64,000 nt of DNA from Glaciibacter superstes DSM 21135. GTDB lineage: Bacteria; Actinomycetota; Actinomycetes; Actinomycetales; Microbacteriaceae. The translations under genes and the position numbers were made by a program. The notes under the pieces were generated by a model. It searched no databases and was not told where the DNA came from. It worked only from the letters and a program-made list of their open reading frames with translations. Numbering within the stretch: position 1 is the stretch's first letter; every line of letters starts with the position of its first letter. Location: the NCBI RefSeq assembly GCF_000421145.1, contig NZ_ATWH01000001.1, positions 186,001 to 250,000 of the forward strand. The letters run 5' to 3'. Below are positions 1-64,000 of this stretch, piece by piece.

Positions 1-167
1 AGAAGAATGGACACCCCTGGCTGGCCCACCGGCCCCACAGTGATCCAGCGCATCGTGCCGCTCCCGACGTCGCTACGAACCTCGAAGCCGAGCGCGTCGC
101 GAAAGAAGGCGACGGATGCGTCGGGGTCGTCGTGGGGGAGAGCGGTCGTGTGAATGGTGATGTCCAT
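1..167 (-). CDS. VOC (glyoxalase-like) family protein, 3' part cut by window edge
   Basis: The first 55 residues of a vicinal-oxygen-chelate protein are visible; the rest lies left of the window. The N-terminus (MDITIHTTALPHDDPDASV, then a FFRDALGFEV segment) is the typical first beta-alpha unit of a glyoxalase/bleomycin-resistance fold, with the HTTALPHDDPDAS strand carrying a candidate metal ligand His. It starts at ATG 167, only 5 nt after the stop codon of a degenerate AraC tail (173-235). The same 5-nt spacing links the intact AraC and VOC genes further right, so this gene is probably one half of a duplicated AraC-VOC unit. Substrate unknown. Confidence 0.75.
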   Translation of the reverse strand, partial: MDITIHTTALPHDDPDASVAFFRDALGFEVRSDVGSGTMRWITVGPVGQPGVSIL

Positions 168-172
168 GGCAG

Positions 173-235
173 TCACACTATCTGCAGCTTCGAGGCAGGC
201 GCTTCTTGATTCCTGATCGGCCTGGTCACCATGAT
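173..235 (-). pseudogene. Remnant of the 3' end of an AraC-type regulator gene
   Basis: Read on the minus strand this stretch gives VTRPIRNQEAPASKLQIV and a stop, which matches the C-terminus of the intact AraC protein at 967-1416 (VSRPIRNREAPAVAPQIV and stop). Nucleotides 169-234 and 963-1028 align without large gaps, including the shared CAGTCACACTAT next to each VOC start. An in-frame TGA lies a few codons upstream and no helix-turn-helix precedes it, so only the tail survives. This is a scar of tandem duplication of the AraC-VOC junction. Confidence 0.6.
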
Positions 236-331
236 TCCCTCCACAATCGTTCAGTCGCTGCTGCTCAATCAAGGCGCGCGTCCAAGACGGATGGCACACG
301 AGAGAACCCCCTCATCCATGTGGGCACCGCG

Positions 332-961
332 TCAGTTCGCGGTCCCCCAGGTAAAGCCGTCCGGGTCGGTGAAGGGTCCGGCGTCGCTGCCAATGATGAG
401 CCGGCTCGATCCGGTGCCTTCTGGCGCGACACCTGCGTCTTTGGCGAGCGCCCGGCGCTTGTATAGCCCTAGTTTGACGGGGCTCGACGGCATGGCAAAG
501 TCGACGTAACTGCCGAAGCTCTTGCCGACGGCGAGACCGCGATCGACATAGAACCGCTTGCTCGTGCTCACGTTTTCGGCTCCGAGTAGGAGCACGATCT
601 GATCGAAACGACGGGTGGCCGCGCCGGTGTCTTTCTTCGCCGACGTCGCGACCTTCCAGATCGTTCCGTCCGGTGCCTGGACGACGCCGCCGACGCCCCA
701 CATCGACTTCTCGACCGGTTTCAGGATCGTGGCGCCGGCATTGATGGCGGAGTCGATCAGGTTGTTGACGGTGGATGGCTGCCCAACGATGAGAGACATC
801 GTGAACCCGCGGAAGCCGGTGGTCGGCGCATCAGAAGCATACAGGTGCACTAGGTCGTCCAAACCGAACGCAGTGGTGTAAAAACGGCGGGCGGCGGAAG
901 GATCGGCCACTTCGATGGTGACGGATGCGATGGTGACGGATTCGGAAGTTGTAGTAGTCAT
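332..961 (-). CDS. VOC family protein with two glyoxalase-like halves
   Basis: A 209-residue protein built from two VOC modules: the first at about residues 8-115 (VTIASVTIEVADPSAARRFYT) and the second at about 120-209, ending with the FTDPDGFTWG type strand common in glyoxalase-like proteins. VOC folds bind a divalent metal and act as lyases, isomerases, dioxygenases or binding proteins; the substrate cannot be read here. The reading frame stays open upstream to 1159, but that extension lies inside the AraC gene, and ATG 961 gives the canonical N-terminus. The start is 5 nt after the AraC stop, so the pair is almost certainly one transcript and the AraC protein may control it. Confidence 0.82.
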   Translation of the reverse strand: MTTTTSESVTIASVTIEVADPSAARRFYTTAFGLDDLVHLYASDAPTTGFRGFTMSLIVGQPSTVNNLIDSAINAGATILKPVEKSMWGVGGVVQAPDGTIWKVATSAKKDTGAATRRFDQIVLLLGAENVSTSKRFYVDRGLAVGKSFGSYVDFAMPSSPVKLGLYKRRALAKDAGVAPEGTGSSRLIIGSDAGPFTDPDGFTWGTAN

Positions 962-966
962 GTCAG

Positions 967-1416
967 TCACACTATTTGTGGTGCGACAGCGGGCGCTTCT
1001 CGATTCCTGATCGGTCTTGACACCTGTTTCGCAACGCACGGCGGCATGCCGACGTCCCCGTGTGCGACACCGTTTCGGTAGACGCTCGGCGGCATCCCGA
1101 CGAGTTCCGTGAAGCGTGTACTGAACGTGCCAAGCGACGAACAGCCAACCGCGAAGCACACCTCGGTAACGCTGAGGTCACCACGCCGCAGCAGCGCCAT
1201 CGCACGCTCGATACGGCGCGTCATCAGGAAGCTATAGGGCGATTCGCCGTACGCGAGCCGAAACTGGCGACTCAGGTGCCCGGCCGACACGTTCACACCA
1301 CGCGCGAGCGCCTCAACATCCAACGGCTGCGCATACTCCCGATCGATCCGGTCACGCACACGCCGCAACAAGGCAAGATCCCCCAGTCGCTGCTTTTCGG
1401 TGGGGCTGCTGGTCAC
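967..1416 (-). CDS. AraC family transcriptional regulator (DNA-binding domain only)
   Basis: A 149-residue protein that is essentially one AraC/XylS DNA-binding domain: two helix-turn-helix units at about residues 20-115, with the signature GYxx-type segment represented by VCFAVGCSSLGTFSTRFTEL and the closing MPPSVYR. There is no N-terminal sensing domain, so it resembles the short MarA/SoxS class and may be controlled by its amount. It starts at GTG 1416. It is transcribed into the VOC gene at 332-961. Its C-terminal tail is duplicated as a remnant at 173-235. Confidence 0.85.
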   Translation of the reverse strand: MTSSPTEKQRLGDLALLRRVRDRIDREYAQPLDVEALARGVNVSAGHLSRQFRLAYGESPYSFLMTRRIERAMALLRRGDLSVTEVCFAVGCSSLGTFSTRFTELVGMPPSVYRNGVAHGDVGMPPCVAKQVSRPIRNREAPAVAPQIV

Positions 1417-1459
1417 CTGCGCGATACTGCCACGTCGCGCCGGAGTTGTCCAGCACCCA

Positions 1460-2026
1460 TCACGTCGCCGTCTGCTCCCGATAGACGTGGGCGATGTCGC
1501 TCAGGAAATGGATCGCAGCACCCGCGGTGAGTGCGGCGGCAATTCGAACGGCATAGTTCAGTTCCACCACACTCGCGCCGCGTTCCTCGGCCACAGCACG
1601 CGCCCGGGCGATGAGCGAGGAATCCTTCAGGCTGAAGGCCGCAGCCGATACCACCAACGCCTTCGTCTTCACGTCCAAGTGAGTCACCACGTCGTCGAAT
1701 GGCAGCTCAAGGAACGGATCCACCGGTGTGGACTCGGTTCCGGCCTCCACGACAGCCAGCGTCTGCACCGCCGCAGCCAGCACCCCGGCCTCGACGAGTT
1801 CGTGCGCCTCGACCCCCAATGCCAGTGCCTTAGTCGAATGAAAATCCACGCAGGTCGAGCATCGGGTGACGTGGGTCACCGCCACCGCGATGATCTCGGT
1901 CGTTCGCGCATCGATGTCGTCAGCTGCCCAGACCTGGTCTGCGAACCGCCGATATAGACGAAACGACCGGCCGTTGGTGGCCGCGGCCTCCGCGATCTTC
2001 AGCCGCGTTTCCTCGTGGTCCGACAT
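1460..2026 (-). CDS. Carboxymuconolactone decarboxylase / AhpD-like protein
   Basis: A 188-residue all-helical protein of the CMD/AhpD superfamily. The redox motif CSTCVDFH (Cys56, Cys59, His63) matches the CxxCxxxH active site of AhpD-type alkylhydroperoxidases, so a thiol peroxidase or disulfide reductase role is likelier than a lactone decarboxylase role. The helix around EIIAVAVTHVTRC is typical of the family. It is monocistronic in appearance: 43 nt from the AraC start and 56 nt from the end of the binding-protein gene, on the same strand as both. Physiological substrate unknown. Confidence 0.8.
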   Translation of the reverse strand: MSDHEETRLKIAEAAATNGRSFRLYRRFADQVWAADDIDARTTEIIAVAVTHVTRCSTCVDFHSTKALALGVEAHELVEAGVLAAAVQTLAVVEAGTESTPVDPFLELPFDDVVTHLDVKTKALVVSAAAFSLKDSSLIARARAVAEERGASVVELNYAVRIAAALTAGAAIHFLSDIAHVYREQTAT

Positions 2027-2082
2027 CCGCTCTCCTTCATCGTGCGTTCAACCCAGCTGGCCGCAGACTGCGGCGGCTCCCA

Positions 2083-3363
2083 CTATTTGATCCGACTGTA
2101 GGTATTGTCTGGCCCATATTGATACACGCCGATCGTCGCCTCAGTCGGGTCGCCATTCTCATCGAATGTGATGAGGCCCGACAGCCCGTCGTAGTCGACC
2201 TGCTCCCCCTTCGCCAATGCCGCAGCTGCGTTCGCAAAATCAGTGGCCTTGGCGCCGTCCCCCGTGCCACCCGATACCTGACGGAGATGGTCTGCGATCG
2301 ACCGACCATCAACATCATTGCCGGCGAATGCAGCCAGTGCCAGCAGAATGACCGCGTCATATGACTCGGCAGAGTAACTGAAATCAACCAGGGTGGGATC
2401 GAGCTCGAGCATCCGGTCAGTGAACTCTTGCACCTGCTTTGCGCCGGGGCGAGTGCCTTTCGACCCGTCTATCAGCCCAGGGGCGAAGTTCTGGCTGTAG
2501 TCCGCGAGATTGCTGCCGACGAAGTAGAGCTGGTCGCCCGGGTAGCCGGATCCGACGAGGGCGGGGGCAATCACCTGCGCCTGGTCAAAAGTGATCAATG
2601 CGATGGCGTCGGGGTCGGCAGCGGTCACATCGGCGATCTGGGTGGCGAAGTTCGAATCGCCCTCGTTGAACAGAGCCTGCGCCACAACGTCACCGCCGGC
2701 AGCTTCATAGGCCGCGGCTGTGGCTTCGGCGAGGCCCGTTCCGTAAGCGTCATTGAGAACGATCAACCCGAGCGTGCCGTTGCCGTCGTCGGCGATCTGG
2801 TTTCCCAGAACCTCGCCCTGGAGGAGATCAGACGGGTTCGTGCGCCAGAAAAGGCCGTCGTCGGGGTAATCGGTGAAGGCGGGCGACGTGTTCGCCGGCG
2901 AGAAATGCACAACGCCAGCGTCGGTGATCTGGTCTATCACGGTCAACGACACACCGGATGACGCGGCACCGACGATTGCCGAGACATCGAGGGAGAGCAG
3001 GTCGGTCACGGATACCGTCGCGATGTCTGTGGTCGTGTCGCCGGAGTCACGATAGTGGGCATCGATCGTGATCCCGAGGTCCGCCGCGTTGACGTCGTCG
3101 ACGGCCAGTTTCACGCCCGCTTCGTCTGGCGGACCGAGGAAGGCCAGGGCTCCGCTCTGGGGAAGGATCGTGCCGATCTTCAGCGTCAGGTCGCGGTCAC
3201 CGCCCTCGATGGGATTCGCTCCTCCGTCCGACGCGGTCGATTCCGCGACGGACTCGTCCACCTGCGCGCCGCAACCGGAAAGAAGCAGCACCGTGATCCC
3301 GGCCAGAGTGACACCGGCCACGGTTGCCCGTCGTGCACGAAAAACGGATGCCTTCGCAAACAC
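2083..3363 (-). CDS. ABC transporter substrate-binding lipoprotein, branched-chain amino-acid type
   Basis: A 426-residue type I periplasmic-binding protein with a lipoprotein signal: basic N-terminus, hydrophobic core and lipobox LLSGC with Cys31 as the lipidation site. The mature part has the Leu/Ile/Val-binding family pattern (KIGTILPQSGALAFLGPP; GAASSGVSLTVIDQ; SPANTSPAFTD). It would capture a small polar ligand, probably an amino acid or related compound, outside the membrane. No LivH/LivM permease or LivG/LivF ATPase gene is adjacent, so it must use partners elsewhere or act as a sensor. The ligand cannot be inferred. Confidence 0.85.
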   Translation of the reverse strand: MFAKASVFRARRATVAGVTLAGITVLLLSGCGAQVDESVAESTASDGGANPIEGGDRDLTLKIGTILPQSGALAFLGPPDEAGVKLAVDDVNAADLGITIDAHYRDSGDTTTDIATVSVTDLLSLDVSAIVGAASSGVSLTVIDQITDAGVVHFSPANTSPAFTDYPDDGLFWRTNPSDLLQGEVLGNQIADDGNGTLGLIVLNDAYGTGLAEATAAAYEAAGGDVVAQALFNEGDSNFATQIADVTAADPDAIALITFDQAQVIAPALVGSGYPGDQLYFVGSNLADYSQNFAPGLIDGSKGTRPGAKQVQEFTDRMLELDPTLVDFSYSAESYDAVILLALAAFAGNDVDGRSIADHLRQVSGGTGDGAKATDFANAAAALAKGEQVDYDGLSGLITFDENGDPTEATIGVYQYGPDNTYSRIK

Positions 3364-3561
3364 GATGATGAACCTCCAGATGAAAACGGCGTGATCTCAG
3401 TTTTCAACTCGAGACCGTCACTGCCGAATCATGCGGTCACAGGGAGTCACAATCGCAGGCTGTCACCATCGCTGCCGGCGGCATCCGCTCTCACATGCTG
3501 GCCTTTGCTGTTTCGGCACAAAAGTGCGCGTCTGGCTCGGCCGATACCTACGATCTGGGAT

Positions 3562-4416
3562 ATGTCTTCACCACACTCCTCGTCCGCTCACCACACGGCC
3601 GTCCCACACGCATCCCATCACCACGACGGTTCCATCGCCGACCTCCTCGACCTCGATGCCGCGGTTTTGCATGAGTATCTGTCCGAGATCACCGGGTGGC
3701 TTCAGGACCTCGCCTCCGCTCTGCCCGTGCAGAGGGTCATCGACCTGGGGGCAGGCACCGGCACGGCGGCGCTTGCCAAACGCTTTCCGAGCTCTGAGAT
3801 CGTCGCAGTGGATGCGTCGGAGGAGATGCTCGGGCGGGTGCGGGCCCGAGCCCTGGTCGACGGGCACTCGGATCGAGTGACGACCGTGCAGCTGGACCTC
3901 GAGGAGCCGTGGCCGGAGCTGGGGTCATTCGAGATCGCCTGGGCGTCGGCTTCGCTTCACGAGCTCACCGACCCCGATGCCGCGTTCGGGAGGGTGTTCG
4001 ATGTCATGAGCCCTGGCGCATTATTTGCCGTCGTCGAGATGGATGGTCCGCCGCGTTTTCTCGGGAACGACGTCGGCGACGGCCTCGAATCCCGCATCCA
4101 CGACGCTCTGCGAACGGCGCGCACCGGTAGCGATGATCACCCCGACTGGACGCACTACCTCGAACGGGCAGGATTCACGCTGATCGAGAGACGGTCGTTC
4201 TCGATCGACATGAAGATCGAGGGCGGCAGTCGCGGAAGTGACTATGCGCAGATATATCTCCGGAGAATCCACCCGGTCGTGGCTCCGCACCTGTCAGCCG
4301 ACGACCGGGCCCTCTTCGACGCATTGGTTGCGGACACCGGAGCATCGAGTCTCCGCCACCGTGACGATCTGCAGCTCCGAGCCGGCAGAACGGCGTGGGT
4401 CGCCCAGCGCTCCTGA
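3562..4416 (+). CDS. Class I SAM-dependent methyltransferase
   Basis: A 284-residue methyltransferase with the SAM-binding glycine motif VIDLGAGTGTAAL (about residues 59-71), followed by the acidic motif II strand IVAVDASEEML and a motif IV region around FEIAWASASLHEL. The N-terminus is His-rich (His5, 10, 11, 16, 19-21), which is unusual and could bind metal. The start at ATG 3562 has no Shine-Dalgarno but sits 7 nt behind TACGAT (3549-3554), as in leaderless actinobacterial genes. The frame is open upstream to 3055 over the neighbour's antisense strand, which is a shadow. Substrate unknown. Confidence 0.82.
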   Translation: MSSPHSSSAHHTAVPHASHHHDGSIADLLDLDAAVLHEYLSEITGWLQDLASALPVQRVIDLGAGTGTAALAKRFPSSEIVAVDASEEMLGRVRARALVDGHSDRVTTVQLDLEEPWPELGSFEIAWASASLHELTDPDAAFGRVFDVMSPGALFAVVEMDGPPRFLGNDVGDGLESRIHDALRTARTGSDDHPDWTHYLERAGFTLIERRSFSIDMKIEGGSRGSDYAQIYLRRIHPVVAPHLSADDRALFDALVADTGASSLRHRDDLQLRAGRTAWVAQRS

Positions 4417-4500
4417 GCGCGCGACAGACAGGGTCGACCTAATTGAATGATCGAATGCACCCGGCCACGCCGGCATCGAACGGCCGACGTGGGCGACCCC

Positions 4501-5979
4501 TTACCCCATGTGCGCCATCACGGGAGCATCCCCCTGTGGCAGAAGGGCAGACTTCGGTGCTCGGATGAGGAACGCCGCCACCACCGACGCGATGACCATA
4601 CCCACGGATGCGGCGACGAACGTCGCTGAATAACCGGCCGTGAATGCTTCGAGCTGCGAAGCCTCGTCGGTGACAGTTCGGCCGGCGATGGCCGCAGCGT
4701 AGATGGCCGTGAACACCGAAAGCCCGATCGATCCGCCGATCTGCATCGCGGAGTTCGCCGCAGCGGACGCCGCGCCGGCATCATGCGGGGCCACACCCGA
4801 GAGGGCGAGGTTTTGCAAGGGTACGAACACGAACGCCATGCCGATCCCCATGATCACCAGCGGGATGAGCACCTGGATGACGTAGTTGCCATCGACCGTG
4901 ATGAAGCTGAGGGAGACCAGTCCAACGGCAACGATCAGCGGGCCACCGATCATGAGCGGCCGCGGGCCGATCGAGGAAAGTAGCCTTGTCGCAACGGGAG
5001 CAACCAGCATGATCGCGAGTGGGAGCGGCAGACTCGCGAGCCCGGCGTCAAGGGGCGGCATGCCCACAACGATCTGAAGGTAGAACGTCAGGTACAGGGT
5101 CGAGCCAATCATGACGCTTCCACCGACGATCTGGATGAGGAACGCACCACCGCGCACCCGGTTCAGAATGATGCGCATCGGAAGCAGCGGTTGCACCACT
5201 TTCGTCTCGATCCAGACAAACACCGCCAGCAACACAACGCCGAGTGCGAGGAAGCCGATCGTTTCGACAGTGCCCCATCCGCCTTCCGCGAGGCTAAATC
5301 CGTAGACCAGCGAGCCGAGACCGAGGGTGACGGTGATTGCACCGACCACGTCATATCGGTTCTCGCCGTCTGCTTTGCTCTCCGTCAGGAAGAGCAGACC
5401 GCCGATGAAACCGACAATCACGAAGAAGACGTTCACCAGCAAGCACCAGCGCCAGTCGGCGAACTCCGTGAGTACACCGCCGAGAACGAGTCTTACTGCG
5501 GCGCCTGCACCCGCAATGGCGCCGAACACCGCGAACGCAGTGTTGCGATCTTTGCCGCTGGGGAAGGTCACGGTGAGAAGAGCCAGTGCGGCCGGAGCGA
5601 GGAGTGCGGCAAAAAGACCCTGCAGCCCACGCGCAACGATCAGCTCTGTTCCGCTGTGGGCCAGACCTCCAAACACGGATGCTGCGCCAAAGCCGACCAT
5701 GCCCCACAGGTAGGTGCGCTTGCGGCCCCAGTAATCGGCGACTCTGCCACCAAGCAGGAGAAGGGCACCGAACGCCAGCGCGTATGCCGTGACCACCCAC
5801 TGCCGTTGGCTGTCAGAGAGACCGAGCTCCAGTTGCGCCTGTGGCAACGCAATGTTGACGATCGTGCCGTCGAGCACGACAACGAGTTGGGTCAGCGACA
5901 GGACGACAAGTGCCATCCATCGGTTGGGCACGCGCGCGCCAGTGGACATGGCGTCAGTAGAAATAGTGTCAGTAGACAC
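4501..5979 (-). CDS. MFS transporter, DHA2 (14-TM drug:H+ antiporter) family
   Basis: A 492-residue membrane protein with the DHA2 hallmark LDGTIVNIALPQ in the first helix (about residues 36-47), the loop 2-3 motif GGRVADYWGRKR and about 14 hydrophobic segments, as in EmrB/QacA-type multidrug exporters. It probably exports lipophilic drugs or metabolites using the proton gradient. The start is taken as GTG 5979 because GGAGG lies 8 nt upstream; an internal ATG at 5949 is the alternative. The open frame to 6291 lacks a family N-terminus. The leader (5980-6120) is highly structured and may hide the ribosome site, suggesting induced translation. No local TetR/MarR gene is adjacent. Confidence 0.88.
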   Translation of the reverse strand: MSTDTISTDAMSTGARVPNRWMALVVLSLTQLVVVLDGTIVNIALPQAQLELGLSDSQRQWVVTAYALAFGALLLLGGRVADYWGRKRTYLWGMVGFGAASVFGGLAHSGTELIVARGLQGLFAALLAPAALALLTVTFPSGKDRNTAFAVFGAIAGAGAAVRLVLGGVLTEFADWRWCLLVNVFFVIVGFIGGLLFLTESKADGENRYDVVGAITVTLGLGSLVYGFSLAEGGWGTVETIGFLALGVVLLAVFVWIETKVVQPLLPMRIILNRVRGGAFLIQIVGGSVMIGSTLYLTFYLQIVVGMPPLDAGLASLPLPLAIMLVAPVATRLLSSIGPRPLMIGGPLIVAVGLVSLSFITVDGNYVIQVLIPLVIMGIGMAFVFVPLQNLALSGVAPHDAGAASAAANSAMQIGGSIGLSVFTAIYAAAIAGRTVTDEASQLEAFTAGYSATFVAASVGMVIASVVAAFLIRAPKSALLPQGDAPVMAHMG

Positions 5980-6120
5980 AGTAAAAACCTCCGGAGGTCT
6001 TTTTAGGGATTGCCGGAGGTTTCGAGCCTCGGACCGCGGAGCACATGCGCCGGTCGACCGCCCTGGCTGAGGAGCCAGGCAGACGCTTAGATTATCAGAT
6101 CGGGGTCGTCCGCTCTGGTG
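5969..6120 (-). promoter_or_regulatory. Structured leader of the MFS gene with sequestered Shine-Dalgarno
   Basis: Reading on the minus strand: a -10-like GATAAT at 6096-6091; a hairpin with 7-bp arms CCTGGCT/AGCCAGG (6061-6079); a possible 25-codon leader ORF from ATG 6046 to a stop at 5969 that overlaps the GTG start in another frame; then AAACCTCCGG (6022-6013) and CCGGAGGTTT (5994-5985), a perfect 10-bp complementary pair with an 18-nt loop. The second arm contains the GGAGG ribosome site. A further copy of ACCTCC abuts it, making a 12-bp palindrome ACCTCCGGAGGT at 5987-5998. This arrangement fits translational attenuation of a resistance gene; the mechanism is inferred. Confidence 0.5.
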
Positions 6121-6381
6121 CCGACTCCCCCGAGTGCCGGCGGCCTCGACGCCTTCGCCGAGGACGTTGCCACTCTGCCGGTGCAGCCGGACAATGAAGA
6201 CCGTCTTCGCGCCGCCGTGGAAGCGTGCGTCCGAGACGCGACCGGCTTGCGGTTGAAGCACCCTTGGTGACGGATTTATCGGGCCCGCCAAACGGGCACC
6301 TCACTGGCGACATGGCCGGGAGCCCGACTAGAGAAGCAGCGTCCTAAGGACGACCCTTTACCGGCCGCTCGCGAGAGCGCG
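5980..6381. other. 402-nt region between MFS and NIPSNAP genes
   Basis: The left third is the structured MFS leader described separately. On the plus strand 6091-6270 stays open and ends LRAAVEACVRDATGLRLKHPW and stop, with protein-like composition but no convincing start or ribosome site; it could be the 3' scrap of a decayed gene. Near 6328-6341 there is a small hairpin CGTCC-TAA-GGACG, and near 6367-6380 CGCTC-GAGCG; on the minus strand these follow the NIPSNAP stop and could weakly terminate it. No complete gene is supported. Confidence 0.4.
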
Positions 6382-6702
6382 TCATTCCGAGTCTTGAGTG
6401 GCGAGCATCGGGCGCATAAAGTTGCGGTCGTAGCGGAGGACGCAGCCGCTGTCGTCGCGGATCTTGTCTGCCGCGATGAAGTCCGGGTCGACGCCAAATA
6501 GCTGACGGTAGGACTCGTACTCGGCGAGCGATGCGAACGAGAACAGGGCGAGTGCGCGGTCACTGGCGCCTTCGCCTGGAAGGAAGTAGCCGTGGTGGGT
6601 GCCGCCGTGTCGGTCGACGAGGGCGATCCACGCGTGGGCAAATTGTTCAAATTCCGCGACCTTTGTAGGGTCGATCGTGTATTCCACAACACAGGTGATC
6701 AT
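6382..6702 (-). CDS. NIPSNAP family protein
   Basis: A 106-residue alpha/beta-barrel protein of the NIPSNAP/ABM-like group, with the family's opening strand MITCVVEYTIDPTKVAEFEQF and the central HGGTHHGYFLPGEG loop. Family members are small dimeric proteins of poorly defined role, often near oxidoreductases. ATG 6702 was chosen because TGAGG lies just upstream and the family motif starts there; the longer frame to 6753 adds 17 unrelated residues. Its upstream region overlaps the antisense remains of an FAD monooxygenase gene. Confidence 0.82.
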   Translation of the reverse strand: MITCVVEYTIDPTKVAEFEQFAHAWIALVDRHGGTHHGYFLPGEGASDRALALFSFASLAEYESYRQLFGVDPDFIAADKIRDDSGCVLRYDRNFMRPMLATQDSE

Positions 6703-6730
6703 GACCTCATAGTAGGACGGGACGAGGACC

Positions 6731-7129
6731 GGAGGGCCGGTCGCGATCCTCACTCTCCGCTGGCGCGCGCAGACGATCGCAAATAGCAGGCAGGCTGCGC
6801 GCTACAGCGTTGGACGCGCGTTCCTCGCCGGGGATGCCGCACATATATTCAGCGCCGGCGGGGCCGCGCTGAATACCGGCATGCTGGACGCTCTCGATCT
6901 CGCGGACCGCCTCATCGCTATGATCCGCAAATCGGCCGCCACCTCAGTGCTCGACGGGTACGAAACGACTCGCCATCCCGCCGGCCATCGTGCCCTCATA
7001 CAGACCAGTGCTCAAGCTGCGCTGAACGCCATCAGCCCCGAGGGCGCTGCGCTGCGCGAGGTATTCGCCGAGTTTCTCACGTCCCGCAATCCACGCCGAT
7101 ATCTTTCTGAGCTATTGAGCGGAGACTAG
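6731..7129 (+). pseudogene. C-terminal remnant of an FAD-dependent aromatic monooxygenase
   Basis: Plus-strand translation from about 6731 gives a continuous fragment containing RAFLAGDAAHIFSAGGAALN and DALDLADRLIAM, then TSVLDGYETTRHPAGHRAL and a stop at 7129. GDAAH followed by a Gly-rich loop and DAxxLA is the FAD/ribityl-binding motif of PheA/TfdB-type flavin monooxygenases. The fragment keeps about 130 residues; these enzymes usually have 400-550, and the N-terminal Rossmann GxGxxG half is absent. The conserved Pro of the H-x-P-GG loop is lost. No start codon with a ribosome site precedes the motif, so this is read as a truncated relic. Confidence 0.65.
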
Positions 7130-7157
7130 GCCGCGAACCCTGCGCGACAGGGTGGCG

Positions 7158-7262
7158 CTATTCGAGTCGACGCTCTTCTTGCGCCTCTTCGCGCTCCTTC
7201 TCTCGGTCGCGCCGCTCCTGCTCCTTCTGAATAGCTTCTTCTTCGGGCGTCTTGTTGGTCAT
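7158..7262 (-). CDS. Small highly charged protein (34 aa), hypothetical
   Basis: A 34-codon ORF, ATG 7262 to TAG 7158, reading MTNKTPEEEAIQKEQERRD and continuing with REKEREEAQEERRLE. More than half of the residues are Glu, Arg or Lys with regular spacing, predicting one amphipathic or coiled helix. A good ribosome site, GAGGAG, lies 8-9 nt upstream, which is the main reason to believe it is translated. Tiny charged ORFs of this kind are often annotated as hypothetical in actinobacteria. It sits alone between the monooxygenase relic and the methyltransferase gene. Function unknown. Confidence 0.5.
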   Translation of the reverse strand: MTNKTPEEEAIQKEQERRDREKEREEAQEERRLE

Positions 7263-7360
7263 GGCGCGCTCCTCAGTGAGATTGTTCCTCGAGGCTACCG
7301 CGTGAGAGCGCTGACGCGGGCGCTAGCGAAGCCACGCCCCATGGATTGTCGCAGTCACGT

Positions 7361-8197
7361 TCACAAGGGGCGACGAGCCGCAAGTGAGAACGTGAGCGGC
7401 AAGCGCTCCGCGCCCCCGGGCAATTCGAAGCCGTGATGTGTTGGAACCATCGAAGGGAGCGCCTTCCAGGGGATCACCGCGTGCTCCTGAAATGACAGCA
7501 GCTCGAGGCCAACCGAAAGGAGCGGCTGGATGATCTCCGAGAGCGAGTGCGGCCACTCGTAGGTGGTGACATTGTTCAGCTGCACGGCGTCGTCCGCATA
7601 CGTCGTTCCCTCATCGAAGCGCAGCGGACCATGCCCACTGAAATACGGCGAAGTCAGGACGAGCTGACCATCGGTTCGTTCGTCGTCGACGGAATAGAGC
7701 ATCGGATGCCCGTCGCGAATGAAGAACAGGCCGCCTGGTTTCAACAGTCGGAACACGGTTGTCGCCCATTTTTCGAGATCTGCCAACCAGGTGATGGCGC
7801 CGATTCCCGTGTAGACCACGTCAAAGCGACTGTTCGCGTAGTCGGCGGCGTCGTCGACTGTGGCCTCGATGAACGTCGCATCGAGTCCCGCATTGTCGGC
7901 GAGCTTTCGTGCGGCAGAGATCGCCTTGCTCGAGAAATCGATTCCGGTGACATCTGCTCCCAGTCGCGCCCAACTGAGGGTGTCGGTACCGATGTGGCAT
8001 TGGAGATGGACAAGGCGCAGCCCTTCAACTGATTCGTGCGGCAAATAAGGGGCCATGAGCTCATAATCGGTTCGGACGACATCCGACAGTGCTGCTGGAT
8101 CGGCCGTGAAGTTGTCGGTGCCGTACGCGATCAGGTGCGGGGCGACCCGCTCATCCCAGTTGGCGCGGTTGGCCTCCGTGAAATCGTCACCTGACAT
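7361..8197 (-). CDS. Class I SAM-dependent methyltransferase
   Basis: A 278-residue methyltransferase. After an N-terminal helix region (FTEANRANWDERVAPHLIAY) comes the SAM loop LVHLQCHIGTDTL (about residues 62-74), where C-H-I-G replaces the usual G-x-G-x-G, then ADVTGIDFSSKAI and the motif IV/post region FDVVYTGIGAITWL and LLKPGGLFFIRDGHP. This sub-family is common in actinobacteria; targets are uncharacterised. ATG 8197 is preceded by GAGGA and begins the conserved part; the frame is open to 8338 with no family similarity. It is divergent from the DUF1905 gene. Confidence 0.82.
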   Translation of the reverse strand: MSGDDFTEANRANWDERVAPHLIAYGTDNFTADPAALSDVVRTDYELMAPYLPHESVEGLRLVHLQCHIGTDTLSWARLGADVTGIDFSSKAISAARKLADNAGLDATFIEATVDDAADYANSRFDVVYTGIGAITWLADLEKWATTVFRLLKPGGLFFIRDGHPMLYSVDDERTDGQLVLTSPYFSGHGPLRFDEGTTYADDAVQLNNVTTYEWPHSLSEIIQPLLSVGLELLSFQEHAVIPWKALPSMVPTHHGFELPGGAERLPLTFSLAARRPL

Positions 8198-8365
8198 TGT
8201 CCAGTCCTCAATGCTGACCGACGAACGCGAGGCAGCCAACCAGCCTCCCAGACCATCCGATTCTTGTCCATCTCCATCATCGAAATGGCTCGGAATGCTA
8301 GTGGGTCGGCTCACAGGGTTTCGAGGCTCTGGGCGCAATCGGCCGAAAGTCCGAAGGCTTACTTG

Positions 8366-8394
8366 TTGACGGCGTACACATTTGTGCCATACTT
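8366..8394 (+). promoter_or_regulatory. Promoter of the DUF1905 gene
   Basis: A -35 element TTGACG (8366-8371) is followed after 17 nt by ATACTT (8389-8394), or after 16 nt by CATACT (8388-8393). This is the cleanest sigma-70-type promoter in the first 10 kb and lies 30 nt before ATG 8424. Confidence 0.55.
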
Positions 8395-8423
8395 CAGTGA
8401 GCTACCGACGGGAGAACTGGACA

Positions 8424-8720
8424 ATGGCTGTGGAAGCGAAGATCGCACAGGATATCGATGCCACGTTTACTGCAACGATGACGACGGATTCGGAGGTAAG
8501 CGGGTGGACAGTCGTGGTGATGCCGGGCTCTGGTGAATACTTCGGAACGAGGCGGCCGGTGAAGGTGGCTGGAACGATCGACGCACATCCGTTCAGCGCC
8601 ACGTTCCTTCCGTCAGGCGACGGCACCCACATGCTTCCCATCAAGGCCGCCGTACGAAAGCTGATCGGCAAGGAGGCCGGTGCTGAAGTGACTGTGCATC
8701 TGCAACAGCGGTTCAGCTGA
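8424..8720 (+). CDS. DUF1905 domain-containing protein
   Basis: A 98-residue single-domain protein matching the DUF1905 pattern: an opening strand (DIDATFTATM), the GWTVVVMPGSGEYFGTRRPV segment and the closing KLIGKEAGAEVTVHLQ. DUF1905 proteins are small beta-barrels of unknown function, sometimes fused to YdeI-type domains. ATG 8424 lies downstream of a good promoter; GGGAG 10-14 nt upstream is a passable ribosome site. It stands alone. Confidence 0.82.
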   Translation: MAVEAKIAQDIDATFTATMTTDSEVSGWTVVVMPGSGEYFGTRRPVKVAGTIDAHPFSATFLPSGDGTHMLPIKAAVRKLIGKEAGAEVTVHLQQRFS

Positions 8721-8840
8721 AGTGCGCGATTTCGAGACAGAGCCGGCGCTCGCTCCTGGGTCAGTGAAGAGGAGAATGCCGTCGGTTGAGGAACGGGTCT
8801 CGACACGCTCGACCAGCGAAGAACCGTTTCCCATCACTCG

Positions 8841-9743
8841 CTAGCGGTTTACGTGGTGGCGCGTTGCCCAATAGGCCGCGCCGACGATGGGTGCGTCATC
8901 GATCAGCTTCGCCTGCAGCACCGGCAACTGTGCGAGCCGACCGTCGTGCATGACCAGACCCCGGCGCAGGGCAGGTTCGATGAGATCCCACGACCGGGAC
9001 ATCGACCCGCCGATCACCAGCGCGTCGGCTTCAAAACGGAGTACCACGCCCGCGAGCGCATCTCCCAGCCGTCGAAAAGTCTCGGCGAGCACCTCTCCTG
9101 CGACCAGGTCACCGCTGCGAGCAAAGGAGGCGATCTCCCGGACATCCGGAATCTCGGCATCCGTCACACCCGCTCTCACCGCATAAGCCGACCTGATCGC
9201 CCGCCTCGACACGGTCTCTTCCAGTGGAGCGCCGTCGTACTCGATCACGTGCACCATGCCGTCCTTCGGAATCCTCGCACCCTCGGTCACGGCCTCACCA
9301 TCGATCAGGAACGCAGACCCGACTCCCGTGCCGAGCGTGATGCACACGAGCCGCTCGAAGCCCCGACCCGCACCGACCGCGTACTCGCCGATACCGTACG
9401 CATCCCCGTCGTTGACGAAATGCACATATATCGGCGCAGGCTCGATGAGTTTTGTCAGCGCCGCCCGCAGATCGACGCCTCGCAAGCCATCGAACTTGCC
9501 GACGTTCTCGAACTGCCCGACTCCCGCCTCGTAGTCGAATGGGCTGGGAATCGCCACCACCCATTCCGACGGTGAAAGCGACGGGAGAGAACGGATGGCG
9601 CGGCCGACGTCGTCGAGGATCTCCTCGGCCGACCCATGGGAACGGATCGTCGTACGGTAAACGGTGCCCTCGCGGATGCGCGGTCCAGATCCGTCGACGA
9701 GCGCGGCGGTCACATGTGTGCCACCGATCTCGAGAACGGGCAC
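8841..9743 (-). CDS. ROK family sugar kinase
   Basis: A ROK protein of about 300 residues from GTG 9743. The ATP-binding loop is VLEIGGTHVTAALVD near the N-terminus, with the family's GTGVGSAFLIDGEAV loop in the middle and ALVIGGSMSRSWDLI near the C-terminus. The classic zinc motif of ROK repressors is not evident and no DNA-binding domain is present, so it is a kinase candidate. It is the last gene of the sugar ABC operon and would phosphorylate the imported sugar. The frame also allows GTG 9845 (334 residues), but that adds a low-complexity stretch lying on a strong inverted repeat (9765-9822), so the shorter start is preferred. Confidence 0.8.
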   Translation of the reverse strand: MPVLEIGGTHVTAALVDGSGPRIREGTVYRTTIRSHGSAEEILDDVGRAIRSLPSLSPSEWVVAIPSPFDYEAGVGQFENVGKFDGLRGVDLRAALTKLIEPAPIYVHFVNDGDAYGIGEYAVGAGRGFERLVCITLGTGVGSAFLIDGEAVTEGARIPKDGMVHVIEYDGAPLEETVSRRAIRSAYAVRAGVTDAEIPDVREIASFARSGDLVAGEVLAETFRRLGDALAGVVLRFEADALVIGGSMSRSWDLIEPALRRGLVMHDGRLAQLPVLQAKLIDDAPIVGAAYWATRHHVNR

Positions 9744-9764
9744 CAACCCATCCGATCGCGTCTG

Positions 9765-9822
9765 TGAGGTGCCAACAAGTGCGGGTGCAGAGCTCGCCGC
9801 ACTAGCCTTTGTTGGCACCTCA
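9765..9822. repeat. Intercistronic inverted repeat between permease and ROK kinase genes
   Basis: Perfect 14-bp arms TGAGGTGCCAACAA (9765-9778) and TTGTTGGCACCTCA (9809-9822), with a nested 6-bp pair GTGCGG/CCGCAC (9779-9784, 9797-9802). The RNA would form a very stable hairpin immediately upstream of the ROK coding region. It lacks a U tract, so it looks like a stability or processing element, or a small palindromic repeat insertion, more than a terminator. Confidence 0.7.
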
Positions 9823-9853
9823 GTGGTTCGCGCGCGGGCTTTCACTGGCTCGC

Positions 9854-10810
9854 TCAGCTTTTGACCGAACCGCTCATGAGCCCGCCGATGAAGTACTTGC
9901 CCAGGATGATGTAGACGAGCAGCGTCGGCAGCGACGCGATGAGAGCGCCGGCCATGGCCGCGCCGTAGTTGGCCAGTTGCGCGCCCTGCGCGAGGTTGTT
10001 CAGCGCCAGCGAAACCGGCCCACCCGCAGTGTCGGAGAGGAACAGCGCGAAGAGGTAGTCGTTCCAGGCCGAGGTGAACTGCCAGATGATCGTCACCACG
10101 AAGCCGGGCAACGACAGCGGAAGCACGATCGAGGCGAAAGTGCGCAGCATGCCTGCGCCGTCGACGCGGGATGCCTCCATCAGCTCTGCCGGGATGCTCA
10201 CGTAGTAGTTGCGGAAAATGAGGGTACAGATCGGAAGCCCGTAGATGATGTGCACGATCAGCAGCGTCGAGATGTCGCTCGGCAGGCCGAACGAGGTCTT
10301 CATCTGCACCAGGGGGGTCATGATCGCCTGGTAGGGAATGAACATTCCGAACAGGATGAAGGTGAACACCAGGTCCGCGTGCGGGAAGCGCCACCTGGAG
10401 AGCACAAATCCGTTCATCGAACCGAGGAAGCTGGAGATCAGCGCCGCGGGGATCGCGAGGAGGAACGTACGCCCCAGCGCAGGTGACAGAGCGGTCCAGG
10501 CCGTGGTCCAGTTGTCGAATCCGGTCGGACCTCCTTCGGCCACCGGTTCCCACGGCCAGCGAGTGGGCCAGCCCCAGGATGTCGCTGGGTTGACGTCGGC
10601 CGGCGGCTTCAGACTGGTGACGAAGAGCACGTAGACCGGCATCATCACGACGATGACGAACAGGATCAGCAGCGCGTACTTCCCGGTGCGACCGATGCGC
10701 CCCCTGCGGGTCTGGCCGACCCTGGGCTGCCTGCTCGGACGCTTCGACAGGCCGCCGTCCAGTCCCGCATTCTGGCGGGGTTCGAGGCCGGGTTCGATGG
10801 TGGTGGTCAT
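9854..10810 (-). CDS. Carbohydrate ABC transporter permease, MalG type
   Basis: A 318-residue inner-membrane permease. After a polar N-terminus come six hydrophobic segments and the EAA loop that contacts the ATPase, here EASRVDGAGMLRTFASIVLP, typical of MalG/CUT1 permeases. ATG 10810 overlaps the stop of the upstream permease by 4 nt (ATGA), showing translational coupling. With the MalF-type partner and the binding protein it forms a CUT1 sugar importer. No ATPase gene is nearby, so a shared MsmK-like ATPase elsewhere is expected. Substrate inferred as mannose or manno-oligosaccharide from the GH92 neighbour. Confidence 0.9.
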   Translation of the reverse strand: MTTTIEPGLEPRQNAGLDGGLSKRPSRQPRVGQTRRGRIGRTGKYALLILFVIVVMMPVYVLFVTSLKPPADVNPATSWGWPTRWPWEPVAEGGPTGFDNWTTAWTALSPALGRTFLLAIPAALISSFLGSMNGFVLSRWRFPHADLVFTFILFGMFIPYQAIMTPLVQMKTSFGLPSDISTLLIVHIIYGLPICTLIFRNYYVSIPAELMEASRVDGAGMLRTFASIVLPLSLPGFVVTIIWQFTSAWNDYLFALFLSDTAGGPVSLALNNLAQGAQLANYGAAMAGALIASLPTLLVYIILGKYFIGGLMSGSVKS

Positions 10811-11697
10811 CGGTTGCTCTTCTCTGCCCTGGCCGTGTGGATGAGATAGGGGACGATCAACACCGACGCGAGGATCAACAGCACCGTGGCGATCGCGGCG
10901 GACTTCGCGTAGTCGTTCGACGTGAGCGTGACCCACATGTACGTCGCAGGGACCTCCGTCTGGTAGATCGATTTGGTGATGGCCATGATCAGGTCGAAGA
11001 CCTTCAGCGACATGTGGCTGACGATGATCAGCGCCGACAGGGCGACCGGGCTCAGCTGCGGGAAGATCACGTGCCGGTAGAGCTTCCACTCACTGGCGCC
11101 GTCCATGCGGGCCGCTTCGCGGAGTTCCTCCGGGATGCCGCGGAACCCGGCCAGAAACAACGCCATGATGTAACCGGAGAGCTGCCAGATCGCCGGCATC
11201 GCGATCGCTGCCATGCCCCAGATCGGCTCGTTCCACCAGGAGTTCTGCAGGAAACCGAGGCCGAGCGACTCGAAGATGCGGTTCAGTCCAGACGCGCGGT
11301 CGCCCTCTGCGCTGTTCAGCAACCAGCGCCACACGACACCGGATGCCACGAACGAGATCGCCATCGGGAACAGGTACACCGACCGGAAGATGCCTTCTGC
11401 GCCGACTCCCTTGTCGAGCATCCAGGCCCAGATGAATCCGAACACCATCGTTCCGGCGATGAACACGACCGTGAAGACAGCCAGGTTCATCAGCGAGTGC
11501 AGGAACCGGTCCTCGGTGAGCAGCTGGATGTAGTTGTCAATCCCGACGAACTCCGTCGCGGGGACCAGAGAATGCCGGTTCGTCATCGACACCTGAATGT
11601 TCACCGCGATCAGCCCATAGACGAAGATGCCCAGGATGATGATCGTCGGAGAAATCAGAAGGAGCGGCGGGCCCCAGTTCCTTACTCCCTTGCGCAC
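10807..11697 (-). CDS. Carbohydrate ABC transporter permease, MalF type
   Basis: A 296-residue permease with about six transmembrane segments and the EAA loop EAARMDGASEWKLYRHVIFP near residues 190-210. It starts at GTG 11697 with GAAGGTAG upstream, and its stop overlaps the next permease start. It forms the heteromeric channel of a CUT1 sugar importer with the MalG-type protein. It lies 102 nt downstream of the binding-protein gene; a hairpin (11735-11768) fills that gap and may lower permease expression relative to the binding protein. Confidence 0.9.
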   Translation of the reverse strand: MRKGVRNWGPPLLLISPTIIILGIFVYGLIAVNIQVSMTNRHSLVPATEFVGIDNYIQLLTEDRFLHSLMNLAVFTVVFIAGTMVFGFIWAWMLDKGVGAEGIFRSVYLFPMAISFVASGVVWRWLLNSAEGDRASGLNRIFESLGLGFLQNSWWNEPIWGMAAIAMPAIWQLSGYIMALFLAGFRGIPEELREAARMDGASEWKLYRHVIFPQLSPVALSALIIVSHMSLKVFDLIMAITKSIYQTEVPATYMWVTLTSNDYAKSAAIATVLLILASVLIVPYLIHTARAEKSNR

Positions 11698-11734
11698 TGC
11701 ACTACCTTCTCACTCGGGTGTGTGGCCGGTCAGC

Positions 11735-11768
11735 CGTGGTGGGCGAAGCGTGTGCTCCACCCACCACG
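11735..11768. repeat. Intercistronic hairpin between binding-protein and permease genes
   Basis: Perfect 9-bp arms CGTGGTGGG (11735-11743) and CCCACCACG (11760-11768) with a 16-nt loop, in the only sizeable gap of the sugar transporter operon. Such hairpins behind binding-protein genes commonly stabilise the upstream message or cause partial termination; no U tract follows on the minus strand. Confidence 0.65.
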
Positions 11769-11799
11769 AGTGATATGCGGACGTGAAATGAGCCGACTG

Positions 11800-13086
11800 T
11801 TAGCCCTGCGCCTTGTCGGACGCCGCGACGAGTGCCTTGATCAGCGAATCAGAATCCTTGTCAGAGCCGAACTTGCCGACGGCAGAGGAGATGTCTGCCG
11901 ACCACGCGATCGGGGCAGCGGCGCCGTGTGCGAGCGAGCTCACCACGGTGTCGTTGGCGAACGATGAGATGGCGGTCTGCTGGTACGCGGGGTACTCGCT
12001 TGCGTCCGTGTCCGTGCGCGCCGGGATCGAGCCTTTCGCCAGGTTGAATGCCTTCTGGCCTTCGGCCGAGCTGATGGTGGTCAGCCAGTCCTTGGCCGCA
12101 GCCTCGTGCGGAGCCCCGACGGGGAGGGTGAACGAGTCGGCGAGGAAGTCGAAGACGCCCTCAGTGCCCGGCACCGGCCAGGTGGTGTAATCGGTGTCAT
12201 AGGTCAGGCCGGCCTGCACGAATGCAGCCTCTGCCCAGTCACCCATCACGTTGTAGCCGGCATTGCCGTCAATCAGGATCTGCGTTGCCGCATCCCAGTC
12301 CAGACCGGTGTAGTCACTGTTCACAAAGCCCAGCAACTGCGAGTAGTGGTCGACCGCGGTCTTCACGCCGTCGCTGTCCCACTTGGTGGTTCCGTCCCAG
12401 AGTCCGGAATATCCCTCAGCACCGAGGTCGGACAGGAGAACCGTCTCCAACAGTTGCATCTGGGTCCACTCCGTGCCGAGTGCCAGTGGCGACTCCACCC
12501 CGGAGTCCTTCAGCTTCTGCAGGTCGGCGATCCACGCATCCATGTCGGCGGGTGCCTTCGTTGGGTCGATGCCGGCTTTGTCGAGCACCGAGCTGTTCAC
12601 CCAGGTGACGTTGGCACGGTGGATGTTGCTTGGCACCGAGTAGATCTTGCCGTCAACAGTGAGGCGCTCGATCAAGCTCTCGGGGAAGACATCCGTCAAC
12701 CCGTTCTCGTCGTAGAAGGCGCTCAGGTCCTGCAGCTGGTCGGCTGCGATGTAGTCCGAAAGCTCTGCACCCGCGTGCGCCTGGAAGGTATCAGGCGGGT
12801 TGTCCGCCTCGAGGCGGGATGCGAGCGCGGCCTTTGCGTTGGAGCCGGCGCCACCGGCCACGGCCGCGTTGACGAACTCGATGTCTGGGTACTGCTCGGC
12901 GAAGACTTCGACGAGAGCGTCCAGACCGACCTTCTCAGAACCCGACGCCCACCAGGTGAATACTTCGACCTGATTCTCGTCTCCAGAGTCGGACGTCGAT
13001 TCGGAACCCGCGTTTCCGCCCGCGCAACCGGCGAGGGCGACGCTGACGGCGACAGCGCCGACCAGCAGTGACATTCTCTTGCGCAT
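11800..13086 (-). CDS. Extracellular sugar-binding lipoprotein of an ABC transporter
   Basis: A 428-residue type II (family 1) solute-binding protein. The lipobox ALAGC places the lipidated Cys at residue 21, followed by a Gly/Ser-rich tether. The mature part shows the CUT1 pattern, with VEVFTWWASGSEKVGLDAL at the start of lobe 1 and a C-terminal region rich in aromatic residues. It captures a sugar outside the membrane for the two downstream permeases. ATG 13086 has a strong GGAGG ribosome site; the longer frame to 13194 has none. Expression is probably repressed by the divergent LacI protein through the operator at 13152-13167. Confidence 0.88.
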   Translation of the reverse strand: MRKRMSLLVGAVAVSVALAGCAGGNAGSESTSDSGDENQVEVFTWWASGSEKVGLDALVEVFAEQYPDIEFVNAAVAGGAGSNAKAALASRLEADNPPDTFQAHAGAELSDYIAADQLQDLSAFYDENGLTDVFPESLIERLTVDGKIYSVPSNIHRANVTWVNSSVLDKAGIDPTKAPADMDAWIADLQKLKDSGVESPLALGTEWTQMQLLETVLLSDLGAEGYSGLWDGTTKWDSDGVKTAVDHYSQLLGFVNSDYTGLDWDAATQILIDGNAGYNVMGDWAEAAFVQAGLTYDTDYTTWPVPGTEGVFDFLADSFTLPVGAPHEAAAKDWLTTISSAEGQKAFNLAKGSIPARTDTDASEYPAYQQTAISSFANDTVVSSLAHGAAAPIAWSADISSAVGKFGSDKDSDSLIKALVAASDKAQG

Positions 13087-13142
13087 AAGTATTCCTCCAT
13101 TAGAACTCTGCTGCGTGGCCGGACGATTACCGGTCTCAGAAC

Positions 13143-13172
13143 ATTCAACTCTGAAAACGTTGCCAAACGCAA
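13143..13172 (-). promoter_or_regulatory. Promoter and LacI-type operator of the sugar transporter operon
   Basis: On the minus strand TTGCGT (13172-13167) and TTGAAT (13148-13143) are separated by 18 nt. The spacer holds the operator TTTGGCAACGTTTTCA (13167-13152), a near-palindrome around AACGTT. A repressor bound there would block the promoter directly. Near-identical sites precede the lacI-type gene and the GH92 gene. Confidence 0.6.
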
Positions 13173-13286
13173 GCCCACACGCTAGATTTTTCATACTTCA
13201 GTGGTCATCGAGCGGATTCTGCGCCCTGGAACACCTGCCTTTCCGCGGAACTTCAACGGGTCGCTGCGCGAGTTTGGGCGCAACGA

Positions 13287-13302
13287 TTTGGTAACGTATT
13301 CA
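13287..13302 (+). promoter_or_regulatory. LacI-type operator before the regulator gene
   Basis: TTTGGTAACGTATTCA matches the operator in the transporter promoter at 14 of 16 positions but lies on the opposite strand, 35 nt before the LacI-type start. It overlaps a possible -35 (TTGGTA). This suggests autoregulation. Confidence 0.55.
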
Positions 13303-13336
13303 CGACTCGTTTCATACCAACGCATCGGAGGGTCGA

Positions 13337-14404
13337 ATGGGCCACGACAAAGCTGAGCCTGCGGACCGCTCGTCGCCCGTGAACGCTGGGCGACCACCGT
13401 CACGGCCGACCATGAACGATGTCGCGGCGCGCGCCGGCGTGGGCCTCTCAACGGTGTCACGTGTTGTCAGCGGAGACACCCGCGTCAGCGAAGCCAGGTC
13501 TGCGTTGGTGAGACAGGCCATCCGAGAACTCGGATTCCGCCGCAACGACTCCGCCCGGCAATTGCGCAGGGGCGCCACGGAGAGCATCGGACTGGTGATC
13601 GAAGACGTGGTTGACCCATTTTTCTCCCACCTCGCCCAGGCCGTCGAGGAAGTCGCTTTCGCACGGAACTCGCTACTCCTGACCTCATCGTCCACGCGTG
13701 ACGCCCAACGAACCAGGCGGATCGTTCTGGAGTTTTGTGCGCGCCGCGTCGACGGGTTGATCATCACACCGTCTGAGTCGGACGAGGCCGAGTATTTGCG
13801 CGAGGAGCTTGATGCCGGCGTTCCCATGGTGTTCGTTGACCGACCACCGCCCGGCGGGATCGATGCCGATTCTGTGCTCACCGACGATTTCGGCGGAGCG
13901 CGTTCCGGCGTTGAGCACCTCATCGCGCACGGGCACCGTCGAATCGCCTGTTTTTCTGACCGTGATTCCCTCTACTCGGCTTCCGAACGCGTGCGCGGCT
14001 ACCGACATGCCCTCGAAGTAGCCGGCATCACCGTCGATCCGACGCTGATTCATTCGGCCACTCCAGAGTCCGAGGGTTTCGCGCGCGCACTCGCACGAAT
14101 GTTGGCGGGTGCCGAGCCGCCGACCGCGGTCTTCGCGGCAAACAACCGTTCGACGATCGTTCTGCTCAGGGAGCTCGTCAGGCACGAGATGCGCCCGGCG
14201 CTGGTCGGCTTCGACGACTTCGAATTAGCGGATGCGATGTCACCGGGGGTCACAGTGGTGGCACAATTTCCTGGCGAGATCGGCCGCATCGCCGCAGAGC
14301 AGTTGTTCCGTCGAATCGACGGTGCGCGAGGTCCCTCTCACCTGACCTCGCTGAGAACCCGGCTCATCGTTCGGGGCTCAGGGGAAGTGCCACCGGCCAC
14401 TTAG
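13337..14404 (+). CDS. LacI family transcriptional regulator
   Basis: A 355-residue LacI/GalR regulator. The N-terminal helix-turn-helix and hinge (TMNDVAARAGVGLSTVSRVV, residues 25-44) binds DNA; the rest is a periplasmic-binding-type sensor (IGLVIEDVVDPFFSHL; DGLIITPSESDEAE; ALVGFDDFELADAM). Residues 1-24 are an extra polar tail. ATG 13337 has GGAGG upstream. It is divergent from the sugar transporter operon and convergent with the GH92 gene. Matching AACGT-centred sites before both, and before itself, indicate that it represses the whole mannoside locus until an imported sugar is bound. The effector is unknown. Confidence 0.9.
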   Translation: MGHDKAEPADRSSPVNAGRPPSRPTMNDVAARAGVGLSTVSRVVSGDTRVSEARSALVRQAIRELGFRRNDSARQLRRGATESIGLVIEDVVDPFFSHLAQAVEEVAFARNSLLLTSSSTRDAQRTRRIVLEFCARRVDGLIITPSESDEAEYLREELDAGVPMVFVDRPPPGGIDADSVLTDDFGGARSGVEHLIAHGHRRIACFSDRDSLYSASERVRGYRHALEVAGITVDPTLIHSATPESEGFARALARMLAGAEPPTAVFAANNRSTIVLLRELVRHEMRPALVGFDDFELADAMSPGVTVVAQFPGEIGRIAAEQLFRRIDGARGPSHLTSLRTRLIVRGSGEVPPAT

Positions 14405-14424
14405 TATCGCCTCGTATTGCCACT

Positions 14425-14461
14425 CGCCCCGGGATCCATTCCATCGGATCCCGGGGCGTTT
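14425..14461 (+). terminator. Rho-independent terminator after the LacI-type gene
   Basis: Perfect 13-bp stem CGCCCCGGGATCC (14425-14437) / GGATCCCGGGGCG (14446-14458) with an 8-nt loop, followed by a short T run. It lies between convergent genes and may serve both strands. Confidence 0.8.
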
Positions 14462-14471
14462 CCCTCCCTTG

Positions 14472-17400
14472 TCAGGCCCGGCGGCGCCGGCGACCGATCA
14501 CCATCAAACCGGCGAGCACCATGACTGCCGCGAGGCCGCCGACGAGCCAGAGCACTGGGCCATCGACCCCGGTGTGTGACAGGTTGGCGATCGCAGACGG
14601 GTCGGTGGGGCCTGTTGTCCCGCCGCTTCCGTCGCCCGGTGTGACCGGAGGCAGAACATCGAATGGAAGTTCGACCGGCTGGGCTGACACATCGCCGGTG
14701 ACGATGATGGAATGCTCTCCGACCGAGGCATCCGCCGGCACGGCGAAGGTGAACTCGACTGCGCCGTGTAGGTCGGCCTCGAGGGTTCCGACAGTCACCG
14801 GATCCGAGTGGAATACGACCTCAACTGACTCGCCAGGAGCCAGGCCATGGCCGGTGACCGTCACCAGATCGCCTGGGCGGCCGGACTGTGCGTTCGCCCT
14901 GACCTCTGGATCGTAGACGGGATCGACAACAGGAGGAACGACGAGTACTGTCGCGGTGGCCGGCATCTTCGATTTGGCCCCTGTGGCTACGACGGAATAC
15001 AGAGCCGGATCGACGTCTGGCGGCATGATGAGGTTGGTCTCGATCTCACCGGAGTCGTTGGCGGTCACGGTAGTGGTCACCAGAATCGGAGTATGCAGGT
15101 CGACCACGACCTCTTCTCCCGCGGCGAAACCGGAACCGGCGACACCGAACTCGTCGCCCGCGAGAATCCCGTCGTCTGGCGACACCGTGAGGGTCGTCGT
15201 GTAGACCGGTGCAGGCGAGACGGTTGCCGTGAGCGCGAGCTGCACCGTCGCGGATGCGTTCGCGATGGTCACGGACACCGGATAGGTCCCCGCCTCTGAA
15301 TAGACGTGGGTGCCGTTGATCAGAAGCTCCCCCGTTTCCCCTTCGGCGACAACCGCATCTTCGGTCACAGTCGCGTCACCCCACTGCACGCGGGCCTGTG
15401 GGGCCGCACCCGCGGCATCCGTTCTCGCGACACTCGCAAGCGTTGCCGACACGGATTCGCCCGCGATCGACTCGATGTCGTCGCCCACGGCCGCCTCGAA
15501 CGTGAGGTCGGGGTTCACGCCGTCACTCGCGATGGCAAAGACGTGAACCCGCCCGGTGGCGCCAGGGTCGCCTTCCTGCACGGGGAGGGTGATGCTCTCG
15601 ACTTCCAGACCCTCAGGGATCAGGTAGGGGACCGTGGAGAAGAAGTATGACGCTGTGTTCTGTGCGGCCCCACCGCTCAGCCGATAACTCGACTGCACAA
15701 CCTCGATGTTCCCGTACGGAGCGGTCGCACCGGAGTTGCCGCCCTTGGTCCAGTCGGAGAACTGGAGCGGAGTGACCGCTGAGGTGCCGTCTGTGAAGTT
15801 CACAGTGGCCGCCTCGTCCTGACCCCGTTCTGTCGCTGCACCGATGAACGAGAGCTGCGTCGCAGTGTCACCGAAGCCGACCGAGATGGTCTGACCGTTG
15901 CCGGTGGCATTGTCGGGTTCGCCTGCGGGAATCACCGGAAGCGTGAACGTCAGGTCGGTGCCTGGGACGTCGTGTTCTACCCCTGCTTCGAGGCCGCCGG
16001 CCGCCAGACCTGCGCGCGGGAACGAGTAGCCCTTCGCGTCACAGTTCGCGCCGACGCCGTCGTCACCGATGCAGACGCTGTCGTACGCGGCACGGATGCC
16101 AGTCGGATCGACATAGTCGACCGTGAAGATCACAGGAGCGGCAGCGATCGACGTGCCGTCGCCGACGGTGACGGTGACGGTCGCGCGATACACACCGGTC
16201 TTCTCGAAGGTGTGAGTGGCCGAGACAGCGAAGTTGCCGACTTTTGGCGCGCTGACGACAGCATCCGTTGCGGCGCTTCCGTCACCCCAGTCGATCGAAG
16301 CCGTGTAGCCGGTCTCGTCTTCTGCCAGCCCTCCGGAGAGGATGCCGAGCGCGAACGATGATTCGACGCCGGCGGTCGCCGTGAGCCCGGATGCCGGGCC
16401 GAAGGCGAGTTCATTGGCTTCGGAGCCTTCTCCGTTCGTCAGCAGCTCCACCTCGGAGAGTGCCACAGAAGCGTCACCAGCCGTCACCGAAAGTCGGAAT
16501 TGCTGGAAGGCAGTTGGGTTTTGGATTTGGAACGGTTTGAGCTGGTTTCGATTCGCAAAACTCTGGTCGGTTCGTTCATCCACCGTCGACCAGGTTGTGC
16601 CGTCATTGCTTCCCTCGAGGATCCATGCCGACGGGTCGGCCTGGGATGCGCTTGCCGTGAGCGTGTAGTACGTGGGCCTCTGCTTCGCTCCCGTGTAGAG
16701 GAAGGTGACAGAGGGTGTCGCGTTCGCAAACGTCACCTGGGTGGCGACGGTGTTGTCCACAATGGCGCTGACGTTCTCGCCCCCCGCACTTGTCACAGAG
16801 GAGATGGACGCATCTGTCGTGTCGACACGCGGGTTGGCAAGTGCATCACCGTCGGTCAGCGACGGCAGGCCGCTCTCGCTCCCCGTGCCCCAGTCGGAGG
16901 GCTCAGCTCCCATCGTGAAGTCGAGCGTCGCACCGGCGAGCAGAATGTTCGCGTCGATGGATGCACTCGCGTGATCTTCCCCGTTCACCGCGAGTGACTG
17001 CACGTAGACGTTGTCAGAGCTGTTCTCGGGCGCGTTGATGACAAGCGACTTGCCGCCTTCGAGCTTCACGGTCGCCTTGGTGAAAAGTGGCGAACCCAGG
17101 ACGAGCTGTGTGGAGCCCGCCTGCATCGGGTAGAAGCCGAGTGCGTTGAAGATGTACCACGCCGACATCTCTCCGTTGTCTTCGTCACCGGCGTAGCCCT
17201 GGCCGATATCCGACCCGCCGTAGGAGCGCTGGAGCACTTCGCGTGTGATCGCCTGTGCTTTTGACGGCGCCCCGGCCGCGTTGTACATGAACGGGATGTG
17301 GTGGCTGACCTGGTTGCTGACGCCCCACTGGCCATAGCGGCCGTCTCGGGCCTCGACCATTTCGTGGATCGTTCCGAGTGTGGTCTCCGGGGTGGCGAAG

Positions 17401-20321
17401 AAGGTGTCGAGCTTGTCTTCCAGCCCCTGCTGGCCGCCATAGAGGTTGGCGAGGCCGTTCGGGTCTTGCGGGGCGCTGAATGCGAAGTTCCAGCCGTTGG
17501 TCTCGGTGTACGGACCCCACCAGTTGAGTGGGTTGTACTGGTCGGCAGGGACCGCAAAGGTTCCATCGGCGTTTCGCGCCTGAAGGAATCCGATCTCGGG
17601 GTCGAACATGTTGACATAGTTTTTCGACCGGTCGAGGTAGTACTCCGACTCCTCGAGGAGTTCAGCGCGGCGTTCCTCAGGGACGGTCGGATCGACGGCG
17701 AGCTCAGCTGCCATGTTTCCGATTCCGAAGTCGTTGATGTAACCCTCGACCGCCCAGGAGACACTCTCGCCCTGCGACGCCGGGGTATAGCCGAGGTAAC
17801 TGGCGGTGCCCAGGCTCTTACGACCGACGCTGTCGTTCGCCGACGGCGTTGTGGCGTTCTTGATCGCCGCGTCGTAGGTGGTGAGCGGATCAGGAAGGTC
17901 GACACCACGCAAATAGGTATCGGCGAATGAGACGTCTGAACTCGTGCCGGTCATGATGTTCGCGTACCCGGGTGACGACCAGCGCGCGATCCAGCCACCG
18001 TCACGATACTGATCGGTGAAGCCGTCAACGAGCTCGGCCGCAACCTCGGGATAGAGCATCGCGTAGGCCGGCCAGACCGTGCGGTACGTGTCCCAGAAGC
18101 CGTTGTTCACGTACATCTTTCCGGTCGTGACCTTCGCACCTGTTTCGGTTGCTGTGCTGGAGCCGACGGGAGTCGCCACCGGGCTGGCGTACTTGTAGTC
18201 GGGAGCCGCGGCGGTGCCGGTGTTCTCGAATTGTGCGTTCGGGTAGACGTTCAGGCGGTAGAGGTTGCCGTAGAGCGTCTTCATCTCGGTCTCGGATGCC
18301 CCCTCGACCTCGATGACACTGAGCCGGTCGTTCCACTCGGCCTTCGCGAGGTCCCGAACGTGCTGGAACGACTTCGAGCCCACCTCGAGGGCGAGGTTCT
18401 TCGCTGCCTGGTCGAGGCTGATCAGCGAGGTCGCCATCCGCAGCGTGACCACGTCATTCGTTGTCGTATCAAACGTGGCGAACTTCGTCAGGGCGCGCCC
18501 TCCGGCGGCCAGCCCAGTAGCGGTGGGCGAAGAGTCGAAGGTGCCGGAGACGAACATGCGGCTGTGGCCAGATCCGTTCCCCTTGTCGATCCAGCCGGAG
18601 ACTGCTCCCGATTCCTGGTCGATCGTGAAGTCGCCGTCGCCGGTCGGGGCGTCGAGAACCACGCTTCCGGCCTCTCCCGTAAAGGTGAACTGCATGATGA
18701 AGCCGCGGTTGGTCGGTGTCATCTCCGCCATGGCGCCGTTGTCGAGCGTCACGCCGTAGTAGTCAGGCTGGGCTGTCTCGTTGTCGTGGCTGAAGGTGGC
18801 CGCCCTCGTGTGGGAATTGCCGCTTGGCGCGTCGTCGCCGGCCACTGGCATGACAGAGAACTGGTTGCGGTCACCCATCCACGGGCTCGGTTCGTGAGAG
18901 ATGCCCAACCCCTCGAATCGGGTCTGGTTCTGGTCGTTGTTGTCTTGTTGGTAGGAGTATTCGCGTGACCTGGCGGTTGCATTCGTTACCGGAACCAGAA
19001 AGTTGAAGGCGTTCGGGATGGCCGTGATCGGCTCGTTCGAGCCTCGGGAGAAGGCAGAGGAGGAGTTCGTTCCGCGGCGCGTGTCGACGTAGTTCGTGAG
19101 ACTCGACCCGTCGATCATGGCGGGGTGCGCTTCAATCGACACGTCGTCGACCCAGCCCTGGAAGGCGGTTGCTTCGCTCCCTTCGGCGTTGTCGTAGGAG
19201 AACAGGATGCCGTCGATCGTCTTACCCGTGGCGGCCGCGCCGACGTCGACCTGCACGTTGTTCCACTGGTTCGGGTAGAGGATCTTGCCGGCGCCCTGGC
19301 CACGCGCGGTGGCGGAGATGCCGTAGGAGTCGAGGGGCTCGAGGTCCGAGAGGATCGTGCCGTCGGTGAAGTGCAGGTCCACTGCCGAATATGTCGACGG
19401 GTACTGAAGGTCGTCTGCGGTGAGCTCGGGGAACACGTTGTACGAGAGCCAGGTCGAATCGATGACCGGAATGTTCACGTCGAACAGGCGATTGGTGCCG
19501 AGTCCTTCTCCATCTGCGGTGTGTTCCCCGGTGTAGCGGAGTGCGTGGGTGCCGGTGAAACCGACTCTGGCCTTCATGTTGTAGCCGGATGTCGGTCCTG
19601 AACCGATCGAGGTGGTGATCGGTGGCTGGCTGTCGCCACCGCCTTCGTTCCAGAGCATGTCCCAATCGGCGAGCTGGATGATGTTCTTCGAGTGGTTCGC
19701 TGTGATGTCGAGCCGGTAGTACGAGTAGGTTCCCGGCGTTGTGATCGAGAAGGACTTCTGCACGCCACGGTCGGCGTCAGCCCAGGTCTGGTCGGTCTGG
19801 GAGTCGAGGGGAGTCCAGGTGCTGCCGTCGTTCGAACCGAGCACCGTCCAGTTCTTCGGATCGCGTTCTGGGGCATCGCCGCCGGACGTCAGGGTGTAGC
19901 TGACCACCGTCTGGCTCTGTGAGAGTTGGTACTGCAACCAGGCCTTCGACGTGAAGACGAGCCATTTGGAGCGCGCGTTGCCGTCAGCCGCGTAGATGGC
20001 GGCCTCCCCAGGGGCGTTCTCGCCGCTTGCCGTGACATTGGCGACGTTCGGAAGAACGCTGCCGGACACCTCTCCCCGCACATTCTGCTGCACCGGGACG
20101 CCGTCGATCAGTTCGACGCGGCTCGAGTACGGTTTGGCCGCATCCGTGGGTTCGAAAGAGGTGGTGAAGTCTGTCGGTTCCGCTGCGTGCGCCGCGGTCG
20201 CACCTGCGAGCGGGGTGAGGAATCCGAGAACCAGTGCGGCAGCCAGCACCAAGGAGCCGGGTCGTCGGAAGGTGGCGGTGGAGACGAATGCAGAACGGCG
20301 AGGAAGGTGAGGGGCCGACAT
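14472..20321 (-). CDS. Cell-wall-anchored GH92 family alpha-mannosidase, multidomain
   Basis: A 1949-residue surface enzyme. Order: signal peptide (about 1-46, AHA site); discoidin-like F5/8C module (about 80-230); GH92 N-terminal and catalytic (alpha/alpha)6 domains (about 405-1150) with NNGFWDTYRT, GWIARWSSPGY and GDEDNGEMSAWY carrying the acidic active-site residues near 1050; a second F5/8C module (about 1165-1300); a PKD-type module; a beta-rich module; a second PKD-like and two Ig-like modules; then LSHTG at 1914, a hydrophobic helix and RRRRR. GH92 enzymes are calcium-dependent inverting exo-alpha-mannosidases. ATG 20321 has AAAGG upstream; the frame to 20372 adds residues before the signal peptide. 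It would supply mannose to the adjacent importer. Linkage specificity cannot be read. Confidence 0.9.
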   Translation of the reverse strand: MSAPHLPRRSAFVSTATFRRPGSLVLAAALVLGFLTPLAGATAAHAAEPTDFTTSFEPTDAAKPYSSRVELIDGVPVQQNVRGEVSGSVLPNVANVTASGENAPGEAAIYAADGNARSKWLVFTSKAWLQYQLSQSQTVVSYTLTSGGDAPERDPKNWTVLGSNDGSTWTPLDSQTDQTWADADRGVQKSFSITTPGTYSYYRLDITANHSKNIIQLADWDMLWNEGGGDSQPPITTSIGSGPTSGYNMKARVGFTGTHALRYTGEHTADGEGLGTNRLFDVNIPVIDSTWLSYNVFPELTADDLQYPSTYSAVDLHFTDGTILSDLEPLDSYGISATARGQGAGKILYPNQWNNVQVDVGAAATGKTIDGILFSYDNAEGSEATAFQGWVDDVSIEAHPAMIDGSSLTNYVDTRRGTNSSSAFSRGSNEPITAIPNAFNFLVPVTNATARSREYSYQQDNNDQNQTRFEGLGISHEPSPWMGDRNQFSVMPVAGDDAPSGNSHTRAATFSHDNETAQPDYYGVTLDNGAMAEMTPTNRGFIMQFTFTGEAGSVVLDAPTGDGDFTIDQESGAVSGWIDKGNGSGHSRMFVSGTFDSSPTATGLAAGGRALTKFATFDTTTNDVVTLRMATSLISLDQAAKNLALEVGSKSFQHVRDLAKAEWNDRLSVIEVEGASETEMKTLYGNLYRLNVYPNAQFENTGTAAAPDYKYASPVATPVGSSTATETGAKVTTGKMYVNNGFWDTYRTVWPAYAMLYPEVAAELVDGFTDQYRDGGWIARWSSPGYANIMTGTSSDVSFADTYLRGVDLPDPLTTYDAAIKNATTPSANDSVGRKSLGTASYLGYTPASQGESVSWAVEGYINDFGIGNMAAELAVDPTVPEERRAELLEESEYYLDRSKNYVNMFDPEIGFLQARNADGTFAVPADQYNPLNWWGPYTETNGWNFAFSAPQDPNGLANLYGGQQGLEDKLDTFFATPETTLGTIHEMVEARDGRYGQWGVSNQVSHHIPFMYNAAGAPSKAQAITREVLQRSYGGSDIGQGYAGDEDNGEMSAWYIFNALGFYPMQAGSTQLVLGSPLFTKATVKLEGGKSLVINAPENSSDNVYVQSLAVNGEDHASASIDANILLAGATLDFTMGAEPSDWGTGSESGLPSLTDGDALANPRVDTTDASISSVTSAGGENVSAIVDNTVATQVTFANATPSVTFLYTGAKQRPTYYTLTASASQADPSAWILEGSNDGTTWSTVDERTDQSFANRNQLKPFQIQNPTAFQQFRLSVTAGDASVALSEVELLTNGEGSEANELAFGPASGLTATAGVESSFALGILSGGLAEDETGYTASIDWGDGSAATDAVVSAPKVGNFAVSATHTFEKTGVYRATVTVTVGDGTSIAAAPVIFTVDYVDPTGIRAAYDSVCIGDDGVGANCDAKGYSFPRAGLAAGGLEAGVEHDVPGTDLTFTLPVIPAGEPDNATGNGQTISVGFGDTATQLSFIGAATERGQDEAATVNFTDGTSAVTPLQFSDWTKGGNSGATAPYGNIEVVQSSYRLSGGAAQNTASYFFSTVPYLIPEGLEVESITLPVQEGDPGATGRVHVFAIASDGVNPDLTFEAAVGDDIESIAGESVSATLASVARTDAAGAAPQARVQWGDATVTEDAVVAEGETGELLINGTHVYSEAGTYPVSVTIANASATVQLALTATVSPAPVYTTTLTVSPDDGILAGDEFGVAGSGFAAGEEVVVDLHTPILVTTTVTANDSGEIETNLIMPPDVDPALYSVVATGAKSKMPATATVLVVPPVVDPVYDPEVRANAQSGRPGDLVTVTGHGLAPGESVEVVFHSDPVTVGTLEADLHGAVEFTFAVPADASVGEHSIIVTGDVSAQPVELPFDVLPPVTPGDGSGGTTGPTDPSAIANLSHTGVDGPVLWLVGGLAAVMVLAGLMVIGRRRRRA

Positions 20322-21022
20322 GCGAGCCTTTCGACGGTGAAACGGCAGGGAAATGAGTGCGAACGGAAACACACAAGTGCTCGGTCGCTTCGCTCTTGTG
20401 AATCCTGTCCGAGTGGAACAGAAATGTCAACGTTGTCTTTTGGATGCGGCGGTCAGACACCTGTATTTTCGGGGAATCGGATGCATCTGAAGGCGCGCAA
20501 ATGAAAGCTGTGACCGATTTTCATGACAACGCTTCCATTCGCCTGGTCGGCCCCAGTGCGAGCGCCAGATAGGAGGACGGGTCGCAAGGTTGTGGCGACG
20601 AACGGACGAAGTTCGCTAGAGTCAAATTTGGCGCGCTTACCCCGCGCCCTGATTACCCGCGAAACCTGCGATTACCCTGTCGCCCTCGCGGAGACCGAAT
20701 ACCCGCCCTGTAACCCGAAATGCAGGAACATCACGTGAAAACGTCACAGAACCGACGGCGCATCTGCCGATCATCCCGACCCGGCCCGTCCAACGCCGGC
20801 TCGTTCTACTGGCCCCTCCGGCCACCACGTGGCGCAGCGCGCCGACTCACACCTACAGCGTAGGCAACCGAGCGACGGGTCTTTCCTGACTCCGCCGGCC
20901 GCTCGGCCCGCCCTGGAGACCCCTCGCTCAGCCCACCTGGCTGATTTTTCGGTGCCGCGACCTAGCGCAGCGTCGAGAACGCTCATGCCGGAAGTTCCGG
21001 CAGAGCACCCGAGGAGAAATTA
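20322..21022. other. 701-nt divergent region between GH92 and the LASTG-protein gene
   Basis: The left part holds the GH92 promoter and operator. No coding sequence is supported in the remainder. Around 20654-20717 there is a run of TACCCG-like hexamers (TACCCG 20654, TACCCT 20673, TACCCG 20700, AACCCG 20712), and 20707-20726 is an imperfect inverted repeat CCTG...CAGG enclosing TAACCCGAAA. A similar element lies at 22206-22226 before the EPS genes. These may be regulator sites for the LASTG gene. A clear -35/-10 pair for that gene was not identified. Confidence 0.4.
20402..20437 (-). promoter_or_regulatory. Promoter and operator of the GH92 gene
   Basis: On the minus strand a consensus -35 TTGACA (20430-20425) and a -10 CAGGAT (20407-20402) are 17 nt apart. 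The plus-strand site TGTCAACGTTGTC (20425-20437) overlaps the -35 and matches the transporter operator as TG-N-CAACGTT-N-TC. This places the mannosidase in the probable LacI-type regulon. Confidence 0.6.
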
Positions 21023-21985
21023 GTGAATACCCGAACGAGATTGGCGGCCGGCTTCACCGCGGCCATTTTGATGGCGGGGGGCCTTGCCCTGGCCGCCGCC
21101 GCACCGGCGAGCGCCCACACGCCGGAGGTCAGCTCCACGTGCGAGACCCTGAGCGTCAAGCTCACCGCCTACGAAGGCTCCGGTAACTCGACGCCGAACA
21201 ACGTGACTGTCACCATCGACGGGGAGGAAGTGGATAACGTCGATTTCGGTCAGTCGTTCCAGAAAACCTACGACTTCGACGACAAGTATGAAGCGCACAG
21301 TTACATCGTGAAGATCGACGCCAAGGGGTACGACAGGACCTTTGAGAACAGCAGCGTCCCCTGCGAAGCGCCCCCACTCACGAAGGATGCCACCGCCGAA
21401 CTGACGGTCACGCCCCCGACGTGTGAGGTCCCGGCGAAGCTCGTGCTGGGCACGACGAAGCACGCCACCTGGGGTACCCCGTCGGCAACGGACGGCCCGG
21501 CCGCTTACGCGGTGACCGCCACCGCGAAGAAGGGTCACCTCTTTGCCTCCGGCGACGCCACTCAGGTCTTCACGGGTGATCTCGCCGGCGTCCTGGACCC
21601 GAACGAAGCGCCCTGCTACGTTCCGCCCGTCATCCCGAACGAACCGGATCCGATCGTCACGTCGGTCGACAAGGAGACCGTCGACTGCACGAGCAAGACG
21701 GTGACCACCGTCACCACGACCACCACCACCGATTGGGTCTATGACGAGGAGACCAACACCTGGGTCAAGGCCGAACCGGTCATCACCACGGCATCCGTCA
21801 CCCGTGATGCCACGGCTACCGAATGCCCGATCGTCGTTCCACCGGTCACCCCGGTGACCCCGGCCGCCGCCTCGGAGAAGCTCGCCTCCACCGGGTTCGA
21901 CTCCGGCTGGCTGCTGCCACTCGCGGCGCTGCTTCTGGTCGCCGGAGTAGCCCTGCCCGCCCTGCGCAGACTGCGTCACCAGTAA
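21023..21985 (+). CDS. Secreted cell-wall-anchored protein with LASTG sorting signal, unknown function
   Basis: A 320-residue surface protein from GTG 21023, with GAGGAGAAA as ribosome site. A signal peptide (about 1-30, PASA site) is followed by a Cys-containing beta-rich domain (Cys pair near STCETLSVKL and SSVPCEA), a second Cys-containing segment (PPTCEVPAKL), a Thr-rich stretch (TVTTTTTTDWVYDEET), a Pro/Thr spacer and the sorting signal LASTG at residue 287 with a hydrophobic helix and basic tail. LAxTG is the class E sortase signal typical of high-GC actinobacteria. I do not recognise the ectodomain. It is monocistronic, closed by a strong terminator, and stands at the left border of the EPS locus. 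Confidence 0.8.
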   Translation: MNTRTRLAAGFTAAILMAGGLALAAAAPASAHTPEVSSTCETLSVKLTAYEGSGNSTPNNVTVTIDGEEVDNVDFGQSFQKTYDFDDKYEAHSYIVKIDAKGYDRTFENSSVPCEAPPLTKDATAELTVTPPTCEVPAKLVLGTTKHATWGTPSATDGPAAYAVTATAKKGHLFASGDATQVFTGDLAGVLDPNEAPCYVPPVIPNEPDPIVTSVDKETVDCTSKTVTTVTTTTTTDWVYDEETNTWVKAEPVITTASVTRDATATECPIVVPPVTPVTPAAASEKLASTGFDSGWLLPLAALLLVAGVALPALRRLRHQ

Positions 21986-22357
21986 CGCACGATTTGCTCA
22001 GCAGGAAGCGGCCCCGCAGTCACCGACTGCGGGGCCGCTTTGTGATTCAAGGTCAGCCTAAAATGCCCCCTATATAGGTGACAGCGAAACGTCTGCATCG
22101 GGCGTATCGTCAGCACGTGGATAGTTGAGCATTAGTCAGACAATCCACACCGGCTTTGCCTTTGCGTTCCTCCCTAGGCTCCTGAATTCAAAGCCGACCG
22201 CTGAACCTGTATACCCGAAACACAGGGAAAGACCCGTGTACCCGACACCCCCGCGTCGACTTAATTGTCGACCCTTCATATCCGGCCCCACCCAGGCCGC
22301 ACAGATGACGCCCCAACCGCCGCTGGGTCCTTCCTCCGCGCCGGACGTGATCGCACC
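21986..22357. other. 372-nt region upstream of the EPS gene cluster
   Basis: After the terminator, the region contains no supported gene. It carries the inverted-repeat element at 22206-22226 (CCTGT...ACAGG around ATACCCGAAA), a second TACCCG at 22239-22244 exactly 27 nt after the first at 22212, and an AT-richer stretch near 22060-22080 (CCCCTATATAGG). These are candidate sites controlling the EPS operon. A possible upstream TTG start at 22265 for the priming enzyme lies here but adds no family similarity. Confidence 0.4.
22008..22041 (+). terminator. Rho-independent terminator after the LASTG-protein gene
   Basis: Perfect 13-bp stem GCGGCCCCGCAGT (22008-22020) / ACTGCGGGGCCGC (22026-22038) with a 5-nt loop and a short T run. 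It isolates the LASTG gene from the EPS genes. Confidence 0.85.
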
Positions 22358-23893
22358 ATGACCGATCCGAAGCCCCGGCTCCCCCTCATCGGCGGGGTTC
22401 CGCTCGGTCTCCAGCCGGACTCCCGCCCGATCGATGCCTCTGCCCCCCTGCCCATCGACACCCATCCTTCAGGGCTGCGATGGGCGAGGCGGTATCGCAC
22501 CAGGCTGCGAGTGACCGATATCTGCATCGTCATCGCTGCCGTGCTTTTGGCTCTCTTCGTGCGCTTCGGCGCCCTGCATATCCCGGCATCCGTCGGAGCA
22601 CTCCAACCCAGGTACTGGGCGGTCTCGGCTCTGATCGTGATCACCTGGGTCCTCGCGCTCGCAGCGTTCCACACCCGGGACTCCCGCGTGGTCGGCGTCG
22701 GTGCAACCGAGTACAAACAGGTTGTCACTGCCAGCATGGTGGCCTTCGGGCTGCTGGCGATCACCTTTCTCGCACTCCAGGTCGACATCATTCGCGGTCA
22801 CTTCGTCCTCGCGCTTCCGCTCGGCATCGCCGGCCTCGTTCTCTCGCGCTGGTTGTGGCGCAAATGGCTCCTCCACCAGCGTGTGTTCGGCCACTACCTG
22901 GCCAGAGTGATCGTCGTCGGCGACCGCGACGACGTCGCATACGTGGTGCGGCAGATCGACCTGAAGTCCGGGGCTGCATATGACGTGGTCGGGGCGGCCC
23001 TTGAGCCCGGCGACGCCGCCGCAGTTGCCGCATCCGGGCACGTTGTCCCGGTCGTCTCAGACCTTGACCACGTCGCACAGGCAGCGACCTCACTCTCGGT
23101 CGACACCGTCATCGTGGCCGGTCAGCCCACGGGCGGCAGCCAGTTCATCCGCAATCTCGGCTGGAACCTGGAGTCGACGTCCGCCGAGTTGGTGCTCTCC
23201 AGCCGGCTGACGGATGTCGCGGGGCCCCGGATTCATTTCCGCCCGGTCGAAGGCCTTCCTTTGATCCACGTTGAGATCCCCCACTTCGACGGGGCCAAGC
23301 ACGTGCTGAAGCGCACACTGGACGTTGGCGCATCCGCTCTTTCGCTTGTTGTACTCGCCCCGGTTTTGATCGCCATCGGTCTTTTCATCAAGCTCGACAG
23401 CCCCGGGCCTATGCTCTTCAGCCAGCAACGGTGCGGACGAAACGGTGACTCGTTCCGCATGCTGAAGTTCCGCTCGATGGTGCAGACGGCAGAAGACGAC
23501 CTGGCCGGTCTCCAGGGCCAGAACCAGGCCTCCGGCCTGCTGTTCAAGATCCGCAATGATCCCCGAGTCACCCGCGTGGGGCGATTCATCCGTAAGTACT
23601 CCCTCGACGAACTGCCCCAGCTGTGGAATGTGCTGGTCGGCGAAATGAGCCTGGTCGGGCCGCGTCCCCCTTTGCCCCAGGAAGTCGAGCGCTACGAGAG
23701 CCACGTGCGCCGTCGCCTGTACATCAAGCCGGGGCTCACCGGCATGTGGCAGATCAACGGACGTTCCAACCTCAGCTGGGAAGACAGCGTGCGACTCGAC
23801 CTCTACTACGTGGAGAACTGGTCGCTGACCGGAGACCTGATGATCATCTGGCGAACCTTCAAGACCGTGATCAAGCCGGCAGGGGCGTACTAG
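22358..23893 (+). CDS. Exopolysaccharide priming polyprenyl-phosphate phosphoglycosyltransferase
   Basis: A 511-residue polytopic phosphoglycosyltransferase of the WbaP/CpsE type. Four to five N-terminal membrane helices (about 45-180) are followed by a CoA-binding-like domain (RVIVVGDRDDVAYVV) and a C-terminal catalytic domain with a re-entrant helix, containing KRTLDVGASALSLVVLAP, LKFRSM, and the signature DELPQLWNVLVGEMSLVGPR followed by KPGLTGMWQINGRS. It transfers a sugar-1-phosphate from a nucleotide sugar to undecaprenyl phosphate, the first step of EPS repeat-unit assembly. ATG 22358 is preferred over TTG 22265. It is followed within 2 nt by the next gene. Confidence 0.9.
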   Translation: MTDPKPRLPLIGGVPLGLQPDSRPIDASAPLPIDTHPSGLRWARRYRTRLRVTDICIVIAAVLLALFVRFGALHIPASVGALQPRYWAVSALIVITWVLALAAFHTRDSRVVGVGATEYKQVVTASMVAFGLLAITFLALQVDIIRGHFVLALPLGIAGLVLSRWLWRKWLLHQRVFGHYLARVIVVGDRDDVAYVVRQIDLKSGAAYDVVGAALEPGDAAAVAASGHVVPVVSDLDHVAQAATSLSVDTVIVAGQPTGGSQFIRNLGWNLESTSAELVLSSRLTDVAGPRIHFRPVEGLPLIHVEIPHFDGAKHVLKRTLDVGASALSLVVLAPVLIAIGLFIKLDSPGPMLFSQQRCGRNGDSFRMLKFRSMVQTAEDDLAGLQGQNQASGLLFKIRNDPRVTRVGRFIRKYSLDELPQLWNVLVGEMSLVGPRPPLPQEVERYESHVRRRLYIKPGLTGMWQINGRSNLSWEDSVRLDLYYVENWSLTGDLMIIWRTFKTVIKPAGAY

Positions 23894-23895
23894 CC

Positions 23896-25155
23896 ATGAC
23901 CAAAAGACCCTACACAGATCCGCAGGCGGCTCGAACGGGCGACCGGCTGCGGATCGCCATGATCGGCACCAGGGGCGTGCCGGCCGCCTATGGCGGGTTC
24001 GAGACGGCGGTCGAGGAGATCGGCCGCCGGCTCGCCTCTCGCGGTCACGGTGTCACTGTGTACTGCCGGTCACAACATCACGCGGCAACCCGCCGGGACT
24101 ACCTGGGAATGACTCTGGTGCAGCTCCCCGCCCTTCACCTCAAGGCCGTGGAGACACTGAGCCACACAGCGCTCTCGGTCGCCCACGCCGCCATGCATCG
24201 GAGGCCGGACGCCGCGTTCGTCTTCAACGCGGCGAACGCCCCGTTCGTCGCCATGCTCCGGATGCGACACATCCCAACGACGGTGCACGTCGACGGTCTT
24301 GAGTGGATGCGAGGCAAATGGGGAGCCGGCGGACGGCATTATTATCGATGGGCAGAACAGGTGTCCGTGAGGCAAGCGGATGCGCTGATCTCCGACGCGC
24401 AGGGAATCGTCGACTACTACAGCCACGAGTTCAGGGTCCCCACCGAACTGCTCACCTACGGCACCAAGATCCTCACCAACACACCCACCGATCGTCTGGT
24501 CGAACTGGGGCTCGGCGCCGGCGCGTATCATCTGGTCGTCGCCAGGTTCGAACCGGAGAACCACGTGGACGTCATCCTCGAGGGCTACCGGCGAAGCGGC
24601 GCCCGACTCCCATTGGTGGTGGTCGGGTCCGCGCCGTATGCGGAGAACCACACCAACCGCATCATGCGACTGGCCGCGCCGGACGACCGCATCCATATGC
24701 TCGGCGGGATCTGGGACCAGGACCAGCTCGATCAGCTCTACGCGCACGCCGCCACCTACCTGCACGGCCATTCCGTGGGTGGGACCAATCCGTCCCTGCT
24801 TCGCGCGATGGGTGCGGGCACCGCCGTCATCGCCTGGGACGTCGTCTTCAATCGCGACGTCCTCGGCGCAAGCGGCGCGTTCTTCGCCGACGCTCAGGGA
24901 GTTGCGACCCTGATCGACGACGCAGAGCTGAGCCCACACCGCACGGCGGAGGTGGCGGTGGCCCTGCAAGGACGAGCACGCTCCCTCTACAACTGGGACG
25001 CTGTCACCGACGGCTACGAAGGCCTCGCGCGCCGCCTGGCCGCGGGGTACAGCACGCACGGTCTCAGCAGTGGGCGCCGTCGCGAATCGGCCTGGGCAGA
25101 AACCGACGAATTGTACTCTCCCGCGAGCACAGCAGTCATCGGACGGCTCTCATGA
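23896..25155 (+). CDS. Glycosyltransferase, DUF1972/GT4 type
   Basis: A 419-residue GT-B glycosyltransferase. The N-terminal half has the DUF1972 opening (RIAMIGTRGVPAAYGGFET) found in rhamnosyl- and other hexosyltransferases of capsule and EPS loci; the C-terminal half has the GT4 pattern with HSVGGTNPSLLRAMGAG as the nucleotide-sugar-binding region. It probably adds the second sugar to the lipid-linked repeat unit on the cytoplasmic face. ATG 23896 begins 2 nt after the upstream stop and its stop overlaps the next start, so it is translationally coupled on both sides. Donor sugar unknown. Confidence 0.87.
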   Translation: MTKRPYTDPQAARTGDRLRIAMIGTRGVPAAYGGFETAVEEIGRRLASRGHGVTVYCRSQHHAATRRDYLGMTLVQLPALHLKAVETLSHTALSVAHAAMHRRPDAAFVFNAANAPFVAMLRMRHIPTTVHVDGLEWMRGKWGAGGRHYYRWAEQVSVRQADALISDAQGIVDYYSHEFRVPTELLTYGTKILTNTPTDRLVELGLGAGAYHLVVARFEPENHVDVILEGYRRSGARLPLVVVGSAPYAENHTNRIMRLAAPDDRIHMLGGIWDQDQLDQLYAHAATYLHGHSVGGTNPSLLRAMGAGTAVIAWDVVFNRDVLGASGAFFADAQGVATLIDDAELSPHRTAEVAVALQGRARSLYNWDAVTDGYEGLARRLAAGYSTHGLSSGRRRESAWAETDELYSPASTAVIGRLS

Positions 25156-25973
25156 GCCGCGCCGAATCGACCCGGCTGCGCCGGCCGCGCACCCGTTCGG
25201 CCGACGGCTACGCCCTGACGGTGCGCCGCCTCGCGAGTGCGCAGAAGAGTGCCGCGCCGGGAGCCCCACCGTACTCCATCTACGTCAACCGACGCGTCGG
25301 ACGCTACCTCGCCGCCTGGGCGTACCGGCGCGGCTTCTCCCCGAACGGCGTGACGGCGATCAGCGCCGCATTTACATTCATCGGCGTCGCCCTCATTGCG
25401 CTCGTGCCTCCCCAGTGGTGGCTCGGAGTCGTGGTCTGGCTGGCACTCGCCATCGGTTACGCCTTCGACTCAGCAGACGGCCAGGTCGCCAGGCTGCGCG
25501 GTGGCGGATCCGCAGCGGGCGAGTGGCTCGACCACATCGTGGACTGCATCAAGATCGCGACGCTCCATGGTGTGGTCCTGGTCGCCGCCTATCGGTTCTT
25601 CGATCTCCCGAACGCCGCGTGGCTGCTGGTGCCGATCGCCTACGGCGTGGTCGCGAGCGTGTCGTTCTTCGCGATGATCCTGAACGACCAGTTGAAAGCG
25701 AACCGGCGCCAGGCGGCATCCGCTGCCCATAGCCCTGTGCCAACCCGCGCACACCGCGGCGCACTGAAATCGGTGCTGCTCCTGCCAACCGACTACGGCA
25801 TCCTCTGCGCGGTGTTCCTGCTGCTTGGCTTTCCGCCGGTGTTCTTCGTCATTTACACCCTGATGGCCGTCGCCAACACCGGGCACCTCACTCTCGCGCT
25901 CGCCAAATGGTTCACCGATATGCGCGTGCTCGACGACCGTAACCTCAACAGTCAGAAAAGGAAGGCGTCATGA
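25152..25973 (+). CDS. CDP-alcohol phosphotransferase family membrane protein
   Basis: A 273-residue integral membrane enzyme with a perfect CDP-alcohol phosphotransferase motif: Asp106, Asp109, Gly110, Ala113-Arg114, Gly123, Asp127 and Asp131 in the D-x2-DG-x2-AR-x8-G-x3-D-x3-D spacing. The family moves a phospho-alcohol from a CDP-linked donor to a hydroxyl group, usually in phospholipid synthesis, using two metal ions. About six hydrophobic helices surround the motif. It is locked into the EPS operon by ATGA overlaps on both sides, so its product probably decorates or primes the polysaccharide instead of general lipids. The GDDW-type cytidylyltransferase at 48146 could make its donor. The actual alcohol is unknown. 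Confidence 0.85.
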   Translation: MSRAESTRLRRPRTRSADGYALTVRRLASAQKSAAPGAPPYSIYVNRRVGRYLAAWAYRRGFSPNGVTAISAAFTFIGVALIALVPPQWWLGVVVWLALAIGYAFDSADGQVARLRGGGSAAGEWLDHIVDCIKIATLHGVVLVAAYRFFDLPNAAWLLVPIAYGVVASVSFFAMILNDQLKANRRQAASAAHSPVPTRAHRGALKSVLLLPTDYGILCAVFLLLGFPPVFFVIYTLMAVANTGHLTLALAKWFTDMRVLDDRNLNSQKRKAS

Positions 25974-26875
25974 CCACTCAACCCCCAGGCGACAGGCTCG
26001 CCGTGATCGTCGTGAACTACGGGTCCGCCGATCTCCTTCGCGCAAACCTCGCCCTCTACGATCCGCGTCCGCTGGCTACCGCCGTCGTGATCGTCGACAA
26101 TTTCACAACGGATGCCGACGCAGAAGACACCCGCGAACTGGCCGACTGGATGGGATGGGAACTCGTCGCATCCCGGCGCAATCTCGGCTTCGGTGCCGGC
26201 ATGAATGCGGGAGTGGAGCGCGCGCGCAAACTCGGCTGCACGACATTTCTGCTCCTGAACCCGGACGCACGAGTCGAACCAGACGTTGTCGAGGCGCTCT
26301 TCTCCGAATGCCGCGAGAACCCGCTCTGCGCCGTTGCTCCCCGCATCGTGCGCGAAGACGGTCGCCTCTGGTTCTCCGGTGCGACGGTCCTGGTCGACCG
26401 CGGCAGTACGAGTACCGAAAGCGGCGCTGACAGCTCGGCCGCCAATGGGTGGATCACCGGTGCCTGCGTAACCATTCACGAGCGGCTCTGGGAGCGAATC
26501 GGCGGTTTTGACAACGACTATTTCCTCTATTGGGAAGACATCGATCTGTCGTGGCGACTGACAGAAGCCGGCGGACGCCTCCTGGTGCGCGACGACCTCA
26601 TTGCCGTTCACAGCGTCGGAGGCACCCAGTCCAGTTCAGGAAAGTCGCCATTGTACGTCTATTACAACTGCCGCAATCGGATGTTGTTCGCGTCAAAACA
26701 CCTGAATCGTCGATTTGTCCTTCGCTGGATTTTGAACAGTCCGCGGTATGCCGTCCAGGTATGCACCCGCGGTGCGGGCCGCCGAACGCTGCTGAGGAAG
26801 CCTGAGTTGATTGGCGCCGCTGTTCGCGGAACCGTCACCGGATCAATCGCGGCCCTTCGCGCACGACCCGCGTGA
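25970..26875 (+). CDS. Glycosyltransferase family 2
   Basis: A 301-residue GT-A enzyme, rhamnosyltransferase-like: opening LAVIVVNYGSADLL, acceptor-side FLLLNPDARVEPD (metal/nucleotide-binding Asp), and the catalytic-base segment YFLYWEDIDLSWRLTEAG. The C-terminal helix region is basic and probably membrane-associated. It would add a sugar to the EPS repeat unit in the cytoplasm. The start overlaps the CDP-alcohol enzyme stop by 4 nt. Donor and linkage unknown. Confidence 0.88.
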   Translation: MTTQPPGDRLAVIVVNYGSADLLRANLALYDPRPLATAVVIVDNFTTDADAEDTRELADWMGWELVASRRNLGFGAGMNAGVERARKLGCTTFLLLNPDARVEPDVVEALFSECRENPLCAVAPRIVREDGRLWFSGATVLVDRGSTSTESGADSSAANGWITGACVTIHERLWERIGGFDNDYFLYWEDIDLSWRLTEAGGRLLVRDDLIAVHSVGGTQSSSGKSPLYVYYNCRNRMLFASKHLNRRFVLRWILNSPRYAVQVCTRGAGRRTLLRKPELIGAAVRGTVTGSIAALRARPA

Positions 26876-26884
26876 GTGCACGTG

Positions 26885-28093
26885 ATGACCGTTCACTCTC
26901 GCCGGCCCCGTTCGGCCGATGACACGCCCATCCGTATTCTCGTCGCGCACCCTGGCGCCGAGCTGTTCGGTTCCGATCGCATGGCACTGGCAAGCATTGC
27001 CGGTTTCCTCGAGGCCGGCAACGATGTTGTCGTCACCACCCCGCAGGACGGGCCGCTCCCGGGCCTGGTGCGTCGGCTCGGCGCCACATTCGAACGGTGC
27101 CAGACCCCGGTTCTGCGCAAGAGCCTGCTGCACCCTGTCGGGCTGCTGCGGCTGGCGGGACAATCCTTGTCGGGGCTGATCGCCGGGACGAGACTGGTCT
27201 CCAGGTTCCGGCCGGACGTCCTCTACGTCAGCACGCTGACCATCCCGCTCTGGGCGGTGATCGGCAAGGTCACCCGAACGCCGGTGGTATGTCATGTCCA
27301 CGAGGCAGAGAGCACCGCCCCGCGCTGGATGCGGCGGGCGCTCGCAGCCGGCGCCCTGCTCGCCGAAACGGTGATCGCCAACAGCGAGTTCAGCGCTGAC
27401 GTGCTGAGGACCACATTCCCGCGCCTCACCCGGCGCATCAGGGTCGTCTACAACGGGATCGACGGCCCTGACCATCCCGGCACCGCCCGAACAGGGCTGA
27501 CCGGAGGTCTCAGGGTGGCATACGTCGGCCGGTTGTCGGCACGCAAAGGAGTCGACGTGGCCATCGCTGCTGTTGCGCTCGTTCGGGCTCATGGCAGCCC
27601 GGCACAGCTCGATATCATCGGCAGCGTCTTCGAGGGCAACGAAGCATACGAGGTGTCGCTCCATACCCTGGCCGAAGCGGAGGGCATCGCGGACGTCGTG
27701 CAATTCGTCGGCTTCATCCCCGATGTCTGGGATGCCTACGCCGGCTGCGACGTCGCCGTTGTTCCCTCGCGGTTCGATGAGCCATTCGGCAATACCGCCG
27801 TCGAAGCACTGCTGGCCGCGCGGCCCGTGATCGTCAGCGACACATCAGGCCTTCGCGAGGCAGCCGACGGTTATGAGTCCGCACAACGCTCCGCTCCAGG
27901 CGATCCGATCGACCTGGCACGAGCGCTCGAGCGCGCCATTGCCGAGTGGCCAGGGCTCCGCCGTGCCGCGCAGGGAGACTGTGAGCTCGCGCGTATCCGT
28001 CATTCTCCCGCCCGCTACCAGGCCCTGGTGGCAGCGATCGTCGGCCTCAGCTCATCGGCACGCACCCGGAGGGGAGAACCGGTGCGAATCTGA
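26885..28093 (+). CDS. Glycosyltransferase family 4
   Basis: A 402-residue GT-B retaining glycosyltransferase. The N-terminal Rossmann half begins IRILVAHPGAELFGSDRMAL; the C-terminal half has RVAYVGRLSARKGVDVAI and the E-x7-E motif FDEPFGNTAVEALLAA that binds the nucleotide sugar. It is coupled to the previous gene: GTG 26876 follows the upstream stop directly, and ATG 26885 is the alternative adopted here; neither has a good ribosome site. It is the last gene before a promoter-like region (28080-28150). Confidence 0.88.
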   Translation: MTVHSRRPRSADDTPIRILVAHPGAELFGSDRMALASIAGFLEAGNDVVVTTPQDGPLPGLVRRLGATFERCQTPVLRKSLLHPVGLLRLAGQSLSGLIAGTRLVSRFRPDVLYVSTLTIPLWAVIGKVTRTPVVCHVHEAESTAPRWMRRALAAGALLAETVIANSEFSADVLRTTFPRLTRRIRVVYNGIDGPDHPGTARTGLTGGLRVAYVGRLSARKGVDVAIAAVALVRAHGSPAQLDIIGSVFEGNEAYEVSLHTLAEAEGIADVVQFVGFIPDVWDAYAGCDVAVVPSRFDEPFGNTAVEALLAARPVIVSDTSGLREAADGYESAQRSAPGDPIDLARALERAIAEWPGLRRAAQGDCELARIRHSPARYQALVAAIVGLSSSARTRRGEPVRI

Positions 28094-28145
28094 GTTTTCT
28101 TCGCTGATACGAGTAGGGTTATCGCACCGATCGTGCAGGAGGTGA
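28080..28145 (+). promoter_or_regulatory. Promoter region and full-length Shine-Dalgarno of the BY-kinase gene
   Basis: TAGGGT (28114-28119) is a good actinobacterial -10. It is flanked by an 8-bp inverted repeat CGGTGCGA (28080-28087) / TCGCACCG (28122-28129). AGGAGGTGAT (28137-28146) is fully complementary to the anti-Shine-Dalgarno end of 16S rRNA and lies 5 nt before GTG 28152, so translation should be strong. Confidence 0.5.
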
Positions 28146-28151
28146 TGACTC

Positions 28152-29624
28152 GTGGAGCCACGCATGTACCTCACCGCATTACGCCGGAGATGGGTGCTCA
28201 TCCTTCTCCTGGGCCTGGTCGGCGCGGCAGCAGCCATGGTGTACGACTCGACGCAGCCGACCCTCTACAAGTCCACTGCGAGCGTCTTCGTCTCAACGCA
28301 GCGCGGCGACACGACCAGTGAACTCGTGCAGGGTTCGACGTTCACCCAGGCGAACGTCCTGTCGTACGCCCAACTGGCCCGCACACCCGTCGTTCTCCAG
28401 CCGGTGGTCGACGAGCTCGATCTGGCGGGCAGTGCATACAGCCTCGCGAAGGCGATCTCGGTCGATGTGCCCCTCAACACCGTGATCATCGACATCACCG
28501 CAGAGAATGGCGACGCCGGGCGTGCTGCCGAAATCGCCAACGCCGTCAGCAAATCACTCAGCTCCGTCGTCGAAGACCTCTCCCCCAAAGACCAGGCCGG
28601 CAAGTCGGCGGTCACGATGACCCCTGTCGCACCGGCCGTCACCCCCTCCGCACCATACGCTCCGAACACCCGCCTCATCGTCGTCAGCGGAATCATGGCC
28701 GGCCTCGCCGTCGGTCTCCTCCTGACCCTGCTCTGGGAGCTTCTCGACCCCCGTCTTCGAACAGTCAGCGAAGTCCTCCAGACGAGCAACGCCCCCTTAC
28801 TCGGCGCAGTGGCGCGCCTTCGCCGGGGCGATACCGGCATTGCCATGCTGCAGGATGCGCACAGCCAGCAGGCAGAATCGTATCGGCGCATCAGAACCAA
28901 CCTGGAATTCGCCAACGTCGAGCACAAGGTGCGACATATCCTGCTGACCTCCGCGACCATCGGCGAAGGGAAGACGACCACGACGATCAACCTCGCGCTC
29001 GCCCTCGCAGAACGATCCGACCGGGTGTTGCTCATCGACGCAGACCTTCGCAATCCACAAATTGCAGACCGATGCTCCCTTGAACGTTCGGTCGGGCTGA
29101 CCACTGTCCTGGTCGGCAAGATCAGGGCCGACGAAGCCGTACAGCGTTACGGGGAGTCCCTTGACGTGCTCACGTCTGGCGTTCCCCCTCACAATCCCGG
29201 CCAGCTCCTCGGTTCCCAGGCCATGGCGGAGCTCCTGGGCGAGCTTGCGCACCAGTACGACTTCATTGTGATCGACACTCCACCGCTTCTGGGGGCAACG
29301 GATGCGCTCGGTCTTGTTCACGCCGTGGACGGCGTCGTTGTTGTGGTGCGCTATCGAGCGACCAGGCGCCCGCAGCTCCTCAATGCGATCGAGGCACTGC
29401 GAGCGGTGAACGCGGACATCCTGGGAACCGTGTTCAACGGAATCAAGCCCGAAACCAGCGACGACCGGGTCTCGTATCGACCACACCCTGGAGAGCCGGC
29501 AGCGAATGTCAAAGCTCAACCCGGATCGGCCCGTGGAGACCGCGCGACACCGAAGGCACAGCCAGAATTGGCAGGTATGACGGATGCTGATGAGGGCAGC
29601 AGCGCTTCCCACAGCGCCGACTAG
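28152..29624 (+). CDS. Polysaccharide co-polymerase with BY-kinase domain (Wzz/Wzc-like)
   Basis: A 490-residue protein joining a Wzz-type chain-length domain (helix at about 14-32; second helix near 175-197) with a bacterial tyrosine-kinase-type P-loop domain. Walker A is GEGKTTT (271-277), Walker A' is LLIDADLR (293-300) and Walker B is FIVIDTPP (371-378). Such proteins set EPS chain length and control Wzy-dependent polymerisation. The C-terminal tail, where BY-kinases carry a Tyr cluster, has only one visible Tyr (VSYRPHP) and is otherwise Pro/Ala/Gly-rich, so classical cluster autophosphorylation is doubtful. It overlaps the Wzy-like gene by 41 nt. Confidence 0.87.
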   Translation: MEPRMYLTALRRRWVLILLLGLVGAAAAMVYDSTQPTLYKSTASVFVSTQRGDTTSELVQGSTFTQANVLSYAQLARTPVVLQPVVDELDLAGSAYSLAKAISVDVPLNTVIIDITAENGDAGRAAEIANAVSKSLSSVVEDLSPKDQAGKSAVTMTPVAPAVTPSAPYAPNTRLIVVSGIMAGLAVGLLLTLLWELLDPRLRTVSEVLQTSNAPLLGAVARLRRGDTGIAMLQDAHSQQAESYRRIRTNLEFANVEHKVRHILLTSATIGEGKTTTTINLALALAERSDRVLLIDADLRNPQIADRCSLERSVGLTTVLVGKIRADEAVQRYGESLDVLTSGVPPHNPGQLLGSQAMAELLGELAHQYDFIVIDTPPLLGATDALGLVHAVDGVVVVVRYRATRRPQLLNAIEALRAVNADILGTVFNGIKPETSDDRVSYRPHPGEPAANVKAQPGSARGDRATPKAQPELAGMTDADEGSSASHSAD

Positions 29625-30900
29625 CGGCGGCACGGTCATTCGCCTCGTCGCGGCGGTCGCTGTTGCGCTCGTCGGGTCGCGGATCTTCGTTGGCGGTGGG
29701 GCGACGATCGGCAACGCCGTTGCCCTGCTCCTTCTCCCCCTCTGGCTCCCCGTCTGGTCACGGTATCGGGGGGGCCGCGTCTTTGCCATCACCGGCCTGG
29801 TCGCTGCAGCGGCCGGACTCTGGCTGAGCGATTTCTCCTCCGCCGACCATTCCGTCAGTCCGGCCGGGGCACTGAGCGACATCGTCATGCTCCTCGGCGC
29901 CATTGCCGCCGTCGGGGTGCTGCTCTGGTCGCGGGACCTGCTGCCCGTTTGGCTCATCGGTACTCTCTACGGCGGTGGGATGCTGACCACCTCGGTGTTG
30001 GCTGGCGAACTCACCCAGGCGAACGCGTGGAAGTTCGGCCTGGGCTTCCCGCTGACGGTGATCGTGCTCTCCCTGCTCAGCCGGCCTGGGCTCCGCCGGT
30101 TCGAAGCCGTTGCCCTGCTGGCCTTCGCCGCCGCCGCCGTGGCAACGGACTCCCGCTATCGCTTTGCAACGCTGATGATCGCCGCCGTCTTGATCATCTG
30201 GGAGTTGGTGCCGAGCAGCCGGAGCCGTCGCGTCTCGACGCTGACCATGCTGGGAGCGGTTTCGATCATCGTCGTGCTGACCTATAACCTTGCCACGACG
30301 CTGCTCATCGACGGCTATCTGGGTGAGCAGGCGCAGACTCGCACGATTTCGCAGATCGAATTGTCTGGCTCGCTGATCGCAGGCGGGAGACCGGAACTGG
30401 CAGCATCCGTCGCCCTTTTCCAGGACCACCCATGGGGCTTCGGGGTGGGGGTATCTCCCAACCTTCACGATGTCCTGGTCGCCAAGACCGGAATGGCGGG
30501 CATCGGCTACCAGCCGAACAACGGTTATGTGGAGAACTACCTGTTCGGCCGCGGCTTCGAGCTTCACTCGGTCGCGGGCGACTTGTGGGCTTCGTTCGGC
30601 CTCCCAGGATTGGCGTTCGTGATTGTCTGCGTCGTTCTGACCCTGCACTCGATCGGTCGTCAACTCGGCGAGCGCGCAGCAACCGGGCTGGTGCTCGTGC
30701 TCGGAATCTCAACACTCTGGAACGCCCTGTTCAGCCCGATCTACGGCTCACTCTCGACGCTCGTGCTCACGATCGGGCTCGGGGCCTTGGCCAAGGACAT
30801 GGGCAGGCACGAAGACGCGTGGGGCGGGCCCACCACCGTCGCGTCGCTGCCTCGGGGTTCACGCTCGGGCAGCATGTCTCCGTTTACGAAACTGCAGTGA
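29584..30900 (+). CDS. Wzy-like EPS polymerase / O-antigen-ligase-type membrane protein
   Basis: A 438-residue polytopic membrane protein with about ten hydrophobic segments and a large extracytoplasmic loop late in the sequence containing LFQDHPWGFGVGVSPN, the HPxxGxG-type loop typical of Wzy polymerases and O-antigen ligases. No strong sequence family is recognised, which is usual for Wzy. Its place directly after the BY-kinase gene and its topology support a role in polymerising lipid-linked repeat units outside the membrane. The start at 29584 overlaps the kinase gene; the 3' end overlaps the convergent acyltransferase gene by 42 nt. Confidence 0.7.
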   Translation: MLMRAAALPTAPTSGGTVIRLVAAVAVALVGSRIFVGGGATIGNAVALLLLPLWLPVWSRYRGGRVFAITGLVAAAAGLWLSDFSSADHSVSPAGALSDIVMLLGAIAAVGVLLWSRDLLPVWLIGTLYGGGMLTTSVLAGELTQANAWKFGLGFPLTVIVLSLLSRPGLRRFEAVALLAFAAAAVATDSRYRFATLMIAAVLIIWELVPSSRSRRVSTLTMLGAVSIIVVLTYNLATTLLIDGYLGEQAQTRTISQIELSGSLIAGGRPELAASVALFQDHPWGFGVGVSPNLHDVLVAKTGMAGIGYQPNNGYVENYLFGRGFELHSVAGDLWASFGLPGLAFVIVCVVLTLHSIGRQLGERAATGLVLVLGISTLWNALFSPIYGSLSTLVLTIGLGALAKDMGRHEDAWGGPTTVASLPRGSRSGSMSPFTKLQ

Positions 30901-31920
30901 CGGCCGCTCAATCCAGAACCAGCTCGCGATGGCGCAGGGCACCGTCAATGCAATAGACAGCAGTGCGAAGAGTGGCGCGCCAAGCGCAGCACCTCCGAAA
31001 ATGGCGATGCACTGCTGCACCGGGAACGCGTAGATGTAGATGCCGTACGAGATGTCATTGCGGAACCAGAACACCCGGTGCCGAAGCAACGTCCCGGTGA
31101 CGATAAGCGCATATCCCAGGGGGAGGGCCGCAAGTAGTCGGTAGTCGGGCAGCCAGGCGGACGCGATCGTGACCGCGAAGGCGACACCGACGAGCGGCCA
31201 GGACGCCGGAATCCGATCCTGGAACCGGTAGATGAGTGCACCGGAGACGAACATGACGCCAAACCGGGCGCCGCCTGCGAGGTAGAAGTTGTCAACGGGC
31301 CCATACCCGGTCGCGATAACGGCGACCAGGCACACCAGGAACGCACAGGGCAAAACCCATGCCCGTCTGATGAGGCTGGACACCCCCAGGACCAGTACGC
31401 CGAGGTAGCAGAGGAACTCCCACCACAGAGTCCACAGGGAGCCATTCCACACCCCGGGGTACGGCACGTCGAGAGGGGTGCCTGCGATGCCGTACTGGGT
31501 GATCCGCAGTGCCGCGTTCCGAACGACGTAGCCAACGCCATCCGTCCAGAAATCGGCGGGGAGGAATCCACCGGAGAGCAGAATCGCTGCGGGAGCGATA
31601 ACCGCGGCAGTCACGATCAGGCAGGCGTAGAAGCCGGGAAGTATCCGCAGGAAACGGGCTCGCAGGAACTCCCACCATTTCGGGTGGCGAATCCAACTCG
31701 ACACGATGAGGTAGCCCGAAATGGCGAAGAACCCGTCCACCCAGACATTGGCGAGCAATTGCCGCAGCGGACCGTCCGCGATGTCGCCGCCGGTCAGGGG
31801 AAAGGAGTGCCAGAGGATGACTCCGGTTGCCAGCATCAGGCGGATCGCGTTCAGGGCGTTCGCCTTCGGCTGGAACGCTTCTGCGAGCGATGTTCTGGTG
31901 ATGATGAGACTCTGCGTCAT
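30859..31920 (-). CDS. Acyltransferase 3 (OafA/ExoZ-like) family protein
   Basis: A 353-residue membrane acyltransferase with about ten helices. The catalytic His lies in the first-helix segment LMLATGVILWHSFPLTGG, followed by WVDGFFAISGYLIVSSW, both hallmarks of the family. It would transfer acetyl or another acyl group to EPS sugars at or across the membrane. Its start overlaps the stop of the glycosyltransferase-like gene upstream (ATGA at 31917-31920), so the two are coupled. Confidence 0.88.
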   Translation of the reverse strand: MTQSLIITRTSLAEAFQPKANALNAIRLMLATGVILWHSFPLTGGDIADGPLRQLLANVWVDGFFAISGYLIVSSWIRHPKWWEFLRARFLRILPGFYACLIVTAAVIAPAAILLSGGFLPADFWTDGVGYVVRNAALRITQYGIAGTPLDVPYPGVWNGSLWTLWWEFLCYLGVLVLGVSSLIRRAWVLPCAFLVCLVAVIATGYGPVDNFYLAGGARFGVMFVSGALIYRFQDRIPASWPLVGVAFAVTIASAWLPDYRLLAALPLGYALIVTGTLLRHRVFWFRNDISYGIYIYAFPVQQCIAIFGGAALGAPLFALLSIALTVPCAIASWFWIERPSLQFRKRRHAARA

Positions 31921-32801
31921 GGGCGCTCCTGCCGCCCGCCGATGCGAAGGGACGGGCGCACGGGGTCATCAACCACGCCATGCGCCGCGTATTCCGGCTG
32001 TGCGGGCGCGCCGGTCACCGGAGTCTCGAGGGTGAGCCGGTCGCCTGCAAGATGCTCCGCGAGATGCACAAAACTCGAGAAGTGGGGGCCAAGGAGATAT
32101 CCGGATGCCGCCAGCAGGTAGAGATCCACGATCGCGGCGCGCACCGCGGCAGTGGAGTTGTATTCCCCTTTGCCGGTCTGCGCAACGCAGCCGGGCACCG
32201 CGGCCAGGATCCGATCCTGCGCCTCAGGCACATCACAGGAGACGAAAAATCGCACATCGGCGTCTTCACTTCGAAGCTCAGACATCCTGCGGATGAACCA
32301 GTCGACCGGGGAGGTGTCCCTCGTCGCCTGATGCGAAACGGCGTGCGCCCGCACGTTCACCCCGACGTATGGCCGACCACGGAGCTCGCTGTCGAAGACT
32401 GCCCGGATCGGCCGGGCGATCTCGTCGACCGGTTGCATCGAGCAGAACTCCTCCTGCCAGGGCCCTGCCTCTGGCGGAAGCTGGATCGGGCTTCCCGTAC
32501 GGATCTGCCAGACCAACTCTTCGCGCTTGTGGGCATCCAACCAGTCGAGCGTTTCGTCCACATACGGGTAGAAGCGGGCCAGCAGCCGGGAGGTGGCGCG
32601 CGACACCGTCGGGCCCGTGACGTGCCAGAGTTCTGGCAACGTCGGCCCGAAGAGCTTGCCGGTCGGCCAGACATACCGAAAATCGCGGCCCTCGAGCTCG
32701 GCCAGGCTCCGGCAGCCGAGCACAACACGAATCCGGTTTCCGAGTCCGGAATCGTAACCGTTGTACGCGATGAGGGTCGGTGTCAGGAACGGGAGCGCCA
32801 T
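31917..32801 (-). CDS. GT-B glycosyltransferase-like protein, NodZ/fucosyltransferase-like
   Basis: A 294-residue protein with the layout of alpha-fucosyltransferase-type GT-B proteins: an N-terminal SGLGNRIR-type loop, a central YVGVNVRAHAVSHQ strand whose Arg resembles the GDP-fucose-binding HxR motif, and a C-terminal LLGPHFSSFVHLAEHL segment like the S-S-F motif of NodZ/O-FucT proteins. Identity is too low by eye for a firm assignment; it could instead be an EPS protein of unknown activity. ATG 32801 has GGTGG upstream; the frame to 32954 runs into the divergent neighbour. It is coupled to the acyltransferase gene. Confidence 0.5.
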   Translation of the reverse strand: MALPFLTPTLIAYNGYDSGLGNRIRVVLGCRSLAELEGRDFRYVWPTGKLFGPTLPELWHVTGPTVSRATSRLLARFYPYVDETLDWLDAHKREELVWQIRTGSPIQLPPEAGPWQEEFCSMQPVDEIARPIRAVFDSELRGRPYVGVNVRAHAVSHQATRDTSPVDWFIRRMSELRSEDADVRFFVSCDVPEAQDRILAAVPGCVAQTGKGEYNSTAAVRAAIVDLYLLAASGYLLGPHFSSFVHLAEHLAGDRLTLETPVTGAPAQPEYAAHGVVDDPVRPSLRIGGRQERP

Positions 32802-32911
32802 GTGCCACCCGCCTTCTGAAGCGCAGTCCGCCCGATCGGTCCTGTCCCGCGCGCCTGCTGCGGCCCGCGCGTAGCCTTGATGGTGCACACCGTTGATGCG
32901 AGGGAGGCCAG

Positions 32912-33982
32912 ATGAGCGCCAGGCACCCTCTGGATGCAACCCGGGACGCAGCACCGCTGCGGGTGCTGCAGTCGTTCTTCACACCTGGCCCGCAAACGAA
33001 CCCCTACCTGTCGCAGTTGTTCGTCTCGGTTCCGCATGTCGTCCAGCGCCCCTTTTCGTGGAAGACGGCGCTGTTCGGTCGTTACGACGTTCTGCACCTG
33101 CACCTGGCCGATGTTCTCTACCTCCGCGCTGGCAGGCTGCGCTCGGCGCTCGGCGCGGTACTTTTCCTCGCTGTGCTGCTGCGCATCCGTTTCGGTCGTA
33201 TTGCCCTGGTGCGCACTATTCACAACATCACCCCACACGAGGCGCACGGAGCGGTCACGACCTGGATCGAGGGCCTGAGCGCGCGGTGGACGACTCTCTG
33301 GATCAGGCTCAATGAGCGAACGGTGCCGCCGACGGATGCCCCGGTCGAGACGATCCTGCACGGCGACTATCGCAGCTGGTTCGCGCGCTTCGACCAGCCG
33401 GCGCCCGTGGTCGGGCGAGTGCTTTTCTTCGGTCTGATCCGCCGATACAAGGGTGTCGAAGAACTCATTGCCGCCTTCAGCGATATCACCGATGATTCGC
33501 TTGAACTCCGCATTGTCGGCAGGCCGAGCTCCACCACCGTACGCAGCGCCATCGAGGCTGTGGCGAGTGCAGACGAACGCGTGAGCTGCGTGCTTCACTA
33601 CGTCGACGACGAGCAGCTGGCCGCCGAGGTCGGGGCCGCGGAACTGGTTGTGCTTCCCTATCGCGACATGCACAATTCGGGCGCCGCGATTCTTGCGCTC
33701 TCGCTCGGTCGCCCGATCCTGGTTCCGAACACCGACACCAATCGCGACCTTGCCAACGAAGTGGGCCCGGATTGGGTGCGCCGCTTCCCCGGATCGCTCT
33801 CTGCGGATACCGTGGTCGACGCCCTCGCGGCAGCACGCGTGGTGGCCAGCGGCGACCCTGACCTCAGCGGGCGCGAATGGAGCGTGGTCGGCGCGCAGCA
33901 CGCCGACGCGTATGAACGCGCCGCGCGGCTGGATCGACGATATCGGCGCCATCATGACGGGGCACGTTCATACTCGGAGTAG
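32912..33982 (+). CDS. Glycosyltransferase, GT-B fold, EPS-type
   Basis: A 356-residue GT-B protein. Recognisable pieces are RVLQSFFTPGPQTNPY, the VLHLHLADVLYL segment, IRFGRIALVRTIHN, and the donor-binding half with VLFFGLIRRYKGVEELIAAF and LPYRDMHNSGAAILALSLGRP. It resembles mannosyl- or glucuronosyl-transferases of EPS loci (GumK-like), but the exact family is not certain. ATG 32912 has GGGAGG upstream. It is divergent from the NodZ-like gene and overlaps the end of the convergent GT2 gene by 31 nt. Confidence 0.75.
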   Translation: MSARHPLDATRDAAPLRVLQSFFTPGPQTNPYLSQLFVSVPHVVQRPFSWKTALFGRYDVLHLHLADVLYLRAGRLRSALGAVLFLAVLLRIRFGRIALVRTIHNITPHEAHGAVTTWIEGLSARWTTLWIRLNERTVPPTDAPVETILHGDYRSWFARFDQPAPVVGRVLFFGLIRRYKGVEELIAAFSDITDDSLELRIVGRPSSTTVRSAIEAVASADERVSCVLHYVDDEQLAAEVGAAELVVLPYRDMHNSGAAILALSLGRPILVPNTDTNRDLANEVGPDWVRRFPGSLSADTVVDALAAARVVASGDPDLSGREWSVVGAQHADAYERAARLDRRYRRHHDGARSYSE

Positions 33983-34896
33983 ACGTGTTCCCACGCCCCG
34001 GTCACCATGCCCAGTCCCCGGTTGAGCGTTCGGAGGCCACCGGCATGACGGGGAATCGACCCTGTGATACCGCCGCCCGCCCACCCGAGCGCACCGACGA
34101 CGACGCGACCGGCGCCGACGACGGTCAGCTTCATCCGTTCCAGCAGGCGAGCCGGGCGTGAGCGCACCAGTCGCACCGAGGTGCGACTCCATGAATTTCC
34201 GCTGCGGAAGTATCTCTGCAGCACCCAGTCCCTCGTCGCCCGTGACGCGGGCACGATGTCGTACACGGCAGCCTCATCGCACCAGATGAGCTGACCCCCC
34301 TGCGTGGTCAGCTCTCGGGTGAAGAAGGTGTCAGAGCCGCCACTCAATCCGAGATCGACGTCAAAACGGATGCCGAGTCGGCATACTGAATCGAGGTCGA
34401 GCAGAAGGTTGTTGGTCGCCGCCACGTCGACGGTGGTGCCAGTGGGGAAACGGCGGCGCCGAAAGAACCCGCCACCGATGATCCACGGGTCCGGCTCTTC
34501 GACGAACTGCGAGATCACCGGACCCACCACTCCCGCCGGCCGTTCCGCACGGAACACCCCGAGCATGGCCCTCAGCCACTCGGCAACGGGACGCTCGTCA
34601 TCGTCGATGAAGATCAACACGTCAGATCCGGCCGCCTCGTCCAGCGCCCGATTGCGCGCCGCCGCAATGCCCGGCGTCGCCTCATGCACATATCGCACGT
34701 ATTCAGGGGAGTATTCCCCCACGATGCCGGCGGCTCCCCCATCAGGATCATTGTCGACGACCAGGATCTCGACCAGTTCTTCCGAGTGTGCTGCCTGGCC
34801 GACCAACAGCGGCAGCAGTTCCTGGAGGTCGTCCGGCCTCCGGAAACTGAGCACGCCGACCGTGACCAGCAGTCGCTCGGAACCCGTGGTGACCAT
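33952..34896 (-). CDS. Glycosyltransferase family 2
   Basis: A 314-residue GT-A enzyme: VTVGVLSFRRPDDLQELLPL, then LVVDNDPDGG, ATPGIAAARNRALDEA and the metal-binding LIFIDDDERP. A C-terminal membrane-associated region (GRVVVGALGWAGGGITG) follows. ATG 34896 starts the conserved part and has AGGAAA upstream; the longer frame to 34968 overlaps the end of the giant propeller/LamG gene. Role: transfer of one sugar of the EPS unit. Donor unknown. Confidence 0.85.
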   Translation of the reverse strand: MVTTGSERLLVTVGVLSFRRPDDLQELLPLLVGQAAHSEELVEILVVDNDPDGGAAGIVGEYSPEYVRYVHEATPGIAAARNRALDEAAGSDVLIFIDDDERPVAEWLRAMLGVFRAERPAGVVGPVISQFVEEPDPWIIGGGFFRRRRFPTGTTVDVAATNNLLLDLDSVCRLGIRFDVDLGLSGGSDTFFTRELTTQGGQLIWCDEAAVYDIVPASRATRDWVLQRYFRSGNSWSRTSVRLVRSRPARLLERMKLTVVGAGRVVVGALGWAGGGITGSIPRHAGGLRTLNRGLGMVTGAWEHVYSEYERAPS

Positions 34897-34954
34897 GACG
34901 AACCATTTCCTGATTGCGCGAGTCGAGTCCCGTTCCCTCTCACGTGGGCCTCGG

Positions 34955-37900
34955 CTACTCGGGAGCAACCGCCCAATAGTTGTCGAACGTGACCCCTGCT
35001 GGCGCGTTCGTCACACTGCCCGGCAGATAGAACTGCAGCGCCGTGCCGCCTGCCGCCTGCGTGACCGCCGCGGAGTCCGTGCCGGTGACCTGCCAGGCAA
35101 CCGGCTCCTGCTCACCGACGCGCCACGCCTTGGCGCGAATCGTGGTGGGTGAGGTTCCCGTCACCTGAACGCGCACCTGAAGCTGCTCACCCAGCGTGTA
35201 ACTGAGGCCGGGGAGCACGATCGCCGTGCCATTGCTGGCCTGCAGCGTTACCGCACCCGACGGGTAGAAGCGCAGCTTCCCACCGAGGGTCTTGGAACCG
35301 ACAGCACGGCCGGAGACGGTGACGTAGGTTCCGGTGGCGGTCGGCGTCTTGGTCAATGCGAGCTGCACCTGCACATCCGTGCTGGTGGACTCGAACCCCG
35401 TCAGGTAGGCCGTCGCTGTGCCCCCTGCGCCGGCATTCATGGTTGCCGTGCCTGAGCCGACCGAGAAGTTCGACGCACCTCCGGTGACGGTCCACGCACC
35501 GCCGACATCGGCTGTGCCGAATCCGTTGCTGACCGAGCGTCCGAAAGCATCCGTCGCGTAGACGGTTGGCCCTGGCGGCGCTTCGATCGTGACGGTGGAT
35601 GACGAGGTGCCCGTCGCTCCGACATTGTCGGTCACGGTCAGGGTGATCGTATACGTGCCGGCAGCCGCGTAGTCATGGGCAGCGGTTGACTCACTTGCGG
35701 TGCCACCGTCGCCGAAGTCCCAGGCGTAGGACGCGAGCGTGCCGTCTGGGTCGCTGGAGCCGGTGCCGTCAACGTCAACATGGGCAGCTGCCACGGTCGA
35801 CGTGAACGATGCCGTCGGCGGGGTGTTCGCCGGCGGGGCCGTCACCACCACAGTCTGGGTCGTCGTGTTCTCGGCGCCGTCGTCGTCGGTGACCGTCAGC
35901 GACACCGTGTATGTACCGGCACTGCTGTATCCATGGTTCACCGTCGGTCCGGTTGTCGACGTCTGGGTGTCGCCGAAGTCCCATTCGTAGCCGACGATTG
36001 TGCCGTCTGGATCCGTCGTTCCGGTCGCGTCGAAGTCGGCAGAAAGGAAGTCTGTTGTGGCGGTGAACGCCGCCGTGGGCGGCAGATTGGGCGGCGGCTC
36101 AGCTGAGACGGTGACCGATTGGGTGCTGATCCCTATGCCTCCGTCGTCGTCGGTCACGGTCAGCGTCACCGTATACGTTCCCTCTGCAGCGTATGAGTGG
36201 GTTGCACTCACTCCGGTCGCGGTGGTGTCGTCACCGAAGTCCCAGGCGTAGGACGCGATCGTGCCGTCCGAATCAGTTGAGGTCGCGGCATCCGTCTCGA
36301 TGTCAAGATTCGTGATTGCTGTCGTGAAGGCGGCCGTCGGAGGAACGTTGGGCGGGGGCGCTTGAATCGTCACCGCCTTCGACGTGACGGCGGTGGCGCC
36401 GCCGTCGTCTGTGACGGTCAGCGAAACCGTGTAGGTGCCGGCTGTCGCATACGTGTGCGTGGCGGTCACGCCGGAACCGGTTGTGCTGTCACCGAAGTTC
36501 CACTCATACGAGGCGATGGTGCCATCAGAGTCTGCGGAGCCGCCGCCATCGACGTCGACCGTCAGAAGCCCAGGGGTGGCTTCGAATGAGGCTGTCGGGG
36601 CGACGTTCGGGGTCACACCGGAACCGAGCGAGTAGTGGGCGGCGACCGTGTCAGCGGAGAGCGCCGTGCTGTACACGGCCGCCTCATCGATGCGGGCGTT
36701 GACGTAGGCACTGGACGAACCCCACGTGGTGTCTCCGCCGACCCGCCAGTATCCGTCGTAGGCCTGGGACTGCGTCTGCGGATTTGTGCCGGCGAGCTGG
36801 CCGTCGACGAACAGCTTCATGCCATCACCCGACTGGGTGGCAACCACCTGGTGCCAGAGTCCATCTGTGTAGCTGCCGGGCGTTGTGATGGTGTTCGTCT
36901 GGCCGGTCCAGACCCCGAAGACGAGCTTCCCGTCGTCCTGCAGGTACACGTGCCTGTCGTAACTGCCGGAGGTTCCGGTCGCAGAGCTGCCGAACCCGAT
37001 CAATTTGCCGCCGGAACCGGTGGTGGAGTTGAACCACAGCTCGAGCGAGTAGACGGTGGGATTGGAGAACTGGGCGCTGCTGGCGACCAGCCCGTTCGAC
37101 CCGTTGAACGCCGCTGCCGTGTTGGTCACGCCCGCGAGTGCGCCTGCAACGCCCTTGGTCACACCACCGCTGTAGTTCCCGGTGTTCCCAGAGACTCCGG
37201 AGTCTGCGGCCACTGAACCGCCACTCTCGCCCAGCCGCCAGTAGAGGTCTGGTGAGTCGTTGTAGACCCGCGCCCCATAGCTGTCAGTGGGAACAGGGGG
37301 GAGCGGTGCAGTCCGCCCCGACGACGCGTAGTGAGAATTGACCTGTTGGATCGACAGCGGAGCGCCGTAGACCGCCACGTCGTCGATCGCGCCGTTGAAG
37401 TAGTTGTTGCCTGCCCAGGTCGAGTCACCGCCGATGCGCCAGTATCCGCTGTATGACTGCCCGAACGTCGTGTCTGAGCGCTGCGCGACCCTCACCCCAT
37501 CGACGTAGAGCTGCATGCCAGAAGGACCGAGGTTGCCCACGACGTGGTGCCACTGCCCGTTGTTGAGCCCTGGCGCACTCTGCACCGTGCGCATGGACCC
37601 TGGGTAGACGCCGAAGAGCACACGACCGGAACCGTCCATATACAGGTGACGGTCGTAGTTGGTGGAGTTGCCCGTGTTCGCGTTGCCGAACCCGATGATC
37701 TTGCCGCCGGATGTGCTCGTCGTCTTGATCCAGGCCTCAAGGGCGAAGACGTCAGGGCCCTGGATCGGCGACTGGGTCGCGACGAGGCCGTTGCTGCCGT
37801 TGAAGGTGGCTGCCGTGTTGGAGTCTGCACCGATCGCACCGGCCGCGCCGAACCCGACGCCGGCGTTGGCCACGCCGTCCTGGAACCCTGACCAGTCATA

Positions 37901-39634
37901 CACGGATGGCCCACTCGGTTCGCCGAGGCGCCAGTAGTCGACGGGTGAATCGTCCAGCACATCCTCTGCATAGGAACTGATGGTGCCGGTGCTGGAGACG
38001 ACCACACTGACGTTGTTGCCGTTGATCACGTTGCCGAACGGATCGGAGACCCGGATGCGGTAGGTATAGGTTGCCCCCGGCGTCAACCCGCTGTCGAGGA
38101 AATGCATGGTTGGCCGCTGCCAGAAGTTGGAGTTCGCCGTTGTGGTGAAGACCGGGGACCCGGTGACGCCGTTGCGGATGACGTCGTACTTCAGGTTGGC
38201 GTTGTCGCGATCCCAGTTGGCCGGCCACGCGATCCTGGCAGTGCCGGCCGCGAGCGACACGACGCTCGGAACATAGTTCGTTCCGCTGAGGCGCGGCGCG
38301 TCCTTATTGGGTGCGATGGCCTTGGACGCGAACCGCACGATGCCCTGTTGCGGCACGTTGTTGACGCGGGTGAACTCGCCGCCGTAGAGGATGTACTGGC
38401 TGTTGCCGGCGACCGACCAGCCGCCCTGGCTGACCCCGGTGAAGCTTCCGATGTTGATGTCCGGGTACCAGTCCAGCAGCGCAGGGCGCGGCGTGCCGGC
38501 CCAGTTGGTGTACCCGTACGGGTCATTCGTGATGGTGCCCTCCACCGACTTGGTGAAGGCGAGCGCGCGGTGGAAGACCCACGGGTCTGGCTGGGGGAAT
38601 GCCCCGATATTGCCGCAGTAGTGGGCATGGCCGGTGGTGTAGATGACATCCTCGGTCGGGAACACGGAGTAGGTGTCACCGTGGCAGTCCTCGACCCAGG
38701 TGATGTTGCCGTCGTCCCAGGATGCGTAGAACGTGCCCTCCAGTGTGCCGGAACCGTAGTGTTGTCCGGTGCCGTACACGCCTCCCTCATCGGAGGAGAG
38801 GCTGGCGATGGCAGCGTTGGCGTCGGCGTTTCGAACCGTCGCATTGACGTTGAACGGCAGGTTCGCGCCGGTTGTTCCGTCGAGCATCGCCAGACCGTAG
38901 CCGGGGTTTGATGAGCCGTTGACAGACTGGAAGTAGCCGCCGATCACGACCTTGGTACCGTCGGTCTTGACGACAGCGGATGTTGCCTGCCCGTTGCTGA
39001 CCGTCGGGGCCCAGCCGGCCTTTCGCACACCGGTCACGGCGTCATAGGCCGCAGCACCGGAGACGGCTGCGCCGTTTGCGGTGGTGAACTGACCGACGAG
39101 ATACACCGTGTCATTGGTTGCCGCGACCGCGTTGACCTTGCCGTTGAGGACCGGGCGGAACGAGGTGAGCGCACCGGTCGCCGTGTCGAATGCGGCAATG
39201 CGATAGCGGGTCGAGCCCGCGATGGAGGTGAAACTCCCCGCGACGTAGAGCCGTGAACCGTCGGGAGAGAGCGTCATGTTCCGGATCCGGGCGTTGGGGT
39301 TCGGCGCCCAGGAATTGTTCAGCACACCGGTTTGCAGATTATAAGACAGGAGACCCTTGCGGGTGACGGTGTTTACCCCTGGGGCGGCACCGGCCGGCCG
39401 TGCCGTCTGGAACTCGCCACCGGCGTATGCGGTGTTGCCCACAACCTCCTGATCCCAGACCACTCCGTCGATCTGCACCGTGGGGAGGCCGTCAGACGAC
39501 ACTGTCTCGGGCGTGTTCGGCAACGGTGGCGCGGTATCGGCGACCGCGGGCTGGGCGAAGAACAGGAGTCCGGCCGCCACAACGGCGACCGTGGTGGCTA
39601 GGGAAAGAACACGCGTCCGGGCATGAACGTGCAT
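34955..39634 (-). CDS. Giant secreted propeller-Fn3-LamG-PKD protein (1559 aa)
   Basis: A secreted protein of unknown function. Order: signal peptide (1-32, AVA site); a beta-propeller-like region (about 45-430) with repeated LYVAGSFTSI / VYLVGQFTTA strands; an Fn3-like segment (450-550); two LamG/concanavalin-type domains (about 555-770 and 785-1000); four PKD repeats (about 1007-1348), each with the WDFGD-type motif; a last beta-sandwich (1352-1559). The propeller holds the unusual segment VEDCHGDTYSVFPT plus GHAHYCGN. There is no sorting signal or transmembrane tail, so it is probably released or held by polysaccharide. The paralogue at 39740 shares the N-terminal half. EPS binding or adhesion is inferred from position and domains. 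Confidence 0.8.
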   Translation of the reverse strand: MHVHARTRVLSLATTVAVVAAGLLFFAQPAVADTAPPLPNTPETVSSDGLPTVQIDGVVWDQEVVGNTAYAGGEFQTARPAGAAPGVNTVTRKGLLSYNLQTGVLNNSWAPNPNARIRNMTLSPDGSRLYVAGSFTSIAGSTRYRIAAFDTATGALTSFRPVLNGKVNAVAATNDTVYLVGQFTTANGAAVSGAAAYDAVTGVRKAGWAPTVSNGQATSAVVKTDGTKVVIGGYFQSVNGSSNPGYGLAMLDGTTGANLPFNVNATVRNADANAAIASLSSDEGGVYGTGQHYGSGTLEGTFYASWDDGNITWVEDCHGDTYSVFPTEDVIYTTGHAHYCGNIGAFPQPDPWVFHRALAFTKSVEGTITNDPYGYTNWAGTPRPALLDWYPDINIGSFTGVSQGGWSVAGNSQYILYGGEFTRVNNVPQQGIVRFASKAIAPNKDAPRLSGTNYVPSVVSLAAGTARIAWPANWDRDNANLKYDVIRNGVTGSPVFTTTANSNFWQRPTMHFLDSGLTPGATYTYRIRVSDPFGNVINGNNVSVVVSSTGTISSYAEDVLDDSPVDYWRLGEPSGPSVYDWSGFQDGVANAGVGFGAAGAIGADSNTAATFNGSNGLVATQSPIQGPDVFALEAWIKTTSTSGGKIIGFGNANTGNSTNYDRHLYMDGSGRVLFGVYPGSMRTVQSAPGLNNGQWHHVVGNLGPSGMQLYVDGVRVAQRSDTTFGQSYSGYWRIGGDSTWAGNNYFNGAIDDVAVYGAPLSIQQVNSHYASSGRTAPLPPVPTDSYGARVYNDSPDLYWRLGESGGSVAADSGVSGNTGNYSGGVTKGVAGALAGVTNTAAAFNGSNGLVASSAQFSNPTVYSLELWFNSTTGSGGKLIGFGSSATGTSGSYDRHVYLQDDGKLVFGVWTGQTNTITTPGSYTDGLWHQVVATQSGDGMKLFVDGQLAGTNPQTQSQAYDGYWRVGGDTTWGSSSAYVNARIDEAAVYSTALSADTVAAHYSLGSGVTPNVAPTASFEATPGLLTVDVDGGGSADSDGTIASYEWNFGDSTTGSGVTATHTYATAGTYTVSLTVTDDGGATAVTSKAVTIQAPPPNVPPTAAFTTAITNLDIETDAATSTDSDGTIASYAWDFGDDTTATGVSATHSYAAEGTYTVTLTVTDDDGGIGISTQSVTVSAEPPPNLPPTAAFTATTDFLSADFDATGTTDPDGTIVGYEWDFGDTQTSTTGPTVNHGYSSAGTYTVSLTVTDDDGAENTTTQTVVVTAPPANTPPTASFTSTVAAAHVDVDGTGSSDPDGTLASYAWDFGDGGTASESTAAHDYAAAGTYTITLTVTDNVGATGTSSSTVTIEAPPGPTVYATDAFGRSVSNGFGTADVGGAWTVTGGASNFSVGSGTATMNAGAGGTATAYLTGFESTSTDVQVQLALTKTPTATGTYVTVSGRAVGSKTLGGKLRFYPSGAVTLQASNGTAIVLPGLSYTLGEQLQVRVQVTGTSPTTIRAKAWRVGEQEPVAWQVTGTDSAAVTQAAGGTALQFYLPGSVTNAPAGVTFDNYWAVAPE

Positions 39635-42080
39635 GAGCAGGCCTCATTCGGGTATGGAACGATTTTCGGGTGATCGTCAGCCTGATGCAGAGTTTAGTGA
39701 CAATTGCTCAACATTCATTCCCCCCAAACGAGGGTGTTCTCAATGACCGGATGCGACGTAGTGCGCGGCGACGCGCTCGGCGGTCAGCGGGGCACCATAG
39801 ACGGCCACTTCATCGATTGAGCCGTTGAGGTATGGCTGACCCGTCCAGGTTCTGTCACCCCCGATCCGCCAGTAGCCCGCATAGTTCTGAGCCGAGGTCG
39901 TATCCGCGCGCTGCCCGACCAATGCGCCGTCGACATACAGCTCCATGCCGGTCGGACCGAGAGTGCCGACGATGTGGTGCCATTGTCCGTCGTTCAGCCC
40001 CGCCGCACTCTGCACCGTGCGCCTGGACCCGGGATACACACCGAAAAATACCCGTCCGGATGCGTCGAGGTACAGGTGCCTGTCCGCCATGGTGGACTCC
40101 CCCGTGCGAGAGTTGCCGAACCCGACGACCTTCCCACCCATTGTGCTGGTGGTCCTGAACCAGGCCTCGAGGGCGAACGCGTTCGGTCCCTGCACCGGCG
40201 CCTGCGTCGACACCAGGCCGCTGCTGCCGTCGAAGGTGGCGGCCGTATTCGAATCGGATCCGATGGCTCCAGCCGCGCCGAACGTGACTCCAGCGCCGGC
40301 TTCAGCGGTCGCTGTCCCAGCACTGTCGGCCACGATCGGACCGCCGGATTCACCAAGTCGCCAGTAGCTCACCGGCTCATCACTGGCAATCGCCTCGGCA
40401 TAGTCGCCTGCGGGAACCGGAGGGGCGGGAGGGGCGGGCGCAGGAGGCGCAGGCTGATTCGAACCCGTCCCCTTGACGACCACGCTCACATTGTTGCCGT
40501 TGACGACGTTCCCCAGCGGGTCGGTCACCCTGATCCGGTAGGTATAGCTCGCTCCGCCCGTCACGGTCGTGTCGGTAAAGGTCATCGATGGCAGGGTCCA
40601 GAAGTTCGACGTGGCCGTTGTCGAATAGACGGGAGACGCCGTGTTGCCGTTGCGGATGACGTCGTAGGTCAGCTTCGCATTGTCGCGGTCCCAGTTGGCC
40701 TTCCAACTCACTCTGGCGGTTCGGTCCGCCGGCGACGTGACCGTTGGAACATAGCTCGCGCCACTCTGCCGCGGCCCATCCTTGTTGGGTGCAATCCCTT
40801 TGGCCGCGAACCGCACGATGCCCTGTTGCGGCACGTTGTTGACGCGGGTGAATTCACCGCCGTAGAGGATGTACTGGCTGTTGCCGGCGACCGACCAGCC
40901 ACCCTGGCTGACACCGGTGAATGTTCCGGTGTTGATATCTGGATACCAGTCCAGCAGCGCAGGACGCGGTGTACCTGCCCAGTTGGTGTATCCCTTGGTG
41001 TCCTTCGTGATGGCGCCCTGGACGGTCTTGGTAAATGCCAGTCCACGATGAAAACCCCAGGGATCAGTTTGCGGGAAGCCCGCAATGTTGCCGCAGTAGT
41101 GGGCATGACTCGTCGTATAGACGACATCCGCCGTCGGGAACACGGAATAGGTGTCGCCGTGGCAGTCCTCGACCCAGATGATGGTGCCGTTGTCCCACGA
41201 CGCATAGAAAGCTCCCTCCAGCGTGCCGGTGCCATAGTGCTGGCCGGTGCCGTATACGCCATTCGCATCAGAGGCCAGGCTGGAGATCGCCGCGTTGTTG
41301 CCGGCATTGCGCACTTTGCTGTTCACGTTGAACGGCAGCATCGCCCCGGTCGCTCCGTTCAGCGAAGCGAGTCCATATCCCGGGTTGGACGATCCGTTCA
41401 CGGTCTGGAAGTAGCCGCCGATCACCACCTTGCTGCCGTCGGACTTCACCGTGACGGCGATGGCCTGCCCGCTGGCGATCTTCGGAGCCCAACCGGTCTT
41501 GCGGGCACCGGTCACGGCGTCGTAGGCGGCGGCGCCCGACACAGGCGAGCCATTTGCGACGGTGAATTGCCCGACGAGGTACACGGTGCTGTTGGTCGCC
41601 GCGACCGCGTTCACCTTGCCGTTCAGCACGGGGGCGAACGACGTCAACGCGCCCGTTGCGGTATTGAACGAGGCAATGCGGTAGCGAGCGGCCCCGCCGA
41701 TCGAGGTGAAGCTTCCCGCCACGTACAAACGGGTGCCGTCTGGCGACATCGCCATATTCCGGATGCGGGCGTTCGGGTTCGGGTTCCAGGTGCCGTTCAT
41801 GGCTCCCGTTTGAAGGTTGTACGAGAGCAGGTGGCGACGGGCGACTGAGTTCACGCCCGGTGCGGCACCGGCGGGCCTGGCGTTCTGGAAGTCGCCGCCG
41901 GCGTAGACGGTGTTGCCGGCAATCTCCTGGTCCCAGACCACTCCGTCGATCTGCACCGTCGGCAGAACATCGGTGGAGACCGTGGCCGGAGTGGCGGGCG
42001 ACGGTGGAACGGTATCCGCGGCCACCGGCTGGGCAATGAGCACCAAGCCGACCGTGATGGCCACGACGGTGGCGATGGAG
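37300..42080. repeat. Long imperfect direct repeat formed by the two propeller/LamG genes
   Basis: The stretch about 37300-39600 (N-terminal half plus first LamG of the large gene) repeats as about 39745-42080 (the short gene). For example CGTAGAGGATGTACTGGCTG occurs at 38383 and again at 40861, and whole lines around 38341-38440 and 40817-40920 are almost identical. Both copies are in the same orientation, so homologous recombination would delete about 2.5 kb and fuse the genes. Confidence 0.75.
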
Positions 42081-42109
42081 ACGACGCGTGAACGAGCAGG
42101 AGAAGGCAT
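39740..42109 (-). CDS. Secreted propeller-Fn3-LamG protein (789 aa), paralogue of its neighbour
   Basis: A shorter twin of the 1559-residue protein: signal peptide (VAAD site near 32), the same propeller-like region with VEDCHGDTYSVFPT and SHAHYCGN, the Fn3-like segment, a Pro-rich linker (QPAPPAPAPPAPPVPAG) and one LamG domain (about 580-789), then stop. PKD and second LamG domains are absent. ATG 42109 has CGAGG upstream; GTG 42139 is the alternative. Many stretches are nearly identical at nucleotide level to the neighbour at a constant offset of 2478 nt in the propeller region. Transcribed in the same direction, 105 nt upstream of it. Confidence 0.8.
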   Translation of the reverse strand: MPSPARSRVVSIATVVAITVGLVLIAQPVAADTVPPSPATPATVSTDVLPTVQIDGVVWDQEIAGNTVYAGGDFQNARPAGAAPGVNSVARRHLLSYNLQTGAMNGTWNPNPNARIRNMAMSPDGTRLYVAGSFTSIGGAARYRIASFNTATGALTSFAPVLNGKVNAVAATNSTVYLVGQFTVANGSPVSGAAAYDAVTGARKTGWAPKIASGQAIAVTVKSDGSKVVIGGYFQTVNGSSNPGYGLASLNGATGAMLPFNVNSKVRNAGNNAAISSLASDANGVYGTGQHYGTGTLEGAFYASWDNGTIIWVEDCHGDTYSVFPTADVVYTTSHAHYCGNIAGFPQTDPWGFHRGLAFTKTVQGAITKDTKGYTNWAGTPRPALLDWYPDINTGTFTGVSQGGWSVAGNSQYILYGGEFTRVNNVPQQGIVRFAAKGIAPNKDGPRQSGASYVPTVTSPADRTARVSWKANWDRDNAKLTYDVIRNGNTASPVYSTTATSNFWTLPSMTFTDTTVTGGASYTYRIRVTDPLGNVVNGNNVSVVVKGTGSNQPAPPAPAPPAPPVPAGDYAEAIASDEPVSYWRLGESGGPIVADSAGTATAEAGAGVTFGAAGAIGSDSNTAATFDGSSGLVSTQAPVQGPNAFALEAWFRTTSTMGGKVVGFGNSRTGESTMADRHLYLDASGRVFFGVYPGSRRTVQSAAGLNDGQWHHIVGTLGPTGMELYVDGALVGQRADTTSAQNYAGYWRIGGDRTWTGQPYLNGSIDEVAVYGAPLTAERVAAHYVASGH

Positions 42110-42230
42110 CGGTGGGCCTCGGTTCGGGTGGTGAGTCACAGTGCGGCTCGCTCCCAGTTTAGTGAGTAAGTCTCACTTTAAGCGCTTCCCCGCTACTTCC
42201 CCAGTTAACTGTTTCCTCGAACAAGGCAGT

Positions 42231-42893
42231 TCAGTTGGGGATGGCACCTTCGAACGCGAGGACCGGGTCACCGACCTGGTAGTCCATCGTGATCAGCACG
42301 TGATCCCGCTCCTCTTCTGGAACGGTGAAGACCATGGTGCCGGTCACCGTCGCTCCGGCCGCGACCTCGGCGGGCAATGGGCTACCACCTGGCTTCTGCA
42401 GCTCAGATGCCGGCGACTGGTCCGCGCCGTAGTACACGTTGACCAGGGCAGTGGCCAGCGAGATCGCTTTCCCGGTGCCATTGACGATTGAGACAGTGAA
42501 ACGGATGGCTGGGCCTGCCACGTCTCCGGCCAGCTGCGCTTCACCCTGCACCGCTTCGAATGTGCCAACGGAGACGGTCACCCCTGGAGCGGGTTCGGCG
42601 GCCTCCGCGAACGGGAGCGGACTTGCCGTGACGAACGGTTCATCTCCGGGGGCGGGCGAGTCCTGCGGCGGCGCTGGGGTGGAACCGGGGCTCGCGGTAG
42701 CGCCTCCGCCAGGTTCGCCCGCTCCGGGCGTCGTGGTGGACACAGACGCAGGAGACAACCCGTTATTGGCCATGGCCACCCCGATCGTCACCACGATGAC
42801 CGCGATGATCACAGCGACGGCGCCGATCGTGATCCAGACGAGAGCCATCCGCCGCGGGCCGTGGCCGGTTGGCGTTTCAACTGGGGAGGACAT
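42231..42893 (-). CDS. Membrane-anchored DUF4352-like protein
   Basis: A 220-residue protein with one N-terminal membrane helix (about 17-40, IGAVAVIIAVIVVTIGVAMA), a Pro/Ser/Gly-rich spacer, and a C-terminal beta-sandwich (about 100-220: VTVSVGTFEAVQGEAQLAG, IRFTVSIVNGTGKAISL) resembling DUF4352 immunoglobulin-like domains. Such proteins sit on the outside of the membrane and are of unknown function. ATG 42893 has AGAGAGGAAT upstream. It lies upstream of the propeller/LamG pair on the same strand and 121 nt from it. Confidence 0.75.
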   Translation of the reverse strand: MSSPVETPTGHGPRRMALVWITIGAVAVIIAVIVVTIGVAMANNGLSPASVSTTTPGAGEPGGGATASPGSTPAPPQDSPAPGDEPFVTASPLPFAEAAEPAPGVTVSVGTFEAVQGEAQLAGDVAGPAIRFTVSIVNGTGKAISLATALVNVYYGADQSPASELQKPGGSPLPAEVAAGATVTGTMVFTVPEEERDHVLITMDYQVGDPVLAFEGAIPN

Positions 42894-42992
42894 GGCATTC
42901 CTCTCTGCGAGATAGTCGATCACACTACACGAGCGGATCATACCCCCGCGTAGCGCATGTTGGCATGGAATTCTCGGGCCGCAGACACGAAG

Positions 42993-43026
42993 AAGCCGCG
43001 CCATCCTTCTCGGATGGACGCGGCTC
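42993..43026 (-). terminator. Terminator after the beta-helix gene
   Basis: On the minus strand AGCCGCGTCCATCC - GAGAA - GGATGGCGCGGCT forms a 13-bp stem with one bulged base, followed by TCTTCGT. It lies 20 nt beyond the stop at 43048. Confidence 0.65.
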
Positions 43027-43047
43027 CTTCTGTGGGGAAGTCGGGAC

Positions 43048-44385
<1,338 letters not shown>

Positions 44386-44476
44386 AGAACTTTCCTGGTA
44401 TTGATCGTTGCTTGACACGCGTAGGGGCGCGATCTGTCAGCACGTGGGGACGTGACTAGTTCGGGGGTATCAAGGG

Positions 44477-44505
44477 ACCCTAACCGGTCGAGAAGCAAAT
44501 GTCAC
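44477..44505 (-). promoter_or_regulatory. Promoter of the beta-helix gene
   Basis: On the minus strand GTGACA (44505-44500) and TAGGGT (44482-44477) are spaced by exactly 17 nt, about 92 nt upstream of ATG 44385. The leader between them and the gene contains ATACCCCCGAAC. Confidence 0.6.
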
Positions 44506-44566
44506 ATTCCGATAACGCAAAAATGAAGATTATTCGAGGAGGGTGGCAGCGGATAGTCTCTCGTGC

Positions 44567-45643
44567 ATGAAGGCGCTCGTTTTGTGGGCGGATTCCCACT
44601 CTCCCAACCTGGGGGTGCGCAGTCTCGCGGCCGGGACTGCCGCGCTCGTGGCACAGGTATGGCCTGGCTGTGAAATTGTGTTCCACAACTTCGGTCGGCC
44701 GATTCGCCAATTGCCGGTCGGACGTTTCCGGTCACTTGCGCGGGAGCGCGTGACGGGTCGCCACGGAATGCAGCGCTGGCTCGGCAACTTCGACGTTGTT
44801 ATCGACACCCGCTCAGGTGACAGCTTCACCGACATCTACGGCCTGCGCCGACTGTCAATGATGTGTGCCGTCGCGGAATGCGCAACCGAGGCCGGAACCC
44901 CCGTCGTGCTCGGACCGCAGACGATCGGCCCGTTCGACAGCCGGCGAGGTCGACGGCTCGCCGGCTTCTCACTCCGTCGAGCCGCGTTGGTCATGGCACG
45001 CGATTCTGAGAGCGCTCGCTATGCCGTGAAACTGGGACGACCAGTTGACACCCTGACAACGGATGTCGTCTTCGCGATTCCGGTTCCTTCTGTCGCCCAC
45101 ACGCGCGATGTCGTCCTCAATGCCTCTGGTCTGCTCTGGCAGGAGAATTCGCACGTCGATTCCGAACGGTACCGGCACACGATCCGCCGGCTGCTGCGCA
45201 CACTCCTCGAATCCGGACGCGAGGTCTCCCTCCTGGCTCACGTACTGGATTCCCCCTCGTCGGACAACGATCTGTACGCGGTTCGCTCCCTGGCCGAGAG
45301 TGCCGGGAGCTCAGTGGAGGTGATTGAGCCGACGTCGCTCGAGCGCTCTCGAGCTGTCGTCGCCTCGGCATCCGTTGTGATCGGGTCCCGGATGCACGCG
45401 TGCCTGAATGCCCTCTCGGTCGGCGTCCCCGCGATTCCCCTGGCCTACTCGCGCAAGTTCGCCCCGCTCCTCGAGGACCTCGGCTGGGCCGCCACCGTCG
45501 ACATGCGCACGGCAGAGGACCCTGTTGGTGAAGTCCTCGCCTACCTGGACGCTCCCGGTCTCGCATCCGGCGTGAGTGATGTGACAGAGCGTGCCGCTGT
45601 TTCGCTGCAGCGTGCCAGATTGGGCCTCCGGGCGCTGGTATGA
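44567..45643 (+). CDS. Polysaccharide pyruvyl transferase family protein
   Basis: A 358-residue protein of the CsaB/WcaK/EpsO-type superfamily. Recognised parts are the N-terminal LVLWADSHSPNLGVRSLAAG, VVIDTRSGDSFTDIYG, VVLGPQTIGPFD, ALVMARDSESARYAV and the C-terminal VVIGSRMHACLNALSVGVPA with its conserved R-x-H. Members add a ketal-linked pyruvate from phosphoenolpyruvate to EPS sugars; some relatives act as glycosyltransferases. ATG 44567 has no useful Shine-Dalgarno but sits 7 nt after TAGTCT (44554-44559), as in leaderless transcripts; GTG 44543 directly abuts GAGGAGG and is less likely. It is coupled to the flippase gene by ATGA. Confidence 0.85.
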   Translation: MKALVLWADSHSPNLGVRSLAAGTAALVAQVWPGCEIVFHNFGRPIRQLPVGRFRSLARERVTGRHGMQRWLGNFDVVIDTRSGDSFTDIYGLRRLSMMCAVAECATEAGTPVVLGPQTIGPFDSRRGRRLAGFSLRRAALVMARDSESARYAVKLGRPVDTLTTDVVFAIPVPSVAHTRDVVLNASGLLWQENSHVDSERYRHTIRRLLRTLLESGREVSLLAHVLDSPSSDNDLYAVRSLAESAGSSVEVIEPTSLERSRAVVASASVVIGSRMHACLNALSVGVPAIPLAYSRKFAPLLEDLGWAATVDMRTAEDPVGEVLAYLDAPGLASGVSDVTERAAVSLQRARLGLRALV

Positions 45644-47127
45644 GCGAGCCGCCGCAGCGAGCGTCCGATGGGCTGGGAACCCGGGCGGCGCGAGGCGCTG
45701 CCGTCACCCTGGCCGGACAGAGTGCCCGGATCGGCGTTCAGGTGGTGTCGGTGGTGGTGTTGGCGCGCCTCCTCTCCCCACACGACTACGGGTTGCTGGC
45801 GATGGTTCTGACGGTTGTCGGCATCGGCGAGATCTTCCGCGACTTCGGCCTGTCATCCGCCGCGATCCAGGCTCCCACCCTCTCGCGTGGCCAGCGCGAC
45901 AACCTGTTCTGGCTGAACGCCGGAATCGGACTCGTCCTCTCGCTGATCGTCTTCCTCAGCGCACCGCTGATTGCCCTGCTGTATGGCGAATCCGAGCTCG
46001 TGCCCCTCACCCAGCTGCTGTCGATCACCTTTGTGATCAACGGCCTGACAACGCAGTACCGGGCCGACCGAAATCGAACCATGAAGTTCACGGTCCTCGC
46101 TGTCAGCGACATCGCCGCCGCCGTGATCGGACTGGGCTGCGCGGTCGCCGCAGCAGTGGCCGGCTGGGAGTATTGGGCCCTGGCGGTTCAACAACTGGTG
46201 CAATGCGTGGTCGGGCTCGTCATTCTGGTGGCCAGTGCCCGCTGGCTTCCGCATCTGCCGGATCGCTCCGCGCCGATGTCGGGTCTGCTTCGCTACGGGG
46301 GGCACCTGGTCGGAACCCAGCTCATCGGCTACGTCAGCAACAACATCGACTCTGTCATCATCGGCACACGATTCGGGGCCGCCCAGCTCGGCATCTACAA
46401 TCGCGGCTTCCAGCTCCTGATGCAGCCGCTCGGCCAAGTGCGTTCACCGACCACCCGGATCGCCCTTCCGGTTCTGTCGCGCCTGAGTGACGACCGTTCC
46501 CGGTTCGGCGAGTTCGTGGTGCGCGGCCAGCAGGCGCTCGGCTACACGTTGGTTGCCGGGCTCGGCCTGGTGATTGCGGCGGCGGAGCCGCTGACCGCGA
46601 TCCTGCTCGGAGACCAGTGGACGGCCGTTGCGCCCATCCTCCGACTCCTCGCGATTGCCGGGATCTTCCAGACGATCGCCTATGTCGGCTACTGGATCTA
46701 CCTCTCGCGCGGCCTGACGGCCGATCTCTTTCGATACACCCTCGTCACGTCGGCAATCAAGATCACCTGCATCGTGATCGGTGCCTCATTCGGGATCGTC
46801 GGGGTGGCCGCCGGGTATGCCCTGGCGCCTGCGCTGGCCTGGCCGATCTCGTTGACCTGGCTCTCCCGCCGCACCGATATTCCGACCCGTCGACTCTATG
46901 CCGGTGCGTTCCGAATCCTGCTGGTCGTCGGGGTCGCGGCCGGGGCGGGTTGGGCAGCGACCCTCGCAGTGGACACCGAGCATGCCCTGGTGCAGGTGCT
47001 CGTTGCTTTCGGGGCCGGACTCCTGACCTATGGCCTGGGATATCTGGTCCCGCCGATCCGACGCGACATCACGGCAGTGGTCGGGATCGCGCGGCTGCTC
47101 CCTCACCTGCGAACCCGGCGCAGGTGA
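45640..47127 (+). CDS. Wzx-type lipopolysaccharide/EPS flippase (MOP superfamily)
   Basis: A 495-residue protein with about 14 membrane helices, starting GTRAARGAAVTLAGQSARIG and VVVLARLLSPHDYGLLAMVL, the characteristic opening of Wzx/RfbX-like (oligosaccharidyl-lipid) flippases. It moves undecaprenyl-linked repeat units across the membrane before polymerisation. Translationally coupled to the pyruvyl transferase gene, suggesting that the modified unit is its substrate. Confidence 0.9.
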   Translation: MSEPPQRASDGLGTRAARGAAVTLAGQSARIGVQVVSVVVLARLLSPHDYGLLAMVLTVVGIGEIFRDFGLSSAAIQAPTLSRGQRDNLFWLNAGIGLVLSLIVFLSAPLIALLYGESELVPLTQLLSITFVINGLTTQYRADRNRTMKFTVLAVSDIAAAVIGLGCAVAAAVAGWEYWALAVQQLVQCVVGLVILVASARWLPHLPDRSAPMSGLLRYGGHLVGTQLIGYVSNNIDSVIIGTRFGAAQLGIYNRGFQLLMQPLGQVRSPTTRIALPVLSRLSDDRSRFGEFVVRGQQALGYTLVAGLGLVIAAAEPLTAILLGDQWTAVAPILRLLAIAGIFQTIAYVGYWIYLSRGLTADLFRYTLVTSAIKITCIVIGASFGIVGVAAGYALAPALAWPISLTWLSRRTDIPTRRLYAGAFRILLVVGVAAGAGWAATLAVDTEHALVQVLVAFGAGLLTYGLGYLVPPIRRDITAVVGIARLLPHLRTRRR

Positions 47128-47135
47128 CCGCCCAG

Positions 47136-47164
47136 GTGACGGCTTTGGCGCTGAAGGCTATATT
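47136..47164 (+). promoter_or_regulatory. Promoter of a leaderless methyltransferase-like gene
   Basis: GTGACG (47136-47141) and TATATT (47159-47164) are separated by 17 nt; the start codon at 47171 is only 6 nt beyond the -10, predicting a transcript that begins at or next to the ATG. Confidence 0.6.
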
Positions 47165-47170
47165 GAGCAG

Positions 47171-48058
47171 ATGTTGCTCCCGATCAGGCTCCTGAAGGGG
47201 AGTTGGCCGCGGCCCCTGGAACGGTGGTTTTCGAGGTTCGTCTGGTCTGACCCCCTGGTCATCCTGCGCGACGACGTCTCCGAAGAAGACTTCCGGGCCG
47301 CCATGTCGGCCATCCACGTCGGAGACACCATCAAGATCACCGGCAGGGACCGCCATCCCGTCGCCGACGACCTCCTCATCGAGAACGTCGAACTCTCCGG
47401 CGCGACCATCGTCGACATCGGGGCGTCTGATGGCTCGACCTCCGTTGACCTGATCCGAAAACTCGACGACTTCGCGCGCTACATCATGGCCGACCTCTTC
47501 TTCGAGATCGACGTGGTCGAGGTGGGCAGGCACAGTGTGTTCTTTGATAACGACGGCAACTGGATCCTGACGGTCGGCCACCGTATTCTCGCCTGGCCGG
47601 CCGACTCAGCACTGGTGCGCCTGGTGTTCGGCCGCTCAGAGCGCCGCGCCCGCCGACCGGGGATGCCGCAGAAGCGCGCCCTGTTGCTGGGCCCGGCAGC
47701 CAGGGAACTGATGCGCCGCGACCAGCGGATCAATTACCGGGTGCACGACATCTTCACACCGTGGGACGGCCCGGCGCCGACCGTCGTGAAAGTCGCGAAC
47801 CTGTTGCGGCGACTCTACTTCAGCGACGAGGTGATCGTCTCGGCGCTCCAGACGCTCCTCGGAAGCCTTACAGAAGGCGCCTACCTGCTGATCGTGGACA
47901 ACTCCCGCATCCCGGGAATGGGTCCACGTGCCGGTCTCTACCAACGCGACGACGGCAAGTTCACGATGATTGCCGAGACGCCGGATCGTCCCGAGATCGC
48001 CGATCTCGTCGGTCGGGCGCAGCTGACGGTATTTCCCCTGGATGAACCCCAGCCCTAG
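47171..48058 (+). CDS. Class I methyltransferase-like protein in the EPS locus
   Basis: A 295-residue protein with a SAM-binding-like loop ATIVDIGASDGSTSVDLIRKL at about residues 77-97 and an acidic residue at the end of the next strand. A later strand, AYLLIVDNSRIPG, fits a Rossmann methyltransferase. The middle (VFFDNDGNWILTVGHRILAW) is not a pattern I recognise. It probably modifies an EPS sugar or lipid, but the target and even the activity are uncertain. The start ATG 47171 is leaderless behind TATATT. The frame opens from 47030 within the flippase gene, which is a shadow. Confidence 0.65.
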   Translation: MLLPIRLLKGSWPRPLERWFSRFVWSDPLVILRDDVSEEDFRAAMSAIHVGDTIKITGRDRHPVADDLLIENVELSGATIVDIGASDGSTSVDLIRKLDDFARYIMADLFFEIDVVEVGRHSVFFDNDGNWILTVGHRILAWPADSALVRLVFGRSERRARRPGMPQKRALLLGPAARELMRRDQRINYRVHDIFTPWDGPAPTVVKVANLLRRLYFSDEVIVSALQTLLGSLTEGAYLLIVDNSRIPGMGPRAGLYQRDDGKFTMIAETPDRPEIADLVGRAQLTVFPLDEPQP

Positions 48059-48145
48059 CCAGGCGCAATCGGAGCGGCTACTATCTGAGGATCTCTCACA
48101 TCCGATCCGATGGCAATTCGCCGCCGGCAGAGAGGAACCCGAACG

Positions 48146-48625
48146 ATGCCAACTGCTTCGCCCCGCTCATCGCTGCGGATCGGCTATGCCGCCGGTGCCT
48201 TCGATTTGTTTCATGTCGGCCATCTGAACCTGCTGCGCCAGGCGCGGCGCGAGTGCGACTACCTCATCGCCGGGATCGTCTCAGACGACATGCTCCTGCA
48301 GGCGAAGGGCTCGTTGCCGATCGTTCCTCTGGCCGAGCGACTGGAGATCGTGAGGAACATCGCGTTCGTGGACGAGGCCCGCGCCGAGGTGGTACCCGAC
48401 AAGCTGGAAACCTGGCGGGACGTGCGGTTCGACGTTTTCTTCAAGGGAGATGACTGGCGGGGCACAGAGCGCGGTGTTCGACTGGAACGACGGTTTGCAA
48501 AAGTCGGTGTGGAGGTCGTGTATTTCCCGTACACGGTGCACACCTCGAGCACGGCACTTCGCCGCGCCCTCGAAAACCTCGAATCGTTGCAGGGCGCTGC
48601 CCTTTCCGCAGGCGTTCGCCCGTGA
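48146..48625 (+). CDS. Cytidylyltransferase, glycerol-3-phosphate type (TagD-like)
   Basis: A 159-residue nucleotidyltransferase. The HxGH motif is AGAFDLFHVGHLNLL (about residues 17-31); VFFKGDDWRGTER corresponds to the GDDW motif of TagD/GCT enzymes; TVHTSSTALRRAL stands in place of the C-terminal RTEGISTT-type signature. TagD makes CDP-glycerol from CTP and glycerol 3-phosphate; related proteins activate other phospho-polyols or sugars (HddA/GmhD-like). ATG 48146 has AGAGGAA upstream. In this locus it could supply the CDP-alcohol used by the phosphotransferase at 25152. Substrate not certain. Confidence 0.8.
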   Translation: MPTASPRSSLRIGYAAGAFDLFHVGHLNLLRQARRECDYLIAGIVSDDMLLQAKGSLPIVPLAERLEIVRNIAFVDEARAEVVPDKLETWRDVRFDVFFKGDDWRGTERGVRLERRFAKVGVEVVYFPYTVHTSSTALRRALENLESLQGAALSAGVRP

Positions 48626-48669
48626 AACCGCCGCGGCCACGCTCCCCGGTCGTGGCATCCGCCTTTGAT

Positions 48670-49674
48670 TCAGTCGCGCGGCTGAATCAGGTCGAGCACG
48701 ATGTCTTTCCGGCCACGGGCAAAACGCGCGTACGCCCCAGAGCCCGCCGCCCGCAACACCGGAAGCGCCCGCAGGAAGCGGTTCCGGGGAAGTCGCGCGC
48801 GGGCACTCTCGTGGCGGAGTTTCGCGTTCGCTAGGGTGAGATTCTGAGGCGGCACGAGCGCACCGAGGCCGCTGAGTCGTTCGACCAACACAGCAGCCCT
48901 GGCCTGCAAGCGCTCGTTTCGACCATTTCCCACGGCGAGCAGCATCCCCGCTTTCTCCCGCGCGCTGCGGCGCCGTACTCCCTGCTTGTTCGAACTGTGC
49001 TGCCGATACTGAAGCAGCGGCTCTTCGAGAAACGACAGCCTTCCCATGCCGGCAGCGACGATGCCGAGCCACTCGTCGTACACCCAGCTGCGTGGAAACG
49101 GGACGGCGTGCGACACGAGTTCCCGCCGAAAGGCCGCGGTTGCACCGGTGACGATATTGCGGCGAATCAAGACCGGAAATGCCGCGCCGCCACGATAGCG
49201 CTCGCGCTCCCACCCGGTGACCAGCTGCCGCTCGGTGAGGAGCACACCGCGCGGATCACCACCCTCATCGATGAGAGTCGCGTCACTGTGGATGAACAGG
49301 AGTTCGGGTTGCTGCTCGAAGGCGGCACGAATCCATTCGAACCGCGTGGGCGCGCACCGGTCGTCGTGGTCGCAGATGATGACGATGTCCCCCGTGCACG
49401 CTGCGATGGTCCGCTCGATATTGGCCGTGATGCCGACGTGCCCAGACGAAAGGATCGTCACCTCGGTCTTCCAGGACGGCCGAGCCTGCTGTTCTGTCTC
49501 GATCATGGCGGTGATCAGCGCAAGTGTGTTGTCGTCTGATCCGTCGTCGCCGATGACGATCTGTTCCGGCGGTGACGACTGGGTGAGGATCGATGCCAGC
49601 TGTTCGCCGACAAACCGGGAACTGTTGTAGACGCGCATCGCCACCGAAATCGTGAGCGGCCGGGAGACGGTCAT
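48670..49674 (-). CDS. Glycosyltransferase family 2
   Basis: A 334-residue GT-A enzyme: TISVAMRVYNSSRFVGEQL, VIGDDGSDDNTLALI, then IVIICDHDDRCAPTRFEWI as the metal-binding motif and WVYDEWLGIVAAG in the acceptor region. It resembles rhamnosyl/galactosyl-transferases of O-antigen loci. ATG 49674 starts the conserved part; the open frame to 49854 lies in a divergent non-coding region. It is convergent with the cytidylyltransferase gene (44 nt). Confidence 0.87.
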   Translation of the reverse strand: MTVSRPLTISVAMRVYNSSRFVGEQLASILTQSSPPEQIVIGDDGSDDNTLALITAMIETEQQARPSWKTEVTILSSGHVGITANIERTIAACTGDIVIICDHDDRCAPTRFEWIRAAFEQQPELLFIHSDATLIDEGGDPRGVLLTERQLVTGWERERYRGGAAFPVLIRRNIVTGATAAFRRELVSHAVPFPRSWVYDEWLGIVAAGMGRLSFLEEPLLQYRQHSSNKQGVRRRSAREKAGMLLAVGNGRNERLQARAAVLVERLSGLGALVPPQNLTLANAKLRHESARARLPRNRFLRALPVLRAAGSGAYARFARGRKDIVLDLIQPRD

Positions 49675-49915
49675 CGAACACCACCCAACGCGGTTGGTCG
49701 ACCGGCCCCGGGTTGGCCGACGATGGCCCCATGCTAGGCCTGGAAGAGTGCACAGGGAAGAGCAGGCGGGTAGGCGGGCACCTCGGATTTGCTCCCCCGA
49801 ATAGGGGTGATCCGTTCCCTGTCTCTTCATAACCACGGGCAGCGCCGCTAGCATCGGTGCACGTTCTCACACCCACTGCCGCGATTTCTGTCGCCGCCAG
49901 AGAGAGGATGCCGTC

Positions 49916-51205
49916 GTGTCCAGCCTGCCGAAGCCTCCAGGGCCTGCACCGCGCAGCACCACGTCAAGCGACACCAATTCACGGAACATCACGTCACAGC
50001 AAATGGATGCTGAAGTCGGCTCCGTTGTACGTTCTGGCAACTGCTCTGGCTGTGGAATGTGTGCCATCCTCGACAGCGGCCTGACGATGCAGATCACCGG
50101 CGACGGGTACAGCAGACCGACCAGGACAGCGTCGGGGAAGCGAGACGCCGATGCACTCGATCGATTCAGGAACGCTTGCCCTGGAAAACGCGTCGCCGCC
50201 CAGCGCCCTGACGGTTCCACGTGGCATCCCACCATGGGCCCGGTGACCGGAATCTGGGCAGCGTGGGCGAAAGACCCCGAGGTGCGTCGACTCGGCAGCA
50301 GCGGCGGGGCACTCACCGCGTTGTCTGAGTGGCTGGTTGCGTCCGGCTCCTCCACGCGCGTTGTCGCGGCCGGAGCGGAGCCTGCCAATCCGCGAAGAAC
50401 GGTGAGCGTGACGATCATGTCCAGGGATGAGGCGCTCCGATCGGCGGGATCACGGTACGCACCGGTATCCGTTGCCGCCAACCCGGCAGCCATCGACCCG
50501 AATTCTTCAGTCGTTGGGAAGCCGTGTGAGATCTCTGCCCTGCGCGCGCTCGCGGAAGCACGAGGGGAGGAGCCGCCGCTTCTGCTGTCGTTCTACTGCG
50601 CGGGCACACCACGCCAGAGCGCGACGACCCAGCTCCTCGAATCCCTCGGCGTAGACCCCGCTCTGCCCCTGCGCGACCTGTGGTACCGCGGAAGGGGGTG
50701 GCCGGGTCGCTTCACCGCTGTTCGAGAAGACGGAACATCCGTCAGTTCGCCGTACGCCGACTCGTGGGGGGAACACCTTGGTCCGACCATCCAGTGGCGG
50801 TGCAAGTTGTGCCCGGACGGCGTCGGCGAGAGCGCGGACATCTCGGCGGCAGACCTGTGGAAAACGGACGAGGGCGGCTCTCCCGTGTTCGCAGAGGGCG
50901 AGGGGGTCAGCGCCCTGATCGCTCGGACTCGGCGCGGATGGGAGGCGGTCGAGAATGCGATCGCTGCCGGTGTGTTGATCGTGCGGCCCATCGACATCGC
51001 CGACCTCGCCGCTGTGCAACCCACGCACAGGAAGCGCCGGGAAACCCTGCTCGGCCGATTGGCCGGAACGATGCTGACCGGTTCCCGGGTGCCGAGGTTC
51101 AGCGGGTTCCGGCTCGCCCGACTCGGGCTGGCACATCCGCTCGCGCTCGTGCGAACTGCCAGGGGAACCTTCGCTCGCGCGCGGGCTGCACGCTCCAGGT
51201 CCTGA
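49916..51205 (+). CDS. FrhB-like coenzyme F420 hydrogenase/dehydrogenase beta-subunit family protein
   Basis: A 429-residue iron-sulfur flavoprotein-like protein. The N-terminal SGNCSGCGMCAIL (residues about 41-53) plus NACPG form a [4Fe-4S] ferredoxin-type cluster site, and GKPCE, FYCAG and the RCKLCPDG segment are the conserved cysteines of FrhB/FpoF proteins. In EPS loci such proteins accompany pyruvyl transferase family genes; their substrate is not established, and F420 use is only inferred from the family. GTG 49916 has GAGAGGAT 8 nt upstream. It closes the right end of the EPS locus. Confidence 0.83.
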   Translation: MSSLPKPPGPAPRSTTSSDTNSRNITSQQMDAEVGSVVRSGNCSGCGMCAILDSGLTMQITGDGYSRPTRTASGKRDADALDRFRNACPGKRVAAQRPDGSTWHPTMGPVTGIWAAWAKDPEVRRLGSSGGALTALSEWLVASGSSTRVVAAGAEPANPRRTVSVTIMSRDEALRSAGSRYAPVSVAANPAAIDPNSSVVGKPCEISALRALAEARGEEPPLLLSFYCAGTPRQSATTQLLESLGVDPALPLRDLWYRGRGWPGRFTAVREDGTSVSSPYADSWGEHLGPTIQWRCKLCPDGVGESADISAADLWKTDEGGSPVFAEGEGVSALIARTRRGWEAVENAIAAGVLIVRPIDIADLAAVQPTHRKRRETLLGRLAGTMLTGSRVPRFSGFRLARLGLAHPLALVRTARGTFARARAARSRS

Positions 51206-51258
51206 CTGCACTGCGTGGCTCGGTACCGTCAGCGCTGCGTGCGTCAGAGTTGCGTGCG

Positions 51259-52143
51259 TCAGAGTTGCGAGTCGTCAGGAGCGAAGGTATTGCAGGCGGC
51301 CGCACCCTGGTCGTGCCCGGTCATGAACCAGCCTTGCCGCTGTTCGCTCGAGCCGTGGGTCCAGCCCTCTGGGTTCACCTGCCCCTGCGTCGCTTCCTGG
51401 ATGCGGTCGTCACCGACAGCGGATGCCGCGCTCAAGGCATCCTGCATCTGTTGCTGCGTGATCGCTTTCAGGAACGGCACCCCGCTCTCGTCCTTGGTCT
51501 GCGACGCGGCGGCGACCCACGCCCCGGCGAAGCAATCGGCCTGCAGCTCGACCCTGACCGCGTTCGATCCCGCGCCGGTCTGCCCGTCTTGCGAACGCTC
51601 CAGGATGCCGGTGATGTTCTGGATGTGGTGGCCCCACTCGTGCGCGACCACATACATCTCAGCCAGCGGTCCACCGTTGGATCCGAACCGACTGCTGAGC
51701 TCGTCGAAGAAAGCGGTGTCGATGTAGATCGTCTCGTCTGGCGGGCAGTAGAACGGGCCGGTCGCGCTCGACGCGGTTCCGCAGCCGGTTCCTGCGCTGT
51801 CAGTGAAGAGCGCGAGGTCAGTCGGTGAGTGGTATTCGGCGCCGAGCGGCGGCAGGGCAGACGACCAGAAGACATCCAGGGATGCGGCCGCACCCTTCAT
51901 CCGGCAGTCGACGTTCGCGTTCGCCTGCGCGCCGGTGTCGCAGTTCTCGATCGCGGAGGTGGTGCCGGAGTCCTGCTGCGGCGCTGTTCCGGCGGCCAGC
52001 CCGGTCAGGTCGACGCCGAGGAACTGCGACAGGACGAACAGCACGATGACGCCGAGGCCCCCACCGCCGATGGCGATTCCGGTGTTCCGGCCGCGCCTGG
52101 AGACCTTCCCGCCGCTGATGTTCGCGTTGTCGTTGAACGTCAT
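51259..52143 (-). CDS. Neutral zinc metallopeptidase (YpfJ-like)
   Basis: A 294-residue membrane-anchored metallopeptidase: one N-terminal helix (about 25-42), then a domain with the zinc site VAHEWGHHIQN near residues 165-175 and downstream AVRVELQADCFAGAWV, whose Glu is the probable third ligand. It matches the putative neutral zinc metallopeptidase family (YpfJ/KPN_02809). Substrates are unknown. It is followed on the same strand by nothing; upstream lies the aminopeptidase gene 10 nt away, so the two are probably one transcript. Confidence 0.87.
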   Translation of the reverse strand: MTFNDNANISGGKVSRRGRNTGIAIGGGGLGVIVLFVLSQFLGVDLTGLAAGTAPQQDSGTTSAIENCDTGAQANANVDCRMKGAAASLDVFWSSALPPLGAEYHSPTDLALFTDSAGTGCGTASSATGPFYCPPDETIYIDTAFFDELSSRFGSNGGPLAEMYVVAHEWGHHIQNITGILERSQDGQTGAGSNAVRVELQADCFAGAWVAAASQTKDESGVPFLKAITQQQMQDALSAASAVGDDRIQEATQGQVNPEGWTHGSSEQRQGWFMTGHDQGAAACNTFAPDDSQL

Positions 52144-52153
52144 AGTAGAGAAA

Positions 52154-53110
52154 CTACCCCGCGAAGCGGTCTGTCGCCTCGACTAACGCGTTAAGGATTC
52201 CCGGCTCGTCGAACGCGTGGCCGGCATCGGGAACCAGGATGAACTCGGCTTCGGGCCAGGCCTTGTGCAGGTCCCAGGCGGTGAAGGCCGGCGTGCACAT
52301 GTCGTAACGCCCCTGCACGATCACGCCGGGGACATCCTTCAGCGTGCCGGCGCGCTCGATCAACTGGTTCGGCTCGAACCAGCCATTGTTCTGAAAGTAG
52401 TGGTTCTCGATGCGCGCGAAGGCCACCGCGAAAGCCGGTTCGGTGAACTTTGCGATGGTGTCCGGCTGCTGCAACAGGGTGATGGTTGACGACTCCCACG
52501 TCGACCAGGCCACCCCCGCACGTTCGCGCACCGACTGGTCTGCGTCGTGCAGCAGTCGACCGTACGCCTGAATGAGCCTGGAGCGTTCCTCAACCGGCAC
52601 CGGTGCAATGAACTCTTCCCACAGGTCGGGGTAGATCGCTGCAGCACCGCCCTCGTAGAACCAGTCGAGCTCGATCGGCCGCAGCGTGAAGATTCCGCGC
52701 ACCACCAGTTCCGTGACGCGCTTGGTATGGGCTTCTGCGTAGGCGAGGGCGAGGGTGCTGCCCCATGACCCACCACACACGAGCCACTTCTTGATGCCGA
52801 GGTGCGTGCGCAGCTTCTCCAGGTCGTCGACCAGGTGCCAGGTGGTGTTGACGCTGAGGTCGACATCCGCTTCGCTCGCGTGCGGCGTGCTCTGCCCGCA
52901 TCCGCGCTGGTCGAACAGAATGATTCGGTATTTCTCGGGGTCGAAGACCCGGCGTTGGTTGGCACTCGACGCACCGCCTGGGCCACCGTGCAGGTAGACC
53001 GCAGGCTTGCCGTCTGGGTTGCCCGAGGCCTCCCAGTAGAGGCTCTGACCGTCGCCGACGTCGAGCATCCCGCTCTCGTACGGCTCTATTTCTGGGAAGA
53101 AGTCTCGCAT
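52154..53110 (-). CDS. pip: Prolyl aminopeptidase (S33)
   Basis: A 318-residue alpha/beta-hydrolase. It contains YLHGGPGGASS (oxyanion region), LFDQRGCGQSTPH, the nucleophile elbow GGSWGSTLALAY with Ser near residue 115, GRYDMCTP with the acid and GHAFDEPG with the catalytic His. This is the full prolyl-iminopeptidase pattern, cutting N-terminal proline from peptides in the cytoplasm. Length is normal for the family (about 310-320). It starts 25 nt after the MMPL stop and precedes the metallopeptidase gene. Confidence 0.92.
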   Translation of the reverse strand: MRDFFPEIEPYESGMLDVGDGQSLYWEASGNPDGKPAVYLHGGPGGASSANQRRVFDPEKYRIILFDQRGCGQSTPHASEADVDLSVNTTWHLVDDLEKLRTHLGIKKWLVCGGSWGSTLALAYAEAHTKRVTELVVRGIFTLRPIELDWFYEGGAAAIYPDLWEEFIAPVPVEERSRLIQAYGRLLHDADQSVRERAGVAWSTWESSTITLLQQPDTIAKFTEPAFAVAFARIENHYFQNNGWFEPNQLIERAGTLKDVPGVIVQGRYDMCTPAFTAWDLHKAWPEAEFILVPDAGHAFDEPGILNALVEATDRFAG

Positions 53111-53135
53111 TCGGCCAGCATATTCCCCCGCGGCC

Positions 53136-55526
53136 TCAGGAGAGGTGATGCCTGCGCTCTAGCGCGGCACCTTCAACGTCGACATTGGGCAGCACGCGGT
53201 CGAGCCAGCCCGGCAGCCACCACGCCGACGTTCCTAGAAGGTGCATGAGCGCCGGCATCAGCAGCAGCCTCACGATGAACGCATCGACGAGCACGCCGAA
53301 CGCCAGCCCGAACCCGATTGACCTGATCATGGTCGATTCGGAGAAGACGAACCCGCCGAAGACGGCGACCATGATCAGTCCGGCGGCGATCACGACCGAT
53401 CGGCCGGCGCGCACTCCCTGCACGACCGCGAGACGTGCCGGCGCTCCGTGCACGTACGCCTCCCGCATCCCCGATGCCAGGAACAGCTGGTAGTCCATGG
53501 CGAGACCGAACAGGATGCCGGTCAGGATGACCGGAAGGAAGCTCAGGATGGGCCCCGTGCTGTGGATACCGAGCACGCTTCCAAACCAGCCCCACTGGAA
53601 CACCGCGACAATGGCGCCAAAGGTGGCAAACAACGAAAGAATGAAGCCGCCTGTCGCGATCAGCGGCACGAGAATCGAACGGAAGACCAGGATCATGATG
53701 AGCAGCGAGAGGCCGACGACCACAACAAGGTAGATCGGCAGGATGTCCGCAAGACCCTCAGAGATATCGATGTTGATGGCGGCCTGACCGGCAACTCCGA
53801 GGGTGATGCCTCCATCCAGCGCCGGAAGGTCGCGAAGGTCGCGCACCAGTTGTTCGGTCGACAGACTGTTCGGGCCATCTTCTGGAACAACCTGGAATGC
53901 GGCCAGCAGATTGTCATCTGAAACGGCGATCGGCAGGGCCGCCACGACATCATCCTGGTCGGCAATCGTCTGGGCGACGAGTACCTGCTTCTCGAGCACC
54001 TCGTCGTCATCAAGCCCGGCAGGCAACTGTGCGGTGACGAGAAGCGTTCCGTTGGCGCCCCCACCGAATTGTTCATCGGTGATGGTGAAGGCGCGGTACG
54101 AGGCAGACCCTTCTGGTTCAGACGATCCATCCGGGAGGCCGACCCGCATCGACAGTGCCGGCGCGGCGACGATCATGAGCACGGCAACGCTAGCGATGAC
54201 CGTGACAATCGCGCGCAAAGTGGGAATCGGGCGAGCGGCGCGGCGCTTCGTGGCCCGCTCCCGCTCCCGCCCGATCCTGGCTCGCGCACGCCGAGTCAGC
54301 ACCCGCTCCCCCAGCAGGCTGAGCAGCGCTGGAGTCAGGGTGATCGCGATAAGCACAGCGATCGCAACGCAGACGGCGCCGACCGTGCCCATCAGGCCGA
54401 GGAATGGGATGCCGGTCACGTTGAGAGCGAGCAGCGCCACCACAACCGTTGCGCCGGCGAAGACGACAGCGTTGCCCGCCGTTCCGTTGGCGAGGCCGAT
54501 CGACTCGCGCACGGTGGCTCCTTGGAGGAGCTGCTTGCGGTGACGATTAATGATGAACAGCGAGTAATCGATGCCTACCGCGAGACCGAGCATGACGCCG
54601 AGCACGGGGGTGACGGATGCCATCTGCACCGCTCCGGAGAAGGCGAGCGTTCCGACGACACCAATGGCGACTCCGACGATGGCGGTGAGAATCGGCAGCA
54701 TGGCCGTCATCAGCGCGCCGAGCATCACCAGCAGCACGATCGCGGCAAAGACAACGCCGATCACCTCGCCGACACCGAATATCTGCGGAACGCCCTGGGC
54801 GATATCGGTGGAGAACGCCACCTCCACCCCGTCGACCGGATCCGATTCGAAGTGGGCGATCACGGCCTGTTTCGAGTCTTCAGACAGTTCGAGCCTCGGC
54901 TCAGTGAACGCCACGTTCACCAAGGCGGTCGATCCGTCCTCTGAGATCAAACGGATGCCGTCGGCGAGATCCATCAGCGTCGTTCCGAGTTCGAGCTTGT
55001 CGCTCTGCGCCTCGAGCGTCTCACGCGACGCATCGAGAACGGCCTGCTGTTCGCTCAGCGTCTGTTCATCGAGATACGCACGACCGGCATCGAGCTGCGC
55101 CTGTCCGGCATCGAGCTGCAACCGGCCGTCAGTAATCTGCGCTCGACCTCCTTCAAGCTGGGCCGCCTGGGCCCTGCGGTCCTCCTCTGTGTCGAATGGG
55201 TCGACGACGCTGGCCACATCCGACAGGTCTTCCCCGTCGGCCACGAGCGCTCTGATCGACGCAGTCTGGCCAGCGTTGAATGCCGATCCATCCGTCGTCG
55301 TGAAGACCACGGTCCCCGAGGCGCCACTGAAGTCGGGGAGTTTCTCCTGAAGCTCGTCTGTCACTTCTCCCGAGGCGGTGCCTGGAACGTCGAAGCTCGA
55401 GGTCAGTCCGGTGAATCCCACCAGGAAGCCGCCGACCGCGATAGCCAGCACAACCATCCACGCACAGATCACCGTCCACACTCGTCGTGCGGCAAACGTG
55501 CCCAAACGGTACAGCAACTCGGCCAT
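53136..55526 (-). CDS. MMPL/RND family transporter
   Basis: A 796-residue RND-type exporter of the MMPL group, with two repeats of one helix, a large loop and five helices; key pieces are VGIDYSLFIINRHRKQL and its partner AMDYQLFLASGMREAYVHGA, both carrying the proton-relay Asp-Tyr. The first loop has an unusual repetitive Gln/Leu/Asp/Ala segment (about residues 125-190, AQLEGGRAQITDGRLQLDAG) that should form a coiled coil. Substrates may be lipids or drugs. ATG 55526 has AGAGGATG upstream. A divergent TetR gene 71 nt away probably represses it. Confidence 0.9.
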   Translation of the reverse strand: MAELLYRLGTFAARRVWTVICAWMVVLAIAVGGFLVGFTGLTSSFDVPGTASGEVTDELQEKLPDFSGASGTVVFTTTDGSAFNAGQTASIRALVADGEDLSDVASVVDPFDTEEDRRAQAAQLEGGRAQITDGRLQLDAGQAQLDAGRAYLDEQTLSEQQAVLDASRETLEAQSDKLELGTTLMDLADGIRLISEDGSTALVNVAFTEPRLELSEDSKQAVIAHFESDPVDGVEVAFSTDIAQGVPQIFGVGEVIGVVFAAIVLLVMLGALMTAMLPILTAIVGVAIGVVGTLAFSGAVQMASVTPVLGVMLGLAVGIDYSLFIINRHRKQLLQGATVRESIGLANGTAGNAVVFAGATVVVALLALNVTGIPFLGLMGTVGAVCVAIAVLIAITLTPALLSLLGERVLTRRARARIGRERERATKRRAARPIPTLRAIVTVIASVAVLMIVAAPALSMRVGLPDGSSEPEGSASYRAFTITDEQFGGGANGTLLVTAQLPAGLDDDEVLEKQVLVAQTIADQDDVVAALPIAVSDDNLLAAFQVVPEDGPNSLSTEQLVRDLRDLPALDGGITLGVAGQAAINIDISEGLADILPIYLVVVVGLSLLIMILVFRSILVPLIATGGFILSLFATFGAIVAVFQWGWFGSVLGIHSTGPILSFLPVILTGILFGLAMDYQLFLASGMREAYVHGAPARLAVVQGVRAGRSVVIAAGLIMVAVFGGFVFSESTMIRSIGFGLAFGVLVDAFIVRLLLMPALMHLLGTSAWWLPGWLDRVLPNVDVEGAALERRHHLS

Positions 55527-55597
55527 GACATCCTCTCGATCAGCAGTTTGATCATACGCAACGTCTCGTCTACGAAAGTGAACATAGGATGTGAACC

Positions 55598-56185
55598 ATG
55601 TCCGCGCATCGAGAGGGTCCGGTTCGCAGTGAAGCGGCCAGGGTCGCCGTTCTCGAGGCGACCGCACGCCTGTTCGGAGTGCGCGGATATGACAACCTGA
55701 CGATGGAAGGGGTGGCAGCAGAAGCCGGGGTCTCGAAACAGACCATCTACCGCTGGTGGCCGTCGAAGGGTGCCCTTGTCGCCGACTGCCTCTTGGAAGG
55801 CCTCCTGCTCCCCGATCGGCTCACTCCTCCGAACACCGGCGACGTGCACGCGGACTTCGTCGCCTGGCTCGGCGAGGTCTTCGCTGTCCTGGAGCAACCG
55901 GGCGGAGAGGGCCTGATCCGCTCACTCATCGCGGCGGCGGCAGAGAACGCCGACGTTGGACGGAGACTGCACGAGAGCCTCGGCGCGAAATCTTCCGTCA
56001 CCGCACGTCTGCAGTCCGCTGTCGAGATCTCCCAGCTCCGCAGTGATGCACCGTTGGACGAAATGGGCGAGGCGCTGGTCGGTGCGGTCATCCTCCGCGC
56101 GCTCAGCCGCGCCCCGGCCGAGCCGGGAATCGCAGAACGGCTCGTCAGCGCGGTGCTGGGTCAGCCGCCGACGAGACCGAGCTGA
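55598..56185 (+). CDS. TetR family transcriptional regulator
   Basis: A 195-residue TetR regulator: helix-turn-helix ARLFGVRGYDNLTMEGVAAE with GVSKQTIYRWWPSKGAL (about residues 22-62), then a ligand-binding helical domain with a C-terminal region of the TetR_C type. It is divergent from the MMPL gene and probably its repressor. The start ATG 55598 lies 7 nt after TAGGAT (55585-55590) with no Shine-Dalgarno, consistent with a leaderless transcript. Its 3' end overlaps the convergent response-regulator gene by 25 nt. Confidence 0.88.
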   Translation: MSAHREGPVRSEAARVAVLEATARLFGVRGYDNLTMEGVAAEAGVSKQTIYRWWPSKGALVADCLLEGLLLPDRLTPPNTGDVHADFVAWLGEVFAVLEQPGGEGLIRSLIAAAAENADVGRRLHESLGAKSSVTARLQSAVEISQLRSDAPLDEMGEALVGAVILRALSRAPAEPGIAERLVSAVLGQPPTRPS

Positions 56186-56826
56186 TAGGCGAGGATCACC
56201 GCCTGCACCCTGTCGCGCAGCTCGAGCTTCGCCAGGATGCGCCCGACGTGGGTCTTCACCGTCGACTCTGAGAGGAAGAACCGCCCGGCCAGTTCGGTGT
56301 TCGAAAGCCCCTCGGCAATTGCCAGGAACACCTCGCGTTCACGCTCGGTCAGCACCGCGAGCCGATCGGTCTCGTGTTCTGTCGAAACCGGAGAGGGGAG
56401 CTTCGAACCGAACAGCTCCAGCATCCGTTTGGTCACCCGTGGTGAGACGGATGCCTCGCCGGAGCCGACCGCGCGGATGGCGGCCATGAGTTCGGCCGGT
56501 TTCGCATCCTTGAGCAGGAACCCGCTCGCACCCGCTCGCAACCCGCCGAACGCGTACTCATCGAGGTCGAACGTGGTGAGGATGATGATCCTGCTCTCCG
56601 GCCGCTCCGCGGTGATGCGCCTGGTGGCTTCAATGCCGTCGATGCCCGGCATGCGCACGTCCATCAGGATCACATCGGGTTGCTCCCTGGCGGCAAGCGC
56701 GATCGCCTCTGCGCCGTTGCCGGCCTCGGCGACCACATCGAGGTCGTCTTCGGCGTCGAGCACCATGCGAAAGCCCATTCGCAGCAGCACCTGGTCGTCG
56801 ACCAGCATGATCCGGATTGCGCTCAT
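56161..56826 (-). CDS. Response regulator, NarL/LuxR type
   Basis: A 221-residue regulator: receiver domain (1-120) with Asp9-Asp10-type acidic pocket (MLVDDQ), phosphorylation site Asp56 in [11 protein letters not shown] and the Lys of [11 protein letters not shown]; then a LuxR-type helix-turn-helix (about 155-215) with [18 protein letters not shown] and [17 protein letters not shown]. Its start overlaps the stop of the histidine kinase gene by 4 nt, so it is the partner of that kinase. It probably controls the ABC exporter genes of the same operon. Confidence 0.92.
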
Positions 56827-58250
56827 TCGTCGAGTTCTCCTTCATCGTGCGGATCGGGGTCGTCTTCGATCTGGAGCGTCGCCCTCACCAGCCATCCCCT
56901 GCCCGGTGCGGCACCGGCCTCCAGTGTGCCGCCATAGAGCGCGACGCGTTCCCTCATGCCGATGAGGCCACGACCGGAACCGTGCGATGGCACGCCAACG
57001 CGGCGGCGACCGTCGTCTGCGACGGTCACGGAGACGTCACCCTTTCGCGCATTCACCCGCACGGTGACCTGCGTCGGCTGGTCGGCATAGCGCAGCGCAT
57101 TAGTCAGCGACTCCTGCACGATGCGGTAGATCGTCAGCTGGATGCCGGGGCTCTCCGGCATGCGGCCAGTCGACTCGATCCTGGTCGGCAATCCCGCGGA
57201 CCGGAACGACTCGACGAGGTCGGCGAGCTCTGCCGTGCCCGGTTGCGGGGCGAGCAATACGGGTTCGGCAACGGATGCCGCGGGGCGGCCTTCGTCGGCG
57301 GCCTCGTCAGTGGCCTCGTCAGCGGCCTCGTCAGTGGCCTCGTCGGCGGCCTCGTCAGTGGCCTCGTCAGTGGCCTCGTCAGTGGCCTCGTCAGTGGCTG
57401 CATTCGACGTGTTCGGCACCGGTTCGTCGCTCAACACACCCAGCAGCCTGCGCATCTCGGCCAGGGAACTGCGGCCGGTCTGGGCCACTTCGCGCATCGC
57501 CGCGCGAGACCGCTCCTGGTCTTTGACGGCGATGGCGTCTGCACCGTCGGCGAGCGCCACAATCACCGAGAGGCTGTGCGCGATGATGTCGTGCATCTCG
57601 CGGGCGATACGGGAGCGCTCGGTGATGCGGGCGAGCTGCGCCTGTTGGTCACGTTCCCTGGCGAGCTGGGACGCGCGGTCGATGATGGCAGCGACGTAGC
57701 GCTTGCGGTTGCCGATGTTGATGCCGATCAGCGTGGCAATCAGCAGCGCGATCGCATACTGGATCGACACGGCCGGCCACGGATCGCCTGGCCCCGGCTG
57801 ATTGACGACGGAACCGATGATGCCGAACGAAACGGATGCCGCGAGGCCGATCCAGGCGCTGCGGACGCCGACGTATACGGCGACCGAATACAGGGCAATC
57901 ATGACGGGAATGAACCCGTTCTGTGACTCCGCCTGAAAGCCGAACACAAGACCAAGCCAGGTGATCGCCAAGACGAGCACCGGTCTGCGTCGGCGGAACA
58001 GCAGTGCCGCACCGGCAACACAGATCAGCACAGCATCCAGCAGCACCTCTAGCGGACCGCTGACCTCTCCCACCGACAGCGCCGAGAGGAGGCCGACCAT
58101 CATCGGCACGAAATACAGGCCGGCGACGATTGAGTCTGCCAGCCACGGATGCCGCGCCCAGAACCGCCGGATCACCCCTGGAGGCGTGGGCAGGCGCAGG
58201 TCTCCCCCGGGCGACGCCTGTCGCTCGGGGGAGATTCTGGGCTTCGTCAT
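56823..58250 (-). CDS. Sensor histidine kinase, NarL-partner (HisKA_3) type
   Basis: A 475-residue kinase: 4-6 membrane helices (about 35-180) with no obvious ligand domain, then the HisKA_3 dimerisation helix with [20 protein letters not shown] and phospho-His near residue 220, and a C-terminal ATPase with [10 protein letters not shown] (N box), VADDG and [13 protein letters not shown] (G boxes). Between them, residues about 282-319 are nine tandem Ala-Thr/Ala-Asp-Glu units not found in typical members. ATG 58250 starts the conserved protein; the frame to 59231 runs antisense to the permease gene. Regulates with the overlapping response regulator gene. Confidence 0.9.
57294..57402. repeat. 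12-bp tandem repeat inside the histidine kinase gene
   Basis: About nine in-frame copies of the 12-mer AGTGGCCTCGTC (plus-strand view) with small variants (AGCGGCC, GGCGGCC), encoding Ala-Thr/Ala-Asp-Glu units on the minus strand. Each unit is a multiple of three, so copy number can change without frameshift. Confidence 0.88.
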
Positions 58251-58318
58251 GGTGTGGACTCTACTGTGTGCTTCGGATGGTGACTGAGGCGCACGCCACC
58301 CCGTGCTTGGGCCGGTGC

Positions 58319-59182
58319 TTATGCGTCGCGTCGTTTCAACAGAATGGCCGCCCCGGCGAGGCTGACGGCCAGCCAGCCGAGCACGATGAGCAGGTTCTGC
58401 CATGGTTCGAACGACTCCGGTCCCATTCCGCCCAGCCCCATGATGCCCATACCGGCATTCGAGATCGTGTACGGCAGCAGGTCCATGGCCCACTGCGCCG
58501 GGATCATTCCCAGGACGATGGGAAGCAGCAGCACCACACCGAGTGCGGCTGCAATGCCACCGGCGCTCGACCGAAGGATCGTACCGATTCCGAGCGACAC
58601 GACGGAAAGCAGCGCGAGGAAGAGCGCCCCACCGAGCAGTGGCAGGATCACCGCGCCGTCGAACAGGTTGGCGCTCAGGCCATCCTGCGCCATAATCGGC
58701 GAGGCCACCAGGAATGACCCGACCGTTGCGACCACCCCAACAACGAACGTCGTCACGAACAGCACCGCAGCCTTGCCCCAGAGCGCGCCGAGCCGCCCTG
58801 GTGCGGCGGTGAGCGTCGACTTGATCATTCCGGTGGAATACTCGCCGCTGATCACCAGCACACCGAGCACGGCAACGACCAGCTGCCCGAAGAACACACC
58901 GAACGTCGACGCTTGAACGAGTAGACCGGCCTGCTCGTCGACGGCCAGCGACGCACCGCCTTGCAGGTCGAGCGCCATCGACATGATGGCGGCCATGCCG
59001 AGTGAGATGAGCACAACCATGGCGTACGACCAGGCAGTCGAGCGCACGCTCCACAGCTTGATCCACTCTGAGCGGAGGATCCCGCCGAAGGTCAGACCAG
59101 AGCGGGAGCCCGCCGGAATGAACGAGGCCCTCGCCTGCGCCGGAACCGGTGCTGCCGAGTGTGAGTGTGTTGTCGTGGTCAT
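58319..59182 (-). CDS. ABC exporter permease (ABC-2 type)
   Basis: A 287-residue membrane protein with six hydrophobic segments. The N-terminal GGILRSEWIKLWSVRSTAWS is the typical amphipathic opening of the ABC-2 type permeases paired with DrrA/NodI-like ATPases. It would export a drug, peptide or lipid with the ATPase encoded immediately upstream (4-nt ATGA overlap). The two-component genes follow downstream, so all four probably form one self-regulated stress operon. Substrate unknown. Confidence 0.87.
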   Translation of the reverse strand: MTTTTHSHSAAPVPAQARASFIPAGSRSGLTFGGILRSEWIKLWSVRSTAWSYAMVVLISLGMAAIMSMALDLQGGASLAVDEQAGLLVQASTFGVFFGQLVVAVLGVLVISGEYSTGMIKSTLTAAPGRLGALWGKAAVLFVTTFVVGVVATVGSFLVASPIMAQDGLSANLFDGAVILPLLGGALFLALLSVVSLGIGTILRSSAGGIAAALGVVLLLPIVLGMIPAQWAMDLLPYTISNAGMGIMGLGGMGPESFEPWQNLLIVLGWLAVSLAGAAILLKRRDA

Positions 59183-60150
59183 CGTGATACCTCCTGCAAT
59201 GCTGGGCCCGTCGCATCCGTCGCCGCGGCACCAGCCAACGCAGCTGGCTGCCCGGTGCGGTACTCGACGTCGTTCTGGGTCAGGTTCATGTATGCCTCTT
59301 CGAGCGAAGCGGAGAGGGTGGTCAGCTCGTGCAGCACAATGCCGGCGCGGGCGGCCTGGTCGCCGATCTCGGGCGCAGTGACGCCAACGATCTCAAGCAG
59401 GTCCTGCTCGATATTGGTGACCGTCACGTCGGGCCGGGCGAGCAGGGTGGCCAGGTGTTTGGAGTGTGGGCTGCGCACCCGTACCGTGCTGCTGGTGGCG
59501 CGGCTGATGATGTCGGCGACCGGGGCATCCGCGATCACCCGGCCGCGGCCCAGCACGATGATGTGGTCTGCGGTCTGGGCCATCTCGCTCATCAGGTGCG
59601 AGGAGAGCAGCACCGTGCGGCCTTCGGCGGCAAGCTGGCGCACCAGGTGGCGCACCCACTGCACGCCTTCCGGATCAAGTCCGTTGACCGGCTCGTCGAG
59701 AATCAGGGTGGCCGGGTCACCGAGCAGTGCAGCGGCGATGCCGAGGCGCTGGCCCATTCCGAGCGAAAAGCCGCCGACCCGCTTGCGGGCGACCGATTCG
59801 AGGCCGGTGAGTTCGATGACCTCGCGGACGCGGCTGGCAGGGATGCCGTGGGTCGCCGCCATCGCCAGCAGGTGATTGTTTGCCGAGCGGCCGGTGTGCA
59901 CGGCCTTGGCATCGAGCAGAACACCGACCTCGCGAAGTGGGGCACGGTGCTCGCGGTAAAGCTTGCCGTTGACTGTCACCTCGCCCTCGGTCGGACGATC
60001 GAGCCCGACGATCATGCGCATGGTCGTCGACTTGCCCGCGCCGTTCGGGCCAAGGAAGCCGGTGACCTTTCCCGGTTGCACCGTGAAGTCGACGCCGTCG
60101 ACCGCCGTCTTCTTGCCGTATGTCTTCGTCAGGGACTGTGCCTGAATCAT
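59179..60150 (-). CDS. ABC transporter ATP-binding protein
   Basis: A 323-residue ATPase: Walker A GPNGAGKST (34-42), Q loop region EVTVNGKLYREH, signature FSLGMGQRLGIA, Walker B LILDEPVNGLDP and the H-loop VLLSSHLMSEM, followed by an 80-residue C-terminal domain typical of DrrA-like exporters. It energises the permease encoded next. ATG 60150 has AGAGGAAA upstream; the frame to 60222 has no homology. It is the first gene of the exporter/two-component operon. Confidence 0.92.
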   Translation of the reverse strand: MIQAQSLTKTYGKKTAVDGVDFTVQPGKVTGFLGPNGAGKSTTMRMIVGLDRPTEGEVTVNGKLYREHRAPLREVGVLLDAKAVHTGRSANNHLLAMAATHGIPASRVREVIELTGLESVARKRVGGFSLGMGQRLGIAAALLGDPATLILDEPVNGLDPEGVQWVRHLVRQLAAEGRTVLLSSHLMSEMAQTADHIIVLGRGRVIADAPVADIISRATSSTVRVRSPHSKHLATLLARPDVTVTNIEQDLLEIVGVTAPEIGDQAARAGIVLHELTTLSASLEEAYMNLTQNDVEYRTGQPAALAGAAATDATGPALQEVSR

Positions 60151-60290
60151 CCGTTTTCCTCTTTCACGTCGCTGGTGATTGGCTCTGGTGGGGCCGGCTG
60201 GGAAGCCTGCCAGCGGCCCCACTCATGACGTTACGAGTGACGGATGACGCGGCGCGTCCGTCGCGAGGATGTTTGTGCCGGGCGTCGCCT

Positions 60291-60304
60291 CATACCCAGG
60301 TATG
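60291..60304. promoter_or_regulatory. 14-bp palindromic site upstream of the ABC exporter operon
   Basis: CATACCCAGGTATG: 6-bp arms CATACC/GGTATG around CA, located 141 nt before the ABC ATPase start. LuxR-type response regulators bind inverted repeats of this size, so it is a candidate site for the operon's own regulator. Confidence 0.4.
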
Positions 60305-60365
60305 ACAATGACGCGGCAGTGCGGTCCTGCGGTGGTGGCACGGCCGTGCGAGCGCCGGCGCCGGT

Positions 60366-60458
60366 GGCCAACTCAGGAGATCCGGCACCGGCCGGCCGGC
60401 GTATCCGCGAACCAGTGCGGCGCCCAGCGGATGCCGCACGAAATCTCCTGAGTTAGCC
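60366..60458. repeat. Long imperfect palindrome (REP/MITE-like) in an intergenic region
   Basis: Arms GGCCAACTCAGGAGAT (60366-60381) and ATCTCCTGAGTTAGCC (60443-60458) pair at 15 of 16 positions. The 61-nt interior contains further pairing (GTGCGG/CCGCAC and a CCGGC-rich stretch) and a long GC-rich inverted repeat. It carries no gene. It lies between the acyl-CoA oxidase stop and the ABC exporter promoter and could be a repetitive palindromic element or a double-strand terminator. Confidence 0.6.
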
Positions 60459-60518
60459 ACACTGGGTCGATGAACAGGTCGACGCAAAGGGACTGCGCCG
60501 CAGGAGCTACGAGACTGG

Positions 60519-62678
60519 CTACTTCTTGCGCGCGGACTTCTCGGCGACCGGCGCGGTGCCGGATGCCCGCTGCGCCCGGTAGTACTCCCGCGCCTCTTCC
60601 TGGCGCTCGCGCTCGATGCCGCTCGTGATCGGGGCGCGCAGGTGCTCCTGCGTGTAACCGAACGCGTCGACGAGATCCTGCGCGTGCGGCCGGATGCGGG
60701 CGATCAGTCTGTCGATGTACGCGGTGATGGCCTGTGCCCGCTGTGCGGAGAGCCGCCCGTGGATCAGGTACCAAGCCAGGTGCTTCTCCACCAGGCCGAG
60801 CCCGAACAGGTCGCGCAACCAGGTCAGTACCTGCTTGGTGCCCGCGTGGTCCGTGCTCTCGACTGCCCGCGTGAATGACTCCCACTGCAACAGCTCACCG
60901 TGCGCCCTGGCCGCTTCGATCAGCTCGTTCTGGTGGGAGTTGAACAGGTCGGCTGCCTCGTGTTTCGGTAGCTTGCTTGCGGCTCGAAGCTCTCCCGCCA
61001 CCTCCGCGATCATCGTCTCGACGCGGTCAGTGAGCAACTCCCGCTGCACATTCGTCTCGCGTAGCGCCTCGACCGAACGAGCCGTCGAACCGAAGTCGGC
61101 CACGGTCTGCGTCAGACGACGAAGGCCAGTGCCGTGGTACGCGCGATCCGCCGCCTGCTTCACAACGTACCGAGCCAGTGCGCCTGCGTCGGCCTTGGCG
61201 AACTGCTTGCTGTAATCGGTGAGCAGACGCTTCGCGACCAACTGCAGCAACACGTTGTTGTCGCCTTCAAAAGTGACATAGACGTCGAGGTCGCTTCGCA
61301 GCCCGACCAGCCTGTTCGCCGCCATGAAGCCGGCTCCGCCACAGGCCTCGCGCGCCTCCTGCAGAGTGTCGAGCGCGTGCCAGGTGGAGAGCGGCTTGAG
61401 GGCCGCTGCCAACGTCTCGAGGTCTTGACGATCGTCATCCGTGTCGGCCTTGCCGCTGAAGACCTCGTCGAACTTCACCAGGAATTCGTCGTGCGCGAAG
61501 GTCTGCGCGTACGTGGTCGCCAGGCGCGGCAGCAGGCGGCGCTGGTGGCGCTGGTAGTCGAGGATCACCTCTTCGTCGGTGTCGCTTCCGGCCGTGAACT
61601 GGCGACGCTGGCCACCATAGGTGATCGCGATGGTGAGGCCGAGAGCGGATGCCGCGGTGGCGGCGCCGTCGAGTGACACCCGGCCCTGCACCAGGGTTCC
61701 GAGCATCGTGAAGAAGCGCCGGCCCGGGCTCTCAATCTGGCTGCTGTATGTGCCATCGACCGCGACGTCACCGTAGCGGTTGAGCAGGTTCTCGCGTGGA
61801 ATACGCACGTTCGTGAAGTGAAGACGGCCATTGTCGATGCCGTTCAGGCCACCCTTCAGTCCGTCGTCCTCTCCACCGATGCCAGGCAGGAACTCGCCGG
61901 CGGCATCCCGGATCGGCACGTAGAAGGCGTGCACACCATGGTTCACGCCCCGGGTCACGAGCTGCGCGAAGACCACAGCCGCGATGCCGTCGTTCGCCGC
62001 GTTGCCGAGGAACTCCTTCCACGCCGCGGTGAACGGGGTGTGGATGACGAATTCTTCGGTCTCTGTGTCGTAGGTCGCCGTCGTGCCGATGCTGGCGACA
62101 TCCGACCCGTGGCCGATCTCGGTCATCGCGAACGCCCCAGGCGTCTTCAGGCTCATGATGTCTGGCAGCCAGGCTTTGTGGTGATTCTCGGTGCCGAGGT
62201 GAAGCACGGCTGCGCCGAACAGGCCCCACTGCACTCCGCCCTTGATCTGCAGGCTGGGGTCGGCGATCACCAGTTCTTCGAACCCGGCGATGTTGCCGCC
62301 GTGGTCGTCTGCTCCACCGAGCTCCTTCGGGAAGGCGCGGTGCACATGGCCGTTGTCGGCAAGCGTCTGGAGCTGCGTGAACACGCGAGCGCGGTGGTCT
62401 TCCATCGACAGGCCGTCGATGCGCTGCATGTCCGGCCGCGCGCTGACTTCACGCGCCGCGATACGGATGTCTGCCCAGGTTCCGAGGAGTTGGCGGCCGA
62501 GCGATGGCAGATCGACGCGGGGAGCCGTCGGGTCGCCGGCGATCTTGATCGGGCCGGTGTCGACGCTCGGGTCGAGCGAGGTGGAACTGCCACCGGCCGT
62601 GCTCGGGCTGGGCGTCGTTGCCGGCGTCTTGCTTGCCGGCGTCTTCTTCGATCCGGAGCGCTGGGCGGTGTCAACCAT
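60519..62678 (-). CDS. Acyl-CoA oxidase / acyl-CoA dehydrogenase family protein
   Basis: A 719-residue flavoprotein of the peroxisomal-type acyl-CoA oxidase group, not the usual 380-400-residue dehydrogenases. After a Thr/Ser/Pro-rich N-terminal tail (1-55) come the N-terminal helical domain, the middle beta domain with AFAMTEIGHGSDVASI (FAD/substrate-binding), and two C-terminal helical domains. TFEGDNNVLLQLVAKRLL contains the probable catalytic base Glu471. It oxidises acyl-CoA to trans-2-enoyl-CoA, passing electrons to oxygen or another acceptor. ATG 62678 has AGAGGACC upstream. No beta-oxidation partners are adjacent. Confidence 0.9.
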   Translation of the reverse strand: MVDTAQRSGSKKTPASKTPATTPSPSTAGGSSTSLDPSVDTGPIKIAGDPTAPRVDLPSLGRQLLGTWADIRIAAREVSARPDMQRIDGLSMEDHRARVFTQLQTLADNGHVHRAFPKELGGADDHGGNIAGFEELVIADPSLQIKGGVQWGLFGAAVLHLGTENHHKAWLPDIMSLKTPGAFAMTEIGHGSDVASIGTTATYDTETEEFVIHTPFTAAWKEFLGNAANDGIAAVVFAQLVTRGVNHGVHAFYVPIRDAAGEFLPGIGGEDDGLKGGLNGIDNGRLHFTNVRIPRENLLNRYGDVAVDGTYSSQIESPGRRFFTMLGTLVQGRVSLDGAATAASALGLTIAITYGGQRRQFTAGSDTDEEVILDYQRHQRRLLPRLATTYAQTFAHDEFLVKFDEVFSGKADTDDDRQDLETLAAALKPLSTWHALDTLQEAREACGGAGFMAANRLVGLRSDLDVYVTFEGDNNVLLQLVAKRLLTDYSKQFAKADAGALARYVVKQAADRAYHGTGLRRLTQTVADFGSTARSVEALRETNVQRELLTDRVETMIAEVAGELRAASKLPKHEAADLFNSHQNELIEAARAHGELLQWESFTRAVESTDHAGTKQVLTWLRDLFGLGLVEKHLAWYLIHGRLSAQRAQAITAYIDRLIARIRPHAQDLVDAFGYTQEHLRAPITSGIERERQEEAREYYRAQRASGTAPVAEKSARKK

Positions 62679-63039
62679 CGTCGGTCCTCTTCTGTCGCGC
62701 GAATACGGGGGTCTGCCTCCACGCTAGGGGCGGACGCTCAGGTGTGGAAATAGTGCGTGAACCGGCTACAAAGGAGCATGCCGGGTCCGCATCCGTTCTG
62801 TAGGTTTCCACAGGCGGAGCTAGTTCCGGCATGCTGTCGTCGACAAATCCCGCCGCTTCATCCGAATTCGACGGAGATCATGCCCGAAAGGGACTGATTT
62901 CGAGCGGATGAGGGGCAACACTCGGGAATGTCCGTCGATATCGGAAGGCACGAGATAGGGCGCGAGGCTGAGGGGCGCGAGTTTGAGGGGCGAGTTTGAG
63001 GGGCGCGGTACGGTCGACGCGGCGCGGTAGTCTCGCGGG
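62679..63039. other. 361-nt divergent region between acyl-CoA oxidase and DUF1697 genes
   Basis: No gene is supported. On the minus strand, TAGCGT near 62725 may be the -10 of the oxidase promoter, with a poor -35. At 62970-63007 a short tandem repeat, GAGGGGCGCGAGTTT then GAGGGGCGAGTTT then GAGGGGCGCG, precedes the leaderless -10 of the DUF1697 gene (TAGTCT, 63028-63033). Confidence 0.4.
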
Positions 63040-63570
63040 ATGACTCGGTATGCGGCGTTGTTGCGAGGCGTGAATGTCGGCGGCATCAATCTGAAGATGG
63101 CCGACGTGAAGACGGTATTCGAGAACGCCGGCCTCGAGAACGTGAAAACGGTGCTCGCCAGCGGCAACGTGCTCTTCGATTCGGATGCCGCGGCATCCGT
63201 TCTGAAGCCAAAGATCGAGGCGGCCATGCGCGACCGGTTCGGCTACGAGGCCTGGGTGCACGTGCTGGGCCTCGCGGCCATCGAGAAGATCGTCGACGCC
63301 TTTCCGTTCGACGCCGAGCGCGAGGGCTGGCACCCCTACGTGATCTTCACGCTCGACCCGGTGCTCGCCGCCGAATTGCTCGCTCTGCAGGCTTCCCTCG
63401 GCGAGGCGGAGGAAAGCATCCGTGGCAGCGATGGCGTCATCTATTGGACCGTCGAACGGGGCAACACCCTCGGCAGCGTCTTCGCCAAGCAGACGGCCAA
63501 AGCCCGGCACAAGGCGACCACGACGACACGCAATCTCCGGACCCTGCAGAAGTTGCTGACCTCGCGCTAG
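63040..63570 (+). CDS. DUF1697 domain-containing protein
   Basis: A 176-residue protein with the DUF1697 pattern: RYAALLRGVNVGGINLKMAD at the N-terminus, VKTVLASGNVLFDS, then a second beta-alpha unit and GVIYWTVERGN, and a C-terminal TTTRNLRTLQKLL helix. The function of the family is unknown; some structures suggest a small-molecule or nucleic-acid-binding fold. The start ATG lies 6 nt after TAGTCT (63028-63033) with no Shine-Dalgarno, so the mRNA is probably leaderless. Confidence 0.88.
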   Translation: MTRYAALLRGVNVGGINLKMADVKTVFENAGLENVKTVLASGNVLFDSDAAASVLKPKIEAAMRDRFGYEAWVHVLGLAAIEKIVDAFPFDAEREGWHPYVIFTLDPVLAAELLALQASLGEAEESIRGSDGVIYWTVERGNTLGSVFAKQTAKARHKATTTTRNLRTLQKLLTSR

Positions 63571-63573
63571 TCA

Positions 63574-63625
63574 ACGCGCCTATTCGACGCGCCTATTCGA
63601 CGCGCCTATTCGACGCGCCTATTCG
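63574..63625. repeat. 13-bp direct repeat, four copies, between convergent genes
   Basis: ACGCGCCTATTCG repeated exactly four times (63574, 63587, 63600, 63613). The last copy overlaps the end of the RecQ-like gene and supplies its stop codon (63619-63621) on the minus strand. 13 is not a multiple of three. Confidence 0.9.
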
Positions 63626-64000
63626 ACCGTCGCCGAGGCGCCGGAGGCCACGACCTCAAGCAACTGCTCCCCGTAGGCCTCGAGCTTCTTGGCGCCGATT
63701 CCGCTGATGCCGTCGAGGGCGGCGACGGATGCCGGACGCGCGAGCGCCACCGCGATCAGGGTCGCATCGCCGAAGATGATGTAAGCCGGCACGCCCTGCT
63801 CGCGCGCCTGGCCAGAACGCCAGGCACGAAGAGCCTCGAACAGTTCCTCCTGCGCCGGACTGAGGTCGGCGACTTTTGCCTTCGCCGCGCTCTTTGACCC
63901 GCCGGACCGCACCGGGCGATCAGGCTCGGTTCGCAGCTGCACGTTCCGTTGGCCGGAGAGCACCTCTGCCGCGGCATCCGTCAGCGTCAGCGTGCCGTAC
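63619..64000 (-). CDS. RecQ-type helicase C-terminal fragment (HRDC), continues beyond window
   Basis: The last 126 codons of a protein running off the right edge. The visible part begins LTLTDAAAEVLSGQRNVQLR, which resembles the end of the RecQ winged-helix domain, followed by a linker and an HRDC domain (LSPAQEELFEALRAWRSGQA, VPAYIIFGDATLIAVALARP, LDGISGIGAKKLEAYGEQLL). RecQ is a 3'-5' DNA helicase in recombination and repair; the HRDC domain helps bind structured DNA. The stop codon lies inside the fourth copy of a 13-bp repeat, so repeat changes could alter the terminus. Confidence 0.82.
   Translation of the reverse strand, partial: YGTLTLTDAAAEVLSGQRNVQLRTEPDRPVRSGGSKSAAKAKVADLSPAQEELFEALRAWRSGQAREQGVPAYIIFGDATLIAVALARPASVAALDGISGIGAKKLEAYGEQLLEVVASGASATVE

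What the first reader, a model, noticed from the sequence alone, without database searches (positions are those of the whole stretch)
25152..48625. Possible phospho-polyol decoration pathway within the EPS locus
A perfect CDP-alcohol phosphotransferase motif (Asp106 to Asp131) is translationally locked between EPS glycosyltransferases, and 23 kb away in the same locus is a TagD-like cytidylyltransferase with HVGH and GDDW motifs. No TagB/TagF-type glycerophosphotransferase is present. Together they could make CDP-glycerol or another CDP-polyol and attach the phospho-polyol to a lipid-linked sugar, giving an EPS with teichoic-like groups. I know of no described system with this enzyme pair in an EPS operon of this family.
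Basis: partly seen in the sequence, partly recalled or inferred. Interest (0 to 1): 0.68.

Follow-up and report, generated by a model that had tools for sequence, protein, structure and literature searches.

The report
Linked enzyme pair for phosphate-tagged EPS
An actinobacterium carries, inside a slime-polysaccharide gene cluster, two enzymes that nearly always occur together and that probably activate a small alcohol (most likely glycerol phosphate) and hang it on the polysaccharide by a route other than that of known teichoic-acid systems.

Summary
Window 25152-25973 encodes a class-I CDP-alcohol phosphotransferase with an intact motif; 48110-48625 encodes a TagD-like cytidylyltransferase (HVGH, GDDW). 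No TagB/F-type gene lies in the locus. The pairing was a guess; it now has strong comparative support. In 150 genomes of the same family, 46 have the phosphotransferase, 47 the cytidylyltransferase and 45 both. Of 43 same-contig pairs 41 lie within 25 kb, and in three loci the genes overlap by ATGA. In 296 genomes of the class, all 31 with the phosphotransferase (over 200 bits) have the cytidylyltransferase. A neighbouring glycosyltransferase, the control, tracks it less (Jaccard 0.52 against 0.94). The nearest solved relative of the phosphotransferase, AF2299, takes CDP-glycerol and carries a fused cytidylyltransferase-like domain. Best reading: a two-enzyme route that makes a CDP-alcohol, probably CDP-glycerol, and transfers the phospho-alcohol to an EPS intermediate. 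Alcohol, acceptor and product are not shown. The cytidylyltransferase is no canonical TagD: it scores far below the curated cut-off and has Tyr for the Arg of RTEGISTT. A secreted beta-propeller/LamG protein is a third associated part. New variant of a known kind.

The parts
25152..25973 (+). class-I CDP-alcohol phosphotransferase of an EPS-associated subfamily (GEWLDHxxD signature); ATGA-coupled to both neighbours
   Evidence: PF01066; motif alignment; DNA; AF2299 best by sequence and fold
48110..48625 (+). TagD-like cytidylyltransferase (HVGH, GDDW, FPYTxxTSST)
   Evidence: PF01467; alignment; model first to 1coz by Foldseek, VIA-align order 3glv, 5x3d, 1coz, 2b7l at Z 18.0 to 16.5
22265..23893 (+). 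polyprenyl-phosphate sugar-1-phosphate transferase that starts EPS synthesis (start codon uncertain)
   Evidence: PF02397; TIGR03025 over cut-off
23959..25155 (+). DUF1972/GT4 glycosyltransferase, ATGA overlap with the phosphotransferase (start from own gene finder)
   Evidence: PF09314; gene call; co-occurrence control
25970..26875 (+). GT2 glycosyltransferase, ATGA overlap with the phosphotransferase
   Evidence: PF00535; DNA
26876..28093 (+). GT4 glycosyltransferase
   Evidence: PF00534
28152..29624 (+). Wzz/BY-kinase type chain-length protein
   Evidence: PF02706, PF13614
29584..30900 (+). Wzy/O-antigen-ligase-like polymerase
   Evidence: PF04932
34955..39634 (-). secreted (by eye) beta-propeller/LamG/PKD protein
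   Evidence: Laminin_G_3, PKD, Rax2; homologues tabulated in 49 of 80 named loci
39740..42139 (-). second beta-propeller/LamG protein; its propeller stretch tracks the enzyme pair across genomes
42231..42848 (-). small protein, membrane-anchored by eye, in 16 of 36 neighbourhood genomes
   Evidence: DUF4352 below cut-off
44543..45643 (+). polysaccharide pyruvyl transferase
   Evidence: PF04230
45640..47127 (+). Wzx-type flippase
   Evidence: PF13440
47171..48058 (+). unassigned protein just upstream of the cytidylyltransferase
   Evidence: no Pfam hit; start from own gene finder

Best explanation
The two genes form one short pathway inside a Wzx/Wzy-type EPS locus. The cytidylyltransferase joins CTP to a small phospho-alcohol, most likely glycerol-3-phosphate, giving a CDP-alcohol. 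The membrane phosphotransferase then moves the phospho-alcohol from CDP to a hydroxyl of an EPS building block at the cytoplasmic face, most likely a lipid-linked sugar, before flipping by Wzx. The polymer would carry phosphodiester groups made without any TagB/F enzyme. Shown here: both genes open with catalytic motifs in place, near-obligate co-occurrence and linkage, EPS context, structural kinship to a CDP-glycerol-using enzyme. Inferred: that the donor is made by this cytidylyltransferase, that the alcohol is glycerol, that the acceptor is a glycan, and the order of steps.
For: Co-occurrence: 45 of 46 phosphotransferase genomes have the cytidylyltransferase, 45 of 47 the reverse, among 150; 31 of 31 in the class sample of 296. 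Linkage: 41 of 43 same-contig pairs within 25 kb and 13 within 5 kb; ATGA overlap of the two genes in L076, L080 and L160, read from the DNA. Control: the neighbouring DUF1972 glycosyltransferase has Jaccard 0.52 with the cytidylyltransferase against 0.94 for the pair. AF2299 is top by sequence and fold (Z 18.1, rmsd 3.4, 220 aligned; the next entry, IPCT-DIPPS, also a soluble-donor enzyme, Z 17.1). AF2299 holds CDP-glycerol and has a cytidylyltransferase-like domain (PMC4634129, passages). E124 and H128 match CEPT1 Glu151 (cytidine) and His155 (one of two proposed bases) by motif spacing (PMC10156783, passages; alignment). Supply: the 12 neighbour clusters found in 9 or more of 36 genomes all have window homologues, none a kinase or dehydrogenase by Pfam, and of 10 further clusters without a window homologue (4 to 8 genomes) none is a kinase and one, in 5 genomes, is a GFO/IDH/MocA oxidoreductase; that suits a universal metabolite such as glycerol-3-phosphate. 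The cytidylyltransferase is more conserved than the phosphotransferase in 413 of 435 genome pairs (medians 0.66 and 0.47), as expected for one alcohol and varied acceptors.
Against: No biochemistry or EPS chemistry. The cytidylyltransferase scores 60.1 bits on the G3P-cytidylyltransferase model (cut-off 165.4) and slightly more on a heptose model (65.1, cut-off 181.5). Arg of RTEGISTT is Tyr. By sequence the top PDB match is ethanolamine-phosphate cytidylyltransferase, helped by two matched domains. Two of 47 cytidylyltransferase genomes (family) and 6 of 37 (class) lack the phosphotransferase; in two genomes the genes are 59 and 451 kb apart, in two on different contigs. Faster change of the phosphotransferase may only reflect membrane-protein drift. 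A second, divergent CDP-alcohol phosphotransferase exists in the genome and could share the donor.
Confidence: 0.6

Rival explanations
1. Same pathway logic but the alcohol is ethanolamine (or another amino-alcohol): a bacterial Kennedy-like route that puts phosphoethanolamine on a glycan or lipid.
For: Top PDB sequence match of the cytidylyltransferase is the ethanolamine-phosphate enzyme; the phosphotransferase shares Glu/His with CPT1/CEPT1.
Against: By fold 1coz (G3P enzyme) ranks first in Foldseek and 3elb seventh; VIA-align gives 16.6 and 14.7. No kinase among the neighbour clusters looked at. The phosphotransferase is nearer AF2299 than CEPT1 (Z 18.1 against 10.5).
Confidence: 0.15
2. 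The phosphotransferase is an ordinary phospholipid enzyme (CDP-diacylglycerol donor, e.g. PIP synthase-like) that happens to sit in the EPS operon, and the cytidylyltransferase does something separate.
For: NCBIfam nearest models are archaetidylinositol- and phosphatidylinositol-phosphate synthases (43.2 and 39.9 bits); a short protein whose model fits PIP synthases well (Z 14 to 15).
Against: Scores far below those cut-offs of 180 and 170; co-inheritance with the cytidylyltransferase; Glu/His signature not in the PIPS and PgsA-like sequences aligned.
Confidence: 0.12
3. The cytidylyltransferase activates a sugar phosphate (heptose-like) for a glycosyltransferase.
For: Best NCBIfam score is the heptose-1-phosphate adenylyltransferase domain (65.1 bits).
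Against: Cut-off 181.5 not reached; no gmhA over cut-off in the genome (best 24.1 bits, cut-off 209.45); tracks a CDP-alcohol enzyme more than the one glycosyltransferase tested.
Confidence: 0.07
4. A phosphonate is activated and transferred (Fom1-like cytidylyltransferase).
For: The Tyr in FPYTxxTSST matches Fom1 (IPYTPGISST) and Fom1 is a top fold match.
Against: None of the six PEP-mutase-superfamily hits in the genome has the EDKxxxxxNS mutase motif (motif recalled).
Confidence: 0.05

Closest known systems
AF2299 of Archaeoglobus fulgidus (PDB 4o6m/4o6n/4q7c)
   Same: CDP-alcohol phosphotransferase fold and motif; accommodates CDP-glycerol; carries a cytidylyltransferase-like domain (PMC4634129, passages)
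   Different: Archaeal, fused in one chain, product not known to me; the window enzymes are separate, EPS-linked, and have Glu/His after G2 and D3 where AF2299 has Ala/Gly
Kennedy pathway (Pcyt2 or CCT plus EPT1/CPT1/CEPT1)
   Same: Cytidylyltransferase plus CDP-alcohol phosphotransferase using a small CDP-alcohol; shared Glu/His in the motif
   Different: Acceptor there is diacylglycerol and the transferases have 3-4 extra membrane helices (PMC4634129, passages), which the 273-aa window enzyme lacks
TagD/TarD plus TagB/TagF teichoic-acid route, and TagF-like capsule polymerases
   Same: CDP-glycerol from a TagD-type enzyme feeding a surface polymer (recalled; PMC8262930, start of abstract in listings)
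   Different: The transferase here is an unrelated membrane CDP-alcohol phosphotransferase; PF04464 is absent from the locus
Wzx/Wzy EPS loci of actinobacteria
   Same: Initiating transferase, glycosyltransferases, Wzx, Wzy, Wzz/BY-kinase, pyruvyl transferase
   Different: Adds the CDP-alcohol pair and beta-propeller/LamG proteins

Membership tests
Class-I CDP-alcohol phosphotransferases (PF01066) | D(x2)DG(x2)AR...G(x3)D(x3)D motif | tested here: met
   motif wording from PMC4634129
Class-I CDP-alcohol phosphotransferases (PF01066) | Fold of the family | tested here: met
   model pLDDT 87.4; AF2299 Z 18.1, rmsd 3.4, 220 aligned
Class-I CDP-alcohol phosphotransferases (PF01066) | Transfer of a substituted phosphate from CDP to an alcohol | not testable with these tools
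   needs enzyme assay
Choline/ethanolamine phosphotransferases (CPT1/CEPT1) | Glu after G2 and His after D3 (CEPT1 Glu151, His155) | tested here: met
   E124, H128 invariant in 25 and in 28 of 29; alignment to CPT1; PMC10156783, passages
Choline/ethanolamine phosphotransferases (CPT1/CEPT1) | Extra C-terminal membrane helices for the lipid acceptor | tested here: not met
   273 aa; the model (to residue 261) aligns to CEPT1 residues 58-273 of a 380-residue chain, leaving its C-terminal part without a counterpart
Phosphatidylinositol-phosphate synthase | Curated NCBIfam cut-off | tested here: not met
   39.9 bits, cut-off 170
Phosphatidylinositol-phosphate synthase | Conserved acceptor arginines (RsPIPS R153, R191) | tested here: inconclusive
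   the PIPS alignments ended before them
Glycerol-3-phosphate cytidylyltransferase TagD (TIGR01518) | Curated NCBIfam cut-off | tested here: not met
   60.1 bits, cut-off 165.4
Glycerol-3-phosphate cytidylyltransferase TagD (TIGR01518) | HxGH and GDDW | tested here: met
Glycerol-3-phosphate cytidylyltransferase TagD (TIGR01518) | RTEGISTT segment | tested here: not met
   aligned segment is YTVHTSST
Cytidylyltransferase-like superfamily (PF01467) | Pfam cut-off and fold | tested here: met
   56.2 bits, cut-off 21; 1coz Z 16.6, rmsd 2.4, 125 aligned
TagB/TagF teichoic-acid polymerase system | PF04464 glycerophosphotransferase in the locus | tested here: not met
   (whole genome)
Wzx/Wzy-dependent EPS locus | Initiating transferase, flippase, polymerase, chain-length protein | tested here: met

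The most novel reading that the evidence does not exclude
A widespread, undescribed actinobacterial module decorates EPS with a phospho-alcohol by Kennedy-pathway-like chemistry: a dedicated cytidylyltransferase makes one fixed CDP-alcohol, a fast-diverging CDP-alcohol phosphotransferase places it on strain-specific glycans, and the co-inherited beta-propeller/LamG proteins recognise or anchor the tagged polymer at the cell surface.
Probability: 0.3. Interest if true: 0.75.

Novelty: new variant of a known kind. Interest (0 to 1): 0.55.

Why it matters
If true, many actinobacteria share an unrecognised way to put charged phosphodiester groups on slime polysaccharides, independent of teichoic-acid enzymes. 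Both genes were seen in one stretch in named loci of Clavibacter, Agromyces, Frigoribacterium, Arthrobacter, Rothia, Geodermatophilus, Blastococcus, Kineosporia and Streptomyces. It would give a role to proteins now named only 'CDP-alcohol phosphatidyltransferase', which a reader would take for lipid enzymes. It makes a direct prediction: EPS of genomes with the pair carries phosphodiesters made by it, EPS of sister genomes without it does not.

Tried and rejected
Phosphonate route: set aside because none of the six PF13714 hits carries the mutase motif. Heptose route: no gmhA over cut-off. PIP-synthase reading: far below cut-offs; I could not compare the PIPS acceptor arginines because the PDB alignments ended before them. 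The two strong CDP-alcohol enzymes elsewhere in the genome read as PgsA-like by eye in an alignment; I did not get an NCBIfam scan of them. The other genome hits of PF01467 were not individually identified; the C12 one lies in an ORF of CoaD size beside a long ORF and was taken for CoaD by recall. Reading the pair as a shared-EPS-locus artefact: weakened by one control gene, the DUF1972 glycosyltransferase; no second control gene was run. Ebosin cluster of Streptomyces sp. [quoted passage not shown] Lipocone paper PMC12419801: one mention of CDP-alcohol enzymes, in archaeal lipids (passages). Literature searches: six aimed at the pair (no paper held all terms in 29, 34 and 80; 7, 3 and 42 papers in 30, 33 and 81, of which 7, 3 and 15 were listed) and four at related topics. 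No title or abstract start shown was about this pair; most listed papers were not opened. Phylum-wide search: 4 of 198 genomes matched at E <= 1e-40, all from the same class.

Rows dropped before counts: in the family sample 17 of 64 cytidylyltransferase genomes, whose best match was 48.9 bits or less, were left out; with them kept the overlap is still 45 of 46. In the class sample, matches under 170 bits (cytidylyltransferase; next 90.2) and under 200 bits (phosphotransferase; next 185.1) were left out, which drops 10 of 47 and 86 of 117 genomes. Alignment A3 used 25 sequences (window plus 24 of the 38 named loci with a nearby phosphotransferase), A4 36 (window plus 35 of 80 loci), chosen by hand for spread. 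Genome samples are drawn by the tool from a larger group.
Full report
What was checked. The window is contig C1, 186001-250000, of a 4.8 Mb assembly in 38 contigs. The phosphotransferase (25152-25973) has the full class-I CDP-alcohol motif and overlaps its neighbours by atga on both sides. The cytidylyltransferase (48110-48625) has HVGH and GDDW. The span between is an EPS locus with an initiating sugar transferase, glycosyltransferases, BY-kinase/Wzz, Wzy, Wzx, pyruvyl and acyl transferases. PF04464 is absent from the locus; the genome's one match is under the cut-off and lies on another contig.

Is the pair real? I searched 150 genomes of the same family with each protein. The phosphotransferase is in 46 (E <= 1e-8), the cytidylyltransferase at over 100 bits in 47, both in 45; Fisher p is 1e-34. 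The one phosphotransferase genome without it, G124, has its gene about 0.6 kb from a contig end. Among 43 genomes with both on one contig, 41 have them within 25 kb and 13 within 5 kb; the other two are 59 and 451 kb apart, and in two more genomes the genes lie on different contigs. In L076, L080 and L160 the two open reading frames overlap by ATGA, in both gene orders. In the class sample of 296 all 31 genomes with a phosphotransferase over 200 bits have the cytidylyltransferase; 6 of 37 cytidylyltransferase genomes lack the partner. Of 80 named loci, 38 show the phosphotransferase within the flank of at most 10 kb (36 where my gene finder also called the cytidylyltransferase). They include Streptomyces, where the genes mostly converge and overlap, and Geodermatophilus, Kineosporia, Arthrobacter, Agromyces and Clavibacter. 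Genomes are related, so the p values overstate independence. As a control the DUF1972 glycosyltransferase that overlaps the phosphotransferase was searched in the same genomes: 46 have it at E <= 1e-50, 32 of them with the cytidylyltransferase, Jaccard 0.52 against 0.94 for the pair; at a stricter cut 25 of 28, Jaccard 0.50. It too is associated with the pair (p 6e-11 and 1e-12), only less tightly.

What the enzymes resemble. The phosphotransferase's best PDB match by single sequence, by profile and by fold is AF2299. PMC4634129 (passages) says AF2299 accommodates the glycerol of CDP-glycerol, does not process lipids, and has an N-terminal cytidylyltransferase-like domain. That is a natural fusion of the two kinds of domain seen here as two genes. 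The subfamily also has a Glu after the motif's second Gly and a His after the third Asp (E124, H128; invariant in the 25 sequences). These are shared with CPT1/CEPT1, where Glu151 may bond cytidine and His155 is one of two residues proposed to activate the acceptor hydroxyl (PMC10156783, passages; alignment). They are not in AF2299, PIP synthase or the two PgsA-like enzymes of this genome. At 273 aa it lacks the extra helices of lipid-acceptor enzymes. The cytidylyltransferase model (pLDDT 85.7) is closest to the B. subtilis G3P enzyme by Foldseek; by VIA-align 3glv, Fom1, 1coz and 2b7l lie at Z 18.0, 17.1, 16.6 and 16.5. It is not a curated TagD: 60.1 bits against 165.4, and Tyr in place of the Arg of RTEGISTT.

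How it probably works. The cytidylyltransferase makes a CDP-alcohol; the phosphotransferase moves the phospho-alcohol to an EPS intermediate. Glycerol-3-phosphate is the leading substrate because AF2299 uses CDP-glycerol and because G3P needs no special supply genes. Among neighbours, the 12 clusters present in 9 or more of 36 genomes all have window homologues and none is a kinase or dehydrogenase by Pfam; of 10 further clusters without a window homologue, none is a kinase and one, in 5 genomes, is a GFO/IDH/MocA oxidoreductase. Rarer clusters were not examined. This part is inference. The cytidylyltransferase is more conserved than the phosphotransferase in 413 of 435 genome pairs of 30 genomes. 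One alcohol and changing acceptors would give that, but so would faster drift of membrane proteins.

A third partner. The locus has two beta-propeller/LamG proteins that look secreted. The propeller stretch of the second was searched in the same 150 genomes: 41 have it, 37 of these with the cytidylyltransferase, 37 with the phosphotransferase, 36 with both (Fisher 7e-21). Four genomes have it without the cytidylyltransferase and nine have the pair without it. Homologues of the first protein were tabulated in 49 of 80 named loci (no control was run there, and matches may rest on LamG or PKD parts). Its role is unknown; binding or anchoring of the tagged polymer is a guess.

Novelty. Six library searches aimed at the pair and four at related topics listed no paper whose title or abstract start concerns this pair in an EPS locus; the library is limited to open licences. 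Glycerol phosphate in capsules through TagF-like enzymes is known (PMC8262930, start of abstract). So the class of product is known and the enzyme route would be a new variant.

Noticed in passing
34955-39634 and 39740-42139: Two tandem beta-propeller/LamG proteins, propellers 80% identical, associated with the enzyme pair across the family.
   Followed up: partly
L010:10455-11285 (second locus, contig C11 of the same genome): A second, divergent CDP-alcohol phosphotransferase lies between two GT2 genes and near a sub-threshold PF04464 protein; the fourth motif Asp reads His in the alignment, so it may be inactive or altered.
   Followed up: partly
49916-51205: A coenzyme F420 hydrogenase/dehydrogenase beta-subunit-like protein (PF04432/PF04422) sits in the EPS locus; homologues were tabulated in 4 of 80 named loci.
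   Followed up: no
14472-20372: A very large GH92-family protein with F5/8C and PKD domains lies just upstream of the EPS locus.
   Followed up: no
21023-21985: A small protein with a weak C-terminal LAXTG/LAVTG match (below cut-off) precedes the initiating transferase.
   Followed up: no
L177: A contig labelled Duganella (MAG) carries a 72%-identical cytidylyltransferase; a wrongly binned actinobacterial contig or a transfer, not tested.
   Followed up: no
   Followed up: no
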